Translations under genes and position numbers: made by a program
Assembly: GCA_033558025.1 (NCBI GenBank)
Contig: JAUCEF010000012.1
Coordinates: 1,984,001 to 2,048,000, forward strand
Reading direction: 5' to 3'
From: Phytophthora sp. 'mugwort'
Taxonomy: Eukaryota; Oomycota; Peronosporomycetes; Peronosporales; Peronosporaceae
DNA: 64,000 nucleotides
Shown: one piece after another, positions 1 to 64,000 of the stretch
Layout of the letters: every line of letters begins with the position of its first letter
Position numbering within the stretch: the stretch's first letter is position 1
The notes under the pieces: model-generated
Database searches by the model: none
What the model was told of the DNA's origin: nothing
What the model saw: the letters and a program-made list of their open reading frames with translations, nothing else

Positions 1-1020
1 TGTGATGCAGTCCCACGAGGAATAGCGTGATTGAGGGGATCGCGGCGAGTTGGTCACTACGATGACGGATCGGAAGAAGGATCTATGGGAAGGCCACAGA
101 TCGGAGGAAATGGGATGTATATGTGAAGTTATGTATATTTGTGCAAGCTCGAAGAGATGAAAATGAGATCTAGGTGGATCCGAGTTCCGGTAACGAGTAG
201 TCCGGCCTAAATAGGCGGATTAAAGAGTGTGACCGAAGTGGGGCCGCTGTACGGCGACGACTTCAGACAGGGGGCGGTTGTGGAGAAGCGTCGAGTAAGA
301 ATATCAGACCCCGTGGCAACGAGCCGGATCCGCGAGATAGGTGGAGGAGATCAGCAAGAGGACAACTGACAGGGGGCGGAAAGCGAGGTTGACGGCGACC
401 CAGGTTGGATGGCGATTATGCAAAGGACGAAGATCAGGTGAAGGACGAAACTTACCGGCGATTGGCAGATCGTGACCGATCTACGCTGTATATGACCATA
501 GTCACTCACTCACGGTCCTCGATCACGGCTGATCTTAGACCAGATCCGGACAAGGGATGAAGATCAAGACCGGCGACATGCGGATCGGACTACACGGCCG
601 ATCGGCCCAGATTGTATCGGCGCTGGACATCAAGATTGTAGTCAAGGGGCGTGGATCAAGACCGATCGGTGACATGCAAATCGTAGCCGACCTGGATCGA
701 CTCTGATCGGTATTCAGCGGACCGTAATCGATCAAGATCAGATCAGCCCTGATCGGATCGGACACGCTTTCTGGCGGATCGGCATACAAGTTCGGACATA
801 CGGGATCGGGCAGATCGGATCGACTTTGCAACCGAGATCGAGCCGATCGATAGGGGGATCTGGCAGATAGGGCCGATCGGTATTCGCCGATCGGCATACG
901 GGTTCCGGCTTCCTCGATCTGGTAGATCGGTATACGCATTCTGACACACGCGATCTGGTAGATCGGAATACATGTTCGGACATCTGCGATGTGGCAGATC
1001 GGGATTCGATCAGCAATCAT
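1..1020. repeat. GATC-rich degenerate repeat region
   Basis: The tetramer GATC occurs roughly 40 times by hand count, where about four are expected in random sequence of this length. Most copies sit in GATCGG, CAGATC or GGATCC contexts. Long open frames here are repetitive low-complexity peptides (IPIYQI-like units) in several frames at once, which is what a repeat gives, so I call no gene. It may be the end of a degenerate retroelement related to the GATC-rich stretch at 59.4-64 kb. Confidence 0.6.
777..996. repeat. 36-bp imperfect tandem repeat
   Basis: Four units of exactly 36 bp start with GATCGG at 777, 889, 925 and 961; the last three are head to tail. Each unit has a second GATC-type core near its end (GATCTGGTA, GATGTGGCA or GATCGGGCA). 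The 12-residue period in the translations is a by-product of the 36-bp unit. Confidence 0.7.
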
Positions 1021-1780
1021 CCTCGGGGATGGGCAAGTTTGAAGACGGTACGTGTTGAGTGGTTGGAGAAGGGCCAGATTCAGGAGATCTAGATGGTACG
1101 AGATAGGGTTCAGGATGGGAGGATAGGACAAGAAATGGATAAACGACAATCAGACTCGAATTTGTATTGGACGACTTAAGTGAAGTACCACAAGAAGGGG
1201 GATCTACATTGGCCCTCCGAGATGTTAACTAGTCTAAGGTAACCGATGTAACGTCGCGGTGAGAGGATCGGATCATATATTGGCCAGTTTCCCCCACGCT
1301 AGCGAACTTTTGCCACATGCCTCGATCGATCGGCATTCAGTGCGTGGCCGACGATCGCTTCGACTCTCAACTCGCAGATCCCGCTAAAGTAAGCGGCAAG
1401 AAACCAAGGAAAGGAAAGGAACAACGCCACCCGGTAACCTCGGTCTCGGATCAAGTCCAGGCCGCCGATCGAAGCGTCGACTACCTCAGATCGGAACCAA
1501 TATCGGCAGCAGAGCGAAGACTTCCGCGCTGCTTCACACATCCCCGCGTCTCACCAGGACGTTCGAGACCTTACATCGCACTCTGCAAATTCCTCGGGAA
1601 CCGGAACGAGGATTGGCCACAGAGGAACCCAGCTCGCCCTGCAAGCGGATCTGTTGAGCCATTCTGATCGAAGCAGGCGTTACAGCGACGCCGGCAGTAT
1701 GGAATCAACGCCTCCACCGGAAAGGGGGGGGGATCACAACCTCCTGGGGCCACGGGCAGCGGCACAAGCATGAACGGAGA
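1021..1780. other. No gene seen
   Basis: The stretch between the GATC-rich repeat and the first recognisable LINE coding sequence. Short open frames on both strands overlap one another and show no motif. It may include the LINE 5' untranslated region. Confidence 0.4.
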
Positions 1781-3755
1781 ATGAACGGAGACGAGTGCCG
1801 TTCCCCGTCCGACGGAACCCTACGACCACCCGTAGCCACGGAAAGGCTTGGTGGTCCACACCAACTTCGATCGAACATACATAATACCACGGAGCCTTCA
1901 ACCTCGCAAATGACGACACCATCGGACGCATATGGGGGGGGGCAAGAAGAGCTAAGTACGGAGTCAACAAGATTCACAGCGCGTGGGCACGCCACTGACA
2001 TCAGCCAATCACACATTGTTGGACGCAGCTACGCTGCAGCTGTGAAGACGACTAGGAGGCCAGGGCGTTGCTGCGACGGAGCGACAGATACCACAACCCA
2101 AAACGATTGCTGGTAGTTGACGACCAAGAGAAGCAGCTAATCCTGGCTACACTGGGCAAGGACTGGACGGCAGACACGGAATCGGAAGTAACAACGGACG
2201 TGGCAACGCTACGACACATAGCAATGGAGGAGTCGGAAGTGCATCAAGACAGCGCGTTGAGAAAGTGGACCGAGCAGGAAACCAAGGCACTATTGGCGTA
2301 CCTCAACGGAACTCTGGAACTGCCACACGCACCAAATTTTCTCAAGGCTACCATGCCGCTGTTGCAGTGTAGTCATGCTTGAGCAATTTTACGAAGCACA
2401 TGTGGAGATTACTTTGACCATGGATGTGTCCATGGGCTAAACTCCGCCGCAACATGACTCACCTGAAGCTATTCGCACAATTATGCGAAGCGAATGGAGA
2501 CTCGGCCAAGGGCAAAGCAATGATTGATCGCATGCTGGATGATGTGAAGATGCTACACTTTGACGGGATCCACACGCTGAGTTTGTCTTCAATTCACGCC
2601 GCGTGAAAACATCTAGAAAAAGGTCTAGCATTCCGACTGCAAGGTGTGTGCATCGAACTGGAGGACACGGAAGGATTCCTAGACACGGGGAGCTTTAGGG
2701 CAGGCATAGTTACGCAGACAATACGCGGTACGGATCTATGGCATGGAAACACTAAGGCTAGTGGCAACAGTAGCGGCGCTTGGAAATCTGCCCGGGATAC
2801 AGATAGAGGATGCGGAGAGACCGAGACTGGACTCCATAGAGGTAGTGGATAACAGGTATGTTACAATCAGATTCATCGGCATCGACTGCCCAGCGGCACT
2901 CCGAGGGGTGACTAAAATCCAGATGTCCGGCCATCCGCTCACCATCCACCATCACCTGATTCACGTGAGACTTCCGTGCGCGAGGTGCTATGCTCTTACC
3001 ACACCACAGGCTTCTGCAAGACACAGCAAGCGCAGGTACCGCGGTTGCAAGCAAAAATGAACAGGACATACGCGGGCCATCTGGCTAAGTACACTGTCGG
3101 TGCTGCGGTCCAGTACACAGCCGATGAGGACAGCTTGGGAACTTTCTTGGCAAACCTTCAAAAGGAAGGGGCAGAGGAGATAGCATGCGATAACCACGGT
3201 GCCAAGGGCACTACATTGGAGGCGGACACAGCAGCAGCGCCGCCTTTCAGAAATCACCAGGAAACGACAGGGACGGTGTCTGAAAGCGAGGGGGCCACCC
3301 AGACAGGAAACACCAACGCACAAGGAACAGGCACGAAGCACGAGGCAGATGCGGAGGGATTTACAACGGTGACAAGAATGAACTCCGGCCGGAAGGTTGA
3401 TGTTCGAGGCGTAGCGGCAACAGCGCGGCAGCGGACGGCTCCCCACAGCTCAGCGATGGCGGATGCACTGCTGTTGCCTATTATTATTTCAAAGAGCGCG
3501 AGTAGGAAGGTCCACCGGCCACACGAAGGAACAGGGAGTGTGAGCCACCAAGAAGGCGAACACCGGTGGACACGGCCGAAAAAACAGGGGACAAAGTCCC
3601 CAGGTTTTACCAAGTTTACCCGAGATAGAGTTTTAGGTCGATATGCCGCTTTAGTTGATGGTGCGGAGGACAGCGATGAGGAATGGAATGCGAGTGAGGC
3701 GGATGAGGCACCGTACGCTTACACGGAGTCACGGGGAGAACAACTTGCGGCATGA
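1781..3755 (+). pseudogene. LINE ORF1 (gag-like RNA-binding protein), broken
   Basis: The first ORF of a non-LTR retrotransposon, read in pieces in different frames. The N-terminal piece ends in a GRSYAAAVK-type stretch typical of oomycete LINE ORF1 proteins. The middle piece (about 2743-3060) has a histidine-rich HHH segment followed by cysteines (CARCYA), like a degenerate zinc knuckle. The last piece (2976-3755, 259 codons) is basic, then acidic near its end (EDSDEE). In LINEs this protein coats the RNA and carries it into the nucleus. Several frame changes and stops between 2100 and 3000 show that it is dead. The assignment rests on position before a clear LINE reverse transcriptase and on general character. 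Confidence 0.5.
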
Positions 3756-4067
3756 GGGATTACCGCAGCGGACGAGCGCGAAAAGGGATTGAGGAAGACG
3801 ATGTAATATCCAGGTATGTGGGCTCGTCAGCTCCATCGCAAACTCAATCTCCAGCGCTTACATCAGGATCGGAATTCCCATTCTCTTTAGCATCGGAACA
3901 GGATGAAATGCCCACTGATTAGACCTCGAAGAACAAAAGACCACACCATCACAAGCGGGGGCGGAGGCTATCGACATGGACACTGCCATGGGCGGGATTG
4001 AGGAACGCTTTCCCACAGACTCACACAACAACTGAGTCAGGAGGGCTTTGCACTGGAGCAGACAGTA

Positions 4068-4189
4068 GTGGCACCGGGACTGCCAGAACAACTACCAGTG
4101 TTCATCAAGTCCTTCGGCGGGTCTTTGATCACAGTACCGGCTAATGGACAGTGTGCGTACGCGGCACTGCACGCGACCACATCCTATGC
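4068..4189 (+). pseudogene. LINE ORF2 N-terminus: OTU-like domain, first part
   Basis: The translation contains VPANGQCAYAALHATTS, which resembles the catalytic D-G-x-C block of OTU cysteine proteases (family known for deubiquitination), with N in place of the usual D. It is cut at 4189 by a nested LINE fragment and resumes in the same phase at 5196. Domains of this kind occur in some non-LTR elements upstream of the reverse transcriptase; a role in protecting or processing element proteins is inference. Confidence 0.5.
4174..4189. repeat. Left 16-bp target site duplication
   Basis: CGACCACATCCTATGC is repeated exactly at 5196-5211. The two copies flank a LINE fragment in opposite orientation, as target-primed reverse transcription produces. 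Confidence 0.85.
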
Positions 4190-5195
4190 AAGAGAGAGAG
4201 GGGGGGGGGGGAGACTGTTCTATTTGGTCATATTAACTACTAAATGTCTGGAATATCCTTAGCCTGGTTAGCGACGCCGGTTCCTCGTGCGAGTCCGGTG
4301 GTTGTACGGGGCTTGTCCCTTTCGGCGACTTCTCTTTGGGTGGTTCTGCTAACGCTGCTGAGCACAGCAGTATTCTCGTCCCCTGTATTATTGTTTCAGG
4401 TCTTCTGCGTTCCCTCTTGTCTAGTGCCTGTATTTGCCACAATCCTGTCGTCCAGAAATCCTGCCGCTCTCCTCAATTGTGCCCGTTTCCTGCTGAAAGA
4501 CCACCCTGTTCCTTTGTATCCATAATCCCGTGATGCACACACTGCTCAAGATGTGCCACAGTCGCTTCCATTCTCCTGCAAACTGCTCCTCTGTGTCTGG
4601 GTAGTCTACTTTCAATCTTGCTTTGTTGACAACGACAGTTGGCGCTGTCCCGTTGGCGCAATTGCTGATGAATCGCTCCAAGTTTCCTAATTCCCATCTT
4701 TCGCCCGTCCAGTGGCAAATGCGCTTTTGCCAGCATACTTACGCACTTGGACATTCCCAGAATATATGTCCCATTGTTTCCTTGGTCCCACGGCAGTACG
4801 CCAACTCCCTACAGCTGTTGTCCCGTTCTCTGCCTCATATAACAGGTTCAGTTGCCTGGTGGCTCCTCGATACCCGACCCAGACTTGATACTCAGTGAGC
4901 GCATTATTGTGCTTGCTTTGGGGTCTGCTGCATTGCAGCTGCCTGCCATCTACTCATTTTGGCTGCCCTTGCCAGTTTCTCCAATAGCCCGTCCATTTTG
5001 ATTCATTCTCCCTCGTACTTCCGGAACGGTTGCTTCTTGAGCACTTTCCAGACATGCTTGTTCGCGATCGCATCAGGTACCCTCCAAGGGAACCTGTGGA
5101 TGAGAGGATCCGCATAGAACACAATGCTTCTTCCTCCTCGAACCGTTGCAGCTTGTGCCGGTCGTTCCTTATTGTTGCGTCACCTCTATCAGCAA
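4190..5195 (-). mobile_element. 5'-truncated LINE fragment nested in the older LINE
   Basis: An insertion of 1006 bp between perfect 16-bp target duplications. On the minus strand it encodes the end of a LINE ORF2: a zf-RVT-like segment with KETMGHIFWECPSA (near 4800-4735) followed by WHILSSVCITGLWIQRNRVVF (4681-4421), both typical of the region after the reverse transcriptase. The 3' end (left side) finishes in a C/CT-rich simple tract at about 4190-4212 instead of a poly-A tail. Upstream parts are missing, as usual for incomplete reverse transcription. It belongs to a different LINE family from the host LINE. Confidence 0.75.
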
Positions 5196-5211
5196 CGACC
5201 ACATCCTATGC
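5196..5211. repeat. Right 16-bp target site duplication
   Basis: Exact copy of 4174-4189. Beyond it the interrupted OTU-like frame continues. Confidence 0.85.
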
Positions 5212-5400
5212 GGAAGGAGGGCGCCTCCGATTCACGAGTGATGTAGTCCGCAACGTCAACATCATCAAGCGCATCATTTATACTCTGGTGATGAGTAACC
5301 TCGCCAAGGATGTGGAGTGTGAGGTCGTGCTAAACACTGCATATCCAACCTCTCCTGCCTCATCGCTAGCCGGGGTATAAACGCAACAAACAAAACCCAC
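5196..5400 (+). pseudogene. LINE ORF2 N-terminus: OTU-like domain, second part
   Basis: Continues TTSYA from the left side of the nested insertion and goes on with GGRLRFTSDVVRNVNIIK. The reading phase on the two sides matches when one target duplication is removed. The frame closes near 5380. I see no AP-endonuclease motifs between here and the RT linker at 5459, so that domain is either absent from this family or deleted. Confidence 0.5.
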
Positions 5401-5458
5401 CTACAGATACACATTACCGACAGGGGAAGAAGCAACAGCATGATTAGACTGATGGTAC

Positions 5459-6937
5459 GTGTCGGCGCCACAACCTAATGGCATGGGTAGCTGCAGTGAA
5501 CGTAACCCACCCCGGTACCAAGCGGACCACCAAGCGGTGCGCATACACCTGAGGAGACCTGACGACCCACTGCGTATTCGCAAACCTGCCAGAGTATATC
5601 TACCGCCTTCACAAGCGAAGGCGGAGGTGACATCGGTAATTATCGATCGGCATCAGGACTTCCGGGAGAAGCTACCAACGCTACTGATGCAGGGGGCGAC
5701 AGTGACGGCTCATGCGTGGGATGGGCTCAAGGAAACGATAAGGAAGGAGGCGCGACTGGCAATCAAGCACAAGAGGAAAAGTGCTAGGGCGACCTACAAA
5801 CAGAGAATCAGAAGGCTGCGGCGACGGGAACGACGGCTACAGGATATCGCGAGGGGTAGCATGATCTCGGTGGACACGATGGCAGACCTCATGGTCACTC
5901 TTACCTTGACGGAGGGTGAAGGGGCCACCCCATTGCAGTGAGTGCGCAACGCGATAACGGACTGTATACGGGCGAGGGCGGCATCGCAACGCCGCAACTT
6001 GTTCCGTGCCGGCGGACACCAGCCGGGTAAATCGTCGAAGCAGTTCTTCAGAAGGGTACATACTATATTTGGGGACAACGAGATACACAAGATCGACGCA
6101 GCCATCAGAACGAACGCTCGTGGTGTACACGACAGGGCGGACACATTGGCTGACGCATGGACTCCATTATTTCAACAGGAGCAATCCACTATGGCGGATA
6201 GACAAGCGGTGCTGGAATGGTTGGGTGACCCCGGCCAATACGATACAATCCTGGAGGACTTACACGCACCGTTTAAGAGAATGAAGTGGCAGCTGCCATC
6301 GGAGCTTCCAAGCCTGGAAAGGCTTGCGGGCCTGACAGATTGGGCAACGACTGGTATCGTGACTTCTCGGCGCAGCTCATTCTCCTGCTCACGCAAATTT
6401 TTAATTGCTGGTACCAGGCCGGGACCTCTCCCTCTTCCTTTCTGGAGGCAGTTAGTTTTTTCTGCTTAAAAAAGGGTGGAGAAGCTACGGACCCCCTCAA
6501 TTTCCGTCCTTTGGCGCTACTCGACACGGAACACAATATATTTACGCGCATAATGGCAACACGGATGGGCGTGAAGTTGGATCGGATAATTTACCCGAAC
6601 CAAAACGGTTTCGTGCCAGGGCGGACGATACATGCCACAGTTGATCTATTCAATGAGGCACAAGCAGCAGCGCAAGCAGGTCCAGACATGGCAGCAGCAC
6701 TTGCACTTCTGCTAGACTTCTGCAAAGCATATGACTCCGTGGACCGGAAGTTCATAAATGAAGTACTCACTTGGTTGGGATTTCCGACGGTATTTGTAGC
6801 TGCAATTAGGGCGATGCACGAAGGCACTAAGGTTCGTTTTCTCGCCAACGGGCATAAATCGAGATGGGTGAGAGTTGACGTGTGGTATTAGGCAAGGATG
6901 CCCGCTAGCCCCGCTGATTTTCATTCTGGTAGTCATC
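5459..6937 (+). pseudogene. LINE ORF2: linker and N-terminal half of reverse transcriptase
   Basis: The linker ORF (5459-5941) is basic and arginine-rich. From 5942 frames change several times. 6286-6891 encodes the RT fingers and palm: KACGPDRLGNDWY, then FRPLALLDTEHNI, QNGFVPGRTIHATVDLF, LDFCKAYDSVD (palm motif with the first catalytic Asp) and, after a frameshift near 6880, GIRQGCPLAPLIFILVV. The catalytic ADD box is missing on this side: the protein is interrupted at 6937 and resumes at 32083, 25 kb away. Reverse transcriptase copies the LINE RNA at the nicked target. Frameshifts and the insertion make it dead. Confidence 0.85.
6930..6937. repeat. 8-bp junction sequence TAGTCATC, left copy
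   Basis: Identical to 32083-32090. The LINE reverse transcriptase keeps its frame if exactly one copy is retained, and so does the virus polymerase on the other strand (GATGACTA). That makes it a shared crossover sequence better than a target duplication. Confidence 0.75.
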
Positions 6938-8790
6938 ACATTTGCAGCCACCGAGATATGTCGTAAGATACTTATCGTAGCTGGTACCAGCTGGTACATA
7001 GTTGCTAATATCGAGCATTTTCATGTTCGATGTAGCGATGCACATGTAGCTGGGTTCTTGATAACAGATTTGATGTTGTCAGTACCAATGATGGTGAATA
7101 AGTCGCTCTTAATCAAGTTGATATCGTATCGACCCGAATTGAAGCCGAATACTGGTATCTGATCAATCTGCTGTTTAAGTCTTCCGTAGTCGGACCTCTG
7201 CTTACCAAAGCCAAGGCTGCTATGGAAGTGAAAGAAGCTATCATACTTCCATTCTTTAATCCAACTCTCCACATCAGATATCTTGTACTTTTTACCAAGC
7301 TTGACGCCTGGAATTTCCATACCTGTCAGACCGTGGGCATTGATGATTTTTTGCAGAAGCGACTTATACTTATCGACATTGTACTGTTGGCTTCACCGAT
7401 ACATAACCAATGTATTTGAACATATCCATAAGCAACATCTTTGGATCGTCATTTACAAACAGCGCACCTCCTCGGTTAAGCTATCAGCTACGGATACAGA
7501 CACCGGAATGTGTTCGTTCGTGAAGACAGTATTCTCCCCGTGTTGAGTCGCCGTAGGCTTAAGGATTGCCTCAAAGTCATAAACAATGAAGTGGTCGATG
7601 TACTGGTTAGCATCCTTAACGGAATACTTTGTAAACAGTGATCGAATCGCGTTAGGAGCTGGCTTGTAGATAGTTGGCTCAGCGGGGAAGCTCTCAATAT
7701 TAACAAGCTCGCACTGATTTTTCTTGTGATTTTTAAATCTTTCACCACTCACGAAAATCATTTCACACTTGGGGCACTAATACTTAGAGTGAAGCATATC
7801 GATGCTCCTGATGTAGAGAGCGTGATTCTCGTGTGATAGAATATCCATCGCTTCATACCCCTTGTCCGACCTACGAATGTATTCCACATTTCCGGTAGCT
7901 ACATCCATGCTATATACGTTGATACCGAGTTGGAAGCAGTCCTCACTCTCATCGAGCTGTAGTAGGTCAATAGGCTTGAAGCTTCTAAATAGGCTCAACG
8001 TATAATTAACCCCCTTGAAAAGATCAGTAGCGCTTGAATGCCTCCTTCACTCGAGCCTGAATTCTGCGAGGATCCTTCTTAGCGCTCTGGAATGTGTGCC
8101 AGGCGATGCAGTGGAAGACGCACTTGTTGTTGGTCTTAGGGAAGTTGATTACATGCTTGTTTTCGCGGATAACCTTAGGAATAACAGCATCGCTATCCCC
8201 AAGAGCATGGTCGCGATGATAGACAAAAATCTTGAATGCAGTGATCGCCTTAAGCTTATATCCGGAGCTGGGGTAGTTCAGCTTGTCAGCCAACTCCATA
8301 GACCGAATTTCCGAAATCACCTTCTTTCGAATATCCGCCTTGCTGTTGATTGCGACAGGCTTATTGAATACATAAGTGTTAGCGAGATTTGGGTAGAAGT
8401 AGCGAGTGTCATCAGGATCAGTCTTGTTCACAAGTTCGTACCCAAGAGCAATATTACCTTAAAAGCACTTGCCTGGGTCGAAAGAACGTTCTCGAGCTTA
8501 TCGTAGAAATCAGTAGCCTCGATACCCTCATATAGGTGTGATTCCATGTGATTACCAGTGTAAAAACGGTACCTGGGATCAGCCTTATAGTCAGGCGACA
8601 TATGCTTCTCAAGGGTTTCAACTGAAACATTGTACTGCTTAGCCACCAATTTCTTGTTCATTGAACGTGAAATGTTGCTAACATATACCATCTTACCAGT
8701 TCTACCTCGAACCTTAACCCTGTAGCTGCAACCCCATTTGACAGCTTGGATATTTAATCTCTTTAATCCTGCGAGTTCGTATGCAAACAT
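6938..8790 (-). pseudogene. polB: Protein-primed family B DNA polymerase, N-terminal half
   Basis: This half would carry the region before and including the 3'-5' exonuclease. The start is the ATG at 8790. A zinc-finger-like CPKCEMIF...C block lies near 7780-7710, followed by IVYDFEAIL (Exo I, D-x-E) and FGFNSGRYDINLIKSDL (Exo II). The gene is broken: a 1-base frameshift near 8450, a stop after AFKRY at 8024 where the neighbouring frame continues, a TAG just before CPKC, and a frame change near 7450. The frame runs off the left edge of the block at the 8-mer and continues at 32082. Polymerases of this family replicate linear genomes from a terminal protein and are a Maverick hallmark. The total gene is about 1320 codons. 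Confidence 0.8.
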
Positions 8791-8885
8791 ATTGCCTATA
8801 TATCTTTGTCGATATTAATCTGGTGAGAATCGACTTTATAATTATCGGACCTTATATCAGGATCGACTTTATATTGGGGCTGACT

Positions 8886-9120
8886 TTATATCTGAGAAAA
8901 AAAATAATTAGTAAGTTCGCTTTGGTTAAGTTCGCTTTGGCTAAGTTCTGATTTACTTAAGTAATTCTTCTTCTTACGGGCACAAATTTCTTCGCGATTC
9001 TTCTCATCATATTCTCGCTGCTTAGCCAGTCGCGTTTCCCTTGTTTTTATGATAGTACCGCTTTTGAGCGGCTTTGATTCGCTCTTTGTTAAGTTCGTAT
9101 TGTTCAGGTGAGTACGTCAT
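8886..9120 (-). pseudogene. Small lysine/arginine-rich protein, one frameshift
   Basis: An ORF of about 77 codons from the ATG at 9120 to TAA at 8886-8888. The first part reads MTYSPEQYELNKERIKAAQK and the rest is a highly charged, probably helical stretch (REYDEKNREEICARKKKNY). It ends in three near-repeats of a five-residue SEL-containing unit. One extra G near 9050 breaks the frame. Short basic proteins of this style are common in large DNA viruses, but I recognise no family. An AATATAC motif lies just upstream of the start, as in other genes of the element. Confidence 0.5.
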
Positions 9121-9489
9121 CTTTGTATATTACTAACTTCATATTTATCAGGAATAAAATATTATAATAGAAGGCAAAGCTCCGCATTCATTACTTTTTA
9201 TGCCTACTTCGAAGCGTATTACTAATCTACATATCGCTTGCACCCCTGCGGTCTTACGGCGAACAGTATGCCTCGCTTTTCAAACAACTCCGGCATCCTT
9301 TGCCGCATTAAGCTTGTCGCTTGCTCTCTGCAATGAGGCCTTGGCTCCACATTTTTGTCAGCCTCCTCCAAACTTGAAAATCACCCGAAAGTCCGACGAC
9401 TACCGACCTTAAAAAGTGTGGACCACATCGTGTAATTTCTCGGTCAAAAAGCAACTCGGTCGAAAAGCAACCAGTGAGAAAGAGCAGCG
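9121..9489. other. Intergenic: virus AT-rich flank, then leader of the Uma2-type gene
   Basis: Sequence up to about 9190 is AT-rich like the virus genes. From there on the composition becomes balanced, like the Uma2-type gene that follows. The short frame at 9200-9412 has no features. The 60 bases before 9490 contain a partial repeat (AAGCAACTCGGTCG, then AAAGCAACC). Confidence 0.4.
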
Positions 9490-10377
9490 ATGGCGGACAA
9501 GCAAAAAACTCACGAAGACGTCCTTACGCGACTCATGCGCGACTTGGAAACGAAGGCGACTTTGTGCTACGTCAAGGACTATCCTGGAGTGGAGCTGAAG
9601 CAGTTGAATTATCACGTGAAGAAGCTCGGTCCACTGGTGAACCCCGTTTTTGGCGAGCAGCCGGCGTTCTTCATCGACGAAGGTCGCTTCATCCCCTTTC
9701 GAATGGTCGTATATGGCAACGAGAAGGTGGCAGCCAAGATTGCAGAGCTCCTTGGTGAGTGGTCAAAGTGGTCTGGAAAAGGAGGCAGAGTGACAACCTC
9801 GCAAGGGGCGTTCATTCTGGAGCAGCGTCCCGGAGGGCCCAACGTGAGAATGCCCGACGTGGCATACACACCGCGAGATGATGACAGGAATTTTTTTTTG
9901 ACTCGTGAACAGATGTGGACGTATCGTGGCGATCCCTTTGTTCCCACCTTTGTTGTTGAGATTGATAAGCTCTCTGGTCGAGGCTCTCAACGCAGCGCTC
10001 TTGATCGAAAGATGCGAAATGAATATTTCCAGCACGGCGTCCAGTTGGGTTGGCTGATCGACCCACGCCCAGACTTTCAGCGGATGTATGAGTACTATCT
10101 CGACGACAATGGAGACGTACAATGCTCTGACAACACTGCGTGGAGAGATCTTGACGGTGGCGACGTTCTTCCTGGTTTCACTCTTGTTAGCACTGATCTG
10201 GAGATGGTGTTGAACCAGGATTCGGGTTCGTCGTCAGAAGATGAAGTCGATTTTACTTGCCCAGAGCGAGGATGCAGAAAGCGATTCCGATCGCGCAGTT
10301 CATGGACTGCTCATGCTGAATGGCACCGTGCTGAGCGCTCTCGACAGAAGTTCTTAGCCAAGCGTGAGAACTCATAG
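9490..10377 (+). CDS. Uma2-like PD-(D/E)XK nuclease with C-terminal C2H2 zinc finger
   Basis: An intact 295-codon gene. The middle (about residues 70-215) matches the Uma2/DUF820 fold: MPDVAY (first Asp), FVVEID (Glu) and then DRKMRNEYFQHGVQLGWLIDP (Lys, followed by the usual G-V-x-L-x-W-L-I-D-P strand). After an acidic serine stretch (SGSSSEDEVD), a classical zinc finger follows: C-x4-C-x12-H-x3-H at about residues 257-279, with a basic tail. Uma2 proteins are predicted DNA nucleases. The finger suggests DNA targeting; this is inference. The gene lies inside the terminal repeats of the Maverick, between polB and the right terminus, so it looks like cargo. Its intactness and more balanced base composition contrast with its decayed neighbours, suggesting later capture or selection. 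Confidence 0.75.
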   Translation: MADKQKTHEDVLTRLMRDLETKATLCYVKDYPGVELKQLNYHVKKLGPLVNPVFGEQPAFFIDEGRFIPFRMVVYGNEKVAAKIAELLGEWSKWSGKGGRVTTSQGAFILEQRPGGPNVRMPDVAYTPRDDDRNFFLTREQMWTYRGDPFVPTFVVEIDKLSGRGSQRSALDRKMRNEYFQHGVQLGWLIDPRPDFQRMYEYYLDDNGDVQCSDNTAWRDLDGGDVLPGFTLVSTDLEMVLNQDSGSSSEDEVDFTCPERGCRKRFRSRSSWTAHAEWHRAERSRQKFLAKRENS

Positions 10378-10577
10378 TTATCCAGTGTGAACTCATAGCC
10401 ATCCAGTGTGGCAACTACGCTTCGACAAGTTCCTATCTAACCATATCGCAGAACTCAAAGCTTGCGATCTAAAGCATAGTTGGCGGCGCTGACTGATTTC
10501 TTATTCCTGATTGGTGGCTAAGAGAAGATAATAAAAAACTATCTATTGTTTTATCAATATAGTTTGAATGTTGTCGG

Positions 10578-10754
10578 TCGAGCGGTTCTAAAACTACCCT
10601 AAGATCCAAAAGACGTTGCTTTCACTCTAAGGTGGTCGAGAGGTAGCGCCGTCAAAATAGCACCTGGTCCGAAAGAAGGTTCCAGGATTGTTCTCGATGG
10701 TAAATTACGGAAAGTAAAAAAACTGCCGGCGTAATGTTCCAAGTATTACTACTG
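10578..10754. repeat. Maverick terminal inverted repeat, right terminus
   Basis: The reverse complement of this stretch matches 17794-17971 over about 177 bp, roughly 88 percent by eye. The outer end (at 10754) reads CAGTAGTAATACTTGGAAC when taken into the element. Similarity stops sharply outside 10754 and fades inside 10578. No target duplication is visible beside it. Confidence 0.8.
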
Positions 10755-11000
10755 ATGATGGCTCAGACGTGGGCGGCTTTTGGAGATTGTGTACAGGCGC
10801 TTTCGCGAAAGCGGCCACGATTGGTGAAGCGCTGGTCGGCTTCACAACTTCACGGTGTTCATACTTTGGGCACAGAATTGGTTGTCCGAAGCCTTCAGAA
10901 CCGACGGGAGTCCCGTAGAACGGCTGCATGCTCGCCGAACAATCTGGACAAGAGTGCGCACTTCCAACGAGTTTATCATAGCCATCGCAAGGGGTCTATG
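10755..11000 (+). pseudogene. Probable 3' fragment of the carboxylesterase gene
   Basis: Directly outside the right terminal repeat the translation starts MMAQTWAAF, resembling the late helix of type B carboxylesterases (M-x-x-x-W-x-x-F before the C-terminal part). The 5' portion of a carboxylesterase ends exactly at the other terminal repeat (17793). The frame degrades after about 60 bases, so only the start supports the call. If right, the virus sat inside this gene, with about 20-25 codons missing at the site. Confidence 0.45.
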
Positions 11001-11149
11001 TCGATGCGTTTCTCGAAGGCATTGCTACTTCTTGTTGCTTTCGCGTGGTTGCTGGCTGATGTAAAATTAAACGCTCTGGCTCCAATTTATGATAAATATT
11101 GGTCTATTTTCGAGAATTTGGGCTACCTTCGTATCGCAATTGCAGCTAC

Positions 11150-11310
11150 CGTATTTTTTTTTACAATAGCACCACTTACCGTGGTGGACCCTAACCAATC
11201 CACGAAGGCGGGCTCGAACCCAGGGCAGCAAATTAATAGAGTCGGACCTATCCCGCTTCACCAAATTCTCAGAACCACTCACACTAATTACACACCACTA
11301 ATTGCGGTTG
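11150..11310 (-). mobile_element. SINE-like insertion with tRNA-type B box and poly-A tail
   Basis: On the minus strand a stretch near 11275-11185 contains TGGTGAAGCGGGATAGG (A-box-like) and GGGTTCGAGCCC (B box, the tRNA T-loop sequence). It ends in an A-run (T-run at about 11151-11162 on the plus strand). Imperfect direct repeats beginning AATTGC lie on both sides. This fits a tRNA-derived SINE. It does not fold into a good complete tRNA. Confidence 0.4.
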
Positions 11311-11375
11311 CTACTGTATATATGGAGGAGTATCCGCAACCTGTGCTTTTGTGGTGTCTGGATATGCAGCAGTAG

Positions 11376-12112
11376 CTCAGAAAAGAAAAATGAAAATGTA
11401 ATTACCAGAAAAGTTATTTTGTAGACGTAAAAAAAAACACTGCCAGTTTTACGACCATATAAATTATTCGTATTTGTCTGCGATCTTATCGAATAAATAA
11501 TTCAGTACAAATATTCCAGTATATTTGCCGTACAATCATTTATTCGGGGCCTGATCGTTCGCTCTGGCTCTTTTATCAGCAGCAGCCACGCAGAAGATAC
11601 CAGGTCGGATCCGACGGCAACCAGGGCAGATGGAAGGGAACACGTTTTCCAAAACGCTCGGGACTTGGATCGCACCCCCGACGAAAACACCCGTCTCTGT
11701 TGCGACTGGATCCCCAGTACCTTCCCGTTGCTTTCGCCCTCAAGAGAGAGAGGATCAGACTGTCTATTCAACTTCACGGTGTACAAGATGCCTTCGACTT
11801 CAACTTGGACTACATTTGGTGGAGATTCTAGTCCCCAATAAGACCAAATAGACAAGTCTGCCTCTCTCTCTCTCTACATTTGGTGGAGATGAGCCGGGTC
11901 GACTGATCCAACGCGCAAATCTTTGAGGTGATCTTCACGGAAACTATACCTTGCCGTTCCGACGATATTAATTAAAAATTAATAACAACAAGAAACAAAG
12001 GTTGCATGTACTACATGATTAAAACTCTCACTATTTCTTAAAGAGTGTCAATCTTATGCTGGAGCACAATACAACCCGAACCAAGCCTAAAAAGGAGTCT
12101 GTCTGGTCGCAC
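11376..12112. other. No gene seen; possible LTR-element remnant
   Basis: Contains an exact 16-mer duplication, CTACATTTGGTGGAGA, at 11810-11825 and 11874-11889, with CT repeats between them. The minus-strand frame at 11502-11855 shows no motif. It may be the edge of a retroelement; no domain supports that. Confidence 0.3.
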
Positions 12113-14860
12113 TCAGCCCACACACCTCGCTCGCCACTTACACATGCACCTGGCCGCTGAAAACCGCCTCCTCCGCATTCCTACTGATGTAAATGGGACG
12201 TTCACCTTCGCCACTTCCCAGTTCGACGTGTTCACGTTGTAGAAGCTCAGCTGCTTCTCGCGGATACCGATACTCACTGTCGTGCTCGCGCCGGCCTCCA
12301 ACTCCACATTCGCGAAACCGACCAGAGCCGTCGAAGCGAACTGTACGTCCGGATACGCCGTCGCGGCATCCGCTGGCGGGCCAATGTACACTTGCGGCAC
12401 CTCCACGCCCTTCACAAAACAGTGTTTGTCACTGTGAACGACACACTGAAGACTGCGTCAGTGTCGTCCGGGTTGCACGAGACCTCGTAGTTCAGACTGC
12501 TACTGCTTTGCTGCTGTGACGAGCTCGATGCCGCGAAGTTCGGGTTGCTGTACTCGAACGACGTGTAGCTCAAACCGTAGCCGAACGGGAACAGTACACT
12601 CGTGTTCGTGTGCACATACCAGCGGTAGCCGTTGTTCAGACCCTCGCTAAACGTCGCGTTACCGCTCTCCGTGGCCACGCCCTGGCCACGCGCTCCGGGT
12701 ATTCCGGACTGCGGGTCATTGTCGAGTCCAGACTTGCCGGGTACGTCACGGGCAGGCGGCCTTGGGGCACGCTATTACCCAGCAGCAGGTCAGCCGTGGC
12801 CCACCCACCCTCCTGGTTCGGGTACAGCATCTCCAGAACAGCAGCCACGTCGTCCAGCCACGGCATCAGCACGGGCTCGGCGTTGTTCAGCACCACTACA
12901 GTGTTCGGATTCGCAGCAGCCACCTTCGTCACCAGCTCATCCAGGCCGTCGTCCAGGGTCAGACCAGTCTCGGCGGGGCTATTGGCGAACGCGAACACGA
13001 TGGGCGTATCGACCTCCTTGGCGACGTCGACGGCGATCTGGATGTTGGCTGCACGCTGAGCGGGAGTCACCCAGGTCAAGCGCACAGACGTCTGCTCGTC
13101 GATGAGGCCCACGATGTTGGCCTCCAGGTCGTGCCAGCCTTCCTCCAGGTACACGTACGACTTGATATTGTCCCAGTTGTCGCGAGTGGCGATCGAGTTA
13201 CTCCAGGGCTTCATACCACCATCACCGTACAGGCGGTAGCCCGCACCGACCTCCGTTCCATTAATGCTGAAAGCACCGATCGCGAAGATGGTGCCATAGT
13301 CCGGATTCGTGTGGTTCTCCCATCTCGGGATCGCACGCGCGAACGAAAACGTGTAGTGCCCGTCCGTCTCTGCGTATACTTGTCCTTGCCATGTATACGA
13401 CGCGTTCCTCGGTAGAGCAGACGTGCCAGTGAAGTACACGATCTCGTCGTCTGACCTGCTGCCCAGGCTATCGTTGCGGCTCAGCCCAGGGTTCCCCAGC
13501 AGGTTGCGCAGGTGGGTCGACGGAATGATCGTTCCCTCCTGGTCCACGCCGACGGCGTTCGCGACGTCCTGACCTAGACGAGATTTCAAAGCCTCAAGCG
13601 TCGATACCTGGCGTTCAGTAATGCCGTACGCACGCTCAGCAAAATTCGTGCCGTGCGTATACTGCACGCCGTTGGGGCCGATGACGGCGATGGACGAGCC
13701 CGCCTTGATGGGCAGCGTGTCATTGTGGTTTTTGAGCAGAATTCCCGACTTGACGGCGATATCGTACGAGATCTTGGCATGATCCTCTACCACATCCTGC
13801 GGCAGTGGCGACGAGCCCTCTGTAGTCGTGCCCAGTAGCCCAAACTCGTCGTACTTGGCCAGGATGTGGCCCACGGCACGGTTCAGATACGACTCGCTCA
13901 GGTTTGTGAGATATAGATGTGGTCGTATAGCGCGTCGTAGTATGAGCCTGTCGGCATCTCGAGGTCCATGCCGGCGATGAGGCTCTCGGCGGTCGAATGC
14001 GTGGCGCCCCAGTCGCTCATGACGATGGCAGAGCTGTTGTAGTCGTTTCGCATGGTGTTGAATAGCGGTTCGTACTCACAGGCCGGAATGCCGTTGATCT
14101 GTGCGTACGAACACATGAGCGTGGCGGCATTTCCTTCTTGCAGAAGAGTGCCGTGAGCAACCCAATACAGCTCTTGAAGCGTCTGCAAGTCCACAACGCT
14201 ATTGACATCGCCAGCACTTGCACCGGTAGACGACGGTCCGATCTGTTTGGCGTTGGCCATTGAGCCCTGAGCCTGTAGACTCTCAACACCTTGGACACCG
14301 AGACGGGCGTTCAGGTATGGGTCCTCACTGTACGACTGCCAGAAATTCCCCTCCACGGGGTCCCGCAGGATGTTCACACGAGGTGAGAGAGCTACTGCCA
14401 TGTTGAACAGCTTGGCCTCCTTGCCCGTGATCACGCCGTGCTGGTAAGCCGCTTTCAATGACCATGTGGCAGCCACGTTGAGCTGCGTGGGTGGTCCCGT
14501 GGCGTTCTGCACGATGTTGATACCAGCTTCACCATCAGTTAGTCGGATAGAGGGGATGCCCTGCGACGTGATGGGGACGCTGTAGCCGGCCTGCTGCTGG
14601 TTGCCGTCTGAGTCGACAGCGCCGTGGACGAGGCTGACCGTCTCCTCGGCAGTCAGGGCCTCGATGATGGCGTCAACCTTGTCGTTGCCCGTGCGCCAGG
14701 AGACGGTGGCGAGCGGATCGCCGGCGCTAACGAGTTGCGTACAGAGAGCGAAGGCGATACCCCAAATGTGACGGAGACCATGATCTGATGCTCCGAGTGG
14801 GTTGATGTTTGTAGTCGGAGGCACGTTTGCGAATGAATGGGGATGCGATCGGGACACCAA
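12113..14860 (-). pseudogene. Secreted glycoside hydrolase family 3 beta-glucosidase, broken
   Basis: About 900 codons of GH3 in successive frames. Near 14790 a hydrophobic stretch (IWGIAFALCTQLVSAG) looks like a signal peptide. The N-terminal domain includes GIPSIRLTDGEAGI and VMSDWGATHS, whose Asp is the GH3 nucleophile. The second part (13874-12636) contains a PA14-type insertion (VYFTG...YTWQGQVYAETDGHYTFSF) and the C-terminal sandwich domain. FPFGYGLSYTSFEYS and EVPQVYIGPP mark the fibronectin-type end. Frame changes occur near 13900, 12685 and 12417, and probably one at the signal peptide. Such enzymes release glucose from beta-glucans outside the cell. It lies divergent from the carboxylesterase, 1.5 kb apart. 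Confidence 0.85.
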
Positions 14861-16392
14861 ACACTAAATACTTTCAAAGTTGCTGTATTGTTTCTAATAT
14901 AAACTTGAAATTATGAAGTGGAAGTGCAAGCATAATACGTTGACCCGGCCCATGAAGTGCAGCAGTTATGCTGTCAAAGGTACAGTACAATATAAGCGCG
15001 CATAGTATGGGTATCAGTTCATGCGTCCATGTACTGTACAGTAGCTGCAGCGTGCGTTATGCCCGCTAGGATCGGAGGCCGTCATCAATGATGAGGCCCG
15101 CGGAACACGGACTTGATTTGTTTCTCCTTGACGCGCAGGTAGATCGGCCTGCACTACATTTATAAGTCGTACTTCAAGCTGTATTATCAGAGATGATGGG
15201 AGGGAGCCAGACCACTTCAATTTGAACGCTGATAACGTGGATGAGCCGACTAGCAAGATACGGCGGGGCCGTCTCCCCTAGGCGTAAACGTCTTGGACTT
15301 GGAGTTTGTATGCGCAGATCCCATGGCAAACGGCAACCACGCATCAGGCCATATGCTCTCGACCCGAGTTCTCCTTCGTTTGTGTTGGCCGCTGCACAGG
15401 AGGGTGCATCACTTTCAGCGCAGCATCAGCGCCAAGCTGCTTGAACGGAGTCAGATTTGCTAGTGCAGTCCGTCCCCAGCGGTCTCCGACGCGCTATTAA
15501 ATCGTGTACCTCGGTCATGACGCGCTGAAGCATTCAAATCCCGTTGCTTTTTGTACGGCATCTTGGTTACTACAACGGTAATTTGGTGGGACAGCAGCAA
15601 TATTAACCAACACTAACGTACACTAAGCGACTAACGCACACAGTTACTGTACTCTAACGCAGGCAACGAACTCATCAGAATGAAAGGCTTTCATTAGTCA
15701 TTCAGATACACAAAGACGCTGCGCTCGCGACATCAGATTTGATTCGAAGTTCAAGTTCCGGTGCCCAGGGGATCCGTGCTCAAGTGGCATTAAGTCCCGC
15801 GCTCATGATGGCCGCCCAGCTACATGCACAACTGCTAGTTATATATATAAAACTCGTGCGAGGCGCATCATAGCGGCGTTATGCGGTGGGTTATTTCATT
15901 GCTGCCGTAAATGACGCCTCTCGCCGAAGCACCACGCGTACCGTACACAAGTCAAGAGATGCACTGCGATCATTCCCTAAGCAGCGGTCCAGTTCTCTGC
16001 AGCCCACTCGTTAGAGAATCGGACACTTTGGTCAGTTCCAGGCCCCGACTAAAAAAACATGCAACTAGCCAAATTTCATAGTGAGATCCGGGCATTTTTG
16101 ACAGTGCACATTGCACTACCTTTGGCTGCGCTTCAACCTGCGTGGTTGCAGTAGAGCGAGCCCAGTCATCAGCCGCCCAGGAGCGATTGATGGATTTCTA
16201 CGGCAAGTCGAGCGATCCAAAGTCGAGTGACGCTGCACTGTTAGAGCCCTTTTTAGCGCTCTCTCGCTTCCAAGCCCTTTATATCGCTCCGCGACTATGT
16301 CGACGTTAAGGTAAGTCAATTTTAGGAAGACATTAACCAATTTGGAGCTAAGTGCCTACAACAGTTTCCTCGGCGGTCTGCTCCGCTCGTAA
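14861..16392. other. Shared upstream region of GH3 and carboxylesterase genes
   Basis: No credible gene; the short frames are unrelated to one another and without motifs. It probably held both promoters. The junction where the excised chromosome fragment closed into a circle could lie here or between 11.0 and 12.1 kb; nothing visible marks it. Confidence 0.4.
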
Positions 16393-17793
16393 ATGAGACC
16401 GGTCGCAAGAATCCTTGCCATCGCGGTGTTTGTGGTGTCGTTGGCCACTGCCACTGACCCACCCACGGTCGCCGTCAAGAATGGATCCTACTACGGCGTC
16501 TACCTGGAATACTACGACCAGGACCTCTTCCTTGGAATGCCCTACGCGCAGCCACCCGTCGGAGATCTTCGCTTCCGTAACCCCGAGCCTTTAAATACGA
16601 CGTGGACGGAGGCGAAGAACGCAACGGAGTACTCTCCGGAGTGTTATGGTTACGGCAGCGACCAATGGGTGCTGGGGAACGTGGTCTCGGAGGATTGCTT
16701 AACCATCAGCGTAGTGCGCCCCAACAGTATCTCCGACGGGGCCGAGCTTCCAGTAGCCGTGTGGATCACGGTGGCGGCTTCACCCAGGGCGGGTCGAGGG
16801 ATCGAGGGATCCTCGTTACAACCAGTCGTACATGATCAAGGAGGCGACTGATGCTGGTATGCCGTTCATGGGTGTGAGCATTAACTACCGTTTGCAGGCG
16901 TTCGGCTTCTTGTGGGGAAGCGCTGTCAAAGAGGCTGACTTCGCGAACCTTGGTCTGAAGGACCAGCACCTGGCGCTGCACTGGGTTCAGGAGAATATTG
17001 CTGCTTTTGGCGGTGATCCGAACAAAGTCACGATCTGGGGCGAGAGTGCCGGTGCCATGAGCGTTGGCTACCAGCTTCTCGCGTACGACGGCCGCGATGA
17101 CGGTTTGTACCGTTCAGCAATTATGCAGTCAGGTGCCCCTGCCAAGGTGCCATCGACATACCTGAACACGACGCAGTGGGATGTGTACTACAACAACATT
17201 ACGGCAGCGGCCAACTGCAGCTCTGCACCAGACACGCTGCACTGTCTGCGTCAAGTTCCAGTGGAGACGCTCTCGGCAATCTTCAACAGCTCCGTTGCAA
17301 CTTCGGCTTCGTATCGTCCGATTGTTGACGGCGACTTCCTCACAGACGTGGGTCCAGCACTGCTAACCGAGGGCAAATTCGTGCATGTCCCCATTCTGCA
17401 CGGTGTGAACAACGACGAAGGTTCGGCCTTCGGTGCTCGTGGTGCTACAGTGAACAACACGGACGAGTTCATGTCGTTTCTGGTCGACAGTATGGGCGAG
17501 ACAAAAGAGACGGCAGCGATCCTCGCGGAAGTGTACCCGGACATCCCCGCTATCGGCATCCCCGGTACTCTACACGGCCGCCCCGCGGTGGACTCGGGTT
17601 ATGGCAAGATGTACAAGCGCGCTGCCGCATATGGCGGTGATGTGGTCATGCATGCCCCGCGTCGCTACGTGTCGGAGATTTGGGCTGCTAATGACCACCC
17701 GAGCTACAGCTACGTGTTCAACGTCCTAACGGCGGGCAACAACGAATACATCGGCGCGACGCACTTCACTGAGGTTGCGTTTGTGTTCTATAA
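16393..17793 (+). pseudogene. Secreted type B carboxylesterase, 5' part, interrupted by Maverick
   Basis: Starts with a clear signal peptide (RILAIAVFVVSLATA). Family features follow in order: FLGMPYAQPPVGDLRF, SEDCLTISV, HGGGF (oxyanion hole), GVSINYRLQAFGF, LKDQHLALHWVQENIAAFGGDP and GESAGAMS near 17040, whose Ser is the nucleophile. GVNNDEG carries the probable acid region and a His-containing GATHFTEVAFVFYN lies at the end. Two single-base frameshifts lie at about 16770 and 16830. At 17793 the gene stops abruptly at the virus terminal repeat. The remaining C-terminus is probably the fragment at 10755. Enzymes of this family hydrolyse ester bonds outside the cell. Confidence 0.85.
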
Positions 17794-17971
17794 CAGTAGT
17801 AATACTTGGAACATTACGCCGGCAGTTTTTTTTACTTTCCGTAATTTACCACCAAGAACATTCCTGGAACCTTCTTTCGGACCAGCTGCTATTTTGACCA
17901 TGCAACCTCTCGACCACCTGAGAGCGAATGCAACGCCTTTTGGATCTTAGGGTGGTTTCAGATCCGCTCAA
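17794..17971. repeat. Maverick terminal inverted repeat, left terminus
   Basis: Inverse partner of 10578-10754. The outer end is at 17794 inside the carboxylesterase frame, and the element lies to the right. The two outer ends therefore face each other across host DNA, the reverse of a normal insertion. Confidence 0.8.
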
Positions 17972-18043
17972 GCACTAAGATCGCTCTGTCGGTAATTTCT
18001 GAATTAATTAAAAAAAGTCCCAAAAATTTAAAAGGGGGTATGT

Positions 18044-18050
18044 ATATAGA
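18044..18050 (+). promoter_or_regulatory. ATATAGA motif before the ExoX-like gene
   Basis: ATATAGA lies 17 bases before the ATG at 18068, just inside the left terminal repeat. It is the same motif as before several other genes of this element. Confidence 0.5.
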
Positions 18051-18067
18051 TACACCCCACTGATAAC

Positions 18068-18370
18068 ATGTCGAACGAACTAACTTTCGGAAAATACAAA
18101 GGTAAGACCATTGAAGAGGTCTATGATAGTGATCCCGGCTATTGTCGTTGGGTTTTCAATCAACCCAATCAAATTATTAGTGATGAAATCAAGATATTCC
18201 TCCACAGCAAGTTTCTGACTGATGATAACTCTTACATGATGACTTGGGGTAAGTATCGAGGTAAGACCCTCAAGCAGATCAGTCGAATGAATCCAGGATA
18301 TATCGATTACCTTCGCAAGAACCAATTCGTTATTGAAAAGTGTCCTAAGCTACTGAAAGAGTTAAGCTAA
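18068..18370 (+). CDS. Small protein with two ExoX C-terminal-like repeats
   Basis: An intact 100-codon gene. Two copies of the same motif are present: FGKYKGKTIEEVYDSDPGYC at residues 7-26 and WGKYRGKTLKQISRMNPGYI near 60-79. This G-K-Y-x-G-K-T...D-P-x-Y pattern is known as the ExoX-like C-terminal domain, found alone or fused to nucleases in phages and large DNA viruses. A role in DNA binding or repair is only inference. It is the first gene after the left terminal repeat, and one of the few in the element with no visible damage. Confidence 0.7.
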   Translation: MSNELTFGKYKGKTIEEVYDSDPGYCRWVFNQPNQIISDEIKIFLHSKFLTDDNSYMMTWGKYRGKTLKQISRMNPGYIDYLRKNQFVIEKCPKLLKELS

Positions 18371-18392
18371 GAAAAAAATATTTTTTTTAAAT

Positions 18393-20110
18393 CTAAGCTG
18401 TGGTAAAATCTAAAATCTCACCCGTTAGGCGATCGTAAGATAGCTCTTGCTCACTCACAACCAGTACGAGCATATTTGTTCCTTGGCATCCTGCGCTTAT
18501 GCCTTGTACCTGAATAGCCTGAGGAATATCACGCTCAGTCAGACGACTGACATCAGCAATGAGAACGCGGTTAGTTAGCGACCACGTCTGATAGTCAAGA
18601 AGACCATTCACCAGCTCAGGAGTCAAATCACCATTTATCGATCCAATCTTAGCCAGTTCATTGTGAAAGTGGTGGAAGTCATAGTCATGGCTGATATCGA
18701 ACGTCTGATGAGATCCGATACGGACGTTGAAGTTGCGAATAGACGATCCCGGGTGAAGCGACCACGGAGCCGAATCGAAAGGACTCTGAAATTGCTGTAC
18801 AGCGGCGGAAGCAAAGCTACCCGTCTGTTCAGCGAAAGGAAGAAGAATAATGTATTTGGCATTTTTAACAGACGCCGACAGTTGGAGATCGAATGCAGCA
18901 TTATGCTGGGTCGCTTGCTTACCAACAGCAGCACGCTGATAGAACCACTGAGCATCGCAGTCATTGTATCGAAATTTCTTAACAGGCTTGAAAATAATAG
19001 CCTGAGGGTTCTCAAGATGTACGAACGGTACATACAGACGAGAAGTGGTGAAAGGCATGTAAGTTCCATCAATATTGGGTTCAAGGGCATTGACTACAGC
19101 GCCCCAGGAAATACTGAATGGAGCGGAATTAGCGATGACACCAGCCATAGGATTACCAGTGGAGGTAGCCGCAAGCATAACAGCGCATACATTACCACTT
19201 GCAAGAGTAGTACTTGTTAGAGACAAACCCTTAGCAGCGCTTACAGCGACAGCGGAAGTACCCTGATTGACGCGGAAGCGAAGACGAATTTGAGGATTGG
19301 CCATCAAGTCAAGATCCTTGAAGATAGGATGGAGGTCAGTTAGCTTGATCTTGAGCATGTAGTTCCACGTTCCCATGATCGCATCAGCAGCGTTAGAGCT
19401 AGCAACGAAAGCATCGCGAGCAGTTTGGTTAGCAATGGTAGTAGAAGCAGCCGCCGCACCTATCGAAGGCCACGAAGTAGAGAAATCAGCACCAGCGGTA
19501 GGAGGGTTCGATAGAAGACGCTTAACGAGACCATCATTGGGATAGAGGCGCCACCGGCGGGACCAGTGGTAGTGAAAGAAGACGTGAATGCAGTAGTGTT
19601 GCTGTATCCATCACCGGTAGTCGAGCTTGTAGCAGAGCTGTATGAAACGGACTGAGCGGAATCGGGGAAAAGGAACGACTCAGCACCATGCTTTTCAGCG
19701 TACTGAGGACTATAACCTGTCTGAGCACGAATATTGTTCCAAAACAGTTTGTAGTCAGCCATACTGATAATGGTCTTACCATTGAGCTCAAGCGACATGC
19801 TATCGATGATATTCCAGTTGCCGCACTTTAGAGTAGCACAGAAACGATTGGCAGCAGCGGTCTGAGCGGTACCGCCATTCTTCATCGATACCTTGTATGG
19901 GAGCATGAGGTAAGCATCGCGAAGACATGCGAATCCCTCAGAACCATTAAGCTGAGCAGTTGCATCAATGGTAATGACACCATTCTGGTATGAACCCTGA
20001 TTCAGATCAATAACAAACGGGACACGCTTGCCGGAAGATACCTTGATCTCAGGATCGCTCTTGAGCGAACTCTGGTACAAATATTGGTCGGTTAGTTGAG
20101 TTTCACTCAT
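18393..20110 (-). pseudogene. MCP: Major capsid protein (double jelly-roll type), one frameshift
   Basis: About 570 codons from the ATG at 20110. The N-terminal part (20110-19540) and C-terminal part (from about 19530 to 18393) are in different frames; the single-base shift lies near 19530-19545. The second part contains FQSPFDSAPWSLHPGSSIRN and HDYDFHHFHNELAKIGSING, then SLTNRVLIADVSRLTERDIP and a YDRLTGEI-like end. This pattern recalls capsid proteins of Polinton-like viruses and Mavericks. I infer that it builds the icosahedral shell. Support comes from length, position next to protease and penton, and general character; a structural prediction would settle it. Confidence 0.65.
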
Positions 20111-20117
20111 CGTTGAA

Positions 20118-20124
20118 TCTATAT
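20118..20124 (-). promoter_or_regulatory. ATATAGA motif between capsid and protease genes
   Basis: Reads ATATAGA on the capsid strand, 7 bases before the ATG at 20110. The protease gene starts in the other direction at 20159, so the 48-bp gap is a shared promoter region. Confidence 0.55.
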
Positions 20125-20158
20125 GGTTTCTAATATACTTTTCAGGAAATTAAATATT

Positions 20159-20538
20159 ATGAGCCATCTTATCAAGCCCATCACATCCGACCATGAATTA
20201 ATCGAACTATCGAAAATAATTGGGGTTCATCTTGATGATATCTATGAATCAAGTGAAATAACGAAACCAATTTCGAAGAAAGGATCATACCTCATTCTAC
20301 TACGACCACCTAATATTAATGTAGGCCATTGGACGGCAGTTCATAACGGTGAGTATTTCGATAGTATGGGTGAAGCAGGTCCTACTAAGTATGGAATTGG
20401 AAGATACAACCCCAAGCAATATCAAGGGACTTATGGAGATTATTGCGGACCATTTGCATCCTTTGGCTCTATTCCAAGCAACACAAGAAACCACAATTAT
20501 TTTCAAAGATGAAGGATTTAAACCTGACAATAATATAA
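20159..20538 (+). pseudogene. Adenain-like maturation cysteine protease, one frameshift
   Basis: The start is the second ATG at 20159 (MSHLIKPITSDHELIELSKI). The catalytic layout of the adenovirus-protease family is present: GHWTAVH (His), EYFDSMGE (Asp), NPKQYQ (Gln) and DYCGPFA (Cys). Right after the cysteine a single-base shift moves the frame; in the shifted frame an LWLYSK-type helix continues to TAA at 20536-20538, 2 bases before the next gene. In Mavericks this enzyme cleaves capsid precursors. It is about 126 codons long, a little shorter than animal adenovirus proteases. Confidence 0.8.
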
Positions 20539-20540
20539 CC

Positions 20541-21301
20541 ATGACTTTCAAGGAGTTATCAGTTTCATCAGCTATCCCCGAAGCGAAGCTCAAGCGAGCG
20601 TTCAAGACAGGAACACTAACGCTGTCGAAAGATGATCTAAGCGGAAGCGGAGCTACACTACATCTACATCCCGAGAGCTACGCTAAGGCAGTCAAGGCTG
20701 CTAAAGCGGGGAAAGGAACGCGACTGACTATCACAAAGAAGGAAATCGGCTATCCATTCAAGCATATGAATGGTGGAGGCATGCACGGAGCGAGTATTTG
20801 GTCTAAGGTATGGGAGGTATCAAATCATCTTTTAAGTTCGCCAAAGACTCAGGATTACTTAGTAGAGCAGCTGATTTTGCAGTTCCCGCTCTTGCAACAT
20901 ATGCAGGTCAGCCACCGGCGGCTATCCCCGCAAGAGCAGCCATTCGTTCCATGACGGGTATTGGTGTCTATGACAGCGACTCTGATAAGGAAGGAGGAAA
21001 ACTAACTATGACTGATGTGAAGAAGGGAGCTAAGCGAGCTCTATCTTACGCTAAACGAAAGGGGGTTCTAACTGGTGCAGTTGATGCAGGAGAGAAGTAC
21101 CTACTATTCAAGGCGACTAAGCCTGAGCATGAAAACCTAATCAAGTCTATCCGTGGAGAAGTAAAGAGACGATACGGCGTTGGTGTAGCCAAGGCCAAGC
21201 CCAAAACATTTGCAAAGGGTAGTCAAGAGGCTAAGGATCACATGGCTAAGAATCGAGCTATGAGAAAGAAGGCTATGGCAGCTGGAAGTTTTACTTTCTA
21301 A
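20541..21301 (+). pseudogene. Minor capsid/core protein (protein VI/X-like), one frameshift
   Basis: About 253 codons starting 2 bases after the protease end. The first half contains GTLTLSKDDLSGSGATLHLHPESY, the middle SIWSKVW (amphipathic, tryptophan-rich), then alanine-rich AADFAVPALATYAGQPPAAI and a strongly basic tail. The frame changes near 20810. The order (short beta-rich head, amphipathic helix, basic tail) recalls the minor capsid proteins next to the protease in Mavericks, which line the capsid interior or disrupt membranes in related viruses. The specific role is inference. Confidence 0.5.
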
Positions 21302-21319
21302 AAAAAATATATCATCAGC

Positions 21320-22185
21320 TTATTTTTTTGGACGAATTAGAAGCATGATCGATACTGATGTATCACGAAAGATTACTTTCTTATCATCCTGATTGTAAAT
21401 GCTAATTGTGATCGTAGAGCGAGAGCCATTGTGGCAGTTCATCCAAGCATATTGACTTCGTTTATAATTAATCAACTTTCCAATTGGGGCATCACCTCTA
21501 TCAAACGCACTTAGAATATCCCCCGAGGCGACGTACTCATTTTTTGTAAGATCACAACGAACGATGTATGAGCTCGTTGGATGAGCTTGAGGAATGATAT
21601 TTGATAGCTGAGCGCTTGCAACAGTAGCCGATGCAGCGGGATACGTTCCTGAAACAAGACCAAGAACCTTACCAAACTCAGCATTGTCAATAATCAGACG
21701 AGGCACGCGTGTAATTGTAGGCAAACCAGTACCAGAAACGGAATAAAGCCCAGTAGCGGGTCTTGTATATCCTGATGGGAGGGAAGTAGGAGTAGGCGAG
21801 AAATCGATCTGAGCAGCGTAATGGACACTGTTTTGAATCAATTGGATATAGAAAACGTTATTCCCTTCGCTATCGATCAGATATGCACCAGCGCTGATCA
21901 AAGCAGCTTGGATGCTTGCGTTGATATTTGTGTATTGATATATACCATCTTTAGATTAATACTTATCGTAGATGTAGTAGCCGCCGTTGGCACGTCGATT
22001 TTGAATGAAGTATTCTGAAATTGCATCGCATCTATGTTATATTCCGAGTTGTACATGCTGATTGATTGAACAGCACAAACAGCTTCATGGATGTCAGCAG
22101 CCGATCCAGGGAATTGATATTTCCAAGTGGAATTGTATCCATCTTGTACGACGTTGGTACTGTCGATTTTGATGAAACTTGACAT
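21320..22185 (-). pseudogene. Penton-like minor capsid protein, one frameshift
   Basis: About 288 codons from the ATG at 22185. The start STWKYQFPGSAADIHEAVCAVQSISMYNSEYNI matches the opening of penton/minor capsid proteins of Polinton-like and other large DNA viruses (a short strand ending in FP, then A-V-x-S-I-S-M-Y). A single-base shift near 21940 splits it. The rest is beta-rich and ends ISIYNQDDKKVIFRDTSVSI. It would close the five-fold vertices of the capsid. Assigned from the N-terminal pattern and position between minor capsid and ATPase. Confidence 0.6.
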
Positions 22186-22231
22186 CGTTAATTATATGAT
22201 GCTAAGCATATTTCTGATTGATTAAATGGAG

Positions 22232-22914
22232 TTACTCTTCCATCGCAATAGGTCTATCAAAGTTGTACCTGATTTGACCCTTCACCGAGTCGATGAATAA
22301 CATCTGTCCCTTTTGCTCAGTGGCTTTGTTGTAGTAATAGACGATCGAGCGATCATCTACCCCCTTGATATTGAAGTCCTTGACCACCATCTGTAAATCA
22401 CGCTTCGAATTAGCTTTTAGGATCGCCACGTACTCTGAATTCAAGCGAATCATCTTATCAGTAGCAAAGTAGCTGTGGCTAAGGAATATGGTGGATATCT
22501 TGAAATGTCGGCCCCTTGTAAAATAATGTGAGAAGATATTCTTCTGGAGTAGCTTATCATTACTGTAGTCGTCTATGATGACAAGTTCAGGTTTGTTGGA
22601 GCTCATTGGCGTATGGCGGACTTGATCAACTTTCGGTGGGGTATCGGGGTCAGCGAAAGTAATGAAATCTTCCAACTTATCACGGAGATACTCATACAAT
22701 TCTGCTGAGGATTACGAGCTATGGTCGTTAGGTGTGCAAATACGTGAGGAGAATGCTTGAGGATGAACATACATAGATTGTTCTTCCCACTGAACGATGG
22801 ACCAAGGACAACCATCCTGAACAGCTTTTTAATGTCAAGAGCTGGTATATCACCCATGCTTGACGATTTGAGCTTTTTCGGGAGGGAGGCCCCATAGTTT
22901 GGAATTCCGCTCAT
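22232..22914 (-). pseudogene. FtsK/HerA-type genome packaging ATPase, one frameshift
   Basis: About 227 codons from the ATG at 22914 (MSGIPNYGASLPKKLKSS). Walker A is GPSFSGKNN (near 22805) and Walker B ELVIIDDYSND (near 22580). A sensor-like STIFLSHSYF follows. A single-base frameshift lies near 22690, between the two motifs. This A32-like family pumps DNA into the capsid and is a Maverick core gene. It shares its promoter gap with the spike gene on the other strand. Confidence 0.85.
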
Positions 22915-22936
22915 GATCGTGTATTTAATCGCTTGT

Positions 22937-22943
22937 TCTATAT
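22937..22943. promoter_or_regulatory. TCTATATAG bidirectional motif between ATPase and spike genes
   Basis: On the minus strand it reads ATATAGA, 22 bases before the ATPase start. On the plus strand the overlapping TATATAG lies about 20 bases before the spike start at 22965. It is the only AT-box of this kind in the 50-bp gap. Confidence 0.5.
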
Positions 22944-22964
22944 AGCTTGAGACAAAAAACAACT

Positions 22965-24968
22965 ATGAGTTCTGGTTTTCATTATCCTCAGCCAATTTTC
23001 ACATCAACCATCTATAATCCCGATTACTTTCAAAAGTTGGATTCGTCTGGTTATCTGTCATATGAGTATGCTCAGACTTTGTATCTTGATAAGAATGATT
23101 ATCGATTGACGTTCCTATCAGGGATTACACCCGGGATAGCTACACAAGGCGTATCACTTGTTCCTGGAACCAATAATGATATTAGTGGGCTTGGTACTAT
23201 CAGTTGCAGCGCTCTGACGGTCGCAGGTGTTCCCGTGGGGACTCTACCATCATTCTTAGATGGAATTACACCCGGATCAGCCGCAAACTCAAAGGCTCTC
23301 GTTCTTGGAGGATCTGGCGAAATCGGAACTATTACATCACTAACGGCGACCAATATTTATGGATCCATAAAGACCGCGGCGCAGCCTGGTATTACTTCAC
23401 TTGGCACTCTCTCAGCATTGAATGTCTCTGGCGCTGTATCGGCAGCTACACTATCTGGCACGCTATCGACAGGAGCTCAAACCAATATTACTTCACTTGG
23501 GACGCTATCAGGGCTCACGATTGGCGGCAACCTTGTATTCACGGGTGCAGGTAGATTACTAACTGGTTTATCATCAATATCCGCAACAACGCTGACTGGA
23601 GCTGTTTCAGGATCTCAAACGGGCATTACGGCTGTTGGAATCCTAACCAACCTCACGCTGAATACTGGTGGAACTGGTTTGCAAATACCTAGCCTCAAAT
23701 TCTGGAACTCATCGTTGGGATCGTATCTCAATTTGATCATGTGGCATTCGTTGGCATCAGTTATGGTGGTGCTGTAGCATCTAAAGCTCTCGTAGTTGAT
23801 ATCAACAAGGATATCGCATCGATCCGCACTCTTGATGCCCAAAACCTGAATGGTTCGATAAAGGTCAGCGGGACACCCGGCGACTTCGGATCGATCAGAA
23901 TCAGCGGGACTGATGTTATCACAAGCTCAAGGCATATCCAAAATATCGGTAATATTGCTTGTAGCGGAACGTTGAACGCATTCGCTGGGTATTAAGTCAA
24001 TAGTGTTGCTTTCGTCGATGCAAGTCGAAATATATATCAGCAGCAACCTTTTCAACATCTGGTGATATTACGTGCTCTGGAAGTCTAAAGGGTTTTTTAG
24101 CTTACGGAAATCAAGCTAATATAGCAACTGTAGGAAGCTTAACAGAGCTAGGCATTAATTCAACACCTGCAAATGAATATTTCTCTATTACTGGATCTGG
24201 AACGGATTATTTGGATAGTAGCTATACAAGGATGCTTGCATTTAAAGGATCGAACATTTCACCTGTTCAGTTTCAAATCGAGGTCAATAATGGCACTAAT
24301 GCAACATCTACGAATGCTACTTGAATTGGAAATTATACATCTAATGACCTAAGATTTGGTACTAATCAGACAACTCGTATGACTCTAACGAACACTGGAC
24401 GTCTTGGATTATCTACTGTCACCCCATCAGCCCCTCTCCATGTCTCTAATACTGTAAGTTATACATGGAATAGTGCAGGTAATGTAGGATTAACAGCGTA
24501 TCGACTAAGAAGTGACTCTGGAGTGACAGAAACTGCTACTGGAACACCAATCACATATACAAATGTATGCGGTATATTTAGCGGATATATTGGTTGCGAA
24601 GCGATGGTTATGCAATCAGATCGTCGTTTAAAGCAAGATATTGTTAATGTGCCTATTGGCCGTGTTGAATGTCTTTACAAGACCTTGAAAGTGAAATCAT
24701 ATAAATGGAAGCAACATCCTGATAAGCCAAAAGAATTGGGTCTGATCGCTCAGGATGTTTTAGATCAAGGATTCTTAGATTTAGTCGCTCGTATCCCTGA
24801 TAATGATACAGAACTTGAGCAAAGTTCTGATCCATGGTTAGAGCCTAAGGGGGTAAAGCTTCATGTAGATTATTCAAAATTAGCTGCTTATAACGTGAGA
24901 ATGATTCAGGCATTGATTAATAGAGTAGATGACCAGCAAAGCAAATCGATGAGTTGAAAAATCGCTGA
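22965..24968 (+). pseudogene. Spike/fibre protein with S74 intramolecular chaperone domain, broken
   Basis: About 660 codons from the ATG at 22965. The shaft (residues 60-450) is a string of short beta repeats such as ITSLGTLSALNVSGAVSAATL, rich in G, T, S and I. The C-terminus (from about 24600) contains SDRRLKQDIV and KELGLIAQDV, signature blocks of the peptidase S74 domain. That domain folds trimeric phage tail spikes and then cuts itself off. Damage: frameshifts near 23740 and 24000, a TGA near 24324 and a shift near 24930. This predicts a trimeric host-recognition fibre on the virus. The S74 call is solid; attachment is inference. Confidence 0.8.
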
Positions 24969-24981
24969 GTGAGTATAGACA

Positions 24982-25243
24982 ATGGCTGCCTTCAAGTTTA
25001 GAGTTTCTCAACGAAAGGAAAAAATATGATGCTGTGTTTGATGATGGTAGCATTGTATCTTTTGGCGCTTTCAAGCGGGATGGTACGCCTTATCAACAAT
25101 ACAAGGATTCGACACCTTTAAGAGCATTTCGTGCGTATGATCACAGCGATAAAGCGAGGCGCGAAAGATACTATAAGCGACACAAAAACAACCATCCGAT
25201 GTACTCAGCCGATTGGTTTTCGAAAAAATATTTATGGACCTAA
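24982..25243 (+). pseudogene. Small protein resembling DUF5754, one frameshift
   Basis: About 87 codons from the ATG at 24982, with a TATAGAC box just before it. After a single-base shift in an A-run near 25025 the frame reads IVSFGAFKRDGTPYQQYKD and ends KRHKNNHPMYSADWFSKKYLW. The pattern (V-x-F-G, Y-x-x-Y-x-D, R-x-x-Y-x-x-R-H, W-x-S-x-x-L-W) fits a small family found in many large DNA viruses and their relatives. Function unknown. Confidence 0.6.
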
Positions 25244-25253
25244 ATATAAAACA

Positions 25254-25493
25254 ATGGGTTGCCTACCAAGTAAAGAGCTCAAAACTAATTTAACTACTGA
25301 TGAACCTAATCAGATCGTGGGATCGACGATGCTACAAGCTGACAAAAGTATTGTTCTTGGTGATAGTGTGTTCCTTCCCACCAAAAGTCCTGATGGTGAG
25401 TCTGCCATACTTGAAGTAAGTATCAGCGATAAAAAACTAACATTTATCGAGGATATCGAAACAAACTCGTGCGAAGTGGCATTGCTTAGATAG
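25254..25493 (+). CDS. 79-residue protein with N-myristoylation-type start
   Basis: Intact. It begins MGCLPSKEL: Gly at position 2 and Ser at 6 fit an N-myristoylation signal, and Cys3 could be palmitoylated. The rest has no recognised domain; a beta-rich half ends KKLTFIEDIETNSCEVALLR. An AATATAAAA box precedes the start. I suggest membrane association during assembly or entry, from the N-terminal motif alone. Confidence 0.5.
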   Translation: MGCLPSKELKTNLTTDEPNQIVGSTMLQADKSIVLGDSVFLPTKSPDGESAILEVSISDKKLTFIEDIETNSCEVALLR

Positions 25494-25502
25494 TAAACGT
25501 CT

Positions 25503-25726
25503 TCACGGTCTTTTTTTCTTAGGTTGGTAGGCCCACATACGCCCACCCTCGGTTTGCGTTGATGCATCCACCTTCCTGATGGACTTATCGAGATCAGTAG
25601 CCCATACGGCTGCCTGAGTCTTCTGAGGGCGTTCATGAATGATTAGATTCTTCATAATGGTTTTGAGCTCAGCAACGTTGTTATCAGCGTTATCACTGCA
25701 ATAATTCGGGGGTTAAAGAAGAACAT
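25503..25726 (-). pseudogene. Small hypothetical protein, one frameshift in a C-run
   Basis: About 74 codons from the ATG at 25726 to TGA at 25503-25505. Starts MFFFNP, then an extra base in a run of five C (near 25708-25712) shifts the frame. The rest reads AELKTIMKNLIIHERPQKTQ and ends in a lysine-rich YQPKKKRP. No family recognised. It is convergent with the myristoylation-type gene, 9 bases apart. Confidence 0.5.
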
Positions 25727-25728
25727 GA

Positions 25729-28392
25729 TTATAGTAGTCGAGTTATAATTTCTTTAAATTCTTTATCATCAATGAGTCGATTGCTGTACATATTCACTGT
25801 AAGAGACTTGAGCTGTTTGATGATGCTTGGATTATCATTTCCTAACTCAATATGAGCCTTGAGCTTGTCATACTCAGCGCGAAGTGTTTCAAGTGGATCA
25901 GTGAGCTTATCGTGAAAATTGTACTGAAGATGAGTTATCGCAAGGAGCTCTTTGAACATTTTTTTATCTTCGATGCTGAGCTTGTCATACATCCCCTGAT
26001 CGATATGGTTCTTATATACGAGACTTCTGATCATTGATTTTAGGCTATCACTGATTTGACACTTCGGCCCACACTTGCGACGATTCGGCTGTACAATCAC
26101 AAGAGTCTTAGTATCAAGGTCAGGAATACGAATGTACTTGCTACCAAGCTGTCGATAAACGTAGGCGCTTGGTGTCGCTAACCCCTGAATCTCATTTAGG
26201 TTGTAGGTCCTTCCACGTCTGACCACCCCATCGAGTGGTGCAACACCTGCTCCTCTTAGGCCACGACCTTTCAATCCGCTTCCACTAACCTGATTGATCA
26301 TATCATTCATAACTCCACGAACCGATGTATCATCTTGACGATCAACAAAGCCATCTACATTGATTTGCTCCTGAGCCACAATGCTACATTGTTTAGCTTT
26401 TGCGTTAAATACAGCACTTGTTGCCTTCATAGCTGATGCCGCTGCCGTTAGTGCCGATCGAGCTGATTTTGAGTTGTTTCCTTTGACTGCTTCCTTAGCC
26501 TCTTCATAACGTTTTTGCGCTTCTCCGTATGATTGGTAAGCGCGTTCAGAATCGTCATGAAGCTTCTGTAGTTGGTCTTCACTATCAACCTGAGTATAGG
26601 TTCAATACCTTGTCGTCTGATATCATGAGCCGTATTCAAGATTGCTTCATTCAATATTTTAAGATTATCATCGAGATTTTTGCGCCTTTGCTGATCAAGT
26701 TTCTTACTTTCAACCAATTGTGCTGCTTCCTCATCATTTAATGGGAATGGATACTCAGCTTCCTTGAGATATTTATCCAAATCCTCAAATCCATCGAGAA
26801 ACGATAGGAATGTACCCATCCACCTGATATTCCTCATCAATCCCTTCCACGCTTCTCCAGATACTTGCTTGTGTTTCCCATTTCTAATATTCAATGGTCT
26901 GGTCTCAGATGGCTCACCAAAATAATAGTCTGTATGCGTTTTAACACTATCTTTAACCTCAACGATTGGTTTGCGTCTAAACGGGATTTTAATACCCTTT
27001 GAAGGAAGTTGCGTATAGTAATCAGTTAAGATGTTTTTAGCATCGTTATCAGCGTTGGATAGGTTTTGATCCATATCTTCATCAATTCCAGCCATAATAC
27101 CTTGACGTGCCTCACCTACGCCTTCTGTGAAATCATTAACATCAATTTCTTTGTCCTCATCACCGATCATCTCTAAGTCAAGACCTTTCGACCTGACCAT
27201 ATCTACAAATGATTTGAGCGTAAGTTGCCAATTGACCTTCTTGATGATAGCCGGCTTCATTTGATTACTTTCCTTACCGAAAACACCAATAGTACTTCCC
27301 TTGATCCATACATAACCATTAGCATCAAATGGTGTTGATTTGTTCGTTCCTTTAAGGATAGGAACAATCTTCTTCATTAAACCATTAGATTCAAGTAGTT
27401 CCTTATTTTTAGCAACGATAAGTACATTTTGAATTTACTATTAGACTGATCGGAAGTTGTAAAGTTGAATTATCAAAGAGAAAACTGTCCTCAAGTCGTT
27501 GTTTGCTTTGTTTATAGTCGTCAAAAGAAGAAGCACTTGCTCTTTTGGATCCAATACGCTTCCATACTTGAAAAGGTGCATTTTTATCCTCTTTACCCAT
27601 CTCATTTCGCTCATGTTTCTCATTGATACAATTGTTAAATCTAACATCGTTTGTGATGACAAATCCAATATGATCGTATGTCTCTTCCCCATCAATGCTT
27701 GGAACCGAGACAATCTTGTTCAATCTAATACTGTATGTCTTAGCTCCGTTTCCAATATAATACTTTGTTAGCTGACGTCCATTAGAAGCAAGAGGATGAA
27801 TACCCATTTGAGCAAGAATCGGATAAACCTCAAATATTTCCTCAACCGCTTTCTTAAATTCGTTTTGAGAGATTTGTTCATCATCGCTAAACAGAGTGTC
27901 AGGTGTTGGTGATGCATCCTACCCAACAGCGATATCAACTGAAGGGATACTAATTCTTTCTATTGAAACATTAGATAGTGGTCTCTGTAATGGAGGGATA
28001 CTAACACCATCCAGTTTAACATCGGAAAGTAATCTAACGTTAGGTTCTGTGTTAGTTCCAGTTGTTGATACCTCAGGGTTTATACCAGAGTTTTCATCAC
28101 TGAGACTTTTTTCTAAGTCGGATTGAGCAATCGCCTGATCAATAATATCATTCAGGTTTTGCTTCACTGCATCAGGGATTGCTTCATCAGTGCCAACACC
28201 TGTATCAGTTTGGGTTGTTGCCGCCGTCTTCTTAGCTATCGTAGTGAAAGAATTGGATACATCAGTCGCCCACGATGTGCTCTGATACATCTCACGCTTG
28301 GTGTTAGCTTGTCGAACCCGTCGCTGAGCTTTTTCAAGTAGCTCCTGACGTTTCTGCTCTCTCTGAGCGAGGGATGTGAAATTTGGGAACAT
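25729..28392 (-). pseudogene. Large structural-type protein of about 890 codons, family unknown
   Basis: Four successive frames of the minus strand read as one protein: 28392-27919 (helical, glutamine- and arginine-rich start MFPNFTSLAQREQKRQELLE), 27900-27409, 27420-26448, and 26430-25729. Breaks lie near 27915, 27425 and 26440. The C-terminal part has GRGLRGAG, a CGPKC-like pair and a long charged helix. It is the longest gene of the element after polB and sits between the spike block and the integrase. I recognise no domain. Its length and place suggest a virion component. Confidence 0.6.
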
Positions 28393-28396
28393 CGTA

Positions 28397-28403
28397 TCTA
28401 TAT
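28397..28403 (-). promoter_or_regulatory. ATATAGA motif before the large unknown gene
   Basis: Reads ATATAGA on the minus strand, 4 bases before the ATG at 28392. It overlaps the last codons of the upstream 108-codon gene. Confidence 0.55.
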
Positions 28404-28724
28404 GTTGCGAATCATAAAAAAATGAGTACTCAAATTACCAATAACTCGGCATGACTGAGTCGTGTCGGAAGTAGCATAAGAATGACAATTATGATTTCGC
28501 TCATTTAGAAGATTAAGATATCGATCCTTGATACAATGGAATGGAACTCCAAATATATCTTCCAACTCATTTCTATACTTCTCATTTACAACAGTTTTAC
28601 GGAAATTAGCGACAGCATCAAGATTCATCAACTCATTCTTGATACGACTAACCTCCTGAATGATCCAAAGCTTCCTCTGTAGCTTGGCAAGCTCACGTTC
28701 TTTCTCTAAACAGCCTGCACACAT
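28398..28724 (-). CDS. 108-residue hypothetical protein with CAGC start
   Basis: Intact. It starts MCAGCLEKERELAKLQRKLW: a C-x2-C pair followed by a predicted coiled coil. More cysteines and histidines follow (HNCHSYATSD), so zinc binding is possible. The stop lies 5 bases before the start of the next gene, and both read in the same direction. No family recognised. Confidence 0.5.
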   Translation of the reverse strand: MCAGCLEKERELAKLQRKLWIIQEVSRIKNELMNLDAVANFRKTVVNEKYRNELEDIFGVPFHCIKDRYLNLLNERNHNCHSYATSDTTQSCRVIGNLSTHFFMIRNI

Positions 28725-28731
28725 TATTATA

Positions 28732-28738
28732 TCTATAT
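28732..28738 (-). promoter_or_regulatory. ATATAGA motif before the 108-residue gene
   Basis: Reads ATATAGA on the minus strand, 7 bases before the ATG at 28724. The surroundings are AT-rich. Confidence 0.55.
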
Positions 28739-28902
28739 ATCAAGTCAGATATTTACAAAAATATCATTAAAAATATATCGAATGATATACCGAGTCAAAA
28801 GCTTACAGAGGATGTCTCTATTAAACTTATTTACAAGCTAATTAGGACTCATTTTTTAACCCCAATACTCCTTTTCAAGGGTAGATCTCTTATTTTTGTT
28901 GA

Positions 28903-29936
28903 TCAATCGGAGATTACCTTGCGGTTCCAGGAATCAGGTTCATTACCAAAAAAAAGAAGCCATCTCACCAGATATTTGTACTTTCCAGAGCGTATCTTTT
29001 TGTGATCCAAAATCTTCTCCGCCTCAAGAATATCACCTCGATTAATAGTAGCATTCGTAGTCTCTGATTTAACCATTTTAAGATCGTTTGGTGCCTTGTA
29101 GAGGGTATGACCATTTTTTGAGCGAATTTGGACTCGGTATCCATCAATTCCAACGATCGTATAGACGGCTTTGCTCCATCGAGCAGCTTCTTTATCAAAC
29201 CTCTGCTTCTTAAGTCGATATAGCACATTTGCTCCGACTTCGAACTCATTTTCAACTCTCTCTGCTTCACCTTGATTATGTTCCAGCTCTGACCCGATGA
29301 CTTTACCTTTGGCCTCGTTTGGGGTCATTTTAATCGAGCGATGAAACGTGCTATTATAGTTTTCGATAACATCGCTGATAAGCTTTTGCGTAATCCTCCT
29401 GGGAGACATTTTAGTTAGTCTCTGCTTCAAGGTCCTGTTGAATCGTTCGATTTTACCCATGGTTCCATGATCACCTGGTTCGTTGTTGTAGTGCTCCATT
29501 TTCTTAGTTTGGAAGAATTCTTGAGCCTGTGAGTTCATGAACTCGCTTCCATTATCGCTTGTCAGGATATCAAGTGTGTGAAGGTGAACAAATGCTTTAA
29601 GCGCTGCTAATACAGTTGCTGCCGTCTTGTTTGATAAGAGCTTTGCGTACCCCAAGCTTGAGTTGATGTTGATAGCATCAAAATTGGTCGTTTCTCCCAA
29701 AACGCAAGATCCATTTGCCACGAATTGGGGTTGTGTGAAGCTATTTTGAAGCCATCAAATCGCTTCTTCTGATCCTGAAATCGTTGAATATCGGTCTGGT
29801 TAGCATACCACTCCTTTACGATTCTGATAGTAATCTCAGGATCTAACTCCTTTGCCTTCTGATACAGAGCTTGAGTGCCGATAAAACCGGTTTTTGGATC
29901 ATAGTAGAGTTTTTCCAGTAGATCTTGAAAAGACAT
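28903..29936 (-). pseudogene. Maverick rve-type integrase with C-terminal chromodomain, one frameshift
   Basis: About 344 codons from the ATG at 29936. The retrovirus-type catalytic triad is visible: SWQMDLAF (Asp), ILTSDNGSEF (Asp) and GKIERFNRTLKQR (Glu). A single-base shift just after the first Asp (near 29700) breaks it. After the core come an SH3-like segment (GANVLYRLKKQRF) and a chromodomain: KILDHKKIRSGKYKYLVRW, then DSWNRKVI. The integrase joins the virus ends to host DNA, and a chromodomain can steer integration to marked chromatin. An ATATAGG box lies 6 bases before the start. Confidence 0.9.
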
Positions 29937-29984
29937 GATCCTATATTTAGAGGAAAAAAATAAGCATCAGTTCGATATATCCCC

Positions 29985-32082
29985 TTAGACATTCAGCGGA
30001 ATCGTTGAAATACCGTCCGACATTACCTGGCGCTTATCATAGTAGTAATTGAGCGCTGTTTTGGTTTGAGTATAGGTAATGATCGATTTGGTTTCTTTCG
30101 ATAGTCTGAAACCCTTGTTAGTACCCGAAGTGTGATGCGGTCCCGTACAAGTCTCGAAACCATCTGGGTTAAGTACATCAATATTGCGACCACGCCCCTG
30201 CTGTATACCCTTAGCACTGACTTCGACCTTGTGCTCCTCGTCCGGTAGGTAGCAGATGTAGTTCTTAGAGGATAATGAGACCATTGCATCACCTCACCAC
30301 TCTTCCTTGAATAGACCAGGCGTGCGGCGGTCGAACTTGGCTACCTCAGCGTTGTAGTCTCGCGGGAATCACTCATACTTATGCTCATCGAAGTGATCAC
30401 GTAGTTTAGGCTTAATGCATTCTTTGAATGGGTTATCGCAGCTGAATGCGATATAGCCACTATCCGTGTCCATCTCCTGATATTGAAAGTCTGAACGATC
30501 GAAGTAAAAGTCGATACAGTCATAGTAAAACTTAAGCATGCGTAGCTTAGCGAGCTGATAGATAGCAATCGATAAATGGATCGGGTTCTTGTTGTTGAGG
30601 CGACGCTTTTTCATCGTAATCTCACAAGCATCATTAAGCTCCTCCAACCCGTGGAACGTAAAGTGTTCGATCTTGCTCTTAATAGCTTTGTCGTTCGACT
30701 CATACTTGACCTCTTTGTGCTTGCTCATATCCATTCCAGATCGACCAAAAGCACTGTTGCCTACAAGTTTCATCATCTCAGCAATCATCGCCTTCGACTT
30801 ATCAACATCACCTTCCCGTCGAACGTTTGATACAGCCTCCATAAAAGGATCAAAAGCCTTGTGAGAGCTGGCCTTAATAAAGCAGTAAGTCTTGGTGATC
30901 TCCAAACCGTGGGAAAGATACCATTTAAGCAAAGGTGTGTATATTAGAATCTTTTCACCAAAGTAGCTACCTATAAGCTTGCGAGCTGGTTTTGCTCGGC
31001 TGTGTTTACGTACCTCGTTGTACTTGTACATGTGATGACCAATGACGCTCTCATCAGTACAATCGATTAGTGTGTTTTTGAAAATTGGGGTCATCTCACT
31101 GAAGTAGTCTCGAAGATGGTCTGGAGTTTGAATATCGCATTCAAGGAATCCGAAAAACTTATCAGCAACGATGTCCTCGACAATGCCATCATAAGCCTCG
31201 ATCGTAGTCAATCGTCCGCATGGCATCTCATTACCAAGTGCCCATAGGTATAGAGCGTTAGCATCGTATCCGATAATTTTCTTACAGAACTTACCTCCGC
31301 GAATATTTGTCTCATTGCGCTTAGCGTAGCGATTAAAGATAATAGATGGGCCTCCAGCAATGTTGGCCTTCATCTTAGCGTAGATGTCCTTTTCCTCCTT
31401 ATCAATGCTATACACCAATCTGCCCGAGTTGAACTCAAGCAACTTCTTATAGCGGAATCCCTTGAGCGACATGTCCTTACGAGCGGTGTTGCACTTGATA
31501 CAGCTAACCAATATGTTGCCATCGATGTGTCCAAGCTTGTTGTTGATACGGTCTGCTGAAGCGGTATCGACGGTCAGCTGACAGTAGCATAAACCACACA
31601 GATACTTTTGCTTTTGCAGCAATGTATCCAAGTGATCAAGTGTCATACCAAATTCACGCTTTGTCTTAGCATCCTGACTCTTGTAGCCGCCCATGCGCTG
31701 GGGTGGGAATTGGAATACGTTAGCAGGTGTCTTATCCGGGTATTGGAGATTGTTGAAGCAGGTCTGATACATAACCTTTTCACTAAGTCCAGGTAGCGAC
31801 ACTCCATCTGCAAACATATCCAGATCGAAACGCATGAATAGCTCGCGCTGGGCTTTGATAGCCTTGATGAATGGAACTACATCGAGATTGTTGTACCATA
31901 CCAGTAGGTCCTTAATGGATTTCATCTCATAGTACCCCCACACGAACTTCACTCGCTCGTAGTCATCATCGGTGATGCTTGTTCCACGGAGCTTGCTGTC
32001 AAAAGCTGACTTAGGCGGGATAGTAGTCTGGTACTCGAGGCGATCTATCGTCGGAGCGATCACAAGCCCAAGATTTCAAGCA
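29985..32082 (-). pseudogene. polB: Protein-primed family B DNA polymerase, C-terminal half with HNH insertion
   Basis: Continues the polymerase begun at 8790. Order: DDDYERVKFVWGYYEMKSIK and DVVPFIKAI; then an inserted HNH/endonuclease VII-like domain (about 31640-31480: CGLC, ADRINNKLGHIDGN, CIKCN); then palm motif A YDANALYLWALG, motif B KLVGNSAFGRSG and motif C DTDSGYIAF with the catalytic Asp pair. The protein ends at 29985. Internal stops: TGA at the 30370 boundary where Trp is expected, a second TGA near 30290, and one near the 32075 junction. Codons on both sides of these stops are clearly polymerase, so they are recent nonsense changes. Function: virus genome replication. Confidence 0.9.
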
Positions 32083-32090
32083 TAGTCATC
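32083..32090. repeat. 8-bp junction sequence TAGTCATC, right copy
   Basis: Second copy of 6930-6937. LINE coding sequence continues to the right. Confidence 0.75.
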
Positions 32091-34119
32091 CGCAGCAAGG
32101 CTGGACATTTTAGGCTTAAAATTGGAGGGTATGCGGACGACACGGCCAGCTATGTGAGGACAGTAGTGAAGGTCGCCGTAGTAATGACCTTGACAGCATT
32201 TGCACGGGAGTCGGGATTCCGTTTAAACGAGAGGAAAACTATGGTGATTGCGCTTAACCCCGAAGCAGTGACGGGAATGGCGGGACTGCCGTAGCCAGTG
32301 CAACTCCAACCCATCGACAAGCTTTCCCGATATTTGGGACTTCAGGTCGGGAGCAGGCCTGATCCAGAATACACATTGCGGTTAGCACGTACGCAACTGG
32401 TGTCTAGGTTGACCTTAGCGACGCAGAAAACGGCGACAGCGAAACAACGCAGTGTGATTGCAGCGGCGATTGTCATACCAAGACTCCTATATATTGGCCG
32501 ACATGCGCGGCCTTGCCCCGGGACGGTGAGTGCGCTCCAACGCATGATAAAAAAACTGTTTTGCACGCGAGGTTCGCCGAGGACAAAATTGCTGGCCGAG
32601 CCTGGCTCAACGGTCACGTGGCAGCACTACCGCGACCGCGAAAACGGGGGGGATTGCGTTTCCTGACCTGAAGACTGAGCTCCTAGCGCTGGCAGCTGTT
32701 ACAGTTAACCAGTGGGCCGTGGGGTCTAGTGCGAACAGCCTCATTGTTGGCGACAATCTCATAACGCCATAGGATGCAGGCGTTACCACCATCACTTACA
32801 CATCACCGAGACAGCTAAGGCCCAAAGAACGAGAATGCGCCTGGGCGACTCCTTATGGACCTCTAGAGTGAGTATGTGCAACGTGTATGGTGGGGCCAAC
32901 CCGTTGACGGGTAAGGCGGACCTGGTCTGCGCACTACACTGTCTGAGCTACTTCCTGGGGCCCATGCTACTGTTATGGAATGGGAGGAAACTGTGGATGG
33001 AGATGACCACACTACTAGGGCATACTCACCATCGGATCTGTCATACTGAGAAGGAGAAGTATGGCGAATTCTGCGTGGAATGGCTTCCGTACCTCGTCCT
33101 CAAGGAAGCTCGGCTCTTCTCGGAAACGGGCCAAATAGTCAACCCCTCTACGCGCTTCCGTTCACTATGCATCACAGGGATGCAGATTAAGGACCTGATT
33201 CACTGGCGGTGAACGGCCGGGGGAACTTACTTGTTACAGCGCTGCCGCAGCACGTAACACAGGGCATGCGAAGGCAGTGGGAATACCTGATGTACTTACT
33301 GATACTAAACTACCCACAACTCATCACTCCTGCCAAACCGCAATATGGGTGCGATACTAGACGCTACACACCGGGCAGGAACCCATTCGTCGCCAACTCA
33401 CAACCGTCATGACCGGCTGATAGACCGGGACTTGGAGCAGACGAAGGGCTTGGCAGCGGAGCGCATCCAGACGCACCGCGTGCTAGTGGGAGAAATGCAA
33501 CGTGCAGTTTGCTCCGGCACTCGGGTGGAAGAGGTTCATCCGCACCCGCTTCTCCCGCGAATAGTGTACCTCTGGGCGGGACAGCGCCGTTGAAAACGTC
33601 GAGACAGACATACAAGAAAAGGATCACCCAGCACAATGTTACTCTGGGAACCAAACTCGCCAAGGCCAATCAGGCAAAATGGAGGCAGGGGGATTTAAAC
33701 TTTGATGCAGGGCTTGCTAGACACTGGCAGAGAATTCGGAGGGTGCTCAATCCGTGGGGGGAACAATAGCTTTTACGAATCAGACACCACGCACTGTCGG
33801 TATACAATCCTATTTCAGCGCGTATAGATTGCCCACATCCGCAATGCTCACGGCCAGGCAGAGCGGACCTACATCAGGTTTTCTGGACGTGTGGATAACA
33901 GCAGGACTCAAAATGGACAACCTTCAGGAGGCTATTTCTCTCTCAAGCTACCAGCAATGACGGTGGGGGTGATCAAGGCGACTGGAGCGGTAGTCCATGA
34001 GTTCGCTGACTCGAGATCGCGGCGCTCGGGGACATGGTGGAATAACTCACCGGGGCCTGCTGGAGTATCGAAACTGCACAATATTTGCTCGCGGTGTGCT
34101 CGGATTATCGGCACTTTCA
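32083..34119 (+). pseudogene. LINE ORF2: C-terminal half of reverse transcriptase and following domains
   Basis: Begins with VIRSKAGHFRLKIGGYADDTASYV: the ADD box is the catalytic motif missing from the half ending at 6937. It continues with the thumb (32298-32666: LSRYLGLQVGSRP) and then zf-RVT-like connection regions in several frames up to about 34119. Multiple stops. Together with the left half this makes one LINE, split by the 25-kb block. The spacing between the GCPLAP and ADD boxes is shorter than usual, so a few codons of target may have been lost. Confidence 0.8.
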
Positions 34120-36739
34120 ATGGTATCATAGATACTGATCCACTAACAAGCGCAGACGAGCTTAGTATCGGATGATCTTGATCCATTGCTGAGATCATTT
34201 GATACTGATACTGGATATGCAGATACGTGTATTAGATATTAGGTGCCTTCCATGATGGAAGACAACTATGAGTCCTTTAGTAGTGTCTTGTACTCGAGCC
34301 AATTTGCCTTCATTAGGCACATCATTTCTGCCCGAATGTCGTCCAAGCGGGTGCGTAGCTCGTTCACTACATAGCCACTAAGGCTAAAAAATCGCTCTTG
34401 AGCTGCTATCGAGACCGGTTTGCCCAGCTAAATTTTGGCTAAGAGAGAAACAGAAGGGAAGTCTTGCTGCCCGTGCTCTCGAAACCATGCAAGTATGTCA
34501 ACTTCGCGATAGAGGGTGAAGTGCGTTGTATTTACCACCCTTGGCAGCACATGGCCACTTGACAGACAGATTTTTTCATTGATTCCATGTGTTCAGGGCC
34601 TGTAGATGCAGATCGTCATGCGTAGCCTGCACCTCGTAGCTTTGTAAAGGCATATCAATATCCAGCAGCGAGCTCATTGCATTGTTTCGTGCGTCGGGTT
34701 CGCTACTCAAGTCTTGAAGTGGCTCTGAGTCAGAGCCCTTATTCTCTTCTGCGATCAGCTCACTTGCCTCTAGCATCTTGAATATGTTATCATGCTCCAA
34801 CTGAAGGTCGCGCTCGGCGCGATCAGGACAGCAGCATCCGTTACGATTGTTGCTGCTTTAGACTTAATGCGAGGGTCAAGAAGCAGGGCTTTGACGTCGT
34901 TGATATCTTCTTGAGGGAATCTGATACCCAATTGCTCTTGAGTCGCTCTCGACATCGTTTACCTCCGAGCGAGAAATCACTTTCGTTCTTCGATACTCGA
35001 CGCTGTGTAAACTCAGTCGACATTTTATTAGGTCGCTCCAACGCTAAGCAACCAAGTGACCCTAAGAACAAATTCTGACGACACCGAAATAATCTTGTGG
35101 AGAAGCAATGCGTACGAGCTTGCAACACCAGCTTTCTGTACTTCGCCAAGACTAAACTGAGCAAGCTGGTCGGTGATTGATTCCATCTCCGTTATCGAGT
35201 TCCAGTCGTTGGAGTCGAAATTTAACCACACGGCTTGTTCATTTGCTGAGGCTGTCTCGAAGTATTTCGTGAAGGCGTAGTAATTGTACACAATGCGGCG
35301 CATGAGCGTCACTGCATATCCGACACACGTTTTGGAATCGACCTCAATATTGATAGCGGGAAGGTTGTACAGATCCTCGAGCTATTTAAGTTTTGCCAAT
35401 CGTAGCGGTGAGTTGAAAAACGTAGCTATATCTCGCAACTTTTGAATTACTCGGAGACCGTCTCGAAATTCTCCTCCTGGGGTCACATTATCCCTGCCGT
35501 CATTTCTTGTATTTATTTCAGCCCAAGTGCATACAACAAAAACAGACTCAACAAGTGCATCACACACTTGATCGGTCTTGCTAAAATGATCGGACACGTT
35601 GCGGGCACCCCCGGTTGTGTCGCTCACAGTAAAACGTGAGAATCGATCAATGTCAATACCGTATCGCGATTGAATACCCGAAGTGATCTGCTCAGCAACA
35701 ATGGCAGCTGCATGTCCGCTTAGGTTTGGCGATGCTAACAATGAAAGAGACCTCAGACGCCACTCGGAATCAATGAATATCACCATGACCCCGATGATGT
35801 TGACGTTTGCCGCATTCGTCCACAAGTCGTGCAGCACCGCTAGAAATGGTTGCCTTAGTGAAGAATCAAATTCATTCTGGAGAGTGTGTGAAACCCGCTC
35901 AACAAAGCATCCCCTCGGCAAACGGGTAAAACATTTCACGAGCTGGCACCGTTAGGCACGGATGATTCGATAGACGTCTCAGAAGCTGATCCAATTCTTC
36001 ATTCTCTATAACCGTGTGTGGTAGGCCTGATGACAACAACCACCTAGTGGACAATAGTTTTACCTCTTCCGGGCCGGTTGTCATGGCCTCGTGTAGCGTA
36101 CGCTGCTTCTTTGCTTTCGTAGCATAATCTGGTCCTGCTGCCATGTTTGCGTTGTGCACTTCAATCCTCCCCTGCACGTCACGTTTTTGCCTTTGGAGAC
36201 TTCAACGCAAACGGATGATCTGGATGAAGGCGCAGCATGTTCTTTCGTGCATTGGACGCGTTCTGCTGTTGCATAAGCCATGTCTTCCAGGTTGTCGTTG
36301 TCGTGTCGGTGCCAAATCATTTTCCCGCACATACAAGGAAACTGTGCGTGAAGGGATGGCCAGACTGCAATGGTCATCGCTCGGCTTTGTCACCTTATGG
36401 ATTGAGTTCCAAACCAACGTAAACATGTTTTGGTTGACGTGTTTAACGGAAGGAGGGATACCGTACTTGTCAACCCATCCCCCGCTGTCGGACTCGCCCC
36501 TCTTGAGAGGGAGTTGTCGAACCCTCGGAAGGGCCTTCCTTGGCCATGAACTTTGTGTCTCGGCTTCTATCGGGATGTGACGTGTAACCGCCGTCGCTAG
36601 ACTGATAAAAATATTCATTAGTCTAAGTCGTCGAGATTGTAATCTCTGATTAAAACATGTGAAACACTCTCTAAGGGTATCAGGATCACTTGGGTATCGT
36701 TTGAGCCCGACAGTATCAATGATACTGATACATCACGTC
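34120..36739 (-). mobile_element. hAT-family DNA transposon nested in the LINE
   Basis: Inserted between the LINE connection domain and its RNase H. The ends are rich in copies of GATACTGATA on both strands, typical of hAT subterminal repeats. A candidate terminal repeat pair (GTATCATAGATACTG at 34123, inverse GTATCATTGATACTG near 36710) and a possible decayed 8-bp target duplication (CACTTTCA at 34112, CACTTCGA at 36740) set the approximate borders. Confidence 0.55.
34296..36440 (-). pseudogene. hAT transposase, broken
   Basis: Reading right to left: a BED-type zinc-finger region near 36440-36200 (CMCGKMIWH, frame-shifted), the RNase H-like catalytic region in 35939-35382 with FLAVLHDLWTNAANVNIIGVM and DTTGGARNVSDHF, and the dimerisation end near 34430 (QERFFSLSGYVVNELRTRLDD), the best-known hAT signature. 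There are several frame changes and stops. It would cut and paste the element. Confidence 0.8.
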
Positions 36740-37590
36740 ACTTCGATTGATCCTGATCCAGATATACCTCGCTGGTGATCCGTGATCTGCGTATCAACGA
36801 GTATCTTCAGCTAGTCCGAAACCCTGTGCGGAGATGGAGAGCGGCTTATTTTGACGAGCCAAATGACACAAATGGCGCGCACCACGAGTGGACTGATGAT
36901 GAGGATCCACAATATATCATCAGTCATATCCCACCGAGAGTGCCAGAGCGACTGCGTGGTAACCTAGGACGCACGCTACTCACCGTACTGGAAGCCCACT
37001 GGAGGACCCAAGGCGCTCACTGGGTGACAGCGGCACGAAATTCATCCTGTTCTTCGCCGAAGGGGGAGGGACAGCATCGGCACAGGGGCAAAACACCAGC
37101 GGAACTGTGATCATCAAAGTGCATACGCGAACAGGAGCTCACGACGTGGTATATGTGGGCGGTTTGCAGTTAAGCGGGGCGAAGCCGAACCCCATGATGG
37201 CAGCACATATTGGACTGCCGAAAGGACTACAACGGTGCCACAAAAGAGGCTGGACGCAGATTGAGGTGGTGGGAGACAACCAAACGGTCATACGGCAGCA
37301 TGACCTACGCAGAGCTCCCAAAGTCAAACGGCTGGCGGATACGTACTGGAAAGCACGCAGGGTAGGAGATGTAGTTGGGGTCACAACCTGGACATCAACA
37401 ACACGAGAACACAACAGGACGGCACACGATCTCACGAGGGTGGTGCGCAATACCGGTGCAGCAACATAGAGTGGGTTGGCACGGAGAATCCGACGGGAGC
37501 GCGAAAATGGACGGCGATTACGACCTGACGAGATCGGATGTCCAGCAGTGGATCACTGCACAAACCAAGGGGACACCTCGGCGTCCATAG
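36740..37590 (+). pseudogene. LINE ORF2 C-terminal: linker and RNase H domain
   Basis: The part after the hAT insertion. 36775-37110 is a linker; 37107-37469 is an RNase H-like domain with GLQLSGAKPNPMMAAHIGL, the helix ending TQIEVVGDNQTVI (active-site Glu and Asp context) and TREHNRTAHDLTR (final His/Asp region). The frame changes near 37030. In LINEs this domain removes the RNA template. Confidence 0.7.
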
Positions 37591-37913
37591 GGGAACGGTG
37601 TAACCAATAGAGAGGCGATCAGTCCTTGGTGAGGCAGGCTCCTACAACACATCTGATCACAAACTGACTGACGCATCAATGGCGTTAGTTGGACATGGGC
37701 ATTACAGTGGACGTTAGATAGAACTAAATGAAATTAATGCACCTCACTTCAAAACAAGACTTTACATCGCTATATCCTTCGGAGTCCCAAGAAAGCATTT
37801 CCAGCCCACCGACGGGTACACAAGGTGAGACCAAGTTCAGCTGATCACGGATCATCGGGGAACACTCTCCGTTAGTCGGTGTATGGGCGCAGATGGTAAG
37901 CGGATCGGGTCTT
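37591..37913. other. Probable LINE 3' end; no gene seen
   Basis: No open frame with any motif. The LINE 3' end should lie here, but I see no poly-A tail or duplicated target to mark it. The copia target duplication begins at 37914. Confidence 0.35.
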
Positions 37914-37918
37914 AATCA
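37914..37918. repeat. Copia target site duplication AATCA, left
   Basis: Matches 42901-42905; the two border the LTRs exactly. Confidence 0.8.
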
Positions 37919-38264
37919 AAAAGTCTTGTGGTCTTTAAAGCAAAATGCAAAGTGATTGATTCGGTCCTTAGTTCGCTAAGCTACTCTAAGCCTCTATTCT
38001 ACCTACTGGATACACTCTACTGGATTCCTTACTGGCTATTGAGTTCTTCCAGCCAATCAGCGAGTGACACGTCGTATCCCCATCTTACACCCACAATCTT
38101 GTACCCACGTGTGCGTAATCGTCGATACGTCAACAGCGTCCCGTAATCCATGTGCCATCATCAGTGTCCCATAATCACACAAGTGATTATGGCTCCACGG
38201 ACTTGAAGGCCATACCGGTTTCTACTGGTACGCCGGGGCTGGACGAGACGCCTCCTTGACAACA
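37919..38264 (-). repeat. Copia 3' LTR
   Basis: 346 bp, nearly identical to 42555-42900. On the element strand it starts TGTTGTCAAGG and ends ACTTTT. Flanked on the inside by a purine-rich stretch (GAGTGGGAT on the minus strand) that serves as plus-strand primer. Confidence 0.9.
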
Positions 38265-38269
38265 ATCCC

Positions 38270-41251
38270 ACTCGGCCCGGCAGCGGTTGGTGCTTGAATT
38301 CCCAGCATGATTCGAGGCTTTCGAACTGGACAGCAGTAGTCGGCTTGGCCATCACATCTGCCTTCATGTCCTGCGTCGAGCAATATTGCAACACCACTTG
38401 GCCGTCTTCCTCTTTCTCGCGAACAAAGTGGTAGCGGATGTCGATATGCTTGGTGCGCTTGTGAAACCCGGGGTTCTTGGCCAACGCGATGGAGTCTTGA
38501 TTATCCGCGTAAATCTTAACTGCTTCATCGTTTTTCATCTCGCCGAGTTTACACAGAAATGCCTTCAGCCAAAAAAAAAATCGCCTCTTGTGCTGCTTCA
38601 GTCAGCGCCATATATTCCGCCTCCGTCGATGACAGCGCCACGGTGCGCTGCTTCTTGCTTCTCCAGCTGATGCACCCGCCGTTCATCATGACGCGTAGCC
38701 GCTTGTGCTCCGTCGAGTTTCCACAGCCCAATCTGCATCCGAGTATCCTTCGAGTCCGCCCTTGCAGCTGGCTTGAAACTCGATACCGTGTGCCTTCGTC
38801 CCTTCAATGTACCTGAAAAACCCTCTTGAGCGCCTGCCAATGTGTCGGACAAGGATCCGAAGCAAAATAACTGAGAACTCCTACTGCAGCAGCGAGGTCC
38901 GGTCGAGTCTCCACCATGAGATACATCAGGCAGCCGACAGCATTGCGGTACGGCACCTTTGCCATGGTCTCCTCGTGCTTGCAGCCTCTCTCGCACATTG
39001 TCTTGGTCAACTTGAGTCCTGGATCTTGCGGCGTCTTGACAGGGTTGTTGTTCTCCATGCCAAACTTCTCCAGAATGTCTTTCGCAAACTTGGTCTGACG
39101 CATGGACACTTTGCCACTTGCAACATCTTGATCGATTTCCATGCCGAGGAAGTACTTGAGTTGGCCGAGGTCTGTCATCTCGAACCGCTCACTTAGTGCC
39201 TTCTTCGTCATCTGGAGCAGCTCGTCGTTGTTGAATGCGAGGACCAGGTCGTCGATATAGATTGCTACGAATATCATGTCTTGGTCGTCCCCGTTGACGT
39301 AGATGCAGTGATCGGCTTCGCACTTCGTGAACCACATTTCGAGCATGAACTTGTCGATGGTCTGGTTCCACATCCGCGGCGACTGCTTCAGACCGTAAAG
39401 GGAGCGCTTCAGTTGGCAGACATAGTCTGGGTGAACTTCATCGACATATCCGTCCGGCTGCGCCATGTAGATGTCTTCGTCAAGTAGTCCGTTGAGAAAA
39501 GCTGTCTTGACATCCATCTGGTGCACCGTCAGGTTGTACTTAGCCGCTAAACTGAGCAGAATCCTGATCGACGTGAACTTGGCTACCGGCGCAAACGTCT
39601 CTCCATAGTCGATGCCGTACTTCTGTGAAAATCCCTTGGCCGCTAGTCGCGCCTTGAATCGCTCGATCTCTCCAGCTTGATTCTCCTTGATGCGAAACAC
39701 CCATCGGCAGCCGATTGCCTTGCGACCCTTGGCAATGGGGTCGCTTCGTACCGGGCTCAAAGTCTTGGAGCGGCACCGAATCGTCTTGAAACTCATCTTC
39801 GGGCACCTTGGCCGTAACTGCGTCTTCCACCGTCGAAAACGTCCTCCATAAACTGCGCATCGCGACTGACCAGTACGCGACCGCTCTTAATCACCTCGAA
39901 GCGATACGATTTCTCATGCTCCGAGTACCCGAGAAAATGACGTTGTACTGCTCGAGCGTCGAGCTTGGTGCGTTTCTCCTTCGGGATCGTCACGTACACA
40001 TGGCAACCGAATACCTTCAGGTTTGCCAGCAACGGCTTCTACCCGGTCCAAACTTGGTGCGGCGACTTATCGTCGCTGGTAGCGTGCGTCGGACACGGAT
40101 TGCGTAGGAAAGTAGCGATCATCACAGCTTCCCCCCAATACGACTTGGACAATCCGGTATGCGCCAACATGCAGCGCGCGCATTCCACCAGCGTTCGATT
40201 CATTCGTTTCGCCACCCCGTTCAACTGTGGAGTGTAGGGTGGCGTGAGCTTCTGCTCGACACTGCGACGCTTGCAGAACTTGGCCATCTCGCTTGACGTA
40301 TATTCGCCACCGTTGTCGCAGCGGAGTGTTATCACAACTTTGCCAGTTTGGGTTTCCGCATAAGCGACAAACTCGGCAAACTTGTCCGCCACTTCCGACT
40401 TGTTTCGAAGTAAATACACCACACAAAAGTGCGAGTGCTCGTCGATGAATGCAACGAAATAGCGCTTACCGCTAAACGTCGACGCCTGGGACCACACACA
40501 TCGCTGTGGATGACTTCCAGCAGTTGTCGGGCGTGGCTCGGTGACATTGGCATGCAGCTCCACTCGGGTTTGCTTGCCAAGTGCACACTCATCACATAGC
40601 TCCCACTTCTTCACTGCCGCGATGTCAATCATAACGCCGTAGCCCTTCTTGACGATGGCGTCTAGACCGCCGTGACCAATGTGTCCAAGCCGAAGGTGCC
40701 AGAGGTACGAAGTGGTGTCCCCATTGCGATCCTTCGAGCTCGACACGTTGGCCTCGTCCGGCATGATCGGAGTCATGCACAACTTGAACAGTCCCTTGCC
40801 CGCGCGCTCACCAAGCTTCCACTTGATGCTTCTTGCTGTAGTGAAGCATCCGTCGGATTCGAACGTAACCGGCCTAACATCCTTTGTGAAGCGTCCAACG
40901 GAGAACGGTTCCGTGACAGCTTAGGGATGTGCCACACGCTGGTAAGCACACTCTTCTTGATCTCTTGTGGCGTCTTCATCGGCATCACAATGTCGCCGAT
41001 CCCCACCGCTTGAAACAACACCATCGTCCGTGAGGCGTACATCCACCGGAGAGATCTTCTTGTAATTCTTCATGTACTCTTTCGAGTACGTCATGTGCTG
41101 CGTCGCACCGGAGTCGACCAGCCAAGCTTCACTCGACTTGATGCCCTTGCTACCAACCGAGAACAGGTAGTCACCCGATTCTTCTTCCACTTGAGCGATG
41201 CTTGCACGCTGCAGTTTCTGGCGTCCCGCATTCTCGCGAATCCTCACAGGG
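38270..41251 (-). pseudogene. pol: Copia pol: protease, integrase, reverse transcriptase, RNase H
   Basis: From right to left: a protease-like VDSGATQHMT near 41110; GAG-pre-integrase WHLRLGHIGHGGL; integrase core with FIDEHSHF, LRCDNGGEYT and LNGVAKRMNRTL (40782-40039); then reverse transcriptase 39796-38804 with WVFRIKENQAGEIERFKARL, MDVKTAFLNG and the catalytic YIDDL; then RNase H with VALSSTEAEYMALTEA and KIYADNQDSIALAKN. Frameshifts lie near 40030, 39800, 38810 and in an A-run at 38566-38575. Confidence 0.9.
41247..41251. repeat. Target duplication CAGGG of nested insertion, left
   Basis: Matches 41788-41792. The undisturbed second copia copy at 59.2 kb shows the site with one copy. Confidence 0.8.
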
Positions 41252-41787
41252 TGTAAGGGTGTGGTTTGCAATTACGACACATTTTACATCGGTTACGTAT
41301 GGGTAAAACCTTTGGTCCCGACACAATCGATATACGCACAGTCTGGTGCAGACGTAAAGTTTCTATCGTCCAAGGCAAAGGTCACGGGTTCGAGTCCCAT
41401 CGATAACACATTTTATTTTGCATATTTTGCATAAATTGCACATAAGGAGGCGCCGCGCGACACCACGACATCTTCCAAGGATCACGTATGTGAACTACAC
41501 TCATGGTACACGCAATCATTATCATGATGACGAAACCAGAGAATGTCCCAAAGTTTCCAGCCAATCAGATAGTCAATAGAGTGTGACGTGTAGGTTTGCA
41601 TGTGATGTAGAGGAATGGTTGGTCACCGTGCGGAGAATATCCAGCGTGGCACAAAGGACACACAAGAGCCTCCATGGCGGCTTAGATATAGCGCTAGCGA
41701 ACTAAGGGCTGCCCAAAATGAATCACTTCCAAATTTCCTTCCTACTCGACAACTCCTTCTCCTTCTCCTCCGCCCCACATCATTACA
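41252..41787. mobile_element. Solo-LTR-like insertion with tRNA-like box
   Basis: 536 bp inserted in the copia gag-pol, absent from the parallel copy at 57.9-59.4 kb. It begins TGTAAGGGTGTGG and ends in the inverse CCACATCATTACA, so it has TG...CA ends and a 5-bp target duplication, as a solo LTR would. Inside, near 41385-41400, is ACGGGTTCGAGTCCCAT, a tRNA T-arm/B-box sequence, preceded by TGGTGCAG about 45 bases earlier. So a tRNA-derived SINE is the alternative. No coding sequence. Confidence 0.65.
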
Positions 41788-42499
41788 CAGGGCACTTGGC
41801 GATCCAATGCCCTTGTTCGCCACAGTAGTGACAGGCACTCGTCTTCGACTCCTGACGCCTCTTGCGCTTTCCGCTATCGCTCGTCACGAACGCTTGTGCG
41901 TGCGTGGTGCCATCAACACCACCACCTTGCTCCTTGCGCTTCTTGTTCTCATGCAGCAGCCGAGACATCACGAGTTCCCACGACAGTGAGTCTGCTCTCG
42001 ACTCCAACGCCGTGATCAGGAACTGGTACGACTCGCTCAGACTTCCCAGAAGCGTGATCACCAAGTCGTCTTCGCTGACCGGAGCGCCGACCGCGTCGAG
42101 CTGTTCCGCCAGCGTCTTGATCTTGTTGATGTGTTCCAGCACATCATCACCTTCGTCCATCATCGTCGTGAAGAAACGTTGACGAAGGAAGAGCTTGTTG
42201 GTCATCTTCTTCTCGAAGTGTCCTCCCAGTCTTGACCATGCATCATGCGCGTTCTTCGCCGAGCGAACCAGCGGCAGCTGTGAATCCTCCACCGCGAGCA
42301 TCGCCAGCGCCTTGCGCGACTTCTTCCGAAAGAGCGCTTGATCCGCCGCAGTCTGGCAGTGCTCCAGCTTCACTTCCCCACTTGTCACTTCCCACAGTTC
42401 GCGCTCCTCGAGCACCATTTGCATCTTGAAGTTTCACGTGTGGAAGTTGGTTCCGTCGAACTTGTTGATGCGAGCGTTCGTAGTCGTGGGGTTATCCAT
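41788..42499 (-). pseudogene. gag: Copia gag with zinc knuckle, one nonsense codon
   Basis: Starts at the ATG at 42499. A TGA at 42434-42436 stands where Trp is expected early in the protein (HTW-FK context of copia gag). The rest to 41788 is open and includes ALAMLAVEDSQLPLVRSAKN (UBN2-type gag) and a CX2CX4HX4C zinc knuckle, CHYCGEQGHWIAKC, next to the nested insertion. It coats the genomic RNA in the virus-like particle. Confidence 0.85.
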
Positions 42500-42542
42500 G
42501 CCGAAGGCGTAGTCGAAGTCTTGGGCAGAGTCTGCGGGGCTT

Positions 42543-42554
42543 GGGCTCATAACC
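42543..42554 (-). promoter_or_regulatory. Primer binding site, initiator tRNA-Met half-molecule type
   Basis: On the element strand GGTTATGAGCCC directly follows the 5' LTR. It is complementary to the anticodon arm of initiator tRNA-Met, the internal priming known from Drosophila copia, not the usual tRNA 3' end. Confidence 0.75.
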
Positions 42555-42900
42555 AAAAGGCTTGTGGTCTTTAGAGCAAAATGCAAAGTGATTGATTCGG
42601 TCCTTAGTTCGCTAAGCTACTCTAAGCCTCTATTCTACCTACTGGATACACTCTACTGGATTCCTTACTGGCTATTGAGTTCTTCCAGCCAATCAGCGAG
42701 TGACACGTCGTATCCCCATCTTGCACCCACAATCTTGTACCCACGTGTGCGTAATCGTCGATACGTCAACAGCGTCCCGTAATCCATGTGCCATCATCAG
42801 TGTCCCATAATCACGCAAGTGATTATGGCTCCACGGACTTGAAGGCCATACCGGTTTCTACTGGTACGCCGGGGCTGGATGAGACGCCTCCTTGACAACA
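42555..42900 (-). repeat. Copia 5' LTR
   Basis: 346-bp partner of 37919-38264; would contain promoter and polyadenylation signal. The short plus-strand frame inside both LTRs is not a gene. Confidence 0.9.
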
Positions 42901-42905
42901 AATCA
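42901..42905. repeat. Copia target site duplication AATCA, right
   Basis: Second copy of 37914-37918. Confidence 0.8.
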
Positions 42906-44336
42906 TATTTAACCGATCCCGCTACACCACACAACTAACTTTTCTTCCCGATCGCGCACGAGTCAAATTAAGCTGCGGTAAGTGTCCACAGCGTCTGGTC
43001 CCGCTTGATCGCCATGATTATGTCTGTCGGTGGACACGGTGGCTAGTTGAAGCACGTGTTCATCCACCCGACAGCGCCTAGAGACGAAGAAGAAGCGTGG
43101 CGAAGCCGAGTACCAGGGCGAGTACATCCGACTCACGAGTGCTAAGGAAAGCCTCCGTCCGACAACAACCTACCGGAGTCTTGGTCCGGGCCCTGGCTAC
43201 CGGCTGAAAAGTGCAGGACCCTTCCTTCTGAGGGCCAGCAGGTTACAAGAAGTGGGCGTGCGTGATAGCAGCCTAGCCTTGCTCGTGGCTAGGGCTGTTG
43301 GAGAGCTCGGTTAACTTATCAACGAGTCAAGGCGCACAAGGTCACTTACCAACCCGGCGCGAAGGCAGAGCCAAGGTCGAAACTTCGCCCCATATTCGCT
43401 GAGTCCCAGTAAACAAAGCGTGTGCTGTGGGTGGGAAGCACTGGCAGACACAGTTCTAGCGTGTTCCTACACGACAGCCCCCCTCAGGCCAGGGACTTGT
43501 GAACTACCATTCACTGAGAGTTTGTATACTCTCCGGAATCACACTTCCTGTGCGCAAGGTGTTGTACCTCTACAACGTCATGCTGTTCACCTGAATTTGT
43601 TTGTGAGGTCATTCTGAAAAGCATATCCAATCAGAATATCGAATATGATATTTGCGATGTGATTGGTATATATTTGCACCACGCACACAACCGGCACGCG
43701 CACTAAAGCGGCAAATTAAGTTATTGCATTGTCGCGACCTAAGAAAGACTGCAATTAAACGATTTTCCATCTACTGGACGTCTGACGATGATGACGAGCG
43801 ATTTTCAAGAATGAACGCTTTCGATATGAATTTACGCTCATCAAACTATTCCGCTGGAGGCTATTGATATTTGGAAAGACGCAAGCTGCCCACAAACGTT
43901 GTTTTCATACAATAATTGTACTATTGTTCCGATATAATAATTGAGACATATTCAGGAGTTTAATTGCCTTCGTCAACACAAACCGTGAGGTAAATGTAAT
44001 TATGAGCTCATGGCGAAAGGTCAAAATGCTGGGGTTCTAAAACGGTAAAATTTGGGCTCCCGCTAATTTGGTAACGTTTCACACCATTAGAAATGAACCA
44101 TGGCTATTTCTAATACCTTCAGTCCGGTTTTGGCGCCAACCACCGAATGAGCCGCAGCGTGCTGGAAGCGGCGGCGTCTCCGAGCAGCAGCGGTGCGTGG
44201 CAGGGCCCATCCCGCCAGCTCGACCGCCGACGGTGCCCTCCACTCACTATATATGGTGTTTGTTGTATGCGCAGACTCGTCGCCGGTACTCGTGGAGCCC
44301 CCGGAGCGTCTACGAGCGCGCGCTCGCCCCGTCCAG
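42906..44336. other. Repeat-derived and upstream region; no gene seen
   Basis: 42906-43600 contains only short frames; one reading near 42960 has cysteines (CGKCPQRLVPLDRHDYVC) but no continuation. 43600-44100 is AT-rich. The last 250 bases are GC-rich and form the upstream region of the ATAD2-like gene. Confidence 0.35.
44128..44139. promoter_or_regulatory. E2F/DP-type palindrome TTTTGGCGCCAA
   Basis: A full palindromic match to the E2F consensus, 197 bases before the proposed start of the ATAD2-like gene. E2F sites control DNA-replication and S-phase genes across eukaryotes. Confidence 0.45.
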
Positions 44337-47300
44337 ATGGAGGAAGACGAGGTTGGAATCGCTGCTTGAACTGCGGCGTGTGTGATAAGAGGATGTTGAT
44401 TGTCTGTTGTGTGTGACATATCAGGAGGACGGAGATACAGACGAGCTGGAGGAGAAGAAGGAAGAGGACGAAGAGGAGATGGAAGGTGACGAGCACGAGG
44501 AACAGGAAGAGGAAAAGAAGAGAGCGAGACGTCCCTCGGTACGTCTGTCTCGATGAGATGCTATAGATCTGACTGACTGACTGACTGAGTGGCTGCTATC
44601 GATAGCGACGTCTGCAGACGGAGTTGGACATCGTCAGTCCGCCGCCCTCCACGGGCCACGAGGATGCCAGCAGCGCCTCCCTTTCGTCCTCGTCACGCTA
44701 TTCCCTGCGTACACGTCATACTAAACCCAAGCGTTTCGATGAATCCTTGTACAACGACGTGTTCACCAACCTGCACTCGCCATACGCCGAGTCGACGCCC
44801 GAGTCAGCCTCGATCAACAGCAAGAAGCGCCGACGTCGTCGCAATCGGAACCGGAGTCGTCGGTCAAAGAGACAGCGTCGACATGCGGGTGAAGACGAAG
44901 ACGAGGACGACGATGACGAACAGGAGGACGAGAACCAGTACGAGGACGACATTAGCTTGAAAGATATTAACCGGGAGATTAAAATGCAGGAGCGCGCTGA
45001 AAGAACGAAGGCGCAAGAGCTGGAGAAACGCTCGTCCCGCTACTTGCTGCGATCACGAGAAAGTCTCACGATGAGTGAAGCGAGCGCTGTTTCACCCCCA
45101 CAGCAGCAGATGGAGCGCAGGAAGCGCACAACGAAGCAGTCGCAGCTGGAAGTGAGCGTGGAAGATGATCCCACAGAGGTCGGACAGGAAGGAGAGGCCG
45201 ACAAAGACTCGCAGTCTGAGAACGACGATGCAAATTCCGAGGATGAACATGATGAAGAAGGCGACGACGAACCAGCAAGCTCGACTCGGTACCATCTGCG
45301 TCAGCGTCGACAAGCTCCACCCGAGATCAGCATGTCCACTCGAAGTCGAACGAAGACGAGATCAGCGTCTGGATATGAAGCGGAAGACACTTCACGGCGC
45401 TACTCGCTTCGTGATCGCTCCAAACCCCATCGAGCGGACACTGAAGAGGATGCGACTGCGTCTCCAGAGACTTCAGCCTACACGGAATATCAAAAACGAC
45501 AGGCAAATCGTGTCCGTCGGACAAGTGCCACAAACGGTTCTGGAAGCGACAGACACCTGTTCTTACCGGATATGGACTCATCTCCTGCTCGACGCCGTCG
45601 CCAAAGCCGAGGACGAAGCAAATATGGTCGGAACCGGCGCCGTCGATCGCTCTCATCCTCCTCGTCGGGGTCGTCGTCATCTTCCGAGATGTACCTGGAT
45701 GACGAGGATTCTGATGGTGGAATGCGAACTAGCAGCAGCCCGTGGCGACCTTCGAAAGGTGCCCGAGGGAAAAGTGGCAGTTCACGTGCAGATATTACGC
45801 CTGTGGAAGTGGATCGCAGCATCACATGGGACAGCGTGGGCGGTCTAAAGTCGCATATTGAAGCGCTGAAGGAAATGGTGATGCTACCACTGTTATATCC
45901 AGAGTTTTACGACAAGTATAACGTGTCGCCACCGTCTGGCGTGCTGTTCTACGGACCACCCGGCACAGGTAAAACGCTGCTAGCTAGAGCGCTGGCTAAT
46001 TCGTGTTCCTTTTACGGGGAACAATCAAGCGGCGCGAAAGACGCAGCGAGCTCTGCACAGAACGGGAAGAAGACGGAGAGACCAAGACGACAGGTGACGT
46101 TTTACATGCGGAAAGGAGCAGATTGTTTGAGTAAATGGGTGGGTGAAGCAGAACGACAGCTGAGACTTTTATTTGAAGAGGCCAAACGGAACCAACCGTC
46201 GATCATTTTCTTTGATGAAATTGATGGCCTCGCACCTGTGCGCAGCGCCAAGCAAGATCAAATCCACGCGTCCATCGTATCGACATTGCTGGCTTTAATG
46301 GACGGGATGGATTCGCGAGGCCGCGTCATCGTGATTGGAGCGACTAATCGACTCGATGCGATTGATCCGGCCTTGCGTCGTCCTGGGCGGTTTGACCGAG
46401 AACTTGGCTTTAAACTGCCGAGTGTGAAGGAGCGGAAGAGTATGTTGACGATCCACTCGAAGCACTGGAAACCTCCGCTATCCGACAGGTTTCTAACGGA
46501 ACTCGCTGAGCAAACAGTGGGTTATTGCGGGGCCGACATCAAAGCGCTATGTGCTGAGGCGGCTTTGTGCTCTCTGCGGCGCGTCTACCCCCAAGTGTAC
46601 GCAAGTGAAGACAAGCTGCTCATCAATCTGGACAAGGTGGTAGTAGCTCGCGGCGATTTTGTCAAGGCTGCGAAGAAGATCACGCCAGCTTCTCATCGAG
46701 CTGTGAGTTCGTTTGCGTCACCGCTGCCACGAGCTGTCAAAGGATTGCTACAGAAGCAGCTGACGAAGGTGTTGCAAGATGTAGCACGTCACTTTCCGCT
46801 CTTCCCTCTTGATAAAGCAGCCATTGACGATGCTGTCACTAGCGGTGGCGACGATACGGAGCAAAATTTGGGATTGATAGAAGACGAAGAAGAAGACGAA
46901 GACGATGTGGATATCTATGCCAGTGTGAATCATGAGGATTGCGATATATGTCATGGGGAAGAGGGTGAGCTGCTTTGTTGTGACGCATGTCCTGCAGCTT
47001 TCCATCGCGCGTGCCTCTCAGCATCTCCTGAATCTGTTGAAGAGAATCCTGTGGGACTTTGGTTTTGCCCCGATTGTCAGAGCTCTACAGACTCGACACC
47101 AATGCAAAAAGCAGTACAACGTGCACAGAAGAATCGCGTTCACTCGATCGCTTCTCTTCAATTGCCTCGTCACTCGGGATTCCCTCGCGTTTTGATTGGG
47201 GGTAAGCCTGGTATGGGCCAACAATACATTGGCCCAGCGCTGCTCCACTCCTTGGAAGGGTTGACACACTTTTCACTGGACTATCCCTCGCTAGTAGCTG

Positions 47301-49649
47301 ACTCCAACTCGCATTTTCCGGAAGAAGCTCTTATTCAACGACTCAGTGAGGCCCAAAAGTGCTTGCCGTGTGTGCTTTATCTCCCTCAAGTCGAGCTATG
47401 GTGGAAAAATACCAGCGACTCGATGCACTTGACGCTCAAGATGATTCTCATGAATCTGCAAGTTCGAGCCAATCTCCCCATTTTGTTTCTAGCGTGTACA
47501 GCGTCGTCTTCGTGTGATGAGGAAAGTTTACCAGAGGATTTGTTGGCATTGTTTCGGGAGCACCCGAGCGTCTCATTGACGTCGGTGGTCATGGAGTTGG
47601 ATGCACCGTGTAAAGCAGCGCGAGTAGCTCATTTTGAACAAGTTTTCAGCTCGTTCGCGACGCCTCCCGCAGTTCAGAAGACGAAGCGCGTGAAGGACGA
47701 GAAGCTTCAAGTGCTGCCATTGGCGCCACTTCCTCCAGCACCTTCTGAGATTCAACTGAGTCCGGAAGAGCAGCAAAAGAGGAAGGAACGAGACCTCCAC
47801 TTTCTTCGTGAGCTGCGCATCTTCTTGAGTCAAGTGCTTGATTATTGCTATTCGCAACGATTGTACACGCCATTCTACGTTCCAGTGGACGCTGCAGCCG
47901 TGCCCAATTACTATTTGATTGTGAAGCGTCCCATGGACCTGAGCACAATGCGGGACAAATTGAACGATGAAGAGTATACATGCTTTGAGCAATTTATGGA
48001 CGATATCCAGCTCATTGTGCGGAACGCCAATGTCTTCAACCCCAAGCGCAGCAGAACGCGCCATATCGCGCATGCTGCTGGCACAATGAAGGACAATATA
48101 TTGTCCTATGCGCACCGGTTCCGCATACGTCAAGGGTACGACCTTTTCGCAAAGTGCCGGGAAGTGACGAAGCGTCTACGAGCCCACCCAACCATGTATG
48201 GGGAATATGGTCAACGGTTTTTGAAGTCTCCTGGCAAGAACTCGCGCAAGAACCATGTGCGAGCACCTGAGAAGCCCGGCGTGCGTACTAGTGCGCGGCT
48301 TCGCGGTGTCAAGGCCCCCGACATAAGTCTGAACGCGGCCATTTCACGTGCGACAGCAAGTAACAATAAAAATCTTAACGATGGCGTCAAGATGGAACCC
48401 ACTCAGAGAGAAGTTCATAGTGGAGACAAGCTGAAGGAATTGACAAAAGCAAGCAAACAACAGTCAACTCAGCAATGGTTTGGCGAGAAAGAAGAAGAGG
48501 AGAAGAAGGGTGAAGAAGAGGAAGTTATCGACATTGGTAATAGTGAGACGCTCGACGGCAAGACCAATGAAGACTCGGAGGAAGAGAGTGAAGAAGAAAT
48601 GTTTGACGAAGGTGATCGCATCTTTGTGAGCAGTCGGACGCATCCAGGCATTAATCGGGAGGGTGGCGCTGGCGTCGTGCAGAGTCGCAACAAAGACGGC
48701 ACATACAATGTCAAGTATATTCTTGGCGGCAGTGAGAAGGCTGTCAGTGTCAAGTACATTAAACGTTTGACGGATAATGCCGTCATGGAGTCGGTCAAGA
48801 CCCAGCGGTCGGTCGCCAACAATTCGACGGATGCAGCAGGTTCTGTGCGTCTCATTCAGGACGAAGAGAAAATGGACGAGACGGATTATTTTGATGAACT
48901 CTTGTGGCCTCTTCTGAAGGAAGAAGGATGGAGACGCGACGATAAGTTTGACATCATTGAGGCATCGGGCAAGGAGTCGGGACTGGCCGTGCAGCGCGTC
49001 GTGTTTACTCCAGGCAAAAAGTGCGACGGCGAGACAGTGACTTTGTATAGCGTGGTCGAGGCGCTGTCGTACATTTCGGATGACCCTGAGTTGTCGCTTA
49101 AGTGCTTTGGTGTACGATATGCTGAGCGTATGATGGCCGACGAAGTTTTTGGTGATAATAGTATTGACGAAGAGGTCGTGGAGGTCGACGAAATGTCTCG
49201 ATCTGACGGTCACGCGACGGAAAAGAAGACTCCGACTGAAGGTGCTGAAGCGGACGCTGACGAGCCGATGTCCGAGATCCGCGATGAGCCGACGGAAGAC
49301 GTGCAAGAGCCATCCGAGTTTATTTATGATGAGGTACGTACAGTGAGTGATTTTGTGCTTTTATGAGGTAGTTTGTTTTGTTAATTGAGGGTGTTTAATG
49401 GACAGACTCGAATGGCGGCAGTCTTGACGAAACTGGTGGCGAAGACGGCGGACTGGTCGGTCGACAAGCTGCGTGACGAGCTGCTGGTGCTGAATAAACT
49501 CGCGTACCCGTTCCGGCACCACTTTGATCGCACCGAGCTCATGATGGTACTTCACAAACATCAGTTGCTCATATGTTGCGGTGAAACTTAACACTAAACG
49601 GTTTTTATTGTATTTACAGCTCATTGAGGTTCACGTGGGGATGATGTAG
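44337..49649 (+). CDS. ATAD2/Yta7-like AAA ATPase with PHD finger, bromodomain and Tudor-like domain
   Basis: A chromatin ATPase of about 1675 residues. My exon model is 44337-44351, 44425-44538, 44606-49333, 49406-49546 and 49620-49649; all junctions are GT-AG and stay in frame, though the first and last introns are less certain. Domains: acidic, serine-rich N-terminus with repeated RYSLR/RYHLR motifs; AAA1 with Walker A GPPGTGKTLLARALAN (about 490) and Walker B IIFFDEIDG (about 575); PHD finger CDICHGEEGELLCC...CPDC (about 820-870); degenerate AAA2 (about 905-1010, GGKPGMGQQYIGPALLHSLE); bromodomain (about 1110-1200, YYLIVKRPMDLSTM); Tudor-like barrel DRIFVSSRTHPGINREGG (about 1375-1430). 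Family members read acetylated histones and remodel histone H3-H4. The PHD between the two AAA modules is unlike human ATAD2. Confidence 0.9.
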
Positions 49650-49787
49650 GGAGCAGATAATAAAGTACACGATAGATCACTAGACAAAGTCTCTCTTGTA
49701 TCATGAATATTCTGTTTGAAAGGAAAACTAAGGCAATTCTTTCTCCACTTTCATTCTCGACACCAGACCCAGAATTTCAGCTTCGCA

Positions 49788-50459
49788 ATGCCGATCGTGT
49801 ACGCGCTCGTGTCGCGCGAGAAGACGGTGCTGGCTGAGTACACGGCCACGTCGGGCAACTTCCCCACAGTGACGCGCGTGCTACTGGCCAAGATCCCGTC
49901 CAAGGACGGCCGCATGTCTTATGTATACGACCGCCACATCTTCCACTACGTGGTGGAAGGCGGCGTGACGTATCTGTGCATGGCAGACGACGACCTTAAA
50001 CGACGCGTGCCCTTCCTCTTTCTGGAAGACATGAAGAACCGTTTCCAGGCCACATACGGGGAGCGCGCGCTTACAGCCATCGCCTTTGCCATGAATGATC
50101 AGTTCCAGCACGAGATTCGTCGCCTGCTTGACTACTACAACGCCAACCCAGACGCAGACTCGCTCTCGAGGGTCAAGCAGCAGATTGACGATGTCAAGGA
50201 CATTATGGTGGAGAACATTGAGAAGGTGCTGGATCGAGGAGAGAAGTTCGAGTTGCTGGTGGACCGCACAGACAAGCTCAGCCGCCAGTCGGTTAAGTTT
50301 GAACGCTCGTCCACGCACCTGCGCAAGTCCATGTGGAGACGCAACGTTAAACTCTGGCTGCTGTTCGTGTTCGTCGGGCTTTTTGTCATTTATCTTGTCA
50401 TCTCTATGGCCTGTGGCTTCGACTTCAGTGGTTGCTCTGGCAAGCGCGACGACGAGTGA
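49788..50459 (+). CDS. VAMP7-like R-SNARE (longin type)
   Basis: An intact 223-residue protein from ATG 49788; an upstream in-frame extension has no ATG. The longin domain (residues 1-115: MPIVYALVSREKTVLAEYT) is followed by the SNARE helix (about 130-185) with VLDRGEKFELLVDRTDKL; its Arg is the zero-layer residue. One C-terminal membrane anchor (LWLLFVFVGLFVIYLVISMA) and a short cysteine-containing tail follow. It mediates fusion of vesicles with endosome, vacuole or plasma membrane. It lies 138 bases after the ATAD2-like gene, in the same direction. Confidence 0.92.
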   Translation: MPIVYALVSREKTVLAEYTATSGNFPTVTRVLLAKIPSKDGRMSYVYDRHIFHYVVEGGVTYLCMADDDLKRRVPFLFLEDMKNRFQATYGERALTAIAFAMNDQFQHEIRRLLDYYNANPDADSLSRVKQQIDDVKDIMVENIEKVLDRGEKFELLVDRTDKLSRQSVKFERSSTHLRKSMWRRNVKLWLLFVFVGLFVIYLVISMACGFDFSGCSGKRDDE

Positions 50460-50622
50460 GCAGCTGATTGATTCATTCACCACATCGATGAAAGTTAACA
50501 GAGTTGCATACTGACAAGTTTTCTCCGACGTCGACTCCCTGCTCTTTGCTCAAAAGGTAGTCCTCTATCTAGCTATTTATCTACTTCTATCTGCTGTATG
50601 TACTTTCAGTCTATCGAGGTGA

Positions 50623-52461
50623 TTACGACGCAAAGTCCAAGGCGCGGTCAAAGTTCGTTTCGGAGGTGCTGCGCACGCCGTGATGCCAGTGACCCTCGAC
50701 GTTCGCATGCAATGCCGCAGTGACGGCTTTGTAAATGGCCTCGTCTCGTCCCAAAAAGTGAATTAGCACAAACTGGCAACCAGTGAAGGCCAGCGCCTCC
50801 TTGGCCACATCAACGTTCGGACTCTCCACAGCTCGTGCCAGTCTCGTAAACACACGGCGCTGTAGTACGTGTGTCGAGTCGACCTGGTGAAGAGGAGGGC
50901 CAGACATAATGACTCGCGCCACCATTCGAATGGCGCCCACCTCCTGCTTCGGATACCTAGTGGGCCACGCACTCAGCATCCGCTTCAGCAGTGGGCCAGT
51001 TACTGACGGCATGTATGCCACAAACTGGCCGGCACAGCTAATGAGTTCCTCATCATCGGACCCAGCAGGATCGACCCAATGCGCGCGCCAGAGCGAAATG
51101 AGACTGGTTATACAGTTGCGTGCGAGCTCCTTTTGCTGTTCCTCTTGCTCCTGAGCCGCATCCGATCCCTCTGGAGGCGGCGTGTCCAACAACGTCTCTT
51201 CAACATGCTCGATTGAGTAGCGCAGAAACTCGGTGAAGCCGTGGCCATGATCGTGCATGTGGTCGGCGATAACTTGGGTGGAGGTTTTCTCAACCCCAAG
51301 CGTCTGTGCACGCACCGCAACGGCGTTCACGTACTCTACGCGCAATGCCGTGGCGTCAGCAAGTGCCCGCGCAAGGTGCAACCTCTTGGTGGGACAACTT
51401 TTGTGGATGGCGCGCAGAATATCTAGTCGCGCACTAGCTGTACGAAAGTCCTCAAAGCGCAACGCATTCACAAGCGCATGCATAAACGTAGGCGTGATGA
51501 GGTTGTCAGCTGTTGCTGCCGGTGTCACTGCAGTTGGTAGCGACGACGGTGCATGCAAATTGAGTTGGTCCTTGAAGAGTGCATTAGCAAGTCCTCGCTT
51601 GACGAACTCCTCATTGGGTTCGTCCGTGTCTGTTCCTGTATCGTCCCCGAACGCGCTCAGTGCCTGTCGCGAGCGATTGTGACGTCCTTCACTGCGTGCA
51701 AACAGCGCCTTGAAGATCGTGTCGATGACGTCGTCACGGCTGGCCACGCGTTGCGGCAGACGCTTCTGCTGGCTGAAGAGCGTGAGCTGCTGCGGGAAGG
51801 CGCTTGCTGCTGTCTCGGGGTACACATCCTCCGCGTCCTGTTTAGTTGACGTTGTAGTCTCTGATTCCTGCTCTGTTGGCGTCTCTTGGAACTGCAGATC
51901 CGTCGACGTAAGCGACAATTTGCGTCGGTGTCGCTCGTGCATCGACACGGCCGCGGCCTTGGCCGACGGTGGCATCTGTCCCTGTTTGTTGAGTCCTTTA
52001 ATGCCCATCCGCTGTCGTCTGGGCTTTGCTTGAGCGCTGTCGTCGCTATTACGAGTTGCAGCTTTGCCGGTCATCGTCAGCTGCTGCTGCGAATGCTGCG
52101 GGTTCTTCTTGGCCGCCGCCTCGATGCTCTTGTGCAGTTTGGCCGCTGTAGCCGAGCGTCTCGGACGTCGAGAAGAGGTGGTAGAACCTACGGAAGACGA
52201 AGATAAGGGACCGCGTCGGTTCGTCACGAAGACCATCGAGCGCCTGGGACTGTCAGGCGCCGAGGCCTGTGGCTGCGCGGCGCGCTGGGCTGCCGGTACA
52301 AACACGGGCGCCGACAGAGAAAGACTCGCGCGCCCGAAGCGCTGCTCCAGCTCGTCCTCGTCCAGGCTGCGCTCGCGGTCGCGCTGGCGACGCACACGGC
52401 TGGCGCGCAGCTTGGATCCGCCGCGCACGTTGGCAGCATCAGCGTTCGCAGCGCGGCGCAT
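50623..52461 (-). CDS. Divergent PP2A regulatory subunit of the B56 (B') family
   Basis: An intact 612-residue protein from the ATG at 52461. The first 240 residues are basic, serine-rich and disordered. The rest is helical-repeat sequence with B56 features: FRTASARLDILRAIHKSCP, GPLLKRMLSAWPTRYPKQEV, FTRLARAVESPNVDVAKEAL and an ending around GHWHHGV, parallel to the SPHFQVAERAL and HWN blocks of B56. These subunits choose substrates and location for protein phosphatase 2A. The match is weak in detail, so this is a remote member. It is divergent from the next gene, with a 0.2-kb shared promoter. Confidence 0.65.
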   Translation of the reverse strand: MRRAANADAANVRGGSKLRASRVRRQRDRERSLDEDELEQRFGRASLSLSAPVFVPAAQRAAQPQASAPDSPRRSMVFVTNRRGPLSSSSVGSTTSSRRPRRSATAAKLHKSIEAAAKKNPQHSQQQLTMTGKAATRNSDDSAQAKPRRQRMGIKGLNKQGQMPPSAKAAAVSMHERHRRKLSLTSTDLQFQETPTEQESETTTSTKQDAEDVYPETAASAFPQQLTLFSQQKRLPQRVASRDDVIDTIFKALFARSEGRHNRSRQALSAFGDDTGTDTDEPNEEFVKRGLANALFKDQLNLHAPSSLPTAVTPAATADNLITPTFMHALVNALRFEDFRTASARLDILRAIHKSCPTKRLHLARALADATALRVEYVNAVAVRAQTLGVEKTSTQVIADHMHDHGHGFTEFLRYSIEHVEETLLDTPPPEGSDAAQEQEEQQKELARNCITSLISLWRAHWVDPAGSDDEELISCAGQFVAYMPSVTGPLLKRMLSAWPTRYPKQEVGAIRMVARVIMSGPPLHQVDSTHVLQRRVFTRLARAVESPNVDVAKEALAFTGCQFVLIHFLGRDEAIYKAVTAALHANVEGHWHHGVRSTSETNFDRALDFAS

Positions 52462-52650
52462 ATTCGTCGACTGATAGCTCAGAACCGGTGGCTACCCTAG
52501 GACTAGTAGAATTTTTTTTTTTGCCATGAGGATGCCATACATTGTTGAGGTGGATATAATGTAGCCATCCCAATAGAAAAAACTGAAAAATGATTTTCAT
52601 CTATTTGACTAAAGAACGTTGAAGTGCCTGAGGTTAAACTGAAACGACGA

Positions 52651-53379
52651 ATGGAGCTGGAGTATGAGGGCCGAGCGCAGGGTGACGCGCTAGATCTCTC
52701 AGCCGCGCGACGGCAGCGCACTCTAGTGCTATACAATTTGACTCAACCGAGCACGATGACGCTCTTTAAAGTACAGTGCACGGCCCCGCGCAAGCTTCGC
52801 GTGCGACCGGCGTTGGGCATCCTCGCGGCGTCTGGCGATACTATCTCCATCCAAGTTCAGCCAAACCCGCAGGTTCGACTGTTTTATTGGTATGGTCAAC
52901 GCTCATGCAGTCTACATTCTCTTAACATTTTGCTGCAGGAAGACACGCCAGCTACGTGTAAATTACTGGTGGTGGGGCGTATGGCTTCGTCTCCAGCACC
53001 TGAAGGGGGGCAACTAAAGAGCATGTGGCTAGCTGCTGAGGCGGATGATACAGAGACCTTAGTACTGTCGGAGACTATTGATGTGCAGATTCAAAGTGCC
53101 TCCGAGGCGGGGACCTACGACGACAAGTACATGACGTTACCTACGACCTCACAGCTCACGACGACGCGACTGTCAACGACGCAGCTCGCCGAGCTGGTGC
53201 TGCTGCTAATGAAGAGCCAAAGCAGGCGGAAGGAGAACGAACTGGCAACGAATGAACAAGAGAAATTAAAGACTGCGCGAGCTCTGCACGCGTCCGATTG
53301 GCCTGACTGGGAAGAGTACGCTACTCGAATGCGGAAACTGCTACGAGAACGCAACAAGCGCAAGGCACTAACGACTTGA
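52651..53379 (+). CDS. MSP/VAP-like domain protein
   Basis: Start chosen at ATG 52651, though an upstream exon is possible. The segment from about residue 20 fits the major sperm protein fold: LVLYNLTQPSTMTLFKVQCTAPRKLRVRPALGIL and a further strand ISIQVQPNPQ, the pattern of VAP proteins that tether membranes by binding FFAT motifs. An in-frame 66-bp stretch, 52873-52938, has GT-AG ends and splits the domain where VAPs continue, so it is likely an intron. Then come an acidic linker and a basic coiled-coil end. I see no membrane anchor, unlike typical VAPs. Confidence 0.65.
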   Translation: MELEYEGRAQGDALDLSAARRQRTLVLYNLTQPSTMTLFKVQCTAPRKLRVRPALGILAASGDTISIQVQPNPQVRLFYWYGQRSCSLHSLNILLQEDTPATCKLLVVGRMASSPAPEGGQLKSMWLAAEADDTETLVLSETIDVQIQSASEAGTYDDKYMTLPTTSQLTTTRLSTTQLAELVLLLMKSQSRRKENELATNEQEKLKTARALHASDWPDWEEYATRMRKLLRERNKRKALTT

Positions 53380-53525
53380 CGGAGCGATGCCATAGATAGA
53401 TGCCCCGATCTGGTTTGACTTCTTTTTGTCTTACTCAATTAAATAAGAGGTACTGATTTCTGTCCTGCTTGTCCTCGTGTCTTCCCGAAGATCTGGATGG
53501 TCTGTTTAGCTAATTGACTCTCTCT

Positions 53526-55388
53526 CTATGAGCTCTCTGAAACGTATACGAGGTCCACAGCATGGCGCGAGAGTGTGTACTCACTCTCAAACTCGTCTTC
53601 TTCGCCCTCGGATGGAATATCAATCATCGGGATGATTTCATCGCCATCAAAACGGTCGTCGTCATCATCTAGCGTCACGAATGCTTCCGTATCGATAAAG
53701 CTATCGTCCTCGAGCCGATCGTACCCTTCATACTCCGCACCATTGTCATTGGAGTGCTCCTCTTCTATCTCGATATCCATTGGATCAATAGACGTGAGGC
53801 GAGGATGCAAATGATCTGTGGGGAGCCAGACGACAGACTGAGGCGCTGAATGGCCCATTGGACCGTCCGACGACATCGTGGCGCGACCTTCGTCGATGCG
53901 TGACATACCACCGTGCCATGATGATCCCAGACCAATCTGGGCCTTTGGTTCATGCTCCTCCGATGACGAGCTACTGCGCTCACTCAGACGCACCCGATTA
54001 GCAGCGCCAGTAAGCTCCTGTGACGCTACCCAACCAGCATTCAGACGGTTCGTGGTCACCATGCACTCGGAGCAAAAGTCCATCTTCTGTGGGTGGAACA
54101 CGCCCCCTTCAAACACAAATACCTTTTTGTTCACCTTGCAGCGGTTGCACACTGGTTCCTCACAAAGCTGACAGCACGTCACTTTTCCACCGAAAAAAGC
54201 TCGTACTGGACGGTGGCAGACGCGGCACGGGTTGACGCCTAGACCTCCACCGAACGATACACTGCCGCGACTGCTGTCAAATGTCACTGAGGAGGCGCGG
54301 AACATGCTACTGCCAAAAGTGCTCTTACGTCCACCCTGTGTCTGTCGCATGTCGACGTCGATATGATGCAGCGGTGGTGATGGCGGACGGAGAGCTGCCG
54401 GCGGTTTGGTTCGCAGCGAGAAGGCCAGTTTCTTCATCATCGCACACTCGACCGTACTGGGCGAGGCCAGCACGGCCTCCGCTGTCAGCTGGAAGGCCAG
54501 GCGATCTCTTGCGCCTCCACGTGGCAGCATCCCTCCATGGAAAAAGAGCTCGACTTGGTTCTCGCCGTGTTGTCGGTAGAGATAGCAATACGATAAGTGA
54601 CCACGCACGATCTGCATCTCTGGCGCTAGCTCCGGGGCGGACGGTAGCGTCACTGAGTGCACGAGGTGATAGCCCACCCTCGCGCCATTGTCCTGTGGGT
54701 CCCGCAGCACTCCAGTGGCCTCCAAGTACACGTAATCTCTGTGTCTGGACAGCACTTCATGATGGCGCAACGCCCACTTGAGCGTGAGCGAGCGGAACGG
54801 CACGCTGGCCGAGGGGACCACAAGCGCGGCCAGCACGCGGCTATCGAGCAGGTCGCACTGGGCGTGCGCGCTCTCGATCTGCATGGCCTCGGGCGTGAGG
54901 TTTACGGTGCCATGTAGCACGTCCTCGAGCGTCCCAGGAACGACTCCAATGGCCAAAAGTTCGGCCTGATCGGACACGGCTACAGACGGCGCGCTCATGT
55001 CGACGGTCATGGTCATGCGCGTCGCGGCAGCTGCGTGCTGGCTCGGTTTGGCCCTGTGCGGTATCCTCAGACCGCCGAACGGGCCTCTAGACGACACCTT
55101 TTTGTAACAGGTGATTGCGTGGTGGCGGCCGCCGCCCTTGGCGAGTTTCCACTGCGAGCGGTCGACGCCTGGCGAGCCTCCGGTCGTGTACGAAGCGGCC
55201 GCCTGGTTGCTGTGGTACTTCTGGAGCGTCTCATGCACGCGTGCGTCGGCGAACTGCTGCGCACGGGCCACGTATTCCTTGGACGTCTGAAGCGAGCCGC
55301 GCGAGTTGGTTGAGGCGCGGCCCATGCCGCCGCCGCTCGCGGAGGAGAGCGACCGCTGCTTCTCCAGCGCCGCCGTCGGCTTCGTCAT
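53526..55388 (-). CDS. START-like protein with FYVE-type zinc finger
   Basis: An intact 620-residue protein from the ATG at 55388. A START-like lipid-binding region lies at about 130-330 (LEDVLHGTVNLTPEAMQ, LTLKWALRHHEVLSRHRDYVYLEATG). It is followed by a cysteine cluster at about 387-445 (CRVCHRPVRAFF...CCQLCEEPVCNRCK...CSEC), a FYVE-type double zinc site without the classic RHHCR phosphoinositide pocket. The C-terminus is acidic and serine-rich. START-FYVE proteins form a large family in oomycetes; membrane lipid sensing is the likely role. Confidence 0.8.
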   Translation of the reverse strand: MTKPTAALEKQRSLSSASGGGMGRASTNSRGSLQTSKEYVARAQQFADARVHETLQKYHSNQAAASYTTGGSPGVDRSQWKLAKGGGRHHAITCYKKVSSRGPFGGLRIPHRAKPSQHAAAATRMTMTVDMSAPSVAVSDQAELLAIGVVPGTLEDVLHGTVNLTPEAMQIESAHAQCDLLDSRVLAALVVPSASVPFRSLTLKWALRHHEVLSRHRDYVYLEATGVLRDPQDNGARVGYHLVHSVTLPSAPELAPEMQIVRGHLSYCYLYRQHGENQVELFFHGGMLPRGGARDRLAFQLTAEAVLASPSTVECAMMKKLAFSLRTKPPAALRPPSPPLHHIDVDMRQTQGGRKSTFGSSMFRASSVTFDSSRGSVSFGGGLGVNPCRVCHRPVRAFFGGKVTCCQLCEEPVCNRCKVNKKVFVFEGGVFHPQKMDFCSECMVTTNRLNAGWVASQELTGAANRVRLSERSSSSSEEHEPKAQIGLGSSWHGGMSRIDEGRATMSSDGPMGHSAPQSVVWLPTDHLHPRLTSIDPMDIEIEEEHSNDNGAEYEGYDRLEDDSFIDTEAFVTLDDDDDRFDGDEIIPMIDIPSEGEEDEFESEYTLSRHAVDLVYVSESS

Positions 55389-56025
55389 GAGCGCGGCTCG
55401 AGTTGAAATGGAATGCTTTTACACTCCCGAATAGGGTTAACACCGGCTAAGACTTGGAGTTTGTATGCCGTGACAACCGGACGAAGGACGCAGCACTGGC
55501 ACTCAAAGAGAGCTGAAAGAGCTGTCACCCGATGCAAGGATGACACACGATCGAGGCCCCTTTGCCGTTGTTGCGCTGAGGTTGGCGTCGAGAAAGGTGA
55601 AACCGAAGCTTTCAGTGGTGGCTTCGGTTGCCTAAACGGGTGGCGAGTGTGGTGAACACTCCGCGGCGGTGCCCCGTCCACTCTGTATTTGATGCCAATT
55701 TCGATGAAGATGTTCGACGCTTGCAACACGTGTCGGAGTAGGTAACGCTAGGAGCAACATTAGCAGCAGATCGAGTGGTGAAATGGCTGTCGAACGGCAA
55801 CATGGAGAGCCAGCGACCGGTAGTACTACATGAAAATCCAGCGAAAAGCGTATGGCCAGAGTCGCACACCAGCATTGTACTATTATGGAGGTCTCCCCGT
55901 GGAAAGCCGGGCTCGATCTTGCCCAAACTTTTAGTTACTCGCTCAAACCATGACTCGGAACGTACTGGATAACAACTCGCAGACACCAGAGAGAGAGAAT
56001 ACCACTTACATTTACGTACTATTGA
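55389..56025. other. Intergenic; no gene seen
   Basis: Between the START-FYVE start and the truncated gene. Short frames on both strands lack motifs. The upstream sequence should contain the START-FYVE promoter. Confidence 0.35.
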
Positions 56026-56300
56026 TTATACAATGTCCTCGGCGCGGAAGTTGTCGGTCATAATGTAGCCGAACTCCGTCACATCCGCAATCAACACGAT
56101 GTTCTGCGGTTCGTCAAGCATGTACTCGGGCCAATTGAGAGCTGCGACCACGTGTCGTTGAAACTCGTCCACATGCGGGTCAAATGGATGGTGCGAGCGG
56201 CTGTAACTCTCGGGATCCTTTAGGAATGGGTCTGTCCCTACCGAGTTCTTGTGGCCGTCGCCCAGAAGGTTTGCAAAACACGAACATGTCCTCCGTCAAG
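56026..56300 (-). pseudogene. C-terminal remnant of an unknown gene
   Basis: An open frame on the minus strand from about 56300 to TAA at 56026-56028 with protein-like composition: HHPFDPHVDEFQRHVVAALN, then NWPEYMLDEPQNIVLIADVT and a final EFGYIMTDNFRAEDIV. No start codon fits and a TGA closes it upstream near 56300. It could be a last exon whose upstream part is lost, or the start of the break into repeat DNA to the right. I do not recognise the family. Confidence 0.45.
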
Positions 56301-57926
56301 TGTGTGACGCCAAGATTAAATGTCAGTCAGCGCCTTCGACATTGCCACGGGTAGTAATTTGTTTGCCTGTTGCAGATCTACTGACGTATGTTGCGACCAA
56401 AATCACGGAAATTTGTTGTTGCGTGGGGTAAAGCGGGTAAATAACACGTTCTCCGTAGTAAGAACTTGCAACAGTTTACAAGCAAGGTGTAAGTTTGTAA
56501 ATCTATTGCACGTAAGCAACTTATCCCTTTTCGGAATGCTGTGGGAAAAACCGACGCAAACTCGACTCAAAGCGGCAAAATTACTCGCCACAACTGGAGT
56601 GAACCAAAACTTTTACCTACAGAACAATCAACACAGCGGCATCCATAACTACATCAGACATTCGGTGCCGCAGCACTCGCAGGGTGTTGCGAGCACCCAC
56701 AGGCAGACAGACACAAGACATAGTCTCGCGTCTAATATACATCAGGCTTCTATAGAAAAAAGCAAAACATGACCAAACCAAATAGAAGGCCACTTCACCA
56801 CCCCATAAGCAACTTATGCGCTTTTAATCTATTTCGGGACACATATACCTATATAGGTACATGTATATATATGGAAAACTGGGTCGATAGTAGTCTTATG
56901 AATATGATGCTTCAGTATGTAGCTAAGGTAAGTTGCCAGCTTAGTACACCTTTGCCCGTCCAAGGGTTCGCAGGAGGATAAGGCAAAATGGCGAGAGCTG
57001 CAACTTTTGACAAAATGATTTTTAAAGTAAAGTCATTGTGCAATCCAACGTGGATTTAGTGTATAGCAAACGTCCTACTCCATTGGCTCGCTGCGAATTG
57101 CAGCCGCGACAGAAAGCGCGCAATGGCGAGCCATCCTGTTCACCATACGCATATCCATGCAGGGCATGCAATGCTCAGCTGCCTTTTCCAAAGTTGCATT
57201 CGCAGCTCCGTCTTCGGGCCATGCGACGCGTTGAACATCCTTCATGGCTCAACGCCAGATAGGCTTTGATGCGCGACTTGAGGACGCTAAAGCAGCCTGC
57301 ATAACACATCATTAATAAAGCTACATTAGTGAGATCATAAAGTGTGAGCCACGTACCCTCGATTGAATTGCACATTGGTCAGTACGGTCCGAGGCGTAAC
57401 AGCTTCAGATCACTTCTACTTCGGACAAGATCCTCAGTTTGATTGTGGGGCAGGTGTGGTGTTGTGAACGATAGATGAGATGGATCACATATCGCAGTTA
57501 AGAGGCAGCCACGGTACTATCCGCTGAGTACGAAGTCAGCTGGCAACTCAGCTATTTGATTGGATGATCAGCGACCGGCTGAGTTCGGGTCGGGTGGCTA
57601 CATTGAGATCTTTGGGAAGGGTCGATCGAGATCCGAGCGAACTTCATAACTCTTTCCAAGTCCAAGACAAGTGTACACTATCCGGTAAGTCCCTGCACGG
57701 GCAGGATTATGGTTACCGTTGACACCCGAGAGGCATAGCTTGTAGGGTGTTGACTGGTAGCGCAAAGAGAACTAGGTCGGCCCGGGGAAGGGCGTGTCTC
57801 GCCAAGCGCGAAGGAACAAGTCCTGCCAACTCGACGGGCCGGTACGCCGTACAGCCCGGGTACCGTAACACTTCTAGCCGAGAAGCCTTTTCTCTCGGCG
57901 ACCCGTCAAAGCGTTAACGCGCCGTC
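56301..57926. other. No gene seen; repeat-like toward the right
   Basis: 56.3-57.4 kb is AT-rich with only short frames. From about 57.4 kb the sequence becomes GC-rich without coding signal, and may be the edge of an LTR element. Confidence 0.3.
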
Positions 57927-57944
57927 GTCCGCTCTTTAGCGGAC
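57927..57944. repeat. Hairpin at the copia fragment border
   Basis: GTCCGCT-CTTT-AGCGGAC: a perfect 7-bp stem with a 4-base loop, ending exactly where similarity to the complete copia begins. Confidence 0.5.
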
Positions 57945-59420
57945 GGGATCGTCACATACGCATGGCAACCGAATACCTTCAGGTTTGCCAGCAACGGCTT
58001 CTTCCCGGTCCAAACGTAGTGCGACGACTTGTCGTCACTGGTAGCGCGCGTCGGACACGGATTGCGTAGGAAAGCAGCGGTCATCACAGCTCCCCCCCAA
58101 TACGACTTGGACAATCCGGCATGCGCCAACATGCAGCGCGCGCATTCCACCAGCGTTCGATTCATTCGTTTCGCCACCCCGTTCAACTGTGGAGTGTAGG
58201 GTGGCGTGAGCTTCTGCTCGACACCGCGACGCTTGCAGAACTTGGCCATCTCGCCTGACGTATATTCGCCACCGTTGTCGCAGCGGAGTGTTATCACAAC
58301 TTTGCCAGTTTGGGTTTCCGCATAAGCGACAAACTCGGCAAACTTGTCCGCCACTTCCGACTTGTTTCGAAGTAAATACACCACACAAAAGTGCGAGTGC
58401 TCGTCGATGAATGTAATGAAATAGCGCTTACCGCTAAACGTCGACGCCTGGGACCACACACATCGCTGTGGATGACTTCCAGCAGTTGTCGGGCGTGGCT
58501 CGGTGACATTGGCATGTAGCTCCACTCGGGTTTGCTTGCCAATTGCACACTCATCACATAGCTCCCACTTCTTCACTGCCGCGATGTCAATCCCAACGCC
58601 GTAGCCCTTCTTGACGATGGCGTCTAGACCGCCGTGACCAATGTGTCCAAGACGAAGGTGCCAGAGGTACGAAGTGGTGTCCCCATTGCGATCCTTCGAG
58701 CTCGACACGTTGGCCTCGTCCGCCATGATCGGAGTCATGCACAACCTGAACAGTCCCTTGCCCGCGCGCTCACCAAGCTTCCACTTGATGCTTCTTGCTG
58801 TAGTGAAGCATCCGTCGGATTCGAACGTAACCGGCCTAACATCCTTTGTGAAGCGTCCAACGGAGAACGGTTCCGTGACAGCTTAGGGATGTGCCACACG
58901 CTGGTAAGCACACTCTTCTTGATCTCTTGTGGCGTCTTCATCGGCATCACAATATCGCCGGTCCCCACCACTTGAACAACACCATCGTCCGTGAGGCGTA
59001 CATCCACCGGAGAGATCTTCTTGTAATTCTTCATGTACTCTTTCGAGTACGTCATGTGCTGCGTCGCACCGGAGTCGACCAGCCAAGCTTCACTCGACTT
59101 GATGCCCTTGCCACCAACCGAGAACAGGTAGTCACCCGATTCTTCTTCCACTTGAGCGACGCTTGCACGCTGCAGTTCTGGCGTCCCGCATTCTCGCGAA
59201 TCCTCACAGGGCACTTGGCGATCCAATGCCCTTGTTCGCCATAGTAGTGACAGGCACTCGTCTTCGGCGCCTGCCGACCCTTGCGCTTTCCGCTATCGCT
59301 CATAACGAACGCTTGTGCGTTCGTGGTGCCATCAACACCACCACCTTGCTCCTTGTGCTTCATGTCCTCATGCAGCATCCGAGACGTCACGAGTTCCCAC
59401 GACAGCGAGTCGACCCTTGA
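57945..59420 (-). pseudogene. Truncated second copia copy (gag end to integrase)
   Basis: Very similar to 39.98-42.0 kb but without the 536-bp insertion, LTRs, reverse transcriptase or gag start. It keeps the zinc knuckle (near 59290), protease-like VDSGATQHMT and the whole integrase core (58744-57914). Both ends are abrupt. It serves as an empty-site control for the nested insertion in the complete copy. Confidence 0.85.
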
Positions 59421-60445
59421 CTCTGTGGTTGAGCGAAATCAGTAAAAATCACTGAATCCGTGCACCCACCGCGCCCAGACACCGACTGTGGAGGGGGTAC
59501 TTCGATAGCCGTGTCGTTGCTGAGGTTCACCTTGTATACCCGTCGGCGGGCTGGATCTGCTCTCTCGTTAACACGAGATGCGCACACAGGTGGTGAGCTC
59601 TGGATCGTCCTTTAGTAGGACTTGGGGGGGGATCTGGCGTGGATATTTCCTGCACGCCGAGATCCGTTCTAGTTGATCTTGGACTTGGCCGTATATCTTG
59701 TGGATCGGTATAGTAAACCGGATCCGGAGTAGTACCGCGTTGAGGGGTTTCCTTTAATCTTTACGTTGCTTGTACCGCTGATTGAGAGCAAAGGGCAGAC
59801 TTCTATCCAAGCTTATCTAGTAAGTGCCACAAATGGATGGAGTATATTACTTGATTAAAGTATGGGCCAATGTGGATCCCTATACTAATAACCAGTGTTG
59901 TGTACTTCCAAGCAAATTCGATTCTGACTTATGGGGGCCCCTGGCCGCCACTCGTTTTGGCCTTCCCATCCCACTTCGGCTCCTAGCCACTAGATCTTTG
60001 TCCACCATCTACGCTATACAGGATTCCTGTCCTCCTTCTACGCTTTTACCTATCTGGTTATTCTGTCCTGTTTCTACGGCGGATCCGCCCTTAATATGGC
60101 CGGATCCGGTACCTTGGGTCCGGCTCAAGTGCGCTTCCCAGTCCAAGTGGTTGATCAGCACTTAGCCGGTTGCCGCGCATTCAGGGTCCTGATCCATCCA
60201 ATCCGGTTGGGATCCATTAACCCGCTGCCATTGACGTCTCCATCATCCTTCCAAATCCGTTACGGAGAACCTTCCCACATCTTATTGGGAGTGGCTCCTG
60301 CCCTGTCTGTTGCGCAAGGCAACTTTCTCTTGTTCACTTCACCACATCCGCCTCCCATGGGACGTGGCTGCCGCACAACGGTAACTCGTCGCGTCGCACT
60401 TCCCTTGTCGGCTTTGCTCCTTCGCGCGCACCTATCTGCAGGATC
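59421..60445. other. GATC-rich stretch; no gene seen
   Basis: Many GGATC motifs, like the left end of the window. The frames at 59824-60165 and 60096-60575 overlap in different phases and have no motif; they may belong to the leader of the gag-like region that follows. Confidence 0.35.
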
Positions 60446-63420
60446 ATGGATCAAGGTCAGGATCCGTCTCCGGGCCCTCGTGCCAGCGTTCTCGTCGGGC
60501 AAGCTCTCGCGCCTGGCACTCCGCCTCCGTGGCCTCATTGTGACTCGGCGCCTTCGGATCCTTCGGCCGGTGTAACACCCTTCGCGCCCGATCTTGATGC
60601 GGCTCGTGCAGCTACGGAGGCTTGGCTGACCCTCATTCAACGTTATGACGGCCGCCTATCAACGATCCACGCGGGAATTGACGGCCGCTCGCCGTCACAA
60701 TGAGGAGCTTCACGCTGTCTTGGATCCGGCGGAAGCGCGAGCGAGGGAGTACAACGACTTCCTTCAGCATTGTTACGCCGTGATCCATGGTCGGATGCTG
60801 CAACTCGAGGCTCTCGCTGCAGATGCAACCGCTAGCTGTGAGAGGCTGCGTGCGAAGCCCGGGATTACGAGCACTGCAGCGACGTTATACCTCCCTTGAG
60901 GAAGATACGTCGGCGGAGATCACCCATTGGCAGACATATGCCGTGGATCTCGAACGCCAGCTTGCTGCAAGTCGTGAAGGTGGCGCGTTGTCAATCCCTC
61001 CAACTCCTGCGTTGGCTGGGGATCTCCTCAGCCTCCGCCAAGAGATCCAAAAATTGACGGCCCGATCCGGGGATCTGGAGGGCCAGGTGCGCCGAAAGGC
61101 GTCCTTGCGGCAGCATGCCGAGGCCGATCATCAGCTTGCGGAGTCGAATTTCCGCAATTTGACAGCGGACTTCGAACGGCAGGCTCGTTACATCAACCGG
61201 ATAGTTGATAAAATGCAATCGCTTGCGGGTCGAAGAATCGGAGTCATCAGACTTCGGATGACGCCCGCAAGCTTCAGGCGGCGCGTGTCGAGCTTCACGT
61301 TCGCAAAAGAGCGGATCCGTGAACTGGACGGGATCGCCAGTCGTCTGGATCGTCGATGTCATGATCTCCAGAAGGATCATTATCTCGTCGCAGCTCGCCT
61401 GAAAGATGCTCAAGCGGAGATCATAGAGCTGCGACGAGCCGCTGCTCCTTGGGAGGATCGTTACTGCAGCTCCGGGTTTCAGCTTCAGGAAGCTCAGGAT
61501 GTCTGTCGCGATCTGCGCGAAAGCAGAAACAGGTTGCAACGATCCATCCACTCCTTTGAGGATGAGCTGGCTCGGCTTCGAAACGGCTTGCCGAGGCGCA
61601 ACAGGAGGTTGCTCAAGTCGAACCGATCCGTGCTTCGCACACTGCTGCCTCAAAAGAGGCCATTCAGGCGAGGGATCAGCGTGACCTCGCGATCCGTGAG
61701 AGCGATGAGGCGCGCGCGGATCGAGATCGCGCAGTCCAAGATCGGATCGCTATCGCGCGACGTTGTAGGACCTGCGAGGATGATCTTCGCGTCCACCAAG
61801 CTTCGATCATGGACCTCCAGCACATATACGCCCTTTTAAGGGCGGATCATGATGCTTTGGAGGAGACATATGCCAATCGGGATTAGGCTCTCCGCAATCT
61901 CGCCTCTTTGGCTTCTACCGCCTTAGGCCACTCCGGATCTCCAGCCGGTAACTCCGCGTTGGGTCGTCGCGTCAGGAGTGACTCTGGATCCTCGACCGAT
62001 CGCGGGAACCCGGGGTCCATCAAGAAATTACGACGGAGTAGCCCGACGGTTTAGACCCGAATGCTGGATGTCTCTGCCTCGGCTGATCCTAGTCCCGACG
62101 GAGAATTTTCCATCGACTCCCCATCGGCAGCCAGCGACGATGGCACAGATCCCACGTCGGCGATCTAGAGGCCGAGCTCGCCTGGGATCCAGGGATCGAG
62201 CTCGCCTGCGATCCAAGGATCGAGATCACGTGAGATCCAGGGATCGAGCTCACCGGTGGTCCAAGAGTTGAATTCGCCCGCGGCACAGAGTTCGAGCTCG
62301 CCCCCTTTCTCCGCCTCCGACTTATCCAGTGATGATGGGTCGGATACTGACGAGATGCGGATGGCTCAAGCTCAATCACGTTCAGATGCTCGGCGGCGAC
62401 GACTATCCAGTCAAGACGGATCCGCGAACTGCGTCAATCGAGATCGAGGGTGGCAGTGGCCGTGCGAATGCTCCGGCGGCTCCTGTTTCTCCAGTTTCTC
62501 CAGTTTCTTCTCCGGCTCGTTCGCGCTCTGGGTTGTCCGACATCCCCGCTCAAAATTTTCCGTGTCAAGTTGCGGATTCGACTGCTGCAGCTCCGGGAAA
62601 GAATGGAAAGGATCCTACGTGCCCTTTCGGTTAGCTGGCCCTGTTCATACCCGCGGTGCAGCGGACTCGCACAGTGACCGACGCTGAGGTGGGCCTTGGG
62701 ACTCGACGCAGATCTCTATCCTGTCTCTGGCGAGGTTGACGCCTCAAGACTTCTCACGCCTCCAGCTTTTGACACCTGGTTGGATGTTCCCATTGCGGAT
62801 TGAGCCTGCGCCTACATACTTGGATACAGCGGCATACGCCCCGGATCTGGTATCGAAGGTGCAGATCAAGGCTCTATACGCTACCCAGCCATGGACGGTC
62901 TTGACTGGTGTGACGCCTGCGCCCTTTGCATTCATTCGGGGTCGGGGAAGCTCGTCGAACTTGTGTCTATTTTGACTGATTTCGAGGGCTTCTTGTCTCG
63001 TCATCTGCAGGCGTTTTGGGAATCGACACATCCGTTCCTGATTTCTAAATCGATGAAGGATCAGGATCCATGGTTTTCTTCTTCTACCGGAGCCGTAAAA
63101 ACCGCAGTTCGCACGCTCGAAACCATTGGCGTGCGTTCATGCTGCGTACGATCCCGCGGATCCGGCGTATTGGATGCGGTGACTTGGATCTTCTTCTGGA
63201 TCCACCTTTCTTTCATTTTCCCAAGCCGCTGAAGACGCGACATGGTTTCCTGGTCGTGACGCAATTACCATAGGGGAGGCTGCTCCCGTCACTCTAACTG
63301 CCGCGTTGGCAGATTGTGACGAGGCTGATCCCTGGCGCAATCACTTTCGCACATCTCCGGGTGATCACCCGTCTCTCTCGATTGGTCGTCTTCGTGGCAA
63401 GTTCGTGCCGGATCAGTGAA
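60446..63420 (+). pseudogene. Degenerate gag-like coiled-coil protein of a retroelement
   Basis: A start-like MDQGQDPSPGPRASVLVGQALAP at 60446 opens a proline-rich head. Then a long coiled coil (60787-61839: EITHWQTYAVDLERQLAASR, ELDGIASRLDRRCHDLQKD) and an acidic serine repeat region near 62.3 kb. A tail near 62.9 kb contains VSILTDFEGFLSRHLQAFW. Frames change many times. The order resembles gag proteins of oomycete Ty3/gypsy-like elements. No protease or reverse transcriptase is visible before the window ends, so the class is uncertain. Confidence 0.4.
62184..62303. repeat. 24-bp tandem repeat, five units
   Basis: Units of exactly 24 bp start at 62184, 62208, 62232, 62256 and 62280. The core is GATCCAGGGATCGAGCTC, decaying toward the right. 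They encode an eight-residue repeat (IQGSSSPA-like) within the gag-like frame. Confidence 0.75.
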
Positions 63421-64000
63421 GTTGTCGTCTCGTTCCTTTTTTCAGGTTTCCCTTTTGCGTATCTTGGATAATCTAATCGACTCTTTCTCCTTGTCCCTGG
63501 TGTTGCCTGTTTTTTATTTTATGGTGGATCTTGACTTGGTTCAGCCGCTTATGCAGTGGATCCCAGCTGGATCCTGGATCCTACCTGGGTCCAACCACTT
63601 GTCGTCTGCGAACAGCGTGGGAATTACATATACACTCACAATCCTCTGTTCCTCCAGCCGCGCAGCCACCCTGCGCACTTTTCTTCTGTTCTTCGTCCCG
63701 GCTGCCTAAAAGTCGGGCGGTACCCTTCTCCCCGTGCCCCGTAGCCTGCCAACGGGGGTCTTCTCTCTCCGTCTTCTACATCAAGGCCTATTTCCTGACA
63801 GGGTCCTCCGCTCTAGTTCTCTTCGTGCGACTGCATTACCTGGAAACGACTACACTTGGCTTGTTCCATAGGAAATCGTACAGCATAGCTCGACACAATT
63901 CAGATCCGACTCATTGACCCATGTTGATTCGTCATACCCATTCCAGCGTACTTCAAACTCCCGTAGACTCCTTCCGTAGCGTGCGGGTCGGCGTGTCCTC
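63421..64000. other. No gene seen
   Basis: Short frames only, with continued GGATC motifs. Probably the 3' side of the degenerate retroelement. Confidence 0.3.

What the first reader, a model, noticed from the sequence alone, without database searches (positions are those of the whole stretch)
6930..32090. A virus circle reinserted into a LINE: two genes broken at the same 8-mer
The LINE reverse transcriptase ends at 6937 and resumes at 32083. The virus DNA polymerase runs off the left edge of the block and resumes at the right edge, on the other strand. Both breaks sit on the same 8-bp sequence, TAGTCATC, present once at each junction. Keeping exactly one copy restores the LINE frame (GTC ATC CGC); it also restores the polymerase frame (GAT GAC TAT), apart from one TGA. 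This is the footprint of a single crossover between a circle and linear DNA. Insertion of linear virus DNA with a target duplication does not explain it, because the polymerase itself needs the 8-mer.
Basis: partly seen in the sequence, partly recalled or inferred. Interest (0 to 1): 0.95.

Follow-up and report, generated by a model that had tools for sequence, protein, structure and literature searches.

The report
Polinton-host gene circle inside a LINE
In the genome of a likely Phytophthora relative, a 25-kb block made of the two halves of one virus-like Polinton with 7 kb of host genes between them splits a LINE retrotransposon with no sign that a base of the LINE was lost; the block was likely pasted in from a DNA circle that would have formed when two neighbouring Polintons recombined, which would show a way for such elements to copy host genes to new places.

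Summary
The LINE stops at 6931 and resumes at 32034; the 3 relatives fetched that cover the join align straight through it. The polymerase stops at 32032 and resumes at 6932; 10 of 10 copies uninterrupted here hold 73 bp between these points and lack TAGTCATC there, so the shared 8-mer is chance. The real junction sequence is TCTGGT(A): 6 bp shared by virus and LINE. The block is not a bare virus circle: it is Polinton right half, 7.04 kb of host DNA (GH3 gene, 5' part of a carboxylesterase gene), Polinton left half, the virus ends facing each other around the host DNA. The likely donor lies 11.6 kb away: two same-direction Polintons, each with its own 6-bp target-site footprint, separated by the same host segment. 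Best reading (0.6): recombination between them freed a circle of one Polinton plus the host segment, which entered the LINE inverted, losing 73-79 bp. Main rival (0.2): LINE/polymerase inversion plus later Polinton recombination. The left junction exists in 9 places; the right one was found once. New variant of a known kind: circle-mediated segmental duplication.

The parts
6277..6931 (+). LINE, left half (reverse transcriptase up to GIRQGCPLAPLIFILV, with a frame change before the break)
   Evidence: RVT_1 E 4e-7 for 6277-6891; relatives L043, L057, L058 align up to the join
6931..6932 (.). left junction LINE|Polinton
   Evidence: uninterrupted polymerase copies match from 6932; same junction in 9 near-identical places on contig C12, the window included; 8 of these shown by base, the window included
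6932..10753 (+). Polinton right part, including the upstream part of the polymerase gene on the - strand
   Evidence: contiguous with the left part, 73 bp apart, in 10 of 10 uninterrupted copies; native copies aligned
10580..10753 (+). right terminal inverted repeat, ends ...CT
   Evidence: 159 of 175 aligned columns identical to the other arm
10754..10759 (+). GATGAT, inner half of the target-site footprint of donor Polinton P1 (other side GATAAT)
10754..17794 (.). host segment H, 7041 bp, between the two inward-facing Polinton ends
   Evidence: 5 near-identical copies, all on C12; partial 84-86% relatives of the GH3 part on C4 and C5; the H|left-end junction in 5 of 5; GC 52-59% from 12001 on, 44% in 11001-12000, against 37-49% in the Polinton
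12636..14863 (-). GH3 glycoside hydrolase gene in two overlapping frames
   Evidence: PF00933 E 5e-20, PF01915 E 5e-36
16757..17794 (+). 5' part of a carboxylesterase gene, cut by the Polinton end
   Evidence: PF00135 E 5e-50 for the frame 16757-17950; its likely 3' continuation starts TATAACCTGCTCGG after the right Polinton end elsewhere
17789..17794 (+). TATAAC, target-site footprint of donor Polinton P2; the same 6 bp follow the right Polinton end at C12:2.717 and 2.332 Mb
17795..17969 (+). left terminal inverted repeat, starts AG...
17795..32032 (+). Polinton left part
18393..19610 (-). capsid-like gene (405-aa frame; many relatives about 572 aa)
   Evidence: UniRef names 'Major capsid protein', 'Capsid protein', 'Virion structural protein' for three relatives, other names (hydrolase, exonuclease) for three more, most unnamed; a model of one relative best hits Sputnik and mavirus capsid proteins, but its mean pLDDT is 51
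28903..29754 (-). retroviral-type integrase with a weak chromodomain match
   Evidence: rve E 2.5e-6, below its curated cut-off; Chromo E 7.5e-4
30369..32032 (-). downstream part of the DNA polymerase gene
   Evidence: 1029 relatives at E<=0.001, several of the 120 listed with precomputed PF03175; no Pfam hit of its own
32027..32032 (+). TCTGGT, in the 10 uninterrupted Polinton copies read and in the LINE (6925-6930): 6-bp microhomology of the right junction
32033..32666 (+). LINE, right half (LEAIYRR...YADD), with a stop at 32292
   Evidence: RVT_1 E 0.006 for 32034-32291; L043, L057, L058 align on from 32034; no second near-identical copy among 18 candidates, all scored

Best explanation
The block is likely a reinserted extrachromosomal circle: two Polintons (P1, P2) that stand 7 kb apart in the same direction, 11.6 kb from the LINE, would have recombined to free a circle of one Polinton plus the host segment between them, and that circle was likely opened in its polymerase gene and joined, inverted, into the LINE. 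Shown: the block is P-right, H, P-left, 25,101 bp, against a native unit of 18,139 + 7,041 = 25,180 bp; its ends are 73 bp apart in uninterrupted polymerase copies; the LINE shows no loss at the join; P1 is flanked GATAAT/GATGAT and P2 copies TATAAC/TATAAC, and H in the block carries exactly the inner footprints GATGAT...TATAAC; P1-H and the left part of P2 still stand next door in opposite orientation. Inferred: the circle; its birth by homologous recombination; joining at the right by a 6-bp microhomology (TCTGGT) and at the left without homology, either by end joining or by a polymerase that left the LINE after TCTGGTA, copied once round the circle and came back at TCTGGT. Later steps, also inferred: fold-back fusion and unequal exchange amplified the left junction into an array of 26.4-29.3-kb units, and a roughly 388-kb inversion split the neighbouring P2.
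For: Break points. Ends 73 bp apart on a 25.18-kb unit; chance for a random linear piece about 0.6%. Three of 3 fetched LINE relatives that cover the join align straight through 6931|32034; the nearest gap is one base, 7 bases away, in L043. Donor next door: P1 C12:1961212-1979350 with GATAAT and GATGAT flanks, H on the - strand at 1954-1961 kb, P2 left part to 1940.1 kb. What looks like this P2's right part, at 2328.5 kb, still holds the 73 bp and is followed by TATAAC and the carboxylesterase 3' part. A second P1-H-P2 copy at 2.717-2.760 Mb has a P2 uninterrupted at this point with TATAAC on both sides (L010; L050, L053). So P2 copies exist that were not broken where the block is. Microhomology of 6 bp at the right junction, 0.0005 at a random place in the same register (looked for after the fact). 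Left junction in 9 places including the window; one other of them is followed by GATGAT-H as in the window.
Against: Because the donor has a Polinton on each side of H, the block is collinear with P1-right, H, P2-left; the order flip that marks other circle cases cannot be seen, and the circle rests on the end coincidence. The right junction is seen once, in one assembly, without reads. The neighbouring P2 was split by another rearrangement only 38-40 bp from the block's break (31992-31994 against 32032), a coincidence this model does not explain. Of the 9 left-junction places, 6 are followed by TATAAC and the carboxylesterase 3' part, 2 (window and array end) by H, 1 was not read; four of the six are P2-like along their whole Polinton part (27-28 differences). 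The block's own right part is a mosaic: 26 P1-like, 25 P2-like, 3 neither of 54 diagnostic sites, equally far from both (67/3813, 68/3814). H differs from the neighbour by 11/5296, but the Polinton parts by about 1% and 1.8%, so H was exchanged or gained later.
Confidence: 0.6

Rival explanations
2. A bare Polinton circle (ends joined) entered the LINE; H was copied in later from the neighbouring P1-H-P2 by repair of the palindromic end-to-end joint.
For: The stretch of near identity between block and neighbour (no substitution 10470-10753 and 17784-18607; 11 in the 5296 bp of H compared) starts and ends just inside the Polinton ends, as repair from the neighbour would leave it.
Against: Gene conversion between two arms that both had H gives the same pattern; H is already in the array-end unit (14 substitutions in 3863), whose LINE side differs by 19 in 2231 (L004). 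No end-to-end Polinton joint turned up in the array map, but no dedicated search was made.
Confidence: 0.08
3. A linear piece, or a template-switching polymerase on the linear P1-H-P2 locus, was inserted; no circle existed.
For: The block is collinear with P1-right, H, P2-left; microhomology at one junction fits template switching.
Against: Start and end would have to fall within 79 bp of each other on a 25.18-kb unit by chance, about 0.6%, unless this polymerase site is a break hot spot. Of 39 polymerase left pieces other than the window's, 28 have a right piece 50-110 bp on; of the 11 without, one is the neighbouring P2 and the others may be effects of lists cut at 40.
Confidence: 0.08
4. 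Assembly error in a palindromic, repeat-rich region.
For: Copies 98-100% alike in both orientations; right junction seen once.
Against: Left junction in 9 places; 7 of them differ from the window by 19-21 of 2231 on the LINE side; the LINE halves fit to the base, which a random misjoin would not give; the LINE right half has no second near-identical copy.
Confidence: 0.04

Closest known systems
Circular-DNA-mediated segmental duplications in human (Chicote et al. 2020, PMC7450558; abstract and passages seen) and the cattle KIT case cited there (Durkin et al. 2012, not read)
   Same: Donor kept, copy circularly permuted, opened at one point, joined at an unrelated site with microhomology and small indels.
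   Different: There the scars suggest closing by end joining and the order flip is visible; here closing would be by homologous recombination between two virus-like elements, the flip is hidden, and the loss at the opening (73-79 bp) exceeds the 1-27 bp reported there.
Transposed Arabidopsis genes with flanking repeats (Woodhouse et al. 2010, PMC2869330; passages seen)
   Same: Proposed recombination between direct repeats frees a circle with the gene, which reinserts.
   Different: Repeats there are short and mostly genic, with reinsertion by homology; here 18-kb Polintons and insertion at only 6 bp of shared sequence.
SVA-linked lcr16a duplications in great apes (PMC9132208; passages seen)
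   Same: Mobile elements take part in circle-mediated movement of host DNA.
   Different: SVA-SVA recombination mediates integration there; here the mobile element would mediate excision, and integration is by microhomology.
Region B circles in wine yeast (Galeote et al. 2011, PMC3053389; abstract and breakpoint section seen)
   Same: Differently organised copies attributed to a circle, 2-3-nt identities at some joins, little or no loss at the target.
   Different: No repetitive elements around the breakpoints; independent insertions in many strains.
Origin-dependent inverted-repeat amplification (PMC4689423; passages seen)
   Same: Inverted extra copy near the donor through an extrachromosomal intermediate.
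   Different: Predicts palindromic joins at short inverted repeats and integration by homology; the two joins read here are LINE-Polinton joins with at most 6 bp shared.

Membership tests
Polinton/Maverick | terminal inverted repeats (outer bases AG...CT; label recalled) | tested here: met
   174/175-bp arms, 159 of 175 columns identical, AG...CT
Polinton/Maverick | 6-bp target-site duplication (recalled) | tested here: met
   P2 copy at 2.717-2.735 Mb: TATAAC on both sides; P1: GATAAT/GATGAT, one mismatch
[quoted passage not shown]
   several close relatives carry precomputed PF03175; the window piece itself has no Pfam hit
Polinton/Maverick | retroviral-type integrase | tested here: inconclusive
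   rve E 2.5e-6 but below Pfam's cut-off; transposase PHROGs, best E 6e-10
Polinton/Maverick | double jelly-roll capsid protein | tested here: inconclusive
   capsid names for some relatives, other names for others; Foldseek best hits Sputnik and mavirus capsid, but model pLDDT 51
Circular-DNA-mediated segmental duplication | copy is a circular permutation of a retained donor | tested here: inconclusive
   ends 73 bp apart on the 25.18-kb unit and donor retained; the order flip cannot be seen because the donor repeats on both sides
Circular-DNA-mediated segmental duplication | microhomology or short indels at the joins, target otherwise intact | tested here: met
   6-bp TCTGGT, 73 bp lost from the virus side, no LINE loss at the join
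Circular-DNA-mediated segmental duplication | the circle itself | not testable with these tools
   needs reads or circle sequencing
Integrase-mediated Polinton insertion | terminal repeats at the outer edges of the insert | tested here: not met
   terminal repeats are internal, facing each other at 10753 and 17795

The most novel reading that the evidence does not exclude
Pairs of same-direction Polintons work as excision handles: recombination between them frees circles of Polinton plus host genes, which re-enter elsewhere and seed amplification, so that a virus-like element moves whole host genes by a route that does not use its integrase.
Probability: 0.3. Interest if true: 0.7.

Novelty: new variant of a known kind. 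Interest (0 to 1): 0.55.

Why it matters
Circle-mediated duplication has been reported in a few animals, plants and yeast, and for the human cases the scars suggest circles closed by end joining (PMC7450558). Here donor, target and both joins can be read to the base on one contig, and the handles would be virus-like Polintons. If right, Polinton pairs can copy host enzyme genes (glycoside hydrolase, carboxylesterase) in a likely oomycete and start arrays; that can be tested by looking for Polinton-gene-Polinton loci and for the circles. Full-text searches pairing Polinton or Phytophthora with eccDNA terms showed no such case in their titles and abstract starts; only an open-licence library was searched and most listed papers were not opened.

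Tried and rejected
Rejected: the 8-mer as crossover point; integrase-type insertion (terminal repeats internal); a bare virus circle as the simplest reading (host segment inside). A plain LINE/P2 inversion was rejected as a one-step model because P2 copies keep the 73 bp, but kept as a multi-step rival. A fragile hairpin at the polymerase site: no inverted repeat reported in the stretch around it in 2 uninterrupted copies (minimum 10 bp, seed 7). A P1/P2 diagnostic-site test to separate circle from inversion was indecisive, since the block is a mosaic and most array copies are P2-like. No PDB sequence relative of the polymerase piece at E<=1. Capsid model weak.
Full report
What the window is. 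The window is C12:1984001-2048000 of an unnamed 86.26-Mb assembly in 154 contigs. The named relatives among the 120 listed for each of two Polinton proteins are from Phytophthora and Plasmopara, so the host is very likely a Phytophthora-like oomycete; I did not identify the species.

The breaks. Comparison of the block's edges with Polinton copies shows the virus side ending at 32032 and resuming at 6932. Eleven polymerase loci besides the window were fetched; ten (L010-L019) run through this point, and all ten have 73 bp between these positions and no TAGTCATC there; the TAGTCATC each shows nearby corresponds to window 31960. The eleventh, L020, is broken at 31994. The LINE side ends at 6930/6931 and resumes at 32034: in the relative L043 one base lies between the two matched halves. 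Five distant LINE relatives matched the left half; I fetched the three that reach the break. With flanks joined at 6931|32034 the LINE aligns to L043, L057 and L058 with 14, 26 and 17 gap columns over about 600-800 columns, none at the join (one single-base gap 7 bases left of it in L043); keeping one 8-mer gives 63, 71 and 60. A fourth relative, L044, covers only the right half. The joined LINE reads GIRQGCPLAPLIFILV-LEAIYRRSDHKPKISSIVIRSKAG...YADD. The second 8-mer is 50 bp inside the LINE. Sharing some 8-mer between two 200-bp pieces is common: 1962 of 5000 random pairs; pairs closer than 400 bp were not scored but stayed in the total.

The junction sequence. The LINE left edge ends TCTGGTA and the Polinton right edge ends TCTGGT before the LINE's A. 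TCTGGT is in the ten uninterrupted Polinton copies, so the right join is a 6-bp microhomology (0.0005 at random places in the same register; post hoc). The left join has none that I could see. One reading is end joining of a staggered LINE break; another is a polymerase that left the LINE after TCTGGTA, copied the circle once and returned at TCTGGT.

The block. A 143-nt inverted pair extends to Polinton terminal repeats at 10580-10753 and 17795-17969, with outer bases ...CT and AG.... They are internal and face each other. Between them lie 7041 bp, mostly of higher GC, with a GH3 gene and the 5' part of a carboxylesterase gene. Around this lie an integrase-like frame, a capsid-like frame, an endosialidase-chaperone frame and the polymerase. 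So the block is P-right, H, P-left.

The donor. H exists near-identically in five places, all on C12, each bounded by the Polinton left end. At 1940-1979 kb, just left of the window and on the - strand, stand P1 (18,139 bp), H and the left part of P2. P1 is flanked GATAAT and GATGAT. P2 has TATAAC before its left end (window 17789-17794) and TATAAC after its right end, where the carboxylesterase reading appears to continue; one P2 copy, at 2.717-2.735 Mb, was read with TATAAC on both sides (L050, L053). So H had two independent Polinton insertions at its sides, and the block's H carries exactly the inner footprints, GATGAT...TATAAC. P1's left end is 11.6 kb from the LINE break.

Why a circle. 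The native unit is 25,180 bp and the block 25,101 bp. Its two ends would meet within 79 bp on a circle; a random one-unit piece would do so about 0.6% of the time. P2 copies still contain the 73 bp: the one at 2.72 Mb (L010), and a right part that begins at 31992 at C12:2328513 (L049). The neighbouring P2's left part ends at 31994 at 1940096, joined to DNA upstream of an ankyrin-like gene (label from reading the translation by eye). L020 and L049 overlap by 3 bp and look like the sides of one roughly 388-kb inversion, separate from the block; I could not show that their two host sides were once adjacent, so that L049 is this very P2's other half is inferred. If so, the LINE/polymerase joins did not consume the neighbouring P2, and an additional copy of the unit was inserted.

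What does not fit. The inferred inversion break lies 38-40 bp from the block's break; I have no explanation. The array, read at 2.33-2.53 Mb, repeats LINE-left|Polinton-right in units of 26.4-29.3 kb. Eight right Polinton ends were read there: seven continue with TATAAC-carboxylesterase, one of these (2332482) without a LINE in front, and one with GATGAT-H. So of the 9 left-junction places 6 continue with TATAAC, 2 (window and array end) with H, and the one at 2550.9 kb was not read. Four of the six differ from the P2 right part by 27-28 in 3855; a fifth (2463 kb) is P2-like at nearly all diagnostic sites but differs by 77 in 3820; the sixth (2492 kb) and the array end are mixed. The block is a mosaic: 26 P1-like, 25 P2-like and 3 other of 54 sites, and equally far from both (67/3813 and 68/3814; P1-P2 54/3818), with a P1-like run at 7753-7921 where all seven array copies are P2-like. 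Unequal exchange after a fold-back fusion explains the array, but an inversion-first history predicts it too. H is closer to the neighbour (11/5296 over 11101-16396) than the Polinton parts are (67/3813 right; none to 18607 and then 21 to 20759 left), the near-identical stretch running from about 10470 to 18607, so H was homogenised or even gained after the insertion.

Age order, relative only: window and array differ by 19-21 of 2231 on the LINE side and 17-25 of 1499 on the Polinton side (L002-L008). No clock was applied.

Counts with limits. Left junction: 9 near-identical places, the window included, among 14 matches; 8 shown by base, the window included, all with the same join, one (L007) with a base difference near it. 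Right junction: only the window among 40 scored of 141 candidates, and the LINE right half only once among 18 of 18 candidates. Polymerase left pieces with a right piece 50-110 bp on: 28 of 39, window left out; both lists are cut at the best 40.

Literature. Passages were read from PMC7450558, PMC2869330, PMC9132208, PMC4689423, PMC8204020 and PMC6431247, outlines and one section each from PMC7188851 and PMC3053389. Polintons in Phytophthora are known. Circle reinsertion is known; the Polinton handles, the retained adjacent donor and the base-level LINE target make this a new variant.

Noticed in passing
C12:2330001-2530000 (L023-L042): Array of 26.4- and 29.3-kb units made of host flank, LINE left half, Polinton right part, carboxylesterase 3' part with a second carboxylesterase, and inverted Polinton left parts; the first units carry an extra internal inversion.
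   Followed up: partly
L020 (C12:1940096) and L049 (C12:2328513): A P2 left half and a P2 right half about 388 kb apart with a 3-bp overlap, suggesting a large inversion with a break 38-40 bp from the block's break.
   Followed up: partly
9478-10377: Frame in the Polinton right part with a Uma2-type endonuclease domain (PF05685) and a weak C2H2 finger.
   Followed up: no
30369-32030: The polymerase piece has an endonuclease VII/HNH-like stretch at residues 120-193 (PHROGs, E 8e-9).
   Followed up: no
24325-24957: Frame with an endosialidase-chaperone domain (Peptidase_S74, E 8e-11).
   Followed up: no
37919-42854 and 57944-59423: A Copia-type element with 300-nt end repeats 99% alike, and a second remnant sharing stretches 91-99% alike with it.
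   Followed up: no
6862-6931: The LINE reading frame changes shortly before the break; relative L043 has frame changes and stops too, so these LINEs read as pseudogenes.
   Followed up: partly
62155-62298: Five 48-nt copies at 24-bp spacing.
   Followed up: no
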